Shown: positions 1 to 54,146 of the stretch, piece after piece
Layout of the letters: every line of letters starts with the position of its first letter
Position numbering within the stretch: position 1 is the stretch's first letter
From: Candidatus Omnitrophota bacterium
Lineage (GTDB): Bacteria; Omnitrophota; Gorgyraeia; Zapsychrales; Aceulaceae
DNA length: 54,146 nt
Reading direction: 5' to 3'
Assembly (NCBI GenBank): GCA_028693815.1
Contig: JAQUUP010000001.1
Location: 136,433 to 190,578, forward strand
The notes under the pieces: generated by a model
What the model was told of the DNA's origin: nothing
The model's input: only the letters and a program-made list of their open reading frames with translations
Databases searched by the model: none
Made by a program: the position numbers and the translations under genes

Positions 1-1
1 C

Positions 2-55
2 GGTGAAATGACGAATGTTAAGATAAACTCAACAGGTACAGATGTTGCACAGTAG
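2..55 (+). CDS. C-terminal tail of an upstream gene, probably another pilin-like protein
   Basis: Frame 2 is open from the window edge to a TAG at 53-55 and encodes 17 visible residues (GEMTNVKINSTGTDVAQ). Only the last residues are present, so no family can be assigned. Its position 66 bases before a run of prepilin-like genes on the same strand suggests it belongs to the same pilus operon. The Thr/Asn/Gly-rich end is compatible with a pilin tail, but that is inference. Confidence 0.5.
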   Translation, partial: GEMTNVKINSTGTDVAQ

Positions 56-121
56 TCATAGGATTGTTGGTTGAAATTAATAATATTTAGGCTGAACTAA
101 AAAAGCAAGAAAGGAAAAAAG

Positions 122-502
122 ATGCTGTTAAAAATAAAACAAAAAACAGCCCAAAGTACTCTGGAGTATGCTGTCCTTATTGTGATTATTATCGGTGCTT
201 TGATTGCTATGCGGACATATTTTCAAACAGGTCTTCAAGGAAAAATTAAATCATCAACCGATGATATTTCTTCAGAGCAATTTGAATATGGGCACACGAG
301 ATATAACAAAACAACAAACACTTTTAGTAATTCTTATGAGCAGTCTGTTGCAGGAGAAACGTATTCAGATTTTTTCCAGCCTGAGACGACTAACGTTGAT
401 GTTTATACGAATACTTATGACGAACTAATTGCTCCGCCTCCCATATTAGATGGGCAGTCAGATAAAACGAAGGATGGATATGGTAAAGAGAAGAAAGAAT
501 AA
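122..502 (+). CDS. Class III prepilin-like protein (Flp/TadE-type pseudopilin 1)
   Basis: A 126-residue protein with a short basic leader, a likely prepilin peptidase site A10|Q11 (QSTLE), the conserved glutamate at +5 (E15) and a hydrophobic helix at about residues 14-32. This is the layout of Flp/TadE-like and class III signal peptide proteins, which are cleaved at the membrane and assembled into a pilus fibre or its tip. The core ALIAMRTYFQTGLQGK is shared with the genes at 1298 and 1632, so these three are paralogues. The remainder is polar and Asn/Thr/Asp-rich, as expected for an exposed domain. The start follows a purine-rich aaggaaaaaag ribosome site. The end overlaps the next gene by 23 bases, indicating translational coupling. 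Confidence 0.8.
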   Translation: MLLKIKQKTAQSTLEYAVLIVIIIGALIAMRTYFQTGLQGKIKSSTDDISSEQFEYGHTRYNKTTNTFSNSYEQSVAGETYSDFFQPETTNVDVYTNTYDELIAPPPILDGQSDKTKDGYGKEKKE

Positions 503-872
503 AAGCGCGCAATTTTTGGGCGAATACACTATTGTGATTGCGATTGCAACTTTTGCTATTATTGGCATGACGCTGTTTGTTCAAAGAGGGCTTTCAGCGC
601 GCATTAATGATGCTCGAGGATATGCGGTTTCAACTTTAGACCCTGACATTAAGGAAGTTCATATACAAAGAGGAGGAAAACTCTATCCTCAGGTGTTGGC
701 AGAGTATGAGCCATATTATGCGCAAAAAGATACAACAACAGCAAGCAATGCAAGTGCAGATGTTTTGTTTGACGGAGCTTCTGACCAATATGTGCATACA
801 GTGTCTTCAAATATTCAAGTTCAGGCAACAAGTGTAGAAGGCTTTGCTCGAGATGACGATTACAATAATTAA
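480..872 (+). CDS. Class III prepilin-like protein (pseudopilin 2)
   Basis: A 130-residue protein with a basic leader MVKRRKNKSA, predicted cleavage at A10|Q11, glutamate at +5 (E15) and a hydrophobic helix to about residue 35, so it is a pilin-like subunit. The frame is open upstream to an ATG at 450, but the ATG at 480 is preferred: it follows a GAAGG site by about 7 bases and gives the same leader length as the neighbouring gene. It overlaps gene 1 by 23 bases. The protein ends in an acidic DDDYNN followed by TAA, and the same frame continues beyond the stop for 23 more codons with a similar Asp/Tyr-rich composition (see findings). The visible stop may therefore truncate an originally longer protein. 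Confidence 0.75.
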   Translation: MVKRRKNKSAQFLGEYTIVIAIATFAIIGMTLFVQRGLSARINDARGYAVSTLDPDIKEVHIQRGGKLYPQVLAEYEPYYAQKDTTTASNASADVLFDGASDQYVHTVSSNIQVQATSVEGFARDDDYNN

Positions 873-944
873 TGTGAATTTGATTATGCTTACGATTATG
901 GCTACATGGAATGGCAGACGAATAAACAGTGTTTAGTAAAATAA
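873..944 (+). pseudogene. Possible detached C-terminal extension of pseudopilin 2
   Basis: Directly after the TAA of the preceding gene, the same frame reads 23 sense codons (CEFDYAYDYGYMEWQTNKQC...) before a second TAA at 942-944. The Asp/Tyr-rich composition matches the end of the upstream protein. This may be the original tail cut off by a nonsense change, or simply intergenic sequence that happens to stay open. No start codon or ribosome site was found for it. Confidence 0.3.
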
Positions 945-977
945 TTTTTAGCAAATTTGAGAAGGGAATGTTTCTAG

Positions 978-1301
978 GTGAAAAGCAAAAAGGCACAGAC
1001 ATTAATCGAGTATGCTATTGTTGCAGGCATTGTTGCCATTGTGCTGGCAACTATGGGAACGCCTTTTAAGAGAACGATTCAAAAAATTATGAAGTCTGTG
1101 GCAGATGCGATTGGTTATCAAAGCAAATCTGAGCAAGCGGCAAATCATGAGGAAGGGTATTTGGATTTTGCAGAAACAAATGCTTGGGTTACGACAAATA
1201 CAGCGATTGATGAAACCCAAGGTATTTATAGTAGCTATGAACAAGAGATGATCACAACAAAAACAAATGCATTAACAAATTTGGGTTTAACGGAAGAATG
1301 A
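978..1301 (+). CDS. Class III prepilin-like protein (pseudopilin 3)
   Basis: A 107-residue protein starting with GTG: MKSKKAQTLIEYAIVAGIVAIVLA. Cleavage is expected at A6|Q7, with glutamate at +5 (E11) and a helix at about residues 10-30. This is the closest of the set to a canonical Flp pilin leader (QTLIEYA), although the mature part is longer than a typical Flp major pilin of about 50-60 residues. A GAAGGG element lies 11 bases upstream of the GTG. No ATG precedes the hydrophobic stretch in this frame, so the GTG start is needed to include the leader. It shares the ATGA overlap with the next gene (1298-1301), so translation is probably coupled. Confidence 0.78.
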   Translation: MKSKKAQTLIEYAIVAGIVAIVLATMGTPFKRTIQKIMKSVADAIGYQSKSEQAANHEEGYLDFAETNAWVTTNTAIDETQGIYSSYEQEMITTKTNALTNLGLTEE

Positions 1302-1630
1302 TGATAAAGAAGAGTTTAAAAACAAAAAAATATAACAAAAAAGGGCAAACACTTTTAGAATTCGTGGTTCTTTTTATTGTTATTATTTCAGCACTTATTG
1401 CTATGCGAACATATATTCAGAGAGGTGTTCAAGGAAAATGGAAAGAAACTATTGACGGCATGGGAAAGCAATATGATCCGTTAGGAGAAGTACATTCAAC
1501 GCAAAATATGGAATCTAATTCTTCGACGTTGATGATAGTTGATGTCGCTGGTGCATCTGGGTACGAAACATCGAGAACGGACGTAACAAATATGGTGGAA
1601 AATAAAGTAGAAACGATTACCATTGAATAA
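1298..1630 (+). CDS. Class III prepilin-like protein (pseudopilin 4)
   Basis: A 110-residue protein with a long lysine-rich leader, cleavage site G16|Q17 (QTLLEF), glutamate at +5 (E21) and a helix to about residue 38. The stretch from SALIAMRTYIQRG through GKWKETIDGMG to QYDP is strongly similar to the gene at 1632, so the pair arose by duplication. The start ATG overlaps the previous stop (ATGA), and a second ATG follows at once (1301); either could be used. Role: a pilus subunit or minor pseudopilin inserted by the Tad machinery, inferred from leader and context. Confidence 0.78.
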   Translation: MMIKKSLKTKKYNKKGQTLLEFVVLFIVIISALIAMRTYIQRGVQGKWKETIDGMGKQYDPLGEVHSTQNMESNSSTLMIVDVAGASGYETSRTDVTNMVENKVETITIE

Positions 1631-1631
1631 A

Positions 1632-2069
1632 ATGAATTTTAAGAAAAACAAAAAAGCTTCGTCTGTTGTTGAGTATTCGGTTTTAATTCTTTTGTTTATT
1701 GGTGCAATGATTGCGATGCGCCATCAGATACATCGATCTTTTTTTGGTCGATGGAAAGAAACAGCTGATCGTTTTGGATATGGCCAACAGTATGATCCGG
1801 CGAAGACTTTGGAATGTCAGCGTTATGCAGCTCATGATTCTAGTTCAGGTGAATGGCCATGGGAAATATGGTATGCTCAGAATTGTTACGCATGCTGCAT
1901 AGATAAAGAGGGTGTTTCAGATTGTACAGAATACGGTTTTAATGGAAGTATTCAGGGTGTTACTGCGGATCAATGTCGGAAAAAACCCGATGAGCCGCAG
2001 ATTCCTTGGGGGCTAAGTCCTCATTGGTGTTGTGCTACGGCTTGCGAAACAGATGAATGCAAAGATTGA
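1632..2069 (+). CDS. Class III prepilin-like protein with Cys-rich C-terminus (pseudopilin 5)
   Basis: A 145-residue protein (MNFKKNKKASSVVEYSVLI...) with predicted cleavage at A9|S10 and glutamate at +5 (E14). The region GAMIAMR through GRWKETADRFG to QQYDP matches gene 4. The C-terminal half is rich in cysteine and tryptophan (CYACC, CCATAC), suggesting disulfides in an extracytoplasmic tip domain. A TTG at 1623 could extend it by three residues and overlap the previous gene; ATG 1632 is chosen because it sits one base after the previous stop and gives a normal leader. No strong ribosome site is visible for either start. Confidence 0.75.
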   Translation: MNFKKNKKASSVVEYSVLILLFIGAMIAMRHQIHRSFFGRWKETADRFGYGQQYDPAKTLECQRYAAHDSSSGEWPWEIWYAQNCYACCIDKEGVSDCTEYGFNGSIQGVTADQCRKKPDEPQIPWGLSPHWCCATACETDECKD

Positions 2070-2112
2070 GAATGATGTGCCGGATAAAGAATAAAAAGAA
2101 AAGATAAGAATA

Positions 2113-3693
2113 ATGATATTAATTTGCCGAAAACTTAAAAACAAAAAAGCACAATCTATTTTAGAGCTTGCGATTTATGGAGGCCTTGTTTTGATGTTTT
2201 TGGGCGTGGTTATTCGCTATGCAATGAGTTTTGCGGATAGTTCAAATGCTCAATTTGGTGCGATGCATAAGGCTTTAGAATTATCAGGGCGAAGCTTGTC
2301 GGAGACAGGCAGCGTAGATGGTTCTGTAAGCAGGTCTCATGCGTCTGTCTTATGGATTAATGACAAGCCAACTTTGGAAGGTGGAGCAAAGTATGGCTCT
2401 TCTTCCAGCACTCCGTCGATGGCATCCGGGGGAGGAACTTTTTCTAACCTTCTTAACTATTCTTTAGAATACGGAGAAAATGAAAACTTGCCTGTTACTG
2501 ATATTTATATCAATGGTCAGCATTTTGTTTTTCGTACGGCTGGATTTCGGACATATGGAAAAGGAGCAAATGGAGTGTCTTATGATAGTTCTCAAACTGT
2601 GAATATGATGGGAGGAGACGGAGTAAGACTTTGGGATCTGTGTCCAGGAGAGAATAATTCAAAAAATTGTTTATCAAAAGTTCCTCATTCAGTTTTAGAC
2701 GAATGGAAGGAGTTTGCTTGGTTTAGTGGTTGGTTGATAAAAGCTCCTCAGCTTGTTTTTTATACAAAGATTGCGAAAACAAATAAGAAATTTTGTTATA
2801 GTCAGTGGGATCCGTGGAAGCCAGATTTCTCAAGACATTGTGGCGATGACCCTAGCAATGAAGAGCTTAAGCATAGGTTTAATTTGAAAATGGAGGATCC
2901 TGCTCCTTCTTTGATGTCTAAGGCAGATCGCTATAACATGGAATGGCAATGGTTTCCAGTGCATGCTTCGTTGTGGGGCATACAGCCTTATAAGGATGGC
3001 GCTCAGACCGTGCTTGATGTTGATTTTGATAAAAAGGAAGAGCAGATTTTAACTTTAATTGCGATAAAAGGTTGCGGTGGGAACATTATGCTAGAAAGTA
3101 CATATAATCTTTTGGAGCCCGGAGAATACGGAGATGCTTTGTGGCCATTTGCTGATGCGGGTATTTGTATGGTGGTTACACAGCTAAAGGTTTTAGATTA
3201 TCAAGCAGGTGATCTTGACATGACGTATGATACTGCAGACAAAGTTGCTGGAAAACCAAGTCCTGGCCTTGTGAGCGACCAGGCAAAGATCACAACGTTT
3301 TCTTCTGGACAATTAATTGTTGATCAAGAAGAGATTGCCTCTGGTTCTATTGAGAAAAAAACGAGACAAACTCAGAATTCTTTAGATATCATTGAGCGTA
3401 AGATTCAGTTAAGCAATAATACAGGATGTTTTTGTCCAAAAAAAGGTTTGATTGGGGCAGGAGGTTGTTATAGCCACGCAAAAGATGACGTGGGTTATGG
3501 TTTCTCGGAAAAACCCGATTATTGCAGCAGCGACAATTTATCTGTTGAGATGGCATGCAACACTTTGGATTGTTGCGACGGAGATGCTTATAACGCGAAA
3601 TATAAAACATGTTTTGATTATGGAACAAATATTCTTTATGTGCGCACTGTTATGGAAGATAGAAAAGGAGTTAAATTTATAACGCAGGATTAA
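2113..3693 (+). CDS. Large TadE-like pseudopilin with Cys-rich C-terminal domain
   Basis: A 526-residue protein. The N-terminus MILICRKLKNKKAQSILELA has a prepilin-type site (A13|Q14) with glutamate at +5 (E18), then one membrane helix to about residue 35. The remaining roughly 490 residues are soluble, aromatic-rich and contain a cluster of about ten cysteines at about residues 437-492 (CFC, CNTLDCC). This is much longer than a typical TadE (about 150-200 residues). The layout fits a minor pseudopilin carrying an adhesive or tip domain, held by disulfides outside the membrane. The upstream gap is 43 bases with a purine-rich but weak ribosome site. The ligand cannot be deduced. Confidence 0.7.
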   Translation: MILICRKLKNKKAQSILELAIYGGLVLMFLGVVIRYAMSFADSSNAQFGAMHKALELSGRSLSETGSVDGSVSRSHASVLWINDKPTLEGGAKYGSSSSTPSMASGGGTFSNLLNYSLEYGENENLPVTDIYINGQHFVFRTAGFRTYGKGANGVSYDSSQTVNMMGGDGVRLWDLCPGENNSKNCLSKVPHSVLDEWKEFAWFSGWLIKAPQLVFYTKIAKTNKKFCYSQWDPWKPDFSRHCGDDPSNEELKHRFNLKMEDPAPSLMSKADRYNMEWQWFPVHASLWGIQPYKDGAQTVLDVDFDKKEEQILTLIAIKGCGGNIMLESTYNLLEPGEYGDALWPFADAGICMVVTQLKVLDYQAGDLDMTYDTADKVAGKPSPGLVSDQAKITTFSSGQLIVDQEEIASGSIEKKTRQTQNSLDIIERKIQLSNNTGCFCPKKGLIGAGGCYSHAKDDVGYGFSEKPDYCSSDNLSVEMACNTLDCCDGDAYNAKYKTCFDYGTNILYVRTVMEDRKGVKFITQD

Positions 3694-3739
3694 TACATTT
3701 TAGTTTGAAGAAAAAGTAAATAAAGCCAAGAGAGAAAAA

Positions 3740-4012
3740 ATGGTAAAAATAAAAATAAACCAAAAAAAAGCGCAAGCAACATTGGAATTTGTCTTTGCAT
3801 TTATTGTGGTGATGCTTATTTTTTACAGCTGCGTTAAAGCTCTTCAATGGGCTGGTATTATTTTTGTTAGACCTATTGTAAGCAATGAAAGTGTTAAGCA
3901 AAATCCTCCTGCGGATAACGCTGAATGGTGGGAGTTTAAAGATCAGATGACAAGGCCATCAGAGGAAATTCCTCAGCTAAATTTAATTTTTCAAGAAAGT
4001 TTAATGCAATAA
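3740..4012 (+). CDS. Small TadE-like pseudopilin (pseudopilin 7)
   Basis: A 90-residue protein, MVKIKINQKKAQATLEFVFAF..., with a predicted prepilin cleavage site A11|Q12, glutamate at +5 (E16) and a hydrophobic helix to about residue 35. A short polar domain with several Trp and Pro residues follows. The start ATG is 5-12 bases after gagagaaaaa. It lies 46 bases after the large pseudopilin and 27 bases before the TadG-like gene, so it is part of the same operon. Probable minor pilin or pilus-initiation subunit, by analogy with TadE/TadF partners. Confidence 0.72.
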   Translation: MVKIKINQKKAQATLEFVFAFIVVMLIFYSCVKALQWAGIIFVRPIVSNESVKQNPPADNAEWWEFKDQMTRPSEEIPQLNLIFQESLMQ

Positions 4013-4039
4013 TATTTTGAGGCATAAGGAGAGTGTTTG

Positions 4040-7000
4040 ATGTTACAGATTTTTAATCAATGGTTACGTTTTAGCTGTCGTCCTCAAAGAAAAAGACTGC
4101 AAGGGCAGATTGCTATTGTGCTTGTTGTTTTTTTAGCTATTTTGCTGGTCTTGACGTCCGTTATTATTAATTTAGGAAAAATTTCTCAAATTAAAACAGC
4201 GTTAACTGTTGTTTCTGATACGACTGCCGCTGTTTTAGCTTCTTCGGTTGCAAGTTATGTTGAAGCTTATTATATGGAAGGGATTAGGGATAATGTTGAT
4301 TGTCCTTCCGTTTTAACTGTAAAAGGGGCAGGATGGGGCAAGCAAATTGTGGGGTTTATTATTGACTTGGTCTGTGCTGTAGGGTTGACCATTGCAAGTC
4401 TTGTTCCTGGTGCTGCTGCAGTTACAGGAAAAGCCGCTGGAAATGCTTGGATCAATGTTGGGGCAGATCTCGTAGAGATGGGAGTTAAGTCTATCGGCCA
4501 AGGTAAGATTATTTCTTCATGGAATAAATCATTTAGTGATCTTGAGATTAATCAGCAGATTCGTGATCAAGGTCTCATGACTGCCCTTCAGTCTTTAGTT
4601 ACTGATTCATTTCAGCTTCCAGAGATTGGTGATGATGATATGGATGGCTATTATTATGGTGATGGTACCCCGGAAGGGACTAATGAGAAAATTAGTCGTT
4701 TTAATTTTCTATTTGGTAAAAGAGTTCATGCTTTGGCAGAGAAATCTTACGACAGAACTAACCTTGTAAAGTTGTTTCAAAGGGCTTTAGGAGAGTTTGT
4801 TACAAAAGGGGGAGGATCCTTGCCCTTTGATTCAGAGCCGTTAGATGATGATGGTTGGGGTCTTTGGGATTCTGGTTGGCACGAAGATATCCCTGATGTA
4901 GGAACATATCATCATAATGAATATGATGATAGATGTGATGCTTCAGCAAGCCCACTTGATCCAGCCTGTCCTGACAATGGCACTCCTTGGCGATATATTT
5001 ATGATCCATATTATGAACGATTTTCTAATGTTAGCTTTGAATCTTTTCGTGAGTTTATAGGAAGAGATGATGAAAACCAATTGATTACATTTGCCGTTAA
5101 CGGCAATGCTATTTTTTTGAATTCTGGAGAGGAGCAGTGGCTTGAGCAAGATACAAGAGGACAGCTATATCCATTCTTGTGGAAGCTCGATAAGCTAGCG
5201 ATGTGGTATGAAGTGCGTCCTCCATATCAGACTGATGAAGAAAATTGTTATTGGAGTGGCTTTGGTTTTGATGGGATGGGAAATAAGCGTTCAGGATTTT
5301 GTGAAGATTATCCGGATAGTTTAAATTTAGCATTAACATATGGATCGATGTGCCTCGAATATCCTGATTACGACAAAGAAAGGTGCTGGCATGCTGTCGA
5401 AAAACTAGATACTGTGAATGTCGCGTCTCTTAATAATAACGAATGCTATGATTCTGTAGGAGGTTTAATTTGGAAAAAAGGCGCTAATCAATATTGTTCT
5501 GAAAGTCTTCCTTATAGCAGGTGTCCTGGAAAGAACTGTGATCCGAGTTGCAGCTCTTGTTGCACAAATCCTTTATCATGTCCTCTTTCTTGCATTGCCT
5601 TGTGGACTTGTGGTAAAAATATGCTTGGCAATTCTGTTAATAATCAAGACGAATGGCGAAATGATGCGATTGATCTTTTTAGGTACGATAAAGCAAATGG
5701 ATTAGACGGGCTAATTTCGAAATATTTAGAAATTGATTCCGAGAGTCCTAAATATTTAGCAGCAACATTTGATGATTGGTATCCGGGCGTGGAACCTTGG
5801 ATTCGTGTAGGCGATGTGGATAATCCTGGAAAATTAGAAAAGTGGGTTTCGACTATCGAAGAAATACAAAATCATATTACATCTTTTCAGAATGCTAATT
5901 ACACTCTTCCTTATTTTCCCGGTATTTGCTCTGGGTCATTAGGCGACATTAAGGATTGTTATGACGATGCTCTTCAAAATATTAATACTTGTTTTACTGA
6001 GTGCCCCGAGAACATATCAATATGCCAAAATTTAGCGGATCAATTTGGCTTAGATTTTAGCGAGCCTCCTGAAGGCGATCAAGCTACAGGATGTCATTCT
6101 GATATTCCGTCGGGCCCGAACGTATATTATCATTTTATCTGGGAAATAAAGAATATTGCGGATAAAATTTTGCAACGCAAAGAATTTTTATTTGGACCTG
6201 ATGGGGAGGGAGGATTATACAAAGAATCTCAAGATATTTTTAATAAACTCCAAGAAGCTAAAGATAAAATTAATGGATTTTTAAATGATCCTCGAGTAAA
6301 AGCATTACGTGATTATATGAATTCGGCTTCTCAGCATACGCCTTTTTCTATGGGAAACAATTCTAGCGCTGTTTATGCTTGGCGCGATGATCCAAAAGAG
6401 GGTCAAGAATTTGGTCCTTGGCATATTGTTTTTGTTGAAGCAAAAATTCCAAGTTTATGCAATGGAAACTGCAGAAGAACGACATGTATAAGCGATGGAG
6501 GGAATATTAATCCATCTACCAATGGCGATGATTGTCCTGTGGAGCCAAAATTTCCAGAATTTTATAGCTACGGCAACAATGGGGCAAATTTTAGTATTAT
6601 GGATTATCGAGGTAAAGGTAGGTGTATAGTTGCCAGTGACTATGGCAACACAAACAAGTGTTTTAAAGGGGGGATGACGAAGGTGAGGGTTATCCGTTAT
6701 GACGAACCTTCTGGAGTCCTTAATTGGGCTACAGGCACGAATTTTTGGAGAAATATTTTTAAGCATCCAGACGCTGAATCAGTGTCGTCTCCAGATTTAA
6801 TCGCTCAACAAGGTTATTGTGGGGATATTATGGCTTTTGATTCGGTTCCTGGGGCTTTTGGTACGCCAGGAGCTTTTCTTTTGGCTGAGATAACTGATGA
6901 AAATTTAGATTGTTGGAGTTTAATGAGCGATCTTTTAAAAGAAGGGGTTGAGAGTCGATCTTGCACTGAATATTTCTTAGGTGATCTTCCTTGCGGACAC

Positions 7001-7057
7001 CCTAGTGCTTTTGCTATAAAATTTGTGGATTGTAAGGATGCTCCAGATCCTTGGTAA
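4040..7057 (+). CDS. Large TadG-like pilus-associated protein
   Basis: A 1005-residue protein. Residues 1-21 are basic, followed by GQIAIVLVVFLAILLVLTSV and NLGKISQIKTALTVVSDTTAAVLAS. This resembles the TadE/G-like N-terminus (GQ, hydrophobic helix, then an alanine-rich segment with an aspartate). Glutamate at +5 is absent (V27), so it may be anchored rather than processed. A second hydrophobic stretch lies near residues 100-140. The rest is a large polar domain with many Cys (CPGKNCDPSCSSCC) and acidic DDD/GDG clusters, typical of disulfide-rich extracellular or calcium-binding surfaces. ATG 4040 is preferred over TTG 4037 because AAGGAGAG ends about 6 bases upstream. TadG proteins are usually about 400-600 residues, so this one carries an extra ectodomain. 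Confidence 0.65.
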   Translation: MLQIFNQWLRFSCRPQRKRLQGQIAIVLVVFLAILLVLTSVIINLGKISQIKTALTVVSDTTAAVLASSVASYVEAYYMEGIRDNVDCPSVLTVKGAGWGKQIVGFIIDLVCAVGLTIASLVPGAAAVTGKAAGNAWINVGADLVEMGVKSIGQGKIISSWNKSFSDLEINQQIRDQGLMTALQSLVTDSFQLPEIGDDDMDGYYYGDGTPEGTNEKISRFNFLFGKRVHALAEKSYDRTNLVKLFQRALGEFVTKGGGSLPFDSEPLDDDGWGLWDSGWHEDIPDVGTYHHNEYDDRCDASASPLDPACPDNGTPWRYIYDPYYERFSNVSFESFREFIGRDDENQLITFAVNGNAIFLNSGEEQWLEQDTRGQLYPFLWKLDKLAMWYEVRPPYQTDEENCYWSGFGFDGMGNKRSGFCEDYPDSLNLALTYGSMCLEYPDYDKERCWHAVEKLDTVNVASLNNNECYDSVGGLIWKKGANQYCSESLPYSRCPGKNCDPSCSSCCTNPLSCPLSCIALWTCGKNMLGNSVNNQDEWRNDAIDLFRYDKANGLDGLISKYLEIDSESPKYLAATFDDWYPGVEPWIRVGDVDNPGKLEKWVSTIEEIQNHITSFQNANYTLPYFPGICSGSLGDIKDCYDDALQNINTCFTECPENISICQNLADQFGLDFSEPPEGDQATGCHSDIPSGPNVYYHFIWEIKNIADKILQRKEFLFGPDGEGGLYKESQDIFNKLQEAKDKINGFLNDPRVKALRDYMNSASQHTPFSMGNNSSAVYAWRDDPKEGQEFGPWHIVFVEAKIPSLCNGNCRRTTCISDGGNINPSTNGDDCPVEPKFPEFYSYGNNGANFSIMDYRGKGRCIVASDYGNTNKCFKGGMTKVRVIRYDEPSGVLNWATGTNFWRNIFKHPDAESVSSPDLIAQQGYCGDIMAFDSVPGAFGTPGAFLLAEITDENLDCWSLMSDLLKEGVESRSCTEYFLGDLPCGHPSAFAIKFVDCKDAPDPW

Positions 7058-7165
7058 GCCTTGTTAGAGATTTATTTCTTTAACAGTATTTGTGATTTTG
7101 TCAGAAATTTTATTTTAATGAGTTTAAAATTAACATTTTTCTTTAGTTGGTAAAAATTAAAAAAT
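7058..7165 (+). other. Intergenic gap before tadB, no clear signals
   Basis: A 108-base AT-rich spacer. No hairpin followed by a T-run and no clear -35/-10 pair were seen. TadB and TadC may be transcribed with the upstream pilins. Confidence 0.4.
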
Positions 7166-8023
7166 ATGAAAATATTGTCTTTTGTGCTTTTATTTTTTTC
7201 GGTAAGTAGTCTTTTTTTTATTTTTTTACCGAAGCTCCTCGATCTTATTCGCGATTTTAATAAGCGCCGAGCAGAGAAAATGGCTACAAGAATGGACGAG
7301 ATGTTTGTTCAAGCTAAAGAAAAGAAGATGGTTTTTCTTTATATTTTGGCTCCTTTCTTGTTGGCGGTGATTGCTTTTTTAGCGGCACCTGAAGACTATC
7401 GTCTTTTGGCCTCAATTGTCGGAGGCGTGATTGGTTTTGTTTTTCCTAGTTTTTATATTAAGTTTTTAGCCGGCAAAAGAAAAAGGATGTTTTATAGTCA
7501 GCTTGTTGATGCTTTGATGATGCTTAATAGTGCGCTCAAAGGGGGTTTAAGTCTTTTGCAGGCAATGGAAGTTGTGGCCGATGAGATGCCTGACCCGATT
7601 AGTCAGGAATTTGCGATTTTGATTGGAGAAAACAAAATGGGCGTTTCTCTTGAGGCGTCTTTTGATAGGCTTTATGCTCGCATGGGAACGCCTGCTCTGC
7701 AGCAGTTTATTTCGGCTGTTCTTTTAGCTCGAGAAACAGGCGGAAATCTTCCGGTTATTTTTAATCGCATTATTGCCACGATTCGCGAAAATCGTAAAAT
7801 TCAACAAAATATTGAAACTTTAACATTACAAGGGAAAATACAAGGATTTGTTATGTCTTTGCTCCCAATTGCGTTCGGTGTTTTTGTTTATAGTTCAAAT
7901 CCTCAATATTTTGATATTATGTTGGCGTCGCAACAGGGAAAAAATCTTTTAATATTGGCAGCTTTTTTGCAGGTTGTTGGAACATTTTTTGTTATTAAAT
8001 TTAGTAAAATAGGGGATTTTTAG
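7166..8023 (+). CDS. tadB: TadB-like Flp pilus assembly platform protein (GspF/T2SSF domain)
   Basis: A 285-residue inner-membrane protein. An N-terminal helix (about 3-25), a basic cytoplasmic stretch and two closely spaced helices (about 57-100) lead into a T2SSF/GspF-type helical domain: FYSQLVDALMMLNSALKGGLSLLQAMEVVADEM, then GVSLEASFDRLYARM and ARETGGNLPVIFNRI. Two C-terminal helices end the protein. Length and helix order match TadB, which with TadC forms the inner-membrane platform that couples the TadA ATPase to pilin extrusion. It is followed after 5 bases by tadC. No Shine-Dalgarno sequence is evident in the AT-rich upstream sequence, so the start is chosen as the first ATG before the N-terminal helix. 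Confidence 0.88.
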   Translation: MKILSFVLLFFSVSSLFFIFLPKLLDLIRDFNKRRAEKMATRMDEMFVQAKEKKMVFLYILAPFLLAVIAFLAAPEDYRLLASIVGGVIGFVFPSFYIKFLAGKRKRMFYSQLVDALMMLNSALKGGLSLLQAMEVVADEMPDPISQEFAILIGENKMGVSLEASFDRLYARMGTPALQQFISAVLLARETGGNLPVIFNRIIATIRENRKIQQNIETLTLQGKIQGFVMSLLPIAFGVFVYSSNPQYFDIMLASQQGKNLLILAAFLQVVGTFFVIKFSKIGDF

Positions 8024-8028
8024 AAAAT

Positions 8029-8901
8029 ATGCTAATTTTTATTTTTCTATTGGAATTTTTTGCGGTCTTTACACTTGTTCTAGCCATTCATGATACTTTA
8101 AGGCCAGAGCCCAGACCAACTTTAAAAGGGCTTGTAGACATGCCGAAGGAAGAAAAGAAAAAGTATTCTTTCTTTCGGCACCTTGTTTTTTTTAACAAGC
8201 CTTTATGCGCAGGACCTTTAGGTGAAAGGCTAGGAAGAGAGCTTGTCTTAGCGCGCATAAATATTTCTCCAGAAGAATTTTTATTTCTCAAAGAGCTTCT
8301 CATAGGGCTTCTTCTCTTTTTCACATATCCTATGTCGGAGCCGCAGTCGCGCATGATTTGGCTTATTACAATTTTGGCTGCAGGATTTTATGTTCCAGAT
8401 TTCTTAGTTAAAATAAAAATAAAAAAGGTGAAGAATTTAATTATCAAGGAGCTTCCAGACACGATTGATCTTTTAAGTTTGTGTGTTAATGCCGGGCTTG
8501 ATTTTCTTCTTGCGCTAAAATGGGTTATTGAGAAGTCGGCCCCTTCAATATTGATTCAAGAGCTTAAGCATGTTTTGCAGGAAGTCCATGTTGGAAAGCC
8601 GAGAAGAGACGCATTGACAGATTTTGCCAACAAATACCAAATACCAGATCTATCGACATTCACTAGAGCTCTTGTTCAGGCAGACCGCATGGGAACATCG
8701 GTTGCGGATGCCCTTAATATTATTTCGGAAGACATGCGAATTTCGAGATTTAGGCGTGGTGAACAAATTGCTTTAAAAGCGCCTTTAAAAATGCTCATGC
8801 CTTTACTGTTCTGCATTTTTCCTGTTGTCGCCATTCTTGTTGCTGGCCCCGTTTTTCTGCAGTTTTTTCAAGGGAACCTTATAAAAGGTATCAGCGGATA
8901 A
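8029..8901 (+). CDS. tadC: TadC-like Flp pilus assembly platform protein (GspF/T2SSF domain)
   Basis: A 290-residue inner-membrane protein: N-terminal helix (1-20), basic Lys/Glu stretch, two helices (about 86-126), then the T2SSF domain with KELPDTIDLLSLCVNAGLDF, a hallmark TadC segment (LPD.ld.l...v.AG), and RALVQADRMGTSVADALNI. A final helix pair lies at about residues 250-280. It pairs with TadB as the inner-membrane platform of the Tad pilus. It begins 5 bases after tadB ends. It is the last gene of the cluster: after it comes a 700-base non-coding gap and the giant gene. Confidence 0.88.
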   Translation: MLIFIFLLEFFAVFTLVLAIHDTLRPEPRPTLKGLVDMPKEEKKKYSFFRHLVFFNKPLCAGPLGERLGRELVLARINISPEEFLFLKELLIGLLLFFTYPMSEPQSRMIWLITILAAGFYVPDFLVKIKIKKVKNLIIKELPDTIDLLSLCVNAGLDFLLALKWVIEKSAPSILIQELKHVLQEVHVGKPRRDALTDFANKYQIPDLSTFTRALVQADRMGTSVADALNIISEDMRISRFRRGEQIALKAPLKMLMPLLFCIFPVVAILVAGPVFLQFFQGNLIKGISG

Positions 8902-9420
8902 ATCCTTCATTTCCTAGATTGGACGTTCAGTCTTTAGAATTATCAATTGTTTAAATTCCCGCATTAATACAAAAAATCCATAGATATAAGCAAAATTTAA
9001 ACTTCTCTTTGTTTTTTGTTTGTTTCTTTGTCCATTCTGAAATGTCCACTCAGAATATAATAAATTTATTATTTCTTTAAAAAATATCATAAAAATTTCA
9101 AAAATCCAACACAATAACGTCACATTTATCATCTAATATAAACATGTTGTTAAAATTAATACAGGACGTTAACAACTTGAAATACAATGATTTTCGTCTT
9201 AATTTAAAATTAATTCACAGCTATTTCTTTTGTTTGTCGTCGAGTAAAAAGTAAATGAGATGGGCAAGAAAGATTTTGGTGGTTATAAAAAGTTGAATAA
9301 TAAAAAAATAAAATTGGAAGAAAATTCTAAAAGCAAACGCTTGCTTTTAGAGTGGTTTCCAAGAAAAAATAAAAAAATATAAAAGATTTATAAGTTATTG
9401 CAGTAGTTGACTTTACAGAA
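8902..9420 (+). other. AT-rich non-coding region with several short inverted repeats
   Basis: No convincing gene was found. Visible structure: attctga/tcagaat with a 9-base spacer (9034-9056); a 16-bp perfect AT palindrome (9057-9072); gttgttaa/ttaacaac with a 15-base spacer (9146-9176); and a strong hairpin with 10-bp perfect arms ctaaaagcaa/ttgcttttag and a 4-base loop (9327-9350). The word tgtcca recurs at 9030, 9043 and 9421, and its inverted core ttggac at 9469, which could mark repressor half-sites upstream of the giant gene. None of the hairpins has a following T-run good enough to be called a terminator for tadC. Confidence 0.5.
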
Positions 9421-9430
9421 TGTCCAATTC

Positions 9431-9458
9431 TTGACAGACGCGATTCTTGTGTTATATT
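9431..9458 (+). promoter_or_regulatory. Sigma70-type promoter for the giant gene
   Basis: A perfect TTGACA (-35, 9431-9436), a 16-base spacer and TATATT (-10, 9453-9458), the only such pair seen upstream of the giant gene. Transcription should begin near 9465, giving a leader of about 135 bases. Inverted gtccaa (9422-9427) and ttggac (9469-9474) flank the promoter symmetrically and could be operator half-sites. Confidence 0.65.
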
Positions 9459-9517
9459 TAATTCGTAGTTGGACCACCTTTAGATTAGATTGAATTGATT
9501 GATTTAGATTTTACAAA

Positions 9518-9569
9518 AGCCACGGAAAGAGTACCCTGAAATTATTAATATTAACCAAGGGCTGTGGCT
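9518..9569 (+). promoter_or_regulatory. Candidate antiterminator/sensor stem in the giant-gene leader
   Basis: agccac (9518-9523) can pair with gtggct (9564-9569), and inside it ccct (9534-9537) with aggg (9558-9561). These right-hand strands are the left arm of the terminator at 9559-9583, so the two folds exclude each other, which is the layout of an attenuator or riboswitch expression platform. No known riboswitch consensus was recognised. Confidence 0.45.
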
Positions 9570-9592
9570 GGAAGTCACAGCCCATTTTTTTT
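9559..9592 (+). terminator. Intrinsic terminator directly upstream of the giant gene start
   Basis: gggctgtggct (9559-9569) pairs with agtcacagccc (9573-9583), giving 11 bp (one G-U) and a 3-base loop, followed by A and eight T's (9585-9592). It lies within the leader of the promoter at 9431 and ends 9 bases before the ATG at 9602, so it can only act to abort transcription of the giant gene (attenuation). Confidence 0.8.
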
Positions 9593-9601
9593 GAAAGAGC
9601 C

Positions 9602-12600
9602 ATGAAAAGACAAAGTATTAAATCAATGATAAAGAGTTCTTTAAGTAAAGTATATCGCTTTACTATGAGAACTCTTTTTTTTGGTTTAACTAAGTCTTCT
9701 TATGAGCCCCAACCAGTGTTTTCAAAAGCTTCAGATGATATAACCCCAGAATATGCGCAAGAATTCCAGAGCCGATTTAAAGGCTGGATTCGCACAGTTG
9801 CTTTGGTGGTCATTCTTGTTTTTGTTCCAGAGCAGGTTAGCTGGGCTTTTAACTATAATCCTGCTATTCTTTGGAATCGAAAAAGCGTTGATGCCTATGT
9901 TGGGGACAAATCGTTTGAAACTGTTTCTGAAAATATCCAGCATGTCCTGGCCCAAGTTCAAGACAAAGAAAAGCCTCAAGTTAAAATTATTCTTCCAAAT
10001 AGCGATGCTGCAGGCTCTGAAAAGCAGCGCGGCCTTTTGGTTTCTTCCAATGCGACATTTGATGAGCAAGGTGTTGCCGACATGGTCGCATGGCTTAAAA
10101 ATCCTGATACTCACACAATTAATTGCGGTGTTTATGCCTTAAAAGATTTGTTGGCTTCTTATCAGATTGGCCTTGAACTTGAAGAAGCTTCTGTTTTGAC
10201 TTTGACGGTTGATATTTTAGGTAAAATTATCAAGGCTGGTGACCCAAAACTAAAGACATCGCTTTATGCGATTGACACCATCGCTAATGCCTATGGAATT
10301 AATTTTATGTCTGCTAAGATTTCAGGCGTTGATATTCAGCAAGTCAAAACTCCTTTTATTGCAAACTTAAATCCAGAACATTTTGTTTTTGTTAAAGCCT
10401 TTGAAGAAGGCAATGTTGTTTTTAATGATATTGGTGAAACAAAAGTTTTGCCTTTGGATCAATTTGTCCAAGAATTTTCAGGGTTTGTTTTTGCCGAAGA
10501 AAATGACTTTTTAGCCAAGTATGCCGAGAAAGTCTCTGATGAAAAGCAGGCTTTTATTTGGGGTTCGAAATGGCATAATCGTTATCTTGGAGCCATGGGC
10601 CCAATGGATACGGGCTGGAGAGATTTCTGGATTTCTAAAGGTGTAGACGTTGTCATGTTGTTTGTTAGTTATGGGCAAGGGATAAAAAGGGCTGGAGACG
10701 CTTTAAAATATGCGGATAAAGTAAGAGTTGCTATGAAGGTGATTGGCGCCTACATGAAAGCCCAGGCGATATATAAACTTGTTAATTCTCTTGGACAATT
10801 CGGTATTATGCAATGGGGCTGGGATGCTAAAACAACTTCGATTGTTTGTTCTGTTGTGTCAACAGCACTAACAGTAGGCTCGCAAGCTGCAGAAGAGGCT
10901 ATGAACGCGGCTGAAGATCAACTTAAAGAGGGCATGAAAGAAGAGGTTAAAGATCAACTTAAAGAGGGCATGAAAGAAGAGGTTAAAGATAAGTTGGTAA
11001 AAGAAGCCGTGGGTGAGGCTATCGTGGAGGCCCCTGGATTTAATACGTCCTCGATTGGGCCGGGTTCTACGGATTTATCAACGGTAGCTTCAGATTTGGG
11101 GGTAGTTTCAGATCTTGAGGAATCTATAAATTTGATTAACTCTGCTGAAGGCTATAACATGATAAAAGCAGCCGGTCAAGCTGTACATTTAAGCGATGCT
11201 GTGATAGACAGCATTTGGTCTCAGCTTAATCCAACAAAAGGTGTACTCAAAAGCTATATCGTTGGTGCTGTTGTAGGTGGAATGCGCGGTTGGGCTAATT
11301 ATGAGATTGCTTCATATATTGAAAATAAGATGCCTAATGCTAATCTTCTTGTTAAAGATCTTGTTTATACAGTGGGCTCGTCTCTTGCTTCTAGTCTTTC
11401 AGTTACAGTGGTTTCCGCTTTGGAGCTTGGAATTAATGCTGCTATTAAGGACGACACAAAGGAAATTAACTTAGTTTTGGGTCTTGGTCTTGAAACGACC
11501 GAAGGCGCAGGTAAAAGCGCAGGTTCAATATTCTTAGGCAACCTAGTTTCTGAAGGTAAGATGGTTGGCCGAGGCGCTGTTTTAGGGTTGGCTGGTACAG
11601 GGCTTGGGATGTTAGCCACAGACACCAAGGTTTTTGGTGGACGCAAGCACGATCCTCAAGGACAGTTTGTTCAATCATTGAGTCAACTCGGCAGTTCGGT
11701 CACAGGTATTTTTTGGGATCGTTTTGTTCAATCACAGAGTCATCGTTCTTTAGCCGCTAAAGATAAAGAGGGTAATGAGAGGAATTTTCTTTTAGGATAT
11801 CGCAATCGAAAAGATGATTTTGATAGTCGTAAAGAATATCGCAATGCGAAAAAAATGTTCAAGGCTCAAAGCGAAGCAGGTATTTTTCTTGATGAGTTTG
11901 ATGGTAATTTTGAAGATTGGTCTGCCGACAACTTATCAATTAATGTTTCAAGTAAACGCCAAAATAAAGCAAATAAATTACTTAACAAATTTTTTAAAGC
12001 AAACGAGAAGGCGAGCGCTTCGCTTGGAGAGCTCGATATCGCAAAGAAAGAATTAGTCGAAGGTTATGCTGATGGGAAATATGAAAAAGGAAATGTGGAT
12101 TATGAGGCAGCTAAAAAAGAATATAAGGGGTATATCAAATTCTTAGGAAAGGTTGCTAAGCAAAATAAAGTTTGGAAAAAAATAGACAAAGTTATATTTA
12201 AAGATAGGAAGGAATGGCTAGAGCAGGAAGCTTTTTCTCATTACGAGATAACACCTTATGTAGCCTCTGGCGTTGATCCTAAAAGTCTTTCTCGTAAAGA
12301 TCGTCGTAAGATAGTTGATGATTATGTCAAAAAAATCTCTAGTGCAAAAAGAGGAGAGATTGTTGCAAAATATATGTCAATGGGCATACCTCTAGATCGC
12401 ATTTCGCAATTTTCTTGGTATGGTAGCGAGGCTGAAGAAGACGATAATGATTTATATTTTAAATCATATAAAGAATACCGCGGAAAGATTTCTGACCGCA
12501 ATATTGCAATTTATAAGGAAAGAGAAGAGAACAGTCAACAAATTGGAGAAACAGATAAACAGTATGACAAGCGCATCCGCCGGTATATTGGTGAAGACAA

Positions 12601-15600
12601 TGGCGTTTATCGAAGACCAGCGACACGCACGGTTTTTGATGCTAAAGGAAATCCTTTGCGCGAAAATGTTAAGCCTTTAGGAAAAGAATTATTAGGGACT
12701 TTTTCGAAAGGAGCGATTGAATCTTTTGTGGCGTATCACATTGATCGGTTGGCAGAAAAACATGTGAAGGGAGCTGTGAATTACGAAACAGGAGAGAAGA
12801 ACGAAAAAGGTGTTTCGAGCTTAGAGTTTCAGATGTACGCATTTTTAGGGACAGCAGCGATTACAGGGTTGACTGCGGCAACATGGTCAGCGATTGAAAA
12901 CAAGCCAAGATATAGAACGCCAGAACAGCGTAAACGTGACCGTGAAATGAAAAAGTATCGAAAAGATTTGATCGCCTATAAGAAAGATATCAAAAAACAA
13001 GAAGAAATCATTAATAGTCAAGAAAGTTCTGATGAAGAGTGGGAAGCTGCCATTGTTAGATTGGACGAATTAAAGAAATCGCCTGTGATACCATCTGATC
13101 GTGTTAAAACACAAATAAGTTACAATGAGGCATATGAGAAAAAAGTTTTTGATTATAACAAAAAATTGAAGATTCCTGGGCTTAAGAATCCTGAGCCTGA
13201 ATACGAAGATCCATTTGAAGGAGAGAAAACAGGCGCTGGAAAAGTTTTATCTGTGGCAGGACAATTTTTTGCTGATGCGGCAAATGTTATGGTCGTTCAG
13301 ACACAACTTTTTGGCCGCGATTTACTATCGCAGGGCGGGTTAGGATCTTTGACCGGAGCGACTTATGAAGACGACAAGGCTAGAGGCACGGATTATTACA
13401 AGACTTCATCTCAGGATATTTTTTATCGTGTGGACCATGTTTTAAAAATGAGCGGCATGCGACCAAGATATTTGGCCCAATATGATAAAGCGCTTAAAGA
13501 TGCTCTTAAAGAGAATGCTTTGAAAGAGAAGCCTAAGGATGAAAGTGACGTTATCGACGGTGTTCAGCAGCAGTATTTTTCTTTAAATATGTATGAAACT
13601 AATTATGTATCTGAATTAATTGATTATCATAAAAGTAAGCTTTCGCGATGGACGATCAATAATGTTGTTCATGGGTTAGAATTTTCAAAAGGTTCTCTTG
13701 ATTTAAGTTGGGGAGGATTAGGGAATCGTAGAATTGAAACGCCTGCTAATGATAGTGGAAGAACCAGGATTATTCGCGCTAACCCTTGGGATTCAAATTT
13801 CACGCTTGTGAAAAATAGCGAAGGCAAGATTAGGCGTATTTATAATGAAGGGTCAATGCATCAAATCAACGGAGTATTTTCAGGACTATTGACTTTTGGG
13901 CTTGTTGGCAATCCAGATGTTTATGGTGGCTATAATCTTGATATTGGCCGTGATTTTTCTTCACATAGAATTATTAAAAATGCTAACGATCTTGCCTCAC
14001 CTTTTGTTCGTCCTTCTGATGCTCCTCGAGATGCTTTCTTTGATAAGGAAGGAAATCTTTGTGTTTGGGAATATCGCACCGCAATAAATTTACAGGTCGA
14101 TAAAGATGATTTTCGACATAAACTTAAGTTAACCGGCAGAGATGGAAAAATAATTGATTTGGCAGATGTTTCCTCTTCTGAGTTTTCGATTTTGCCGCAA
14201 ACCAAAAAACGCGGATATGATGTTTTAGAGTTTGATCAAGGTGTTGCACGGCAGCATTTCCTTAACGAGGAGTGGGAATCGTCTCAGAGCTCGGCGATGT
14301 CTGTTGATTTGGATGTTAGAGAATTATCAAAGCGCAAAGGATTGTTTGGTCCCCTTGGTTTTTATACTCAACGTAAGGTTGGTGATATAAACACGGTTAA
14401 AGAGACCGACGGCACCTATAGTGTTCAAACGCGAGTTGTGAAACCTCATCCCGAAATAAAAGGATTTTTATCTACAGTTGCGTCAGAATCTTTTGGCTTT
14501 GATGCAATGACAGGTGTTTCTTCGTTAAGATCTAAAATATTCGGCGGCATCGATGGAACCAAAACTCTTGTTGGTCAACGTCAAAAAGGTCTTTATACGC
14601 TTAAAACACAACAATTAAAAGACGGCAAAGTGATGAGCGAGGAAGAGATCAATCAGAAGCAAAATCTAAAACCAAAAAATGTTCAGGTTGTAAAAGAATC
14701 TACGTCATCTGAAGCTTCTGCGGATGCATACTCAGAAAACAATGAGGAGCAGAATTTTGTGAGCATTCCATCACGGGGTTATGGAATGGCTAATCATACT
14801 ATTAATTTAGGAGAGAAACAAAATCCAGAATCAAAAAGCGCCCAAGTTGCGGGAGAGCAAAAGATTGAAAAGATTGAAGAGAAGAAAGAACAAGAGAAAA
14901 GTACCGAGAGCGCAGAGGATGCTCAATATGGAACGCTAGATACTTTTGCTGAGAATTTGATTGAGTTGCAATGGCGTACTGGTGATGGAAAGAATGAAAA
15001 AATTGACAAGACTCATATTAATGCAGATGGTTGGTTTCAGGCTATTGATGGATATGACAAAGAGCAAGTTAAAGAATATGCAAAGATGGCTCTAGGAGGA
15101 GACATTGGCAAAACCCACAAAAGTGGTGGTTCTGAATACACACTTACAGAGGCTGGACTGAACGACATACTCGATAAAATCTATATGACTAACGATGGAG
15201 GCCTTGGTCTTGAGCTTACAGGTCCTAAAGGCGGATTTGATTTTGAAGGTAACCGCGATACTTTTGATCTTGTTTTTAAAGATTCTTTAGCTTTTGCCCC
15301 GTCGACGTATTTAAATGCAGAGGATCAAAGAAGAAATCAATCTATTCAGCAGGCGTCAAATCAATATAATAACATGACCCCTGAAGAGCGCGAAGAGCTC
15401 AAAAATCAATTTATCTATGAAGATTTAGGGAATTTAAGCCAAAAGCAGATACCGTTTGATATGGCGACTGAGGATGGCTTGCAAGAGGGGCGAAATTTCT
15501 TTGCTGAGCATAGAGGGCGTAGCGATGAGTTTGCTCTTTTGGAGAAAGCTGCTACAGGAGAGCCTTTGAGCTATGAAGAGAAGATTGCGCTAGAGCCTGT

Positions 15601-18600
15601 TGTTAGTTATTTTCAGTCTCAAGAACAACAGGGTCGTGAACAAGCTCCAGACACTTTCTTGGCAGATAAAATGTCGTTTTCCAAAGAATTGCCTGCATCA
15701 GAAACTAACGAAGATTCTTCTACATCTACATCTCCGACAGTTTTAAATTTCATTGCTCCGCTGGCCATGTCAGGTGAGACGGTTGCATATGAAGACGGGA
15801 CCACGACCAGTCTTCACGGCACCGATGTTAATTTGCTCCATGGTGACATTACCATGGAATTATCTGGCTTGCTGTTTAAAGGTGATAATATAGAAAATCC
15901 TGAGGCCTATTCATTCGGAAGCGTTAGTTTTAATCCTATGTTCGAGGATGCTACATACCTCTTTAAGCCAACATTTAAAACATTTTCTTATGGCAAAAAT
16001 GGAGACATGCAGACTGTCGATCGTCATACTGGTATTCATATTTTTGATGATACGTATTTAGCGCAGAATCCGTTCGAGGAAAGAACTCTTGGCCCGATGC
16101 GCATTACTCAGAATGGTGCTTTTGAAGGTCAAGGTGCGTATTTTAAAGAAAATATTATGAATCAAGAATTTTCTGATTTGCGAGAAGGAAAGGCAGAATG
16201 GAACGGTAAGAATTTTGACCTATCTTTGAAAACAGATATTTCTGTTAAGGAATTGTCAGACATGATTGATTTTTATCCTGATGCAGAAGGAAAAACAATT
16301 TTTAAGCAGAATCAAGATTTGTCGATTGCTCGCGTAGATGCGACGCAAAAATTGACCAGTATTGATGACAGTTTATCAGCAGAGACTCTAAAGGGTTATT
16401 TAGAGGTTTATGCGAAAGAAGTATATGCAGACAAAGCGTATACAGATTTTCTTGCACCAGATTTTGAATCTATTAAAGAGGAAGGTAATTCTTTGAAGAT
16501 TGTCTTGGCTAACCCAGGTGACTATACGCGTCATTCGCAGGAACAGGATGGCTTGCATCTTGTTTTTGATCGTGCTGCCTTTGGCTATTCGCCGTTTATT
16601 GATCAGAGTATTACAGAGCTTGGAGGCGAGCCAAATCCAAATCCTGTGGAAACCGAAAAATTAAATTTAAATTATATGAATCGTGTTCTTCCCGAATCTG
16701 ATTTTGTTTTGGCCGGGGGTGAAACTTCTGTTGTTTTGCGTGAGGGCAAAGATGGCGAGGATGGCAGCATTTCATTTGAGCCGATGTTTACTAATGTCAA
16801 TATCCTTAATAAGGGAAAGATGTCTTTGCATGAAGGAGAGTATACTGACGCTTTAAATAAGGAAGGCACGATTGATGAAGGCTATTCCGGCATCGCTTAT
16901 ACTAAAGACGCTGTGATCGGTGATCATTGGGGAGACGATAAGCTTGATAAACGATTTAAAGGTCCTTTGACAATCGCTGGGGCAGGACAGTTCTCTGGAT
17001 CTGGCGTTGAGGTGAGGTTTGGCGATCGTATGGATTTTGGTTCTAGAGAAGATGATTTAGCTGGGCTAGGTGTTCGTGGTCATGTTAATGATTATGTTCT
17101 TGGTCGCAAATTCAATACGAATGATGAGAAAAATGTGATTTCTATTTTTGATGCAGACACGATGTATTTTTCAAGTGGAGAAGGTTTTCAGACAGAACCG
17201 GATAAAAATGGAGGTTATTCCGAGAGCCATTTTGATGTTGTAGATGCTGTAGCGCAGTTTTCTGAGAAGGGAACCGATCAAGAGAAAGAGTATTTTTCTC
17301 TTAGGATTGCTGGCGACAACTTGCTTATTCCTGCTCAAAAAGATGGAAAGTCTAGCGGCGGCAGCGGGCTTGATAAGCAGGCTGAAGACTATCGCACTAA
17401 CATTACTGTTGATGTAAATAATGTGCACAAGACAAGCTCTGTTAACAAGAAGATCGAAATTAACATGGGGTCAGGTGACAATTATCTTACCTTTATGGAG
17501 GGAGCAGAGTGGGCAAAAGACGGAACCTTAGAAAGTTTAGGTTCTGTTGATGTTAATTCTCTTGCTTTGAATCAAGGCATTTGGCATGGGGTTCGAGAGC
17601 TTAAAACAACCGAAAAAACTTTTGATGGCAAAACGGAGACAGCTGCAGACATTACGATTAGTGAAGATTATATCAAAGGTCTTGTTGCTTATAGCTGGGG
17701 TGAGGATGGCAATGGTGTTTATACCCAGAGTTTTATGGGCAGCCGAGCCAATGGTGGTGTGTCCTTGCGCGATAATAACCATTTTATGCTAAAAGGGACT
17801 TTTAGTCCAGTTGCTTTAGGAGATTATCAATATGGAGAGGAAAATACGAATAGTCAAGAAAAGGGCAGTGATCCGTCGTCAGATCTTAAGCGTGCAGGTC
17901 TTTTAATTTCAGCGCTTGATCAGACATGGAATTATTCCGACGGAAAAGGTGATATCAAACTTGCTTTGTTTAATACGCCTGATTCCAGTGGAAAATATCA
18001 TTTTGGTGTTTGGCAGAAAAAAGAAAAACAAATTGGGCGAAGCGAAAAAGGGAACACTGCTTTATTGAATGAGATTGCTAGCAAGCTCGTAGGTCTTAGA
18101 AATTCTAATCTAACACCTGAAGAAAAGAAGGCATATTCAAAGGAAGTTGACTTGTATCTAAAAGATGTTGCTAAAGAATGGTTAGCTGCGAATGCTATAG
18201 ATAACGATGGCTTATCACAAGATATTGCGTTTGTTGATGATAATGGTACTTTGATAAAAGATATTACTCTTTATGGTGAGCTTTATTTAGCGGGCACTAC
18301 GCAAGAAGAATTTGCTAAAGAATTTTCTGATAAAACATTGCTTCATCAGGATAATCTTTTTAACGTTATTTTAGAGTTGGATCCTGATGCTCCTGCTGAT
18401 CTTTTAGGCCCTCCTAAGCTTGTTGAGAAAATTGAAATTAAAGAACAAGACACTTTAAGAGTCTATGATCCCGTTGAAAGTCAAGAAAATGCTTGGAAAT
18501 CCGTTAAGTATCAGTATGAGACTGAAACTGTTGGCGAAGATGGTAAGAAAAAGACGATTTATGGTGTTGAAAATCTTTCCTTTATTCCGCAAGGCATTGT

Positions 18601-21600
18601 CCATTCCACAGCAGAAGGTGGCGGAGACAAAACAAATTTAGGGTATACGACTAACTTTGGTGTTTTGCAGGATTTTGATACAGGGATTGTAGATTCGTTT
18701 ACAGCTAAAGATAAAAAAGGTATTAATACTATTGATGGATTGGAAGGTACAGTACCAGCATTTTTATCTTTAAGCGCTGCCGGGGCTTCGGTTAGTCCGC
18801 AAGTTGAGGCTGAAGGGGTTAAATGGGAATTTTTAAAGGCAATGGGTAGCGATGGCGTCCAATCTTCAGCAGATTGGACAAAGTATAGCACGCTCGATGT
18901 TTCTCCGGAATCTTCTATGATCACAGGCATCAGCAAAAAAGATGGGATCACTACTCTTGATTTCATAGGCGGAGAGAATACAAATGTTATTAGTTTCAAA
19001 GATAATAATAAGATTGAAGGTGCCATCAAGCTTCAAGAGCAACGATTAGACAGCGGAAAGCCTTTTGAACAATTAGGAGAAAAAGATATTACGGTTAAGT
19101 TGAATGTTGTTTCAACAGTGATGAGACAGTATGAGAAATCCGGTGCGTGGGAGTGGGGCAAAGATATTACTAAACGATGGATGTTTGATGAAAGCAAGGG
19201 TGATAATTTTGCTGATTACAAGAATGGTTTGAACGTTTTTGAAGGAAAAAATTTAGCTTATACTGATAATATTTCTTATTATGATACCGATGCAAGAATG
19301 TACAGTTCTCGGGACTATGCTAAGATTTTGGAACAAAAAGGAATTAACCATGCTATTGAAGGCGCAAGCATTATTTATGGATTTCAAACTTCTAGCGATA
19401 ATCGCCGGGATGCGCTTGGATCGCTTTTAAGAAAATTCATTGAATCTGACAGGGAGGTCGAATCTAGCGGCATGGTGACAATGGACAAGCCTGTTGGGGA
19501 CAGGACTATTATTGCTTCTGTTGGTTTCTCATCTGATAACAAATTTTCATTTACCCCTACTTTAGATTATTACAACAATCTTGGTCAAGAAATTCATGAA
19601 GGCAGAGAAGAAAGAATTTTCGTTAAGGAAAAAGACAGTTGGCTTGCTGGACAAATGAAGAGTTTGCAAAAAGATTCGCAATACCAAATGATTACAGAGC
19701 ATTTTGATGGTATTTTTCAGTCTGTTTTTTGGTTAGGAAACGCCGGTGTGCAGTATGCTTTAGGCAATAAAAAAGAAGCAAATAGGTCTTTGAGTAGAGC
19801 TGATTATGCAGCAGTGATGAAAGGTGCGTCTGGAGGGAAAAGGCCAACAGACAAATTAATGGCAGATGCAGGATTAGCTTGGTTTGATAAGAAAAAAGGT
19901 CTTGTTAAGGATATTTATACAAAAGAATTGGTGAGCGCCCAACAATCTGCAAGTCTCGTGACCTTATTAAAGATTCAGTCTAAGGAAAATAAGCAGGGTG
20001 GAAATTACTGGACAAGCCTTTCTCAAAATGCGATTGCGCAAGTTTTGGGTGCTGCTGAAGAATATCTGACAGCCGCTGGTACCATGGGTTTTGGAGGGGC
20101 TGGCGTAGGGGGCAAGACTTTGATGAGTTTTGTGGCTTTTGATAGATTATTGGATGGCGCTAGTTTGCACGTAACAGGAGAAGTAAGCTCTTCGGCCTCT
20201 GCTATTGGCAATGGTTTTCTGACTGGAGCTCTTGGAGCTGGACTGGGCTATCTTAAGGTAGCTCCAGTAGTCGCTTCTGCAAGAACAGCATTGTCTGCTG
20301 GGAAAGATGCGCTTATGACTCAAACTAAGGTTGGTAGAGCTCTTGCTGCTACTGAGGGAGTGTTTGCAAAAACATATTTAAAGGCTGGCGAATTTGTTTC
20401 AGGTGGAATGTTAAAGAGAGCACCAAAGATAGGAGCGCGTTTTGTGAAAGCTACGACAGCTGAGGCAATTAGTGCTAGTAAAACTAGTTTAGGCCGGGGG
20501 GTTTTGACTGGAGTAGGTGCTGCAACTGGCGGAGTGGTTAATTCTTCAATCAATGGGTGGTCTGTTGAAAATTTTGCGAAGGGTATGGCAATTGGTGGAG
20601 GTTTAGTTTATTCCCCTGGTTTTGTTTTGCGGGGTTCCGCAGAAAGTGCTATGTGGTTTGTTGGGACGGGTAATGCCATGAGCCTTATAGCCAATGGAGA
20701 GCTTCTTTCTTTGAAGGAAAACTGGCAACAGGCTAAGATGGGTGCGGAGATGGGTGCTTGGTTTGGTGGGGTTATAGCCTTGGCGGGACCTGGACTTGGT
20801 CTTGCTAAAAATGCATTTTCTAGCACTAAGAATGTTAGCGCAAAATATTTGTCAAAGGCTTGGAAAGGCACTCTTGGAAGAACAAAGCTATTTTCACGTA
20901 TGAAGAATGCAGCAGCAGAAGGTAGTTTGGTGTCAAAAGCTGGTTCTGCAGCGAAAGTTGCCAAGACAAGCCGCTGGGCAAAATTTAAAAATACGGTTTC
21001 TGGCGAGAACATGCTCAAACCAACACAAGCCATTCGAGATTCTTACAAAGCAATAGAAAAATTAGAAAAGGCCAGTGTTTATAGGAAAGTAGTTGATTCT
21101 TTAAAAGCCGGCAGAGTTTTTGGAGAGAGATATAAGATTGCTAATTTGATTGTTCGTGAGACTTCTGTTGCTGTGCGTGCTTGGGGAGGCAGGCTTGCTT
21201 ACTATGGTTCTAGAACAGCAGCTGGCGTTGTTGCAGATGTGGCTTTAGGCGGATATGTTGAGGGTATCTGGGATGGGTACAATAGCTCATTAAGCTTTAG
21301 AGATGGATTTAATGAATCAACGAAAAATATGTGGTCAAGTGAAAACTTGATGCGCCGTGCGACTCGTGGTGCAACCCTTGGTTTTATGGCAGGATTTTTG
21401 TTTAGACCTTCTTCAGGTCACGCGGCATCTATTCGCGAAAGATTGATGGAATTTCATAATCCTAAAGGCATGACTGTGCAAAAACCTAGCCTTCTTTCAC
21501 ATCTTACTCCAGGCCAAGCGAAAAGTATTACTGTTTCTGGGGCCAAGGCGTTTCAGTTGCAGATGCGCTCTGGAGCGGTTTCGTTTATGCTTATTGATCC

Positions 21601-24600
21601 AATTTTTAAGCTTACTGGTGCTGGTCTTGAAAGTTTTTATGGATATTTGAAAGATCGAAAACGTGGTGATTTTAAAATTGAGCTTGAAGTTCCAGAAGGA
21701 ATTACAGTTTCGGATGAGCGCAAGGAAAATATGCCCATGCTTGAAAAGCTTGCCTTTGGAGCTTTGGGGTCTGGTCCGCGTACAGGTCTTTGGCTCTCTG
21801 TTGTTTTAAGCACTGGCGGGCTTGGCACAAAGAGTATGGCTGAGGGAAGAGTTGGTGCCATTGCTAGGTCTGGCGGTGGCGTTGTAGGCAAGGGCTTATC
21901 TGTTGCAGAAAACTCTCTTTCACGTCTTAGTCGTTTGGGTGGTCGCGTCGGTAGATTTTTTGAAAAATTTAAAAGTTATGAAGATCAAGTGACACGCATG
22001 CGTATGGCTGGCGGCAAGCAAACGATGTTGGGAACTGTTTCCCATGGATTTATCGGGCATGTGGACAGAGCGCTTTATTTTTCAGGTTTTTCCGAAGGGT
22101 TAAATGTTTTCTTGGACGGAACAGCGGGTGAAGGATTGCGTGCATTTGTAGAAGACGGGGACAACCCTATTGTGGCTGGGTTAATCGCAAGAGATGCAAA
22201 GCGAGATCAAGCCAGAATAGACTCTGAAAGAATTGGTGTTATTAATGCAAACGTTGAAGGTGCATCAAAAGCCGAGATTGCCAGCGCTTTGGAAGAGTTG
22301 AGCAACGAAGAGTTAAATGGTCCACTTAGCCCTCTTGCCATGGACTTAAAAGAAAAAGATGATATTGAAAAGAGTATGAAAAAGACTGAGATTTTTGGTG
22401 TTGTGAGCATGGCGTTGTTTGCTCGTGTGGCAGGATTTAATCATGGACGAATAGTAGAATCTAGCGTAAAAACGGATATAAAAACAATGCAGGCTAAGCA
22501 GGTTAAAGAGCTTAAAGATATAGTTAATGATAAAAGTTTGCCTGAAGGGACAAGAAAGATAGCTAAAGAGAGCCTAGAAAAACTAACCTCACATGATAAA
22601 GTTTTAGAGGAAAAGGTGCTTGAGGGAACTCATTATGAGGCGATCAAAGAAACAACAGATGGCGCTGGAAAAGTTATCGAAGGAATTAAGAAGGCTCAGG
22701 AAACAGGCAAAAGCATTGAGGGTACAAAGGTTGCTTCTAGCGATAGACAATCGGAATCATTTAGGAGCTTGAAAAAAGAGTTTAAAAAAGGTTTTGAAAA
22801 TGAAAAGCAGATGGAAGATTGGCAGGCTCGCGCTGATACCGAACTAGAGGTCTTTGGAGTACGCAAAGAAATAACAGAAAATCTTACTAAGGCAAATAAG
22901 ACAAGTAGGTCTGATCAGGAAATGTATAAAGGTCTTAGAGATTTTCAAGGTGGACCTAAGAAAGATCAATCAAGTAGGGAATGGCTCACGCAGGCCCAAG
23001 AGGCGCTTAATGAGGTTAATGGTTTGGTTACAACTCGGGATCGCTTAAATACTGTGGTAACCGAGTTAGATGGCAAGGGATTGCTTCAATTCTCAAGCAT
23101 ACTTAAAGAAGTTGGTGAGATTCCGTCTAGCAAAGCCGATCGTGCTGAATGGAAGAAAAATGCTGACAAAGCATTAGAGCAGGTTGTAGGGCCTGAAAAA
23201 GGAAAAAGTGTTATAGAGCCTTTGGTCAAGACTTATGAAGCTGCTGAAAAGCGCATAGGCAAAATAAGGGATTTGCTTGAGGAAAAAGATCAGGATCCAA
23301 GTTCTTTAACTAATTTAACTAAAGAATTAGAAGGGCTTTTGGCTGCATCTAAAGATGGCCAAGTTGGTAAATCATGGGCTGAGTCTGTTAATAGCGCTAT
23401 TGAGAAAACAAACTCTGTTGTTGAGATTGGAAAATCATTAAAGGAAATCGCAAGGAACAAAGATAGATCTGGTAAAAAGAGTGATAATGCATCTGAAACG
23501 AGTAAATCTGTGTCAAGCTGGACACGAAAGAATCGTTTAGAGAAGAAGTTTGAGAAAAGTATTAAGAAGGCGCAAGAACTTAAGGAAAGCTTTTTCGCTC
23601 AGAATAAGTCATCATTAAATGTTGAAAAAAATATTAGCTTGGATCAGCAAATGCTTAAGACTGCTAACAAGATGGAAGTTTTAGAAGGAAAGCTGTCAGG
23701 CTCTGATGTAGGAAGAACCACAGCTGAAATGTTTGTAGAAAGAGCAAAGTCGTCTAAGGGTTACAAGTTAGCTGCTTCTGTTATCGATGTGGCCAGAGAA
23801 AAGATTTCTTGGAATAACGTTATGGAGAATGGTAATGTGGCAGCTAAATATACATATGCTTTAGCTGATTTCTTCTTGGGAGGTTTACGTCAGGATTTTG
23901 TACGAAACAGTATCCAAAAAAGAGAAAAAGAAAACAAGCAGTGGAGCGCTGGCGGAGACCTCATGGGAAGACTTTTTGAGGCAAGTCCTGGGCTTAAGGA
24001 GACAATTGGCGCTCTCGCCGGCAAGAATAAGGTTAATAAGAATATTTTGAATAAGGCTTTAGCTAAGAAGGAACTTAGCCAACTTCTTTCTAAGATTAGT
24101 TCGGAGATGTATAAAGGCAATTTTAGTGATTTTGAAGTTGTGAATGATATTGTTTTTAAAGCTCAGTTAAGCGAGTCGGGTAGTGTTCCTATCAGCAAAG
24201 AGGCAAAGGTTAAATTTGACGAGATAATCAAGAAAACAAACGAAGGCAATAACCCAGGGGAAAAAACAAATGCGTTGGAAAAAATTGGTTTAAAGATTGA
24301 AGCTTCTAAAGAACCAGGATCTTTCAATCTTGTAAGGATTAATAGGGAAGAGAAAAATGTCTATGCTCAATTGCACGAAACTCTTTCCGATGGGGCTTAT
24401 GATGTGCAGTTTCACTCTTTGGTTCGCCAGGTTATGGGCACGAGAAAAGGTGTTAAAATTAATGCACAAGAGCACAAGTTCTTGAATGAGTTAATCAAGG
24501 AAAAAGGGAATGAAAATCTCCTTAAAGAAGCAGGATTGGAGATTACCAAAGATGGTCGATTGGCAAGAACAAAAGAGGCTGGAACCCTTAGAGATACAAA

Positions 24601-27600
24601 GAGTGGCAAGTTTTATGTTATTTTAGGAAAGACAGGTTCTGGCAAAAGTTCTTTTGCGCCTTTGGCAACCTATATTTTTATGCTTCTAACAGGGCAGAAA
24701 TCACCTTTGCTTGTTTCTGCGGAGGCTGATAAGGTTGAGTACAATCAAAATTTTGGTCAAACTCAGGATTTGGCAGGTCAAGAATTCTTGGGTGTTATCG
24801 GTCAATTTGGCAGAGATATGAAGGGAGAGATTTTCAAAGATTTTAAAAAGCGGATTCAGGGCATAGATTTAGATGCTGTGAAGAATCAAGGGTCAGGTGC
24901 TATTGCTAGAGAAATCAAAGCAAAGATGCGTAAGGGAGGGCTAGTACATATTACAGATCAAGATTTGAAATTTATTCATCAGAATGATCAAGCATCTTCG
25001 ATGTTAGCAAAGATGATCCGCTCACACGATACTTTGTTGTATAAAGGAGAGCTTCAGGCGCTTCCATCCTTACAGATTTCCAATCCAATTTCAGAAAGCA
25101 AGAAAAATGATGAAGTTAAAAAGATTGAAGATTTAGCTGTCAAAACAAAAGCTATGAATGAAAAGCTTGAAATGTTGAGAGCAGAAGGAAAGATTGAATT
25201 AAAAATTGAAACTGAAGAGGGCGTTCTTAACCCTCATTGGAAGAGTCAAAACGGTGAGCTAGAAAATCTTCGTGGCTTAAAATGGGATGCAGAGGCTAAA
25301 GAATGGAGCGCGACAACAGGCAAACAGACTTTTAAAGAAGTTGAATCTATCCTTGAGGCGTTGGCTTTTGCGAAGCAGCAAATTACTTCGAGAGACCAAG
25401 TAGAGTTGTCCAGCGGTAGTTGGACGCCTGCAGGTCGTTATGGCGGCGCAAATGAAAATGTTCGCGTACACAACAAGTATCAGCAAGTTGCTCTTCATGT
25501 TGAAGGAAACAGAATACTGGAACGGGAATGGAGCTCCAAAGAGAATGGAGAAAATATTTTTAATGATAAAGAAGGATCTCAGTCAACTGATCTAGATGTT
25601 ATCCGCATGTTTACAGAAAACGGTGGGTCTGTTATGGCAGCCACAGGAACGCTGTACGATTTAGATGTTAATCTTTTGGAGACTTATTACAGCGCTGTAG
25701 TTTATGGTAAGAAACAAGGTGAAAGTAATCCTGGTGAATTTAACGTTGCGAAGATTGATGTTAACGGTAAAAAGCTTAGTTATGAGCAAGCTTTTGAAGC
25801 TTTATCGGCTGAACTAGTTGCTAAAAAAGCGCTTAATGAGCGTGAGGGTAACTTGTCTGCCTTTTATGTTGCATCGGATCATGTTCGACTTGGAAGAAAT
25901 GGTGGAGATAAGTTTCATGAGTCTTGGATTAAGCAGGTTGCAGAAAAAAGTACAGCTGGCAAGCCTCTTGAGACTTATGTGGCTTTAGCAACTGGAAAGA
26001 TTGTTAAGGTGGATCTAAATAAGGCTAAGACAAATCTTAAAAATTGGTCAAAAGATGCTGAAGGCATTAAGAAAGAAGTTAAGAAAAACGGAAGCGAGGA
26101 ATCGGATATTGATGCGCTTCAAAGATTGATGCGAAATCAAGACAATATTGTTGTTTTGGCTGAGAAAAATTCGACATTTGGAAAAACTTTTGAAAGCAGA
26201 CAACTTGGAAATAGAAAAGACAAATCAATTCTTATTGCAGATGAAGCAACAGCTGCGTATTTTATTGAACAATGGTCAGGTCGTTTCCGATGGGTAGGAA
26301 AGCAAGGTAAAGATAATGATATGCTTCATAGCGTTGCGCGAGAGCTTTATGTTCTTAAAGAAGGCGCAAAAGGTATTAAGCAATACGGGGAAAAAGAGTT
26401 TGTAAAATTTGCTGAGAAAGCCAAAGGAGAAAATCAAACAAAGTTTACTCAAGAAATCTTTGCTGAGCAGTTGCTTGAGCTTCAAACTAATATGCCAGAA
26501 GTATATTTGCGTAATTTAAAAGCAAAGACTCGTAGTCCAAAAACAAGGCGTTTGATTGAAGAGGCATTACAAAAAATTCATGATAAGAAAGGTGAATCTT
26601 CTTTGAGCTTGAGTCAGGGAGGAGCTGGCAAGGCGCGCGAAGTTCTTGAAGAAGGACTTGTTGCTCAGCAAAAAACTTTGCGTGAGATTCTTGGGGCTCC
26701 ACAAGCCAATGCTAAAGCCGAAGCCCAGACATTGTTAAATACTAAAACGACAAAATCAAGAAGTTTGATTAAAGAATTAGAAAAACTTAGAGAAAGAGAT
26801 CCAGATAAAAAATCTGACGTGGATCGCCTTGTAAAACAGTTGAGGAAAAGTGATAAGAACACATTGTTTAATAGTCTTGGCAAAAAGGATCAGAATGATA
26901 TTACACAGAATATTTTAAAAGTAGAGCGAGAAGAGCTATCTTTAAGCTTCCGCACGGGTCCTTCTAAAACTGCGGAAGAAGTTAGCAGGCAAGAAGGTTT
27001 TCTAACAGTTAAGACAGCTAAAGATTTTGCGCGTGTTTTTCGCGATACTATGGAAGCAAGATTTTTGCCTGAATATATGAAAAGTAATGCAGAAAATACT
27101 CGTTTTGCAGTTGAGAGAGTGTCTTTCCTTGAGCGGAAGCTTGGTGACGGTGAAAAGCTTAGTCAAAAATCAAAAGAATATTGGGAAAACAGAAAAAAGA
27201 ATCCTTCTTCTGCTTCTGCTGGTTCAGAGCGCGTTTTAGTCGAATATGATTATAGCGCTGGCTTTAAAAGAATTGTTTCAATCACTGCTATAGGTGGTGC
27301 GTCGGTATTTGCTGCTGGTCTTTCTATCGCAGCTGGTCAAAAATATATGATCAATACACAAGAAGACGAAAGAAAAGTTTATGGAAATAAATTTTTGGCT
27401 CAGCGTGATGCCATAAGGATGAAGAAAGCCCTAACAGAATCTCTCGAGGTAGAACGCGACATGTCTGTTTCTGAAATTATGGCTTATGCTCAGCGACAAA
27501 CACAGACAGAGCAGAGCGAGGATAGGCGTAACGCATATGGGTATTTGATGGCCAGCATGCTAGATGCAGATAATGCAGATCATGTGGAATTTGTTAGTGA

Positions 27601-30600
27601 TTTGATGACAGGTATTTCGTTTAAGCGAAACGAATATAAGGATAAAGACAAGAAGGATGAAAGCGATTATCTCTTTGATGATAAGTTAAACGCTCGTGTT
27701 TTCACGAACGACAATCTTGAAGTAAACAAATATTATTTCTTGAATCAATTGTCGCATGATCGTAGATTATTCTCTGCGGTTGTAGCTTTTCAGCAAAAGA
27801 AGCAAGAAGAATTCTTTAAGAATCTTCCTGCTGAGACAGTAACAAGTGAAGCGAATGATGTTTTAGACCAGCCTTCGAAGAAGATGTCTGTGTTTAGAAA
27901 AATTTTCTTTTCTCGTTCGAATTCAGAACAAAAGAAACAAGACCCTATGATGGCGAAGGGACCTCTTTATCAGCCGCTAGCCATTGAAAAACTCGGCACA
28001 CCTCAGATTATCAAAACAGGATCTTTGGGTCTTACAACAGAGATTAAGTCTTTTGTGAACGATGAGATAAAGCTTGATAGTGAAAAAGACATTACAGATG
28101 AGAGTAAAAAACCTAGTAGAATGCTTGAAAATGAGATTTATGCGCAATCGTTAAGGGCTTTAACGAATTATTACGCTTATGCACATTCCGGAGATAAATT
28201 TTACAATAGGGCTTATTTAAGTTATGCAGATGCATCTCAAGAAAAGGATCAAGAGCTTGCTGATTTGTTGAGTGAACAGCAGAGAAAGGCTCGAGGAATT
28301 ACTAAAAGAAAACAAATTGCTTTAGGGCAAAAGTTTAACAAAGAGGCCTTAAAGAAGCTAACAGATAAGGAAGCAAAGAATAAGGCGGATGAAGGTTATG
28401 TAGATGATGCTGATTCTGCAAAGAATAAAAAGAATAGTAGCGCTATAAAAGATAAAAAGGAAAAAACATTTTTAACTAAAAGTGAACAACAAGAGAAGGA
28501 TCGGTTAACAAAGTCAATAAATAATTATGATCAACAAAAAGAAAATTTGCACCGTTTAGAGCAAATGCGTCAGCGGGTATCAGGCCACGAAAAGTTTGGT
28601 AGTGCAGTATGGGGATTAGATTTTCTTAAAACGGTCAAGGGCTTTGTTGATGTCGATAGTAAGGTTGAAAACGAACTTCGCTTTTTAGCGCAAACAGAAA
28701 ATTATAACGGTGAAAAAGTCTCTGATGCCTTGGCGCCAGCTATGACGTATTGGATTAAGCATAAAGAAGGTGGACGCACACAGATGGAAGAAGCTTTGAG
28801 CCTTGTTAAGGATTCCACTGGAGCGGAGATCGCAAAAACTATTGATAATTCTGAGGTTGTTGATACGGATGGCTTGTATAACGACGTCGCGAAACAAAAC
28901 ACCACAGCCCAATCATCTGCGGGCGAAGTTACAAAGTTTGCGGCGCATTCTAATTTTATCGTTGATGAAGACGGCAAACTTCTTATTGATGACACGGGTC
29001 TTTATAATCTTGTTCATGAATATGATCATCATGGCTCAACAGAAGTGGATAAAAATAACGATGGCAATATGGAAAATTTCCAGGCTAAGTTTGTGACTAA
29101 GAAAAATGGCACTCGAGTTGAGGTTGGTGCTCAATTATATGAAGACCTTCGCGTCATGTCGAAAATAAGCAACAGGAGTATTTCTCAGCTTTATTTCGAT
29201 ATGGGTGAAATGAGAGACCAAGAGTGGTGGGTACGCAAGATAAGTTTGGATCAGGGTATTGATCTTGCGAGGGAAACTGCAAAAAAGGATGGGCAATCAG
29301 CCTTAAATAAACAAAAAAATAGTCAGCTTGCTTATGAAGCTATTAGAGCTATTCGCGCTGCAGGACGGGAAGATTTATTATTGAGAAGTGAACATATATT
29401 TGATTTGTATAAAATGTTAACTAATGAAGAGAAACTAAAAGCTCAATTTAATACAGTTTATGTTAATCAAGCAGGAGAGCGGAGCGAAGAGGATAACGAA
29501 AAAGTATCAGATGCGAGGGATTCATATCAACAAAATGTTCAAGAGATCAAAAATGATTTTATATCTCAGCTAAAGCAGGGAATGCTGAAAGGTCTAAGTG
29601 ATGAGCAAAAGGCTGAAAAGATCAAAACAGCTTATGCTCAAAAATTAAATAATAGCGAAAATAAATTTTCTCTTGATTTGAAAGAAACTTCTGTGGTTGT
29701 TGAGGGAACCAATGTGATCATGGATGTAGTTGTAAACGCGCCAAGCCGTGATGGATATGGTCTTGAGCAATACAATTTCGCCACAACCTTTGATTTGAAT
29801 GCAAAGGAAAATAGTGAGGTGCCAGAAATCTTATCGCCAGAGCAAGCAAACGCAACACTAGCGACAGAAGTTTCGGCGACAGAAACACAAGCTTCAGCGA
29901 AAACGGAAGAAAAAATTCAGGAGATTGCCCTGAAGGCTATTGAAAACGGTAAAGAGAAGACTAAAAGTGGCGACATTCTCAACTATAAAAAATTAGAGGA
30001 TTCAATTAAGCAAGAGATCGACCAGGAGATGGAGAAGGAGGGTTTGTCGCATTTAGGATACACTCTTGATAAAGATCTTTTTGGCAAGCATCATGATGGA
30101 AGGGAAGTTAAAAACCTTATTTATGCTGGAGACACTATTGCCATTAAGCCTACATTTTCTATTGCAGGAAAAAAGAAAGTTGTTGTTGGAACCACGGTTG
30201 TCATGGATATTGATCGCTTAAAGAACGCTAAAGAAGAAAGAAAGAAAAAAGAAATCTTAGCGGAAAAGGAAAAGAAAAAGGAGGCAAATGCTAAGATTCA
30301 GGAAGCAGGAGCTCAATTAGCACAAGAGGGTAAAAGTTTTGACGAGGTTGTCCAAAGTTATGAGAACAAAAAGAATAAAATAATGACGCTTGTTGGCTTC
30401 TTGCAAAAGACTCCGCTTAAAACAAAGAAGGAGCGCTCAAGCGTACAGCAGGACATCTTGAACCACAAGAGTCTTTCAGATTCAGAAAAAGCAGATCTTT
30501 TTGCTACGCTTATCAATAGATTTACCGAAGAACATTATTATGATGATGCGATCGATGCTTTAGATGCAGATAGTAAGCTTGCGCATTGGAACAAATTAGC

Positions 30601-33600
30601 GGCATCGAAAGTACCTGATTTTAAGGAAGCAACGATTTCTGTTTTGGAAGCAAAAGCTGCGCATTTACGCAAGCAAGCTTCTTTAAAGAAAGTGCCTAAG
30701 GATGCTGATCTGGGCTATTGGAAGAATGCCGCAGAGGTTGACCTAGAAGTAAGCAAGCTCAAAGGTCAAGAATATAATCCTGTGCAATCTGCTCTTAGTG
30801 ATTATTCTACTGACTTAGCATTAGCCAAAGAAACGAAAGATTATCCTAGAGCTTATGATGCAGTAAAAGTGCTAAGTGTTTTGGACAGCAAGAATTATAA
30901 CCAGAAGATTTTGACTAACGAGATTCTTTTTGAAGAATATTCACAGCGTGTAGAAGTTCTTGTGAAAGAAGGAAAAACTGATGGTCGGAAATATAAAGAA
31001 GCTGCTCAAGCTCGTCAAGAAGCGTACAAATTAGCAGGATTTGATAGATCTATTAGCAAAAATGTGGAAAAGATTTGGAGTGAGGCTATTGTGGCAGCAA
31101 GCAATAATGATATTAAAGCTGCTAATCAAGGTTTGGCTCAAGTAAAACATATTTTCCTTGCTTCACGAACAAAACAAGAACGCAAGCAGATTCAAGAAGC
31201 CGGAAAGAAAACAGCTGGGGCTATGAATTTGAAGAATCCAGAAATAGAAAAGAAGATTCAAGAAATAGCTAAAAGAAATGATGGAAGTGTTGAGGCAGTA
31301 AAATTTGGAGATGTTGTTAAAAAGGATGGACAAATATATAATGCGAATATGTCCCGTCCTTATGCTTTTGGAAAACGAACAAAACAACAAGAAGAGATAT
31401 ACCAAGTCATTCTCCAAGCAGAAAAGTCGCCTATTGATTCTGCTAACGAGAGGATGAGCAAAGGTGAGTCTGTCACCTATGGAGACTTGGCTCGGGCATC
31501 AAATAAGATTATTCAAGAAAAAGGTTATGGAAAAGATGCTTATTGGAATTTTGGTGCTCTTTTGGGGTATGGAACAGGACTTCAGGATTATGAAGAAAAC
31601 TTGATTGTTAGCGAGCAAAACAACATAGTTATTCAAGAAGGTGATGTTTTTGTTATGGAGCCAAGTATTTACTTGCCTGGAGTCTTTAAAGGCGGAGCTG
31701 GGAACACTTATATGGCTGTTAAGGGCAAGAAAGAACAGTTGCAGCTTGTTTCTGTAACAGGCGAGGCTCCTAAAGAATTACCGGTGATTGAGATACAGTC
31801 TGCTTCTTCTGTTATGAATATTGATAGCGACCGCGTTAAAACTTCTGAGACAAAGTCAGGAGGATTCAATACTTCGTCTGTGCTTCCTGCTATTGGCGCA
31901 GCAATGCTTCCTATTGTTTTGACTTTCTTGCCTATGCTTTCTAGCGCACAGAGCGTTGTTCAACAAGGACTTGATTTTGTTAATTCAGCACACGGGGATT
32001 ATTCTGTGGCATCTTTATCGTTCTTAGCTATCGGCGCAGTTACCGCATTTTTGACAAAGCAATTTCTTGATACAAAGAGATCTGTTGGCGATCAAAAGAT
32101 GGCGAATTCTGCGACGGTTGTTACTCCGTCAAAGCTTGCTACTGCTCGTGCATTACCTCAAAGCATTAATCCAGGCAGCTCAGTTGCGACTAGCGCAACA
32201 CCGATTACTGATTTGAAGAATGAAATTATTGCGCCATTGCTAGAATACGGAGAAACAGTTCATATTTATGTTGGCGGGGATTTTTATCGAATTAATAAAG
32301 GTTTTGTTGCTGAGAAAGAAGGCTTGGGCGATGTTGTAGAAGGATATGTTTTTGCAGCTAAAGAATCTGACAATCCATTAAACGAGGAAGATGAGGTTCC
32401 TTTCTTACCTGAATATGAAGAGTCAGTGCTCTTAGCTCTTGTTTTAGATACAGTGCTTGTAGCCACAAAAAATATTGTAAAATCTAAGACAGCAGTTGTG
32501 CCGACTACAACAAAGGCTCCAGAAATGGTTCTCGCAAGTTCAAATGTTGGAAGCTCGACTCTGCTTTCTAGCAGACCTCTTGGCAATATTGAGCTCCTTA
32601 ATACATATAATCAAGGTAATAGTGGGCTTACAGTTAGAGACATGGCTCTTGTTAGTGGATCTTCGGTGATTTATGTCTCCGCTGCTGAAAGAAAAGAAAC
32701 GATAGCTACTCTTAAAGATGGTCATATGGCAGTTTACGAGTATCCGGTCGATATTTCAGATATTAATACTGACAACAGTTGGGTTATTACTGTTTCAGAT
32801 GAATATAAAGATAGCTTTGTGCCAAGCAACGAGGAAGCTCGTTATATAGTCGGAAATGTAGAGTTTTCAGATGCACCATCTTTTTGGTCTGCACCTGATA
32901 TCTCGGTTATTGAAATTCCACAATTCGAAGAAATGGATGCAACGATTGATGGGGTTGAAGGCGTAACTGCGCCAACAATAGAGCAACCAGGTGTTCCTCT
33001 TACGCCAGTTGTACCAATGATTCCTTGGATGACAATTTCTAAGGCAAATGTTGAAGGAAGATCGCTAGCAGTTAAAAAGCCAGCGCCTTCCTCTATATAT
33101 AGGGCAAATGCACCAAATGGTGAAAAAGCAGCTGCTTCGAATATTCTTCTTTATGCAAGAAATATATTGAAAGCATTAGGTTTTGAAGCAATCTTTTTTG
33201 CGATTGATCTAGCCACATCTATTTCAATGCCGATTACAGCATTTATTTCAATTCTAAGCCTGGCATTGACCATGAGACCTATATTTGTTGGACAACGAAC
33301 AAGTCAAGCCCCAGAAACGCTTTCTACGGTCCAAACGCCAAATGAAAATAGAGAATTTAAGCAAGTTCCTCTGCCAAATCTAGGAAATCAACAAACAAGC
33401 AGTCCTTTTAGCGATATTCCTGTAGGGCAGCAGAAGGATCCTATGGCTCCTGCTCCGATTATGCCAGTTACTCCGATAAATATGCCTTTATTATTAGGTT
33501 CAGCGAATGATGGCAATGGGCGAAGTAGCTCAATGATAGCGTATGCGAGGTCTATTCATAACGATAAAGATGCGATTCAGAAATCCGCCGCACCAGTAAC

Positions 33601-36600
33601 AAGTGCAGAGCATCAAGTTGATTGGAAAGTTGCTATTGCACAGGGTTCATGCTCAAGCGGACTGGTTTCTGGCACGTCTCCAACGGTATATTTGGCTACC
33701 GACCGTTTCCACGACGGTTCAGGCAGCTCAGTAATAGTAAATGTGGAACAAAAAGTCACGGACATTATGCGAGTTTCTAGTTCTCTATCTCGTTTAATGA
33801 AGACAGTAAGAGACGAAGTAGTAAATAGCTTTAACTTGTTCTATGGTAACGTGTTAGGTGAAATTAGCCTAGCCAAACGAGTTAACAATGCCCGAGGTGT
33901 GCTTGGATTAAACGCCTCCAGTGAGCCTGCACTGTCCCTTACTAAGGGTGAAAAAGGTAAAGTTCGCTCTTTGAGTTTATTGACTGGTTTAATCTTTACA
34001 GAGGTATCTGCTGACGCTCTTATTAGGGAAGCAAACATATCTGTAGTGGCTGTTGTCAATGGATTCAAGAGATCTGTTCTTTGGTTAGCTGGATCGTTGC
34101 AAGGAATGTTCAGTATAAGCGAGGCTTATGCATTTGAACCTGTTGTATTAGGGGATAATGCGTCTAGTTTCGGAAAAATTGGCGTTCCTGGTGCTTTGGA
34201 AAGTGCGTCTTCTAGCATGAGCACAGAAAAGCTCGCACAACAAGTCACAAACGTATTGGATCGTGCAAGAGCTTATGTAGAGAGAGTTACAGCTTCTCTA
34301 TATAACAAGGTAAGCAACTTAGAAGCTAAAAACAGAGTAAGAGCAAGCTTTAACTTAGAGGCAAAAAACAGTATAGGAATTTCATGGACTGCAAGTTTAC
34401 TTGCGGTGTTTGCCATTTCTCAAATTCTTACCACATTGTTTGCCGGGGATACTCTGTCTCCTAAAGCTTCAATCCTTACACAAAAAGTTTCTTCAAATAT
34501 TAATCTTCGACCTGAAAACTCTAACGGGGATAACGGTGGTTCTGGAGTTAAGACTGTTCTTGCAATTATTGGCGTTATTATAGCAATTAAATTCTTTAAA
34601 TATGTCTTGGCTGTTGCTGTTGTTGCTGGAGCCGTTTGGGTTATCCGAAGAGCCCTTCAGAGATCAGGTGTTATCGGAACGGCTGCCCAGAAAACAAAAT
34701 ATCGAAACAAGAGCACTTTATCTACACATATTGTTCATATACTTTTAGCATTAGCCGCAATTTACCTAGCTTTTGTTATTGATAGAGCATTGTTATCTTC
34801 GGGCGAAGAAGGTCAAGTATTCCCAACGATTGAGGTTCAAACTGTTAAAGCCAAACAAGGCCTCAAGAATTTAGGTGAGGCAAGAGAAACCCTTCCTAAC
34901 AGAGATATCCAGAATAAATTCATATTTGTATTCGGATATACTTATGATACGGTTAACCCAACAAAAGAAGCGAGCGTTTCAGACCAGGTTTATGCCAAGC
35001 TTACTCAAGAGCTCGCCGATAGAAGCGGCTTAAGAAAAGACGGACAGCAAGAAAAACTCTATCGTGCTTATGTAGAAGCCATTAAAGAATTTAATGTTCC
35101 CTACGAACTTCCCTTTGCCGTAACATTCTTAGAAAGCACATTTGATATTACCAACAGCCTTTACAATCCGATGCATATGATCGGCGGAACACAAAACGTG
35201 CTTTATAATAATCTCAAGTCACAGCTACGAAACGGCAGGATCAAGAGCTCTTATATTAAGAATATCTTAAAGCAGTCAAGCTCTTATCGTGAATTTGGGA
35301 AGCTCGTAGATAAAGATCCTGTGCTTTATGCGCAAACAAATATTGTTTTAAGTATTTTCTATCTCTCCAATATTTACAATCAGCCTAAAGATAATTTGCA
35401 GCGTAACGGCGTTGTTCCTGAGATGATAACCGAGTGGAACGCGATGTCAGAAGAAGAAAGATTATTAAGAACTCTTGCGATTTATAATGCCGGGTTGCAA
35501 AACTATCTAGATGCTCGCAAAGCTGCTATTAAAGAAATTGGTAAAGCTGATACGACATTGGCTGTATTCTTGCCGTTCCTCGAGAGAGAATTAGGTTATT
35601 CAAGAGAAGTTTATGTGGAGAACAAAGTCGGACAATCCATTACGCGAAGCTATATTTATCGTGGACGCCAAACCATTTGGTTGCTTAATGCTCATACCGG
35701 CGTTGTTCCGGCTAAAGTAAAGCCGATTTGGATAAAAGCCTCCAGTGCTATTGAAAAAATGAACAAAACATCTTCAGCGCTTCCAATTCTTCCAGTGACA
35801 CCGTTAAGCTCTCCGATTGTTGTTAATGCGATTAGCCCACTTCTTTTATTCCCGATCATATTAAGCACTGGTGTAAGCGCAGCTTTCATGACAAAAGGTG
35901 CGATTATTGCTCTTGCGGCCGCATTTATAGTTTTCGGTATTGCTAAATGGCGCGCTAAGAAAACAAGTGCACCAAACGTTATTATTTCAAATATAGATGC
36001 AAACAAGCCGCTATCAAGTGAATTATCTTTCCGTGGCAGGATTGAAACTTTGATAGCGGCTTTTCTTTTAAATATCGCAAACATTTTGCCGGTTTCCGCT
36101 CATCTTTTCTTCCGTGGCAGGATTGAAGATGGTAAACCGGTATCCTTTATAGAACAGCCGCTATCGCAAAAATCACCTTTCCGTGGCAGGGACGTAATGA
36201 TTTTGATAGCGGCTATCTTCTCTTATATGGTAAATATTTTGCCGGTTTTCGTTCGCTCTTTCTTCCGTGCCCGTCTCGCCGAAGGTCCGTCTTTGCCGAG
36301 ATCTCGCCCAGCTTTTCGGGCGGACTCGCCGAGGCGGAGCAGGAATGGAATTGAAAAACCGGAGCTTTTGATCGCACAGCCGCTATCTTCGCCAAATCTT
36401 TTCCGTGGCAGGGAGGGACGCAAGATAGCGGCATCTTCTATCGAAGAAAACAAAGCTTCAAGCAATTTAATGCCATATGTCCTAGCTCCTACTTCTATGT
36501 TCCTAAGAGGATCATCGTCAGTCATTGTAGATTCTTTAAGAAAAGCGCGATTGACAATTCATCGTTATGGAAAAATGATTGAAACAGTTTCTTGGGGAAT

Positions 36601-39600
36601 TGAAGACTTAAAGACAGATATTAAGAAAATTAATCAAAAGATTAAAAAAGAAAAACGAATGAGATCAGAAGATGATCCTGTGTTAATAGAGCTCAATCAA
36701 GAGAAGCAAGGGGCTCTTAAAGATTTAAGGATAAGAGTCAGAAGAACAAAAAGATTTATTTCTAAGAAAATTACGCAAGAAGAATATCGCGATGCCCAAG
36801 TAATTTTAATAAAAGAGGCTATTTCTAATTTTGAAAAAGAAGAAGATGGATTAAGAAGAGGAGTTAAATTTTGGAAAGCACTACGAATTTTTAATAAAAA
36901 AGTTTCTAAGATAGAGAATCAAATTAATGCTATTAAAAAGGCTAAAACAAAATTTGAAAAAGCATTAAAGGCTAAAAAACAACAGAAAACAAAGACAGAA
37001 GAAAAGCTCTTGTTTAAAGAAAATCTTCCAAGCCAAAGAGATTATGCCTTAGATTACATTGTTTCAAGATATACAAGAGAAGTTGCTAACAAGTGGTATT
37101 TTACGCCAAGACAAAAAACAAAGATGTTGATATCGATGATTAAAGAGGCCATTGGTGGAATTTTAGCTAATCAATATCAGGCGATGATTGATAGAAAAGA
37201 AACACAGCAAGGCAAGCCTCTTACTGCAATGCAGGCTCGCACGCTGTTGACAAGCGCTTTAAACTTTGAAGATTTTGAAATGATTTACACGCTTACAAAA
37301 GCAAATAATGCAGATAATGGCAATATGGGCGCTAAGGTTGAGGCTTTAATCAGAATGACTTCAATGGAAATATTTAGAGGCAAAGGACACAGAAAAGCCA
37401 AGAAGGTTTCCAGAAAAACGATTGATGGAAAGATTACTCTTAAGACAGCGTTTATTTGGGCCTTTGGAGTATCTATTGTGGCGCTTATTGTTGTTTCAGC
37501 TTTGGGGACCTTTAATCCTTTATCTTCAGCAACACTAGACTTGCCAGGCGCAGATTTAAATAGCTCGATTGATTTACCAACCATGGAAGCACCAGCGATG
37601 GAAGCGCCAGCCATGGCGATGTTGCCAAGCGTAGTAGTTGGAGAAAAATATCATCATACTTTTGTTCGAGATGCTGATAATGTTTTTCAGGTTACTGTGG
37701 ATGGTAAATGGGATGCTTCAGATCCATACAGGAATACATTGAGCGGTTTTATTGTGGATGCTCAAAAAATTGGGTTGATTGCAGAAAAAGATTTAATGGC
37801 AGCTATTGATAGAGTTGCAGAACAAAACAACATCGAAAATCCTGATCTTGTTTATCCAGGACAAACCATTGTTGTGACGCCGGCAGCTGTTGTTCCGTCT
37901 GCTCAAACACAATCTATAACACCAGTTGCTCCTTTGAACGCAACAACGGTTAGCCAGCAACCTAATCAACTAGCAACACAGCAAACAACATCAGTTGCGC
38001 CAGCAACAACAACATCTTTAGGAACAGGAAATCAAAATAGCCAAGCTGTCGTAGTGCCAGATACAACACTAACTCCAGCTCAGAGAAAAATTGCTGAGCT
38101 TCAAAAAGCTCAACAGAGAATTGCTAGAGAGCAGGAGAGTATTCAGAGAAGCTTAGATAGTCTTGTTGCGGTTGCTCGTGAAGATAGCATTCGCAAAGCA
38201 TATAAAGATAGCGTTGATGCTGTTTATAAAGCAAAGTTTGCCGCTCTCAAAGATAGTACTAATGCTGTTCTTGATAGTATGGCTAGAGGTTTAGGCAGAT
38301 TTGCTATTGCTGCGCAAATGTTAGTGCCAGCACAAGACACAACACCTGCTATGGATACAGCAGTTCAGCCAACAGTAATTCAAACAACAATGCTAGCGCA
38401 AGACACTACTCCTGCTGTTGACACAATAGTTGCGCCTTTCATTGTAACTCAGCAATCTAATACAGAGCCGGTAGCTGTAGATACAGTAGCAAAAGACAGC
38501 ATTCCTGTTATGGATACAACAGCGCAAACAACGATTGCTCAGACACCAGCGCCAGCACAAGACACAACACCTGCTGTAGATACGACAGTTGTGCCGGTTA
38601 TTGCGACACAAAAAATTGACACATCTGCGATCATAAACAACACCCAAGCATTGCCAGCGCTACAAATAGCACAAGATCTAGATTCAACATATGTTAAAGA
38701 AATCAACATCCAAGAAATTTTGAAATCTGCAGGGCTTTCGCCACCGGCAGATCAACTTCAATGGATTGCCAACCAAGAACGCCCCGCCACCGGATTATTC
38801 GAAAGTTATAAAGTTATTGATAATTCTTTTGATAAGATTTCAAAGCTTCAAGGCATCGGATATACATATGACCAAGCTATAACAGCAATACTTTATCTTA
38901 GTGCTGGAGATTTAACAACTGCACAACAAATATTCAACTTTTATGTTAATAAAGGAATTCCTTACAGTGCTTATGATGTTTATACGGGGAATCCTCGTGA
39001 GTGGAGAAAAGCAACCGGTCCAGTTCTTTGGATGGGCATGGCAATGGCTCAATATACTAAGCAGACAAGCGACACAACATATCTTCCTTTGATGAGGCAA
39101 TATGCTGATTTTGCGATGAACTTACAGCAAAAAGATGGACGTGTTTTAGCTGGACTAAAGATAAATCATGCATCGACAGAAGAGAATTTAGATGCGCTAG
39201 CTTATTTTAGAATGATGTCTGATCTAACCGGAAACAATCAATATAAACAGGCCAAGCAAAATGTTAATCAGTGGTTGATTAATGATATGTACGATATTGG
39301 TGAAGGACGATTTTACGTTGGCGCCAAAGCGGACAACAATCCAGATTATAATCATGCTACAGACGTTCACACATGGGCTATCCTGGAACATTTAGCAGAC
39401 ACAACTAGTTTGACAGGTATCAGCATTGTAGATCTTTTAAACTTTAATGAAAAAAGAACTCGTACTGTCTATATAAGCCCTACAGATACGATTCAAGGAT
39501 TTGATTTTACGTTTAGACGAGATGGTAGTATTGCTGGTGAGTTTACCGCTCACGCAGAAGTTGTATATCTTCTTCTTGGGGATACAGTGAAGGGTGCCTT

Positions 39601-42600
39601 GTATAGCCAATCGCTGGACAAGATGAGCGTTGATGGTGGTGTGCGATATGCTACGAAGATTATGGATAATAATTTAGGGTGGATTGCTTCTCGTCATCCT
39701 TCTTTGGCTGCGACAGTATGGCATACATTTGCCAAGATAGGATTTAATCCATTTAGCTTAGAACAAAAATCTGTTGTTCATTTAAATACCGGCGCACTTA
39801 AAACTCGAAATGAACGCGATATTTTTAGACAAAGCATTCGAGAAGCTCAAGCTCAAGCCGAGGCAAAAGACATGACTCCAGAAAAGTTTGAAGTTATTCA
39901 AGCTGTACAGGATTCATTATTAGGAAACGCTACGCTTGATATTTATGATGCTCAGATTAACGCCCTTGCTTTTCATCCAGATACATTGGTTGCGCAAAGA
40001 ATAAAAGCTTTTCGTGAATCTGTTCAAGCGAGTCGTTCAGGATGGCCTATTAGAGGAGCTGTAGGTTACAATTGGAATCCTGTGGGTGGTTTTTGGAATG
40101 TTCCGTTTGGAGACACAAAGTTTGGTGGCACATTATTTATTGATAATGAATTTATGCAAGTTTTTGATCTTTTCCAGCAAGGACAAGGACTAAATGCAAT
40201 GTGGCAGGGAAGCGTTGAAGTTGCTCCTCTTCAGGCTGGCATAAGTTATGCGGCTGCTGTTCATGTTATTTTTGAAGCGCGCAATTCTTGGATTTCTTCT
40301 CGACACAAAGGGGAAGGCGGACTTCTTTATCTTAAATCTATTAATGGTAATGGATTTTCTCGAGCATTATTTGCAACCACAAAAGCTTCTTACGAGTATC
40401 GTGTTGTTACAAATTCTAATGGCGTTGATGACTGGGAACTTCAAAGACAGATAAAATATCATAGCTTTAAACCAACAAAACTTATTTTTGAAGATCTTAC
40501 AGGAAAATATCTTCCAATGACGTTAACAGGTGAAATTTTCATGAATAAAGAAAAACGTCTTGCTAAGACAACAGGATATGAAAAAGGTGTCTATTCTATT
40601 TTTGGTAATCCGCATCAAAGAGTCGGGGCTTACGAAAAACCAATGTATGACGTTGTCGCAGAAATTGGTCGCACAGAAAGCGTGTTTGTCCGCGATAGCG
40701 CACTAAATTGTATGAATCCAAATATCTTTTATCTTGTTATGCGCCAAGGAAGAGATGCTGTTGGATACACAATTAATAAAGAAACAAAAGAGCATGAAGA
40801 ATTCTTCCGCACACCACGATTCGATTCATTAGCAAAGCCATATGGCGAAAATTATAACTTATGGCTTGAAGAAGGCCAAGCGTATATGGTTCCAACCGGA
40901 TGGATGTTGCAAAACTTAAGAGATCAGTATCAGCTGATGACAGGTAATGATAATTTTGCTGGCACAATTGATCCTTCTCAGGGTGGAAAGTTAATTGAAA
41001 AATTTTATTCTCTAGAACAGATGAAGCATGTTGAGCTTGACTCTGTTCCTTTAGCTAAGGGAACCACCGTTTATTTTGATTCGCTTGTGTTAGCTCCTGT
41101 TGTGAAAGATACCATTTTGGGCTACTGGCCAAATGGTCGGCCAATTTATCCGATTGTAATCTTTAACTATCGAGCAGCTCAAATGAATTATTTCTTCCGT
41201 CAAAATATGGACTCTATTTCTTGGGATAATTTACAAGGATATTTTGTTGATCTTAAGACAGGAAAGAATACACCTGTTTTCCTAAACGATACAGTTTCTA
41301 TTAATGTGTTGTCGCAAAATACAGAAATTGAAACATTTGCAAATGACACAGTTGTTCCGGCTGGATTTAAGATTGCTTACCTTAATAATCATACAGTTCC
41401 AGGTATGTTTATTGAAAAGCCTGCCATGATGTTAGGTGTGCCGTTGGTTCGCTTGATTTTCAAGCAAGGTGTTTATTATGTTTATGATGAAAATGAGTTT
41501 AGAGCCCTTGATCTTTTCCAAAATGGAGATTTGACTTATGCTCAATTTGAGAACGGCGAAAAAGCGATTGTTGAATATAGTCCAAATCTTAAGAATCCAG
41601 AACACAAAGATGCTTTTATGTTTATTGAATGGCAAGATGGAACAACAGAAGAGCTTGTTGACAGTATTTATCCAAATGTTCAAAGAATAGATGCGGAAAA
41701 AATTCAGAAATCTGTTCCTCTTCCGATGAGTGTCTCTGTTGCTTCAGTGAAAGGTGATGATTTTGATCGATTAGACGCGGGGCTTAAAGACTTAGGGGTT
41801 GATGTTGGAAGTCTTATTGTAGAGCTAAAAGAAAAGAAAATTGCTTACGAAGATGCTTACAGGGCTCTACAAGATGCCAACAAAGGTTATGATGTTGCTC
41901 TCAAGGCAAGAACAGAATCGTATTATAGACAGGTAGGATTAGAGTTACTTGCTGGTGGTTTAAATAGAATCATATTGTCGATGGAAGAGAATCGCGTTAA
42001 GTTGGCTGCAGAAAAATTGATTTATGCTTGGATTTATCAAATGGCGTTTGATTTGGCTGATGGTAATAGTAATGCAGCTGAAACAGAATACAATAATATT
42101 ATAGAGAGAATGAAACAAGAAGGTCCTGAAGCTGTTGTGAAGGAACTTTTTAAAGAATGGAAAACCCCTCGAGATTCAACTGGCCGAATCTGGATCAACA
42201 ATATGGACTCAGCTCTTGTTAACAACCAAGAAATTATTAACGGTGCTAACGATCAGATTACTATTCTTAAGACGATTGGACAAACTATAACATCTGATCC
42301 TTATGATCAAGCAAAACATATTCTAGACGCTGAAGCTAACCAAGATACAGCTGGGTGGGCACGCGATGATTTAAATGCCATGATTGCTGCAAATAATTAT
42401 GAAGATCTTTTTGATAATGGTTATGTGCCGCAGGATTTAGCTGAAGTAACTCAAGCACAAGATTATCTGTTGGAGGAACAACTTAAAACTGATACCGCTC
42501 GGATTTTCTTTGAAGACGAGCTTCTTTTAGCTCAAGCGGCAGGGAATAGCGATTGGATTGCTGTTTGCGATAGCCTGCTTTCAATTCTTGACGAGAAAGA

Positions 42601-45600
42601 ACGAGTATTTGGCAATGTCTATGCTCCTGTTCCTGGCACAATGGCTTACGGGTTATATCTTCTTCAATTAAACTTTAGTGGAAATCAAATTTCTCGTTCA
42701 GTTATCGCAGCTACCTTTGCTGAGATTAACGATGATTTATATAATTATTATGATGATCTTATTGTCTGGTTGAACAAGGCAGCTGCGTTGCAGATTGTGA
42801 ATTATAGTGGTCTTGATGATGTAATCATTCCTCTCAAAGGTGGTCCAATTGATGGCGATAATCCCGACACCGAAGATGTTAACGAAGCTTATTTTAATAC
42901 AGGCAAGGATGATCCTAACACTCCATTAGTTAATGAATCAAAAATTTATACAATCCCAGCGATTCGAAAGTATTTATTTAAAGATGATAATGATATCAAA
43001 GCAGATACTGTTATGGGTTATCTTCCTCGATGGATGAAAACAGTTTCTTATATGAATTATATCTTAGACAATAATGATTCTCTTACGCCAACTCATAGAG
43101 GATATATTGAGCAATATATTCAAGCAATTTATGGTGTCTGGAATTCTGATCAAAGTGTAAACAGTTATTACAAGAACTATGGTCTTCCAGAATTAGTTTA
43201 TGACTCTATTCTAGACACCATTCCTTTTGCTGAATCTGGCGCAGAGATTGTTGCTCGCAAGCTCAATGCACGCGATGCTCAAGTTGTAGCGTATACAAAT
43301 CTTTCTGCAGCACAGGAAAATATGAGAGAATTCTTTAGTGAATTCTTTGGCGAAGATGGTGAGGCGATAGCCAAATATTTAGATTGGGTTGAAGAGCAAA
43401 TTAATAAAGCGCTAGAGACGGTTGAAGGGCTTAACACATTTGCTAATCACCCGTACAAGACTGGATTGCAAGGGATGCAGACGTTGAATCAAGGCATCGA
43501 GACTCGCACAGAAGCTAAATCAAGAATGAATCGAACATATAAACAAGCTCAGGCCAAAATTGATGCAGCCTATGATCTTCAAACGAATGTTTTAGCTGAA
43601 TATGATGCAGCATACCTTGGAGCTCGCGAAGCAGTTGATGCTCGAATCAAAACGCTTGATTGGATTCGCCCAAGCGATGCAGCGACGATTAACAGTCTTT
43701 TTGATGCGGTTAAGATTGATCAGGATGTTGTAATTTTGAAAGGCGATCAGATTATCTTTACAGATAATGGTCAGCAAATTCCAGCTATGTTTGTTAATGG
43801 AATGAGTCCAAAGCATTTTGCTCAAATGATGTTTAATCCAGTTAATCCAGGCGCAGGAAACCTAACCAATTTTGATGCTTACAATATGCTAACTTTTGGA
43901 AAAGATGCTTGGTCTTTGGGTGCTCATGTTGGAACTATGCAGGCATTTGTTGAGGATGCTCCATATAGTCAATATTGGTTGATTGATGTGACAACAGATC
44001 CTCGAAATCAAAGCTGGATGAACAATCTTAACTTTGGCGTTGAAAGACAAAGCAAGTTCCTTGAGGAATTTGGAAGCACCAAAGAAAATCCAAAGGGTGA
44101 GACTGTTAATAAATATTATTATCTTGTGGTTAATAGTTTTGGTGTTAGTGCAGATAGCGGGCGATTCTATTTTGGCATCACTGGTTTACTAGAAGTTTCA
44201 ACAGATAAAAAAGATCAAGTTTTAGGCGTTGCCGGAAACATGAGCTATGAAGTAGCGCCTTGGTTTTTCCTTAAGGTTGAAGCAGGTTTGATGGAAGGAA
44301 AATCGGAAGAGAATTATCATGCTACTATTGTTGATGCTTTAACGAATAATACAGTTTTTGAGTCAGATAAGCTTTTAGTTGCTAACGATGCTTTTGCTTA
44401 TCAGAAATTTAGTGCTGAGTTTAAGCCGTTTAAGGATGGAAACACTGTGTTTGGGCTTTCGTTTAATAATGAAGTTAAAGGGGTGGATGGTGCTTGGGGC
44501 AAAGAATCAGCACAGTTCTTGTCTGCTAATGCACGATCAAAATTAGGTCAGGTGACATTTGGCACCGAGGCTTCTCTTGATGGAAATCATAAACGCTATG
44601 GAGCAAATATTGGCTACAAGAATTTAACAGGATTCTATAATTATGTCGAAGGCGAGCAGCGTGCTGGTCTTAATTGGAATTTTAAAAACAATATTAGCAT
44701 AGGTGTTCAAACAGATTTTGAAAATGATCACAGAGGGACTGTTCGCGCTGGATACACGCTTAACGATGGTACACAAATTGCTGGTCAATATGCAGGTAAT
44801 GGTTTAGGGGCAATGATTTCTCGTCCACTTGTGACATTATTCTCCGGAAAGAAGTCAAAAGAAATTAAGACCGTTAAAAAACCATTTAGTGAAAATGATG
44901 CTTGGGTTGTTGGACGAGATATCTCTGATACCAGCGTTGTTAAAAAAGATGATTTTGTGCAAGATGTTTTTGATGTGCAAGCGCCAAAAGATCAAAAAGT
45001 AGATGTTGTTTATGGAGAAGATAGTCTTGTTGGTAAAGTTTATTATGGTCAGAAGGCTTTTAAGATTACAGCTGAAGGTCTTAAGGGTAATGGTATTTTA
45101 GAATACTTTGATGGTCGTTTGCCAAAAGTTCTTGAAGGTGATGTTTTAGAGGATTGTCAAGTTTTGCGTGTTATGGATATTAGAGACGAGCTTTATTTAG
45201 ACAGCGTTGGCATGGACAGAGGCGGCATTATTAAGAAAAATAATAAGTATTATTATGACAACATTGAGTTAAGTGACTCTACAGGTCAAGCACTTATGGT
45301 TCTTAAGAATATTCGTGGACATAAAGCGGATCTTGTTGGAAGGCTTCACATCGGTCTTCATTTATTAGAAATTGAAGATGCTTATGATGCCGGTCTTCTT
45401 TATGTGAATAAAGCAGGGCAATATAAGATTAAAACAGGCGGCGAGATTCTTTCCGATGAGTGGGAACCCGTCTTCCAGTTCTTAGAGGGTATTGACACGA
45501 TTAATGGGCTTCCGTGGATTCCTCAACGCGATAGTGAATATAATTTTGAAAAAGAAATCTATATCCAGAAAGAAGGATCGGGATATTGGTATTACGATCA

Positions 45601-48600
45601 AAACCGAGATGGCGTGCAAAACAAAGGCGAAAGGGTTATCCGTTCACCTTATCGAGTTACAGACCATAATAGCGTGGTTGAAGATTTATTGTTAAGCGGA
45701 TGGAAGCCTGTTTATATATTAAAAGATTTTAGCACCAAAAAAGCAAGCAAAATTTTAAGAACGAACGAAGATGCTCAAGCAATTAAGAAAGCGGCTAGAA
45801 CTAGCCAGATTCTTTTTTCTGAATATGACGCATCTGTACCAGAAGGCATTAAACAATCCTGGTACTCCCCAAGCGATCTCAACAATGCTGATCTTCGCGC
45901 AAAACTTTCTAAGAAGATCTATGAGGAAGGCGCAACGCTGATGAGCTTAGACACAGCAGGAAAAGCTCTAAAGTATTTCTACCCGGACAGGGATCTTGAA
46001 GACTCCAAAGTCATGTTCTTGCAGGAAGAAAACACGCCGGTTCGTCCTATGATCAAAGACGCTAAGGCCAAGGATAGCGTCCTTTATTTCTCAAAAGAAC
46101 TTGGTATCAAATTGATTACAGGCGCTGACGGCGTCACAAAACGATTTATTCTTTATCAGCATTATGTGAAAGAAAATGGCATTGAAAAAGTTATCGACTA
46201 CATCGGTGCCGATGCGTGGGGTAAAGTTATTGTTGAAACTATAACAGATAGAAAAAATAACATTCTTAACATTATTGCTAGCTTAGATGAAGAGAGTGGT
46301 GCTGTATTAACACCAGCCATTCTAGACACCAATGAATTTAATGGTAAAGAAAAAACCTCACGAATCTTTAAGAATTTTGATAACGCTGCAAATGGCATTT
46401 ATAATTTAGGCAATCAGACTGGCTGGGTTATCAACCGTGGCGAGAGATATTTACATCTTCTCGATAATACAAACTTTGCAGACGGCATCGTAACGTTTGA
46501 TTTTATCCGTGAAATTAATTTGGCAGGCGTGCGAGTAAGAGATTTTGGTATTGATGAAAATTCTAATGAGATGGCCATTAAATTTGAAGAGGAAGTTTTT
46601 GAGGTTAAGAATCAAAGGGGAGCCAACACCTTTGTGGCAGATTCAGTCGACCTTCTTAATTATAAGGCTTTTCAGAAAGTTTCTAAATCTAGCGAGATGC
46701 CTTATGAGGAACTGCCATCTGATTTAAGAGATCAGCTTGAGAAGAAAATTCAGGATATTAAAGGTAAAGACAGTGTTTCGGGTCGTGTTCCGGGTGCTGT
46801 TGTTAAAAATCCTGCAGATCTTATCTGGGTTAAGATCTTTATGCCTTATGTTAATGAGCATCCTATCGATTCTTCTTATCAGGCGTTTGCTAATGACGAG
46901 CAGCCTATCATTAAGATCGACAGTGATGGTTTTGCAGACATTGCCTTTGATATAGGCAATTCACATTATAGTCTTTTATACGATATTCAAAATCCGGCCA
47001 AGAAAGATCCTTTAACATTTTCTTATAAGGTTGATAAAGACGGCCTGTTTACGCTTGTTGTTGATTTGTTTAGGCAATCAGGGGCTTATGTTGAAAGACG
47101 CACTTTAGAGGATAAGCTTCTTAAGGGCAAATGGCATCTTTGGGTCAAAGGCAGCGTTCAAAAGAATTTATTTAATGCTCAATCTGTTCCTGAGGCCATT
47201 AAGTTTGTTAATCAAATTACTCTGGACAGTGGAATCCTTAGGTTCCCTGAAGGTTTAAGTCTTAGAAGCAAGGAAGAATTTGCTCATGAGGATTTCCAAG
47301 ATCATCGCCGTGCGCTCCTTAAGGTTTTTGAAATTCCTTCAATGACCGCAACTCGATATGCTGTCCAGGGTGAAGAAAAAGAAGTCAGCGTTTCCTTCTT
47401 AAGAGATCTTGTTCTTAAGAAAGACAGCGCAAGAATCGTTGTTGACGTCTTTACAAACCCCAAATGCGGAAAAGAGAGCGTAGAGAATTTCTTCAAAGAA
47501 ATCAGAGGCGTCAAAGGGCGCGTTATTGAAAAATGGCACGGCGAGTTAAACGAAAAAGGAGAAATCGTCATTGCTCCAGGCTCTATGAAAATCTATTCTT
47601 TCTATAATGGAAATGTTGGACGATATGGCATTGCGGATTACACAATGAAGACAGACGTCAATGACGACATGGAAGAAGAGCTTAATTCATTTGCCAATAT
47701 TACGGAAATGGATACAACAACCGGAAGCCTTCAGTATGATGTTAAGCGTTTATACGGAGTTTCTCTACCCGCCAATATGAAGAACGCGAAAAACTTTAAT
47801 CATTCTATTTTAGCCAAGAATACAGCTTTCTTAGACGGACTTAAAAAAGGACAAGATGGTTATTCCATCAGAGCTTGGAAAGAAATTAAAGATAGCCGCG
47901 GACGCCTAAGCATCACCTTAAACGGATTTACAAAAATCGGCAAAAATGGATTTGCCCAAGGCAGCGCCAAATGGGTAAACTTCTCTATTCATCCAAGCGA
48001 AGAAGACGTTTATACAAACAGTCCTTCTTTCTGTGCTGAAGTCTTTGGTATTGCGATAAAAAGTTATACCTATAAATATGACCCAGCAAAGGTTATCCCT
48101 AGCACTCAAGATATAAAGATTCCTGATGCAACCCAATATGCCCGCGTTGATTGGATGAACAAAGGGCTTAATGCTCTTCTATTTAAGAAAACAGATTTAT
48201 GGGAAGACAGTCGTTGGATGGCCAAGGCGCATAATTTGAAGTTTAAAGGCGACATCATGTCCTACGATGTTGAAGATAAGAGGGAAGCCTCCTTAAAAGA
48301 AATTGCATTTAGGCTAGACGGAAGATTGCATTATAACTTCTATCACAGCCTTGGCAATGAAGGCCCTGAGCGCCAGAAGCTTTATTTTGATCAATATGAC
48401 ATGTCGATCTTAAGCACGGAAGTTAATGAAGATAGATCTATCGAAGAGATATATAGCATCTTTAGAACAACGATCTTTAGCGATAAAGAGGGTGACGCTT
48501 ATCTCTTAACTGAAGAAAGCGTAGACTACGAAGTAACAAAAGATGGAGAATATCAGTTTGGTGAAACAAAATCATCAGTTTTATCAAAGAACGCCAACGT

Positions 48601-51600
48601 ACTCTTTACAGAAAATGGAAGTTATTACACAAGAACAGCTCCTTATTCTTCTGAGCTTTCATTGCGCGATCAGGTTCGAAACAGCATTCCTTCTCAGCTT
48701 GCCCGCTTAGCCCTTGATCACAAGACATCTCAAGAAGAGCTTATAAGCAATGCTAAGAATGATTTTACTGCTACGGTTCATGATGCTCATCCGGAAAAAA
48801 TTAAAACAGATGCTAAAGAACAAGCGCCTGCTACCAGCATTTTTGAAAAGGCTAAACGCTGGGCAGAAGGCAAATCTCTTGTTATCTGGATTCTAGCTAG
48901 CATCTTCTTACTGTTCCCAGCGTTAGTTGTAAGAACTTTAAGAAATATCTTTGTCCGCAACCGCTATAGAGGAAAGAATATTAACGGAGCTGATGTGCTC
49001 GATCTTATGGATGCAGGTTTTATCAAAGACGAAGCTTTTGAGATCTTACGCACAAGAAGAGCTCATAAAGGCTTTAAGACTTATGAAGAATTTGAAGAGC
49101 TTGCAAGAGTAGGCCTTGCAAAAACTATTTCTGCACTTAAGAAAAGAAAGCAGAGAGCTCATATCAGACGTCAACGAAAAGCGTTAAAGAAGCTTAAGAA
49201 AACTTTCTCCTTCTCTTATAGAAGCGGAAATATTACCCTTGAAGATATTATGAAGATGACACAACAAGGTGTTGGCATACAAGTTGGGGAGCTTCTTTCA
49301 GCTCTCTTGCCGGGTTCGCCTTATAGCAAGCTTATTCAAGAAGACGTTAATGAGATTCTTGCAGAGCTTAATGAATACAGCGGATATCTTTCTGAAGAAA
49401 CAATTTTACGCCGCTTTTTAGCTCACGCGATGCGTAAAGCACAGTTTAACGAGGATACAACCATCAACGAAAGAACTGAAGAAGCTCTTAAAGAAAAAGT
49501 TCATCAGCTTCTTAAGAATCTAGGCCTTGGCATTAAGCCGGGCGAAGAAAATTTCATAGGCGAGCATGCGCTGTTCTTTGATACGCTTATTAAATCTATC
49601 AAATTCTCTATGGATGTTGAGGAGCTTGACCTTCCAAGAGAGAAATCACCGTCAGGTTATTATGTTGTTACCAATGATGACCTTGAAAAAGAAGCCAACA
49701 GAGACCTTGGCATCCGTTCCCGCATCGTTTCCTTAGAGCAATTTGTTATGATGCAGGTTATTCAGCTTAAGATGATTGTTGTCAACGGGAACGGGCGGCT
49801 TGAAGAATGGATTTATCAGAAAATAACAAAAGATGACCGCTTAAATAAATGGCATGAAAGCAAGACGCATGGGAAGCGCATCATCGAGGTCATTAACAGG
49901 CTTTATAAGCCACTGAATGGCATCCTAATGGGACAAATGATGGGCGGGCAGGAGAAAATTAAAGATAGATTTGGCGATTTCCGCTATCATCAGTGGTCTT
50001 TACTCTGGGAAGAGCTCAATCAGGCAATGCGATATCTTCTTGGTCAGAATGAAATGTCTGAAGATGGAAAGCTGCACATCGAAAATGAAAATATTCGAAA
50101 AAGCGTTGAGGCGCTTAAGAGAGAGCTAGATACTCTGCTTAATCAGATATGTGACGGAGAAAAAGAAATTGAGAAAGGAGAATTCTTAAGAAAAATGAGA
50201 GCGGTTATTATGACAACTGAACACGCTATTGAGCTACCACGCGTTAAAAACCGCTTAGAGCATTATCAGCTATTCTGGATGGGCGTTTGGAAATTCATTT
50301 TAGGTCCTAAGAAAATTGCCAAAAAGGTATTAGCTAAAGAGAATCCATTTAAAGAGCATGTTATTGATAAAGAAAGAAAATTTTACCAAAAGCTCGTTTT
50401 CTCTATCGTTTTTGTATTTATGGGATTCCTCTTCTTTAACGCAGTTGGCAAATGGAGCCTTTTAGGTATTCCTTACTTCGTTAGCATCAGTCCTTGGATT
50501 TTAGTTGGCATTGGTGGCCTATTTGTTATTCAGGCAGCTTTCTTAGGATTAAGATATGCAAGCATCAAGAAGGCCAATCCTGATGGCGCTGTTAAAAAGC
50601 ATATCGTGCAACTTGCCGTAACCGCCCTTGTCCTCATCGCTGCCTTTACAGCAGCTGTTTTCTTGCCAGCAACCTGGAATCTTATGCTTCCTGAGGCAAT
50701 TAGATTTGTTTACAAAATTATCCTCTATGCTTTAGTCTTCGAAACATTCCGCTTGACATTCTATTCAATTCATTACTTTATTAAGGGCGCTATTTCATAT
50801 AACTTCTATAAAAAACATCACATTTATGATGTTGTCAAACATAAGCAACTCGCTGAAGCCTTAGATAGAATTTTCTCTGATAAGGCAGAAGGCTGGTACC
50901 TTAAGAAAACTATGGGACAAGAGAGAGTTGATATCTTTAAAAGGTCCATCCTAAGAGAGCTTTCTAGCCAGGAAGACTACCAGCTTCTTATAACTTTAAT
51001 GGAAAAGAAAGAATGGGAAGAGATTCTCGCAATCTATGATGCTCTAGCAAAAGATGGCAAGGAATACACAAGAAGACAAAGAGCAAAGAATATTGCTAAA
51101 ATTCAAAAGCTTCTTAAAAAAGGCGATAAAGAAGTTAGAGATGAAAGATATCATCGTATTATCCGTTGGGCCAATGATCAAGTTAGAAAAGATAAACCAA
51201 CTCCACCGAGAACAATTCGTGACCTCTTAGCCTATGCTCTATCAGAACAAGGCTATGAAGAACCTTCTTTCCATGAGGAAGACGATATCAATAGTCCAAA
51301 CAACAATGAAGCAACGCACACAACTCGTCTTGGACAACTTGCCAAGTATAAGACCGAATACTACCTTGCATTAATAGAGAGGCTAAAAGAAGGCATAGAG
51401 GTCGATGGCTTAATAATTAAGCTAACTCCTGAAGAAGAAGAAAGAATGAGAGAATTAATGAAAAGCCCTAAGAAGAAATTAGAAATCAATAAAAAGCTAA
51501 TGCCTTATGTGGTTATGTGGGCTAATACCCACTTGGCTGATTTATGGAACACCGGAAAATCTGCCATGAAGGTAAAACGCAGCTGGGAATATAGAATTCG

Positions 51601-54146: not shown

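Follow-up and report, generated by a model that had tools for sequence, protein, structure and literature searches.

A candidate transcription attenuator and a recurrent GCCACGG box in the leader of an Omnitrophota giant gene

Giant genes of the phylum Omnitrophota, which is without an isolate to date, are thought to serve predation or adhesion (PMC10066038), and a literature search returned no paper on their regulation. The question of when such proteins are made is raised by a giant gene in a 1.9-Mb genome assembled in 52 contigs, for which an earlier note, made from the sequence alone, had proposed a leader with two competing folds. The window analysed here is a stretch of 54,146 nt that contains this leader and at least part of the gene. 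A leader switch tying the giant gene to c-di-GMP-linked and two-component genes would open a direct way to study the timing of their production, and it hints at a new regulator in the phylum.

Promoter, leader and competing folds

The giant gene runs off the contig end and its length is therefore a minimum (Table 1). The N-terminal region of its product is present in 33 of 54 genomes searched, the source genome counted, and many of these ORFs are also giant. A peptidase M24-like domain, encoded at about 31340-31690 of the window, was observed within the protein, which is otherwise mostly without annotation. Directly upstream of the gene lies a Tad-like pilus cluster with pilin-like genes carrying a class-III signal and two T2SSF genes (window 1298-8901; G000:C1 134661-138200), and one of these pilin-like genes has a GCCACGG leader of its own.

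The promoter (9431-9458) matches the consensus at 11 of 12 positions, has a 16-nt spacer and a TG before the -10 box, and is the only one of such quality found in 5 kb by a consensus scan. Transcription is predicted to start near 9465, giving a leader of 137 nt before the ATG of the giant gene. Further upstream, a palindrome (TCTAAAAGCAAACGCTTGCTTTTAGA) was noticed at 9326-9351; similar palindromes (GAAAACGTTTTC/AAAGCGCTTTC) are located upstream of many giant-gene promoters in relatives and resemble a LacI-family operator. Repeats of the types AATGTCCA / TTTGGACA and ATTTCCATTCTGAA (here at 9046-9052 and 9420-9426) recur often before giant genes of different families, with AATGTCC in 12 of 39 leaders (0.85 expected), and are perhaps an operator or the ends of mobile elements.

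Table 1. Features of the promoter, leader and giant gene in window coordinates
Feature	Position	Strand	Remarks
GAATGTCCAATTCTTGACA, conserved block ending in the -35 box (TTGACA, 9431-9436)	9418-9436	+	18 of 19 bases identical in four family genomes
-10 box, TATATT	9453-9458	+	Consensus scan; conserved in three relatives
Antiterminator 5' strand, AGCCACGG	9518-9525	+	Fold; contains the GCCACGG box (9519-9525); invariant in four family genomes
Inner antiterminator strand, CCCT	9534-9537	+	Fold; partner AGGG at 9558-9561
Terminator hairpin, GGGCTGTGGCT-GGA-AGTCACAGCCC	9559-9583	+	11 bp, 7 GC, loop GGA; -18.7 kcal/mol
Antiterminator 3' strand, CTGTGGCT	9562-9569	+	Fold; overlaps the left arm of the terminator; complementarity p = 0.010
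Terminator T-run, T8	9585-9592	+	Also in G002 (T7) and G003 (T5); none in G001
Giant ORF	9602-54146	+	At least 14,848 aa; C39-peptidase-like domain near residues 175-296

A predicted intrinsic terminator is located between this promoter and the start codon, and promoter, hairpin, T-run and ATG all lie where the earlier note had placed them. The hairpin with its T-run is by far the best terminator-like site between 7000 and 12000, a region with nine such sites versus 4.7 ± 2.3 in shuffles. The distance of nine bases to the start codon given in the note fits the gap after the T-run, whereas the stem itself ends 18 nt before the ATG. Similarly, the competing segment (AGCCAC, 9518-9523) had been located correctly, but the antiterminator helix is longer than described, with 8 bp including one GU pair between its outer strands and an additional CCCT/AGGG pairing.

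When each is enforced on the RNA that begins at the predicted start and includes the whole T-run, antiterminator and terminator are of comparable stability (-25.4 versus -25.6 kcal/mol). Folding of successive prefixes, which like all folding here describes equilibrium and not kinetics, placed the antiterminator first and the terminator last: the probability of the antiterminator is about 1.0 before the right arm of the terminator emerges, 0.56 with this arm finished and 0.12 after the last T of the run. The competing pairing exceeds chance expectation: shuffling of the upstream leader with the hairpin held fixed reproduced the real early pairing of the left arm before hairpin closure in 1 of 300 shuffles, and the final terminator was weakened as much as by the real leader in 5 of 300. 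No Rfam family was found in the window, a lax threshold giving chance-level matches alone, which agrees with the note's failure to recognise a known riboswitch class, and no c-di-GMP-I aptamer was matched in the leader at the Rfam gathering score. A look by eye for a short ORF overlapping the antiterminator, as expected of a leader-peptide attenuator, revealed no ATG with a ribosome-binding site between 9465 and 9558.

Conservation among relatives

The genomes compared are metagenome-derived, close relatives are few, and the family comparison comprises four genomes (the source genome, G001, G002 and G003). The -35 region, the -10 box, GCCACGG and a GGGCT(G/A)TGGCT arm are conserved in all of them, and the remainder of the leader drifts. 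Covariation in the two stems had been named in the earlier note as a check on its reading. The terminator stem, 93% paired across the family, shows one compensatory pair, a GC-to-AU double change in G003, but the antiterminator, 97% paired and invariant except for one mismatch, shows none. As its strands, and the upstream strand in particular, do not vary, they yield no covariation, and this was counted against the attenuator reading. The G003 antiterminator has additional pairs on its other side (TGCAG-AAAGCCA with TGGCTTT-CTGCA), and there, too, it is in balance with the terminator (-21.1 versus -20.6).

Further observations were counted against this reading. In G001 and G002, where the box is doubled, the terminator is clearly stabler than the antiterminator. 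The stem is followed by T7 and T5 in G002 and G003, respectively, but G001 retains the hairpin without a T-run, so that it cannot be a terminator there. Finally, giant leaders of family f7 and most of those of family f5 are without the box. In family f3, the partner of GCCACGG is shifted to the loop or the right arm of the terminator (p = 0.002 for L013 and p = 0.11 for L016). Complementarity to the box in six giant leaders, which are not fully independent of each other, exceeds that of shuffled sequence when combined (Fisher p = 2.6e-5). Overall, energy balance, folding order and conservation in relatives back the note's proposal of an attenuator with mutually exclusive folds.

The GCCACGG box in other leaders

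The upstream strand carries a sequence whose recurrence the earlier note had missed. Among the 7-mers of 39 giant-gene leaders, which were selected solely through homology of the proteins, GCCACGG ranks second in enrichment behind TATACTT of the promoter; 9 leaders contain it versus 0.14 expected by base composition. In the source genome, TATAYT followed by GCCACGGR at 12-73 nt gave 14 matches (12 distinct sites) versus one for the reversed pattern, and nearly all matches are located in 5' leaders in sense orientation. A census based on homemade ORF calls placed 12 of the 61 copies of GCCACGG in 1.26 Mb of the source genome in intergenic regions: ten in leaders, one in a 16S gene and one on the opposite strand of a hairpin.

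The genes behind the box code for PilZ, receiver-HisKA-HATPase and PAS-GGDEF proteins, Flp/class-III pilins, a large secreted family without Pfam match, and a 104-aa protein before a YggS-like gene. GCCACG(G/A) was found upstream of 4 of 10 PilZ-like genes versus 15 of 1107 genes (p = 4e-6); for the large secreted family, the association in this sample is less strong (2 of 12, p = 0.01). Because small PilZ genes carry the element too, the rationale of the earlier note, a checkpoint for a protein that is costly to make, fits poorly. The leader of the 104-aa and YggS-like genes also contains, in four genomes (L043, L133, L135, L138), a strongly conserved GTCCCCACCAG(C/T)CATGGAGGAC besides the box.

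The output structures that use the box vary. In one arrangement it forms the 5' arm of a terminator: the pattern GCCACGG-N8..38-CGTGGC-N-TTTT had ten matches in 54 genomes versus none for the reversed control, and nine of the ten precede genes resembling PilZ, receiver-kinase or secreted-protein genes (Pfam checked on representatives). Across 384 genomes of the phylum, 40 matches versus 3 were obtained; among those inspected, many precede PilZ or secreted-protein genes, and some (L277, L278, L295, L298) resemble ordinary terminators. As the reversed pattern lacks a terminator's asymmetry, gene context carries more weight here than the control count, and since both arms are fixed in the pattern it is uninformative on covariation. 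In a second arrangement, a hairpin lies over the ribosome-binding site (GCCAC ... CCTTAA..TTAAGGAG..GTGGC-ATG), as at a PilZ gene of the source genome. In a third, the box lies 15-30 nt upstream of the start codon and no clear hairpin is seen, and the giant-gene leader, in which the box opposes a separate terminator, represents a fourth. At PilZ-like genes near position 1500 of L291, L292 and L294, a GCCACGG hairpin seems to enclose both the ribosome-binding site and a GTG start; the sole in-frame start found by eye in L291 and L294 is the GTG inside CGTGGC.

Several potential readers of the box were considered and rejected. CsrA was above the family cut-off in none of 54 genomes, with the controls detected. 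Processive antitermination of the RfaH/LoaP type would involve a NusG paralogue, and the source genome (96.5% complete) gave a single NusG match. Pairing with 16S rRNA was discarded as the complement CCGTGGC is absent from eight 16S genes, and GCCACGG itself is present in the 16S gene of the source genome. For a small RNA with perfect CCGTGGC, no free intergenic copy exists in 1.26 Mb of this genome save a palindrome on contig C3; wobble pairing would still be possible. With CsrA absent, NusG without paralogue and 16S rRNA without complement, we infer that the reader is a small RNA or a protein. Literature searches found no relevant paper on GCCACGG with leader RNA and none on Omnitrophica with riboswitch.

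Interpretation and comparison with known attenuators

The reading that we moderately favour is that of a transcription attenuator whose choice of fold is set by a putative trans-acting factor reading GCCACGG. The folding computations show that the antiterminator, formed by the box and the left arm of the terminator, can be complete in the nascent RNA before the right arm is made, and that the terminator can form with a final stability nearly equal to that of its competitor. The candidate factor, a small RNA or an RNA-binding protein, would decide between them in trans. A factor of this kind is suggested by the recurrence of the 7-mer, with different output structures, in leaders of many c-di-GMP-linked, two-component, pilin and large secreted-protein genes. 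The earlier note had considered a new signal; as GCCACGG is common to many leaders of the genome and class, a shared trans-acting factor is favoured over a private ligand sensor. In the giant-gene leader, occupation of the box would release the left arm and promote termination (gene off). The PilZ and receiver-kinase leaders use the box as the 5' arm of the terminator, and its occupation there would block termination (gene on). Which way the regulation runs is the part of the proposal held with least certainty.

It is unlikely, yet deserves weight, that the hairpin is no attenuator but shields the mRNA at its 5' end or prepares it for translation, with the T-run as a by-product of an AT-rich genome and the box acting on translation. 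In favour of this explanation, 18-25 nt separate the end of the hairpin from the ATG in each of the four family genomes, including G001 without T-run, and elsewhere the box adjoins or closes over ribosome-binding sites. However, the stem is followed by T-runs in the other three genomes, the terminators of f3 are located 150-194 nt from the ATG, and the hairpin of the source genome leaves the 18 nt before its ATG free. Quite unlikely is an unswitched leader, in which the hairpin terminates constitutively or marks the end of a small RNA transcribed from the giant-gene promoter and the gene is reached by leaky read-through. A short RNA ending at 9592 would be expected from this promoter, and partial read-through requires no factor; the balanced alternative fold, its rarity in shuffles and its retention in relatives would then be coincidences.

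A new riboswitch with a ligand pocket formed by the leader itself appears very improbable, even though c-di-GMP-I riboswitches are abundant in the order (in 50 of 54 related genomes) and a giant-gene homologue is under the control of one. In L188, a c-di-GMP-I-GGC riboswitch (69.3 bits, 2782-2866), matched at the Rfam gathering score, is followed by a terminator-like hairpin directly before the start, near 2929, of a distant homologue with 29% identity. Consequently, another lineage very probably attenuates this gene family through a known riboswitch, which was also counted in favour of the attenuator reading; in the source genome, a different leader occupies its place. Apart from the absence of Rfam matches, conservation of the leader beyond GCCACGG and the hairpin arm is poor even among family members, and because only the 7-mer is common across genes, too little is offered for a usual aptamer. 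The box was also rejected as a truncated c-di-GMP-I aptamer, since the aptamer 5' half is missing in all GCCACGG leaders inspected. At two loci (L047:1178-1329 and L140:741-891), a c-di-GMP-I riboswitch was observed with a promoter and GCCACGG leader about 200-300 nt further on.

Beyond the single leader, the tag also precedes many signalling and surface-protein genes of the class, and GCCACGG therefore looks like an undescribed shared control switch. We tentatively propose, as a possibility that may well hold, that it marks a class-wide post-transcriptional regulon. One putative trans factor would read the tag in nascent leaders and, acting through interchangeable terminator or ribosome-binding-site hairpins, would bring PilZ and GGDEF proteins, receiver-kinases, pilins and large secreted proteins under common control, together with giant surface genes, for which the wiring would be inverted.

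Among known systems, c-di-GMP-I riboswitches (RF01051, RF03167) share the terminator platform before c-di-GMP-linked genes, but the giant-gene leader is without an aptamer. CsrA/RsmA sites are likewise short, GGA-containing elements of 5' leaders that lie close to ribosome-binding sites and precede c-di-GMP, pilus and surface genes; in contrast, the conserved core here is GCCACGG, with GCCACGA variants that are without GGA, in genomes without CsrA. In attenuators of the Bacillus subtilis trp/TRAP type, the choice between terminator and antiterminator is set by a trans factor (PMC3913778, PMC4027176). The leader resembles these in its two exclusive folds, in a terminator near the coding region and in a short recognition sequence that is repeated (the doubled box of G001 and G002). 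It differs in that the recognition sequence is GCCACGG with a reader that is only putative, in that the box itself serves as the antiterminator strand, and in the giant surface, PilZ and kinase genes that it precedes.

Follow-up and report, generated by a model that had tools for sequence, protein, structure and literature searches.

A giant gene with a C39-type peptidase head is the last gene of a tad locus in an Omnitrophota genome

A stretch of 54,146 bp from an Omnitrophota genome (bases 136433-190578 of contig C1; hereafter, the window) contains a forward-strand reading frame that starts at ATG 9602 and is still open at the last base. Is this frame a single real gene, and, if so, what kind of protein does it encode and where might that protein act? 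An ORF scan of the window revealed 14,848 codons and no stop between positions 9602 and 54146, against ca. 1,072 stops expected from base composition; the stop-free stretch itself opens upstream of the ATG, at position 9503. Past position 8901, neither of the other forward frames contains a stop-free stretch longer than 200 codons, and no such stretch is present in the reverse frames anywhere in the window. With codon frequencies trained on ten ORFs located upstream of the window on the same contig, the giant frame was the top scorer of six in 44 out of 44 tiles of 999 bp, and G+C content peaked at codon position 1 in each of nine 4.5-kb blocks along it. These results bear out a sequence-only reading of this DNA, which had described an uninterrupted frame of at least 14,848 codons, with no sign of a frameshift, no long closed ORF in the other forward frames, and protein-like coding wherever it was sampled.

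The nearest relative (row L014) aligns from the same initiating methionine. Fragments from genome G001 match the window protein at residues 17-8218, in order and with one local overlap; contig C28 of G002 matches at residues 1271-7839, G003 matches in order at residues 7876-12432, and G028 at residues 12948-14632. In window coordinates, a stretch at 39722..46897 (+) aligns with the giant frame on contig C16 of G003 (37% identity over 2,500 columns), and a stretch at 48443-53497 (+) is shared with G028 (26% over 1,799 columns). A join of different genomes, a danger raised in the earlier reading, left no chimaera sign: the relatives' fragments match essentially in order. That reading also held the gene to be unfinished at the window edge, and it is; the edge is the last base of C1, which ends at 190578 within the giant gene, and the gene is therefore cut by assembly and not by the choice of window. 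We conclude that the window frame (9602..54146, + strand) does encode protein and makes up the 5' part of one giant gene.

The continuation was sought in the same genome (G000; 1.897 Mb in 52 contigs, 96.5% complete). Contig C16 of G003, which is a single frame of 21,496 codons from end to end, also matches contigs C18 and C43 of the window's own genome. C18 has one long frame on either side of a 100-N scaffold gap, C43 has one frame throughout, and the two overlap by 228 bp at 99.1%. As judged from these matches, the same gene very probably runs through C1, C18, and C43, with sequence missing between C1 and C18; their sum is 14,848 + 4,762 + 7,891 + 2,017 - 75 = 29,443 codons, without the gene end. 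Several C16-C18 matches are out of order, which means that some modules have been moved or repeated; the joining of the contigs is one that we infer. No contig overlapping the end of C1 was found in a pattern search of the genome or in comparisons with C18, C43, and 20 small contigs (C32-C42, C44-C52), and these small contigs, of which C49-C52 read as N, revealed no convincing missing piece of the gene. The most conserved part among the giant frames compared is an alpha-glucan phosphorylase-like stretch of C18 (L086 12150-14624; E 6.9e-6), with 69% identity over 825 residues in G003 and 68% in G002.

Complete giant frames are present in G017 (35,884 codons on one contig, no N) and G025 (16,827 codons), and frames that run off their contigs in G008 (25,804 codons), G028 (22,400), and G006 (17,674). 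A second contig of G006 starts with an open-ended frame of 33,383 codons, with no N, which may be the continuation of the 17,674-codon frame. In G251, a frame of 57,756 codons spans a 100-N gap and is open at the contig end. A frame of 29,357 codons in G011 was discounted, as positions 72001-144000 read as N. Two giant-gene contigs of G002 (C25 and C24; L094, L095) are identical for their first 127 bases and then diverge, and this fork at an internal repeat helps to explain assembly breaks within the giant gene. In G001, the end of C20 (L056-L059) and the start of C12 (L089) have in common a 123-bp stretch with 91% identity, which we read as a diverged internal repeat at the break.

Residues 1 to ca. 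430 of the window protein form a conserved head, which consists of a signal/TM helix and a C39-type cysteine peptidase. The helix, seen in the structural model and in the alignment columns, covers residues 59-83 (9776..9850, +) and ends in SWAF, of which A82 and F83 are identical in 39/39 head rows; it would be a cleaved signal peptide. The peptidase domain (residues 170-300; 10109..10501, +) was recognised by Pfam (E 9.1e-6, 26 bits against a cut-off of 22), by a PDB profile match to the PCAT peptidase 6mpz (E 5.5e-4), and by structure comparison. The head model has a mean pLDDT of 80, exceeding 90 across residues 151-320, and superimposes on 6mpz_D with Z 15.0 and an rmsd of 2.3 over 119 residues (Foldseek, VIA-align). 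The putative catalytic triad is Cys175 (10124-10126), His260 (10379-10381), and Asp276 (10427-10429), all on the + strand. Cys175 is present in 39/39 rows, and all three residues occur together in 37 of the 38 rows that cover them. By sequence and model, the domain is a C39 fold with the predicted catalytic Cys-His-Asp intact. The fold and catalytic residues are shared with PCAT/ComA peptide transporters; in contrast to these, no ABC transporter was found in the giant chain, whose C39 domain comes after a hydrophobic helix in the head.

To what extent is this head shared? Scanning one genome per species (84,980 species) with the head alignment as a query yielded 38 head loci. By name, 33 of these belong to Omnitrophota, Omnitrophica, or Omnitrophus, two to Aceula and one to Zapsychrus (Omnitrophota genera), one to a "bacterium", and one to an "Elusimicrobia bacterium". 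The head was found in 24 of 35 near genomes, the window's own included, and, at E 1e-10, in at least 163 of 384 Omnitrophota genomes; weaker matches span the peptidase part only. Beyond the head, similarity fades outside the family. The head opens into a frame reaching the contig end (17 loci) or the end of the retrieved stretch (19 loci) in 36/38 cases, the remaining two frames stopping early, at 2,265 and 772 codons. A pattern search of viral contigs gave no match to the head.

The giant gene starts 700 bp after a tadC-type gene (8029..8901), preceded by a tadB-type gene (7166..8023); both, identified as T2SSF by domain match and by their neighbours in relatives, are on the + strand. Upstream of them, tad pilin and pseudopilin genes occupy 122..7057 (+), as judged from N-terminal sequences and conserved place. 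They include a Flp-like pilin at 978-1301 (+), recognised by a domain match of 31.4 bits, just below the Pfam cut-off of 32.2, and two large pseudopilin-like genes at 2113-3693 and 4037-7057 (+), identified by N-terminal sequence and conserved place. Along C1 lie, in turn, SurA-like foldase, RcpC, secretin, TadA-type ATPase, pilins/pseudopilins, TadB, TadC, and the giant gene. Secretin, TadA-type ATPase, TadB, TadC, and Flp-type pilin are thus all present together, and the secretin, RcpC, ATPase, pilins, TadB, and TadC stand in order upstream, as in Tad/Flp pilus loci. The secretin (L002 11615-13255) bears a TonB C-terminal domain, and the TadA-type ATPase (L002 13279-15438) is fused to a ParA-type domain. 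The pseudopilin-like proteins encoded at 2113-3693 and 4037-7057 contain 2.9 and 3.6% cysteine, unlike the adjoining giant protein.

Across the 35 near genomes, head and tadC were both present in 22 and both absent in seven, with tadC alone in four and the head alone in two (Fisher p 0.0013, a rough value only, because the genomes are related). Head and tadC lie on one contig in 19 of the 22, and in 19/19 they are on the same strand, the giant gene being behind tadC at a distance of 577-3,936 bp; in the remaining three, they are on different contigs and the head is less than 1 kb from a contig end. Contig ends are also close to the head in both head-alone genomes (within 1.5 kb), and to tadC in three of the four tadC-alone genomes (within 1.7 kb). 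The tadC of G012 has no head within 4.7 kb downstream. Among 27 head loci with at least 4 kb of upstream sequence, tadB and tadC precede the head in 25, the exceptions being L156 and L157. We conclude that the giant gene forms the end of a tad (tight adherence, Flp pilus) locus. To our knowledge, a giant gene as last member is not part of described Tad systems.

The leader of the giant gene contains a terminator-like hairpin of 11 pairs followed by eight T (9559..9583, +), ending 18 bases before the ATG, and a promoter-like site at 9431-9458 precedes this hairpin. Three terminator-like sites, two of them overlapping, were found in the leader versus a shuffle mean of 0.4, while promoter-like sites were not in excess (two versus a mean of 4.2). 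Taken as a whole, the leader folds in no unusual way (z -1.18), and an Rfam scan of the window gave 0 matches. Among the three closest relatives, G002 retains the hairpin, with altered loop bases; G001 and G003 lack it. As a general trait of the family it was rejected, few other of the 34 loci having a hairpin of at least seven pairs near the start. The hairpin may end tad transcripts, or it may gate or attenuate entry to the very long gene.

Giant ORFs of Omnitrophota have been published, in agreement with the sequence-only view that such genes are known mainly from this phylum, to which the host belongs. Those longer than 20 kb are described, in the text available of PMC10066038, as having TM segments and few annotated domains, as poorly conserved, and in some cases as containing adhesion domains. 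The window gene resembles them in phylum, in size (44.5 kb in the window alone), in its multiple TM-like segments, and in its few domains; it differs in having a shared, tadC-linked head, and in that the scanned parts of the gene revealed no discoidin, laminin G, or dockerin domain. A giant protein of 39,678 aa from Candidatus Velamenicoccus archaeovorus LiM, and a Tad locus at 12382-29832, are given in the same partial text (PMC10066038). Genome G107 is a single contig of 1,974,201 bp, on which a frame of 39,687 codons begins at position 29823, behind tadB and tadC; part of this frame is masked, the stretch retrieved containing 40,000 N. G107 is almost certainly V. archaeovorus LiM, because the frame size and the position of the Tad locus fit the published ones. 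Its head is 23% identical to the window head (E 3e-17), with Cys, His, and Asp kept. Taken as G107, the LiM giant has a homologous head behind tadB-tadC, as in the window, and no similarity to the window protein beyond the head.

Within the available portions of the sources, three-fold more peptides of the LiM giant ORF are reported in attached cells, and 42 TM helices are predicted (PMC10066038); a predatory life of LiM is described (PMC12583861, PMC13153191), and giant protein sizes of up to 85,800 residues are cited (PMC12057145). A C39 head, a giant gene-tadC linkage, or a bipartite cysteine switch, described below, was not reported in the parts accessible of PMC10066038, PMC12057145, PMC11573180, PMC12583861, and PMC13153191, a search that the original LiM and 85,800-residue studies lie outside and that does not prove absence from print. 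While giant ORFs of Omnitrophota are already known, the shared C39 head, the place behind tadC, and the cysteine switch are apparently new, judging by the literature searched. The window protein extends far beyond its head, and only C39 and one further, degenerate domain exceeded Pfam cut-offs in it. The study behind the sizes of up to 85,800 residues is reportedly that of West-Roberts et al.

This further domain is an M24 (Xaa-Pro peptidase-like) domain at 31298..31723 (+; Pfam E 2.3e-14). In an alignment to 1wy2 (E 1.1e-13), using what we take to be the metal-ligand identities, about three of five ligands appear replaced, which leaves only a related fold segment; the domain is for this reason probably inactive. 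A simple hydropathy scan revealed 13 TM-like segments in the window part, including a first cluster at residues 8314-9301 (34541..37504, +) and a second at residues 13092-14515 (48875..53146, +), the latter within the stretch shared with G028. PDB sequence searches returned nothing at E 0.1 for residues 1-4800, and nothing at E 0.01 for window positions 38852-53851.

The window protein contains only 12 cysteines in 14,848 residues (0.08%), against 1.57% over 12,635 residues in nearby ORFs. Seven gene sets were used to follow cysteine content further along the giants: G017, G025, and G028, together with G003, G006, G001, and the window's own genome, these last four joining contigs by inference. 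A cysteine change point was found in 7/7, and K/R drops there in 7/7. The switch occurs at residue 14,778 in G017 (0.19 to 1.35% cysteine), 14,122 in G025 (0.09 to 0.92%), and 15,745 in G028 (0.13 to 0.98%). Five to twelve TM-like segments are present in the 3,500 residues preceding the switch in six of the seven sets, while G006 has one.

Domains found after the switch include, on C18 of the window's own genome, NUDIX, GT5 plus GT1 (starch synthase type), DUF1152, MraZ, HD, response regulator, GNAT, TPR, the alpha-glucan phosphorylase-like stretch, and a radical SAM motif that has its three cysteines. CrcB, sigma-70, and TPR were found in G001; NUDIX, sigma-70 region 2, and M50 in G017; phosphoribosyltransferase and HAD in G003. 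A Pfam scan of six pieces of the G017 protein, starting after the first ca. 3,800 residues, gave 0 families in three pieces and three weak ones in the other three. The giant proteins look bipartite in sequence: cysteine is almost absent from the first part, while the second contains it and has domains of cytosolic type. TM-like segments per 1,000 residues are more frequent after than before the switch in G017 (2.23 versus 0.68), G025 (1.48 versus 0.92), and G006 (1.14 versus 0.13); therefore, a plain outside/inside split is too simple there. The tad pseudopilins, which are also exported, have a high cysteine content (2.9-3.6%, reaching 6.8% in a small one), and this counts against reading low cysteine as a sign of export. 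So does a crude control, made on a set surely containing spurious ORFs, in which ORFs that have an N-terminal hydrophobic segment were no poorer in cysteine than those that lack one (2.31 versus 2.36%). The C-terminal 601 residues of the G001 protein were rejected as a family marker, their TPRs matching in 35/35 genomes.

Another family of long proteins, hydrophobic at the N terminus, accompanies the giant gene. Its members are found directly after the giant's stop in G001 (L091 from 2209; G001:C12:42209-46438) and, in the window's own genome, in L201 (G000:C35) at 1139-10516 (52% over 357 aa) and in L208 (G000:C42). An ORF between tadC and the head in G020 (L167; G020:C40:71622-73871) resembles this family by eye.

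How might such a protein work? We lean towards a giant envelope-spanning protein, in which an exported, C39-bearing arm would, on cell contact, act alongside the Tad pilus, the rest staying largely cytosolic. The N terminus would enter Sec, the signal peptide being cut after SWA, and the first ca. 15,000 residues would be exported. The TM clusters would anchor the chain, and most of the remainder would stay in the cytosol. Together with the Tad pilus, the exported arm, peptidase first, would keep hold of a partner or prey cell and process it; the portion left in the cytosol would anchor the arm and may relay a contact signal or act on incoming material.

Alternatively, the whole protein may be an extracellular coat or surface hydrolase, held by TM segments and degrading surface polymers of target cells. 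Such a role has been proposed for the LiM giant, with its 42 predicted TM helices, according to Seymour et al. in the available text of PMC10066038, and TM-like segments occur throughout the second part in G017 and G251. The content of the second part argues against an outside location: radical SAM with its three cysteines, NUDIX, response regulator, HD, MraZ, and GNAT in the window's own genome, and sigma-70 and CrcB in relatives. So does the sharp change in cysteine at its start. No polysaccharide-degrading Pfam domain was found in the scanned parts of the gene, and we consider a wholly extracellular protein unlikely.

Another view is that the chain is a polyprotein, cut by its own C39 head or another protease into many proteins. 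The head protease has an intact triad, and some modules look like whole enzymes, e.g., GT5 plus GT1 and the alpha-glucan phosphorylase-like stretch. C39 enzymes usually cut at double glycine, the site that was searched for, and double glycine is not in excess either in the window protein (63 versus 76.7 expected) or in G017 (79 versus 97.4 and 85 versus 110.8 expected). If the head left the cell before the rest of the chain, it would be separated from the modules. A polyprotein thus appears improbable.

Equally speculative is a self-contained contact receptor of at least 30,000 residues, the arm of which would sense or cut at the partner and the inner part of which would bring its own regulators, contact then releasing or activating a covalently attached transcription factor. 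Proteases of the M50 site-2 type free sigma factors in other bacteria, and G017 has both sigma-70 and M50 domains; the giant frame of the window's own genome has response-regulator and MraZ domains and neither sigma-70 nor M50. Sigma-70 region 2 was found in the giant frames of three of ten genomes, namely G001, G017 (in two places), and G009, where the contig only possibly belongs to the head-bearing gene; with none in the other seven, a sigma factor was rejected as a general feature. The M50-like domain, with HELGH, is present in G017 only (1/10).

The head alone could be functional, as a maturation factor for Tad pilins, the body being loosely constrained filler; the tight linkage to the tad locus and the conservation of only the head across the order fit such a role. 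Nevertheless, bodies of 15,000-36,000 residues stay open in many genera, and parts of them are conserved from one family to another (37% over 2,500 columns in G003; 69% over 825 between C18 and G003), which makes filler very unlikely. Finally, an assembly or reading-frame artefact, or a join of different genomes, was rejected as scarcely credible even though metagenome assemblies do break within this gene (17/38 head frames run off the contig) and repeats are located at the breaks, given a coding signal of 0 stops in 14,848 codons and the best frame in 44/44 tiles, and the same layout in independent genomes, including the complete, N-free G017 frame of 35,884 codons on one contig.

With giant Omnitrophota ORFs described as poorly conserved, there was little to connect them. 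Many of these giants can be recognised as one family by the head and triad that they have in common, by their constant position behind tadC, and by their two-part layout. Since contigs often break inside the giant gene, its frequency is underestimated; the family features provide a handle for annotation and open the function of the giants to testing, namely whether the arm is outside, whether the C39 head cuts, and whether the giant belongs to the Tad machine. What the window contains is the opening part of a gene of one of the largest kinds known in bacteria, a giant that stands beside a gripping pilus, as it does in a relative that is reported to be a predator of other microbes.
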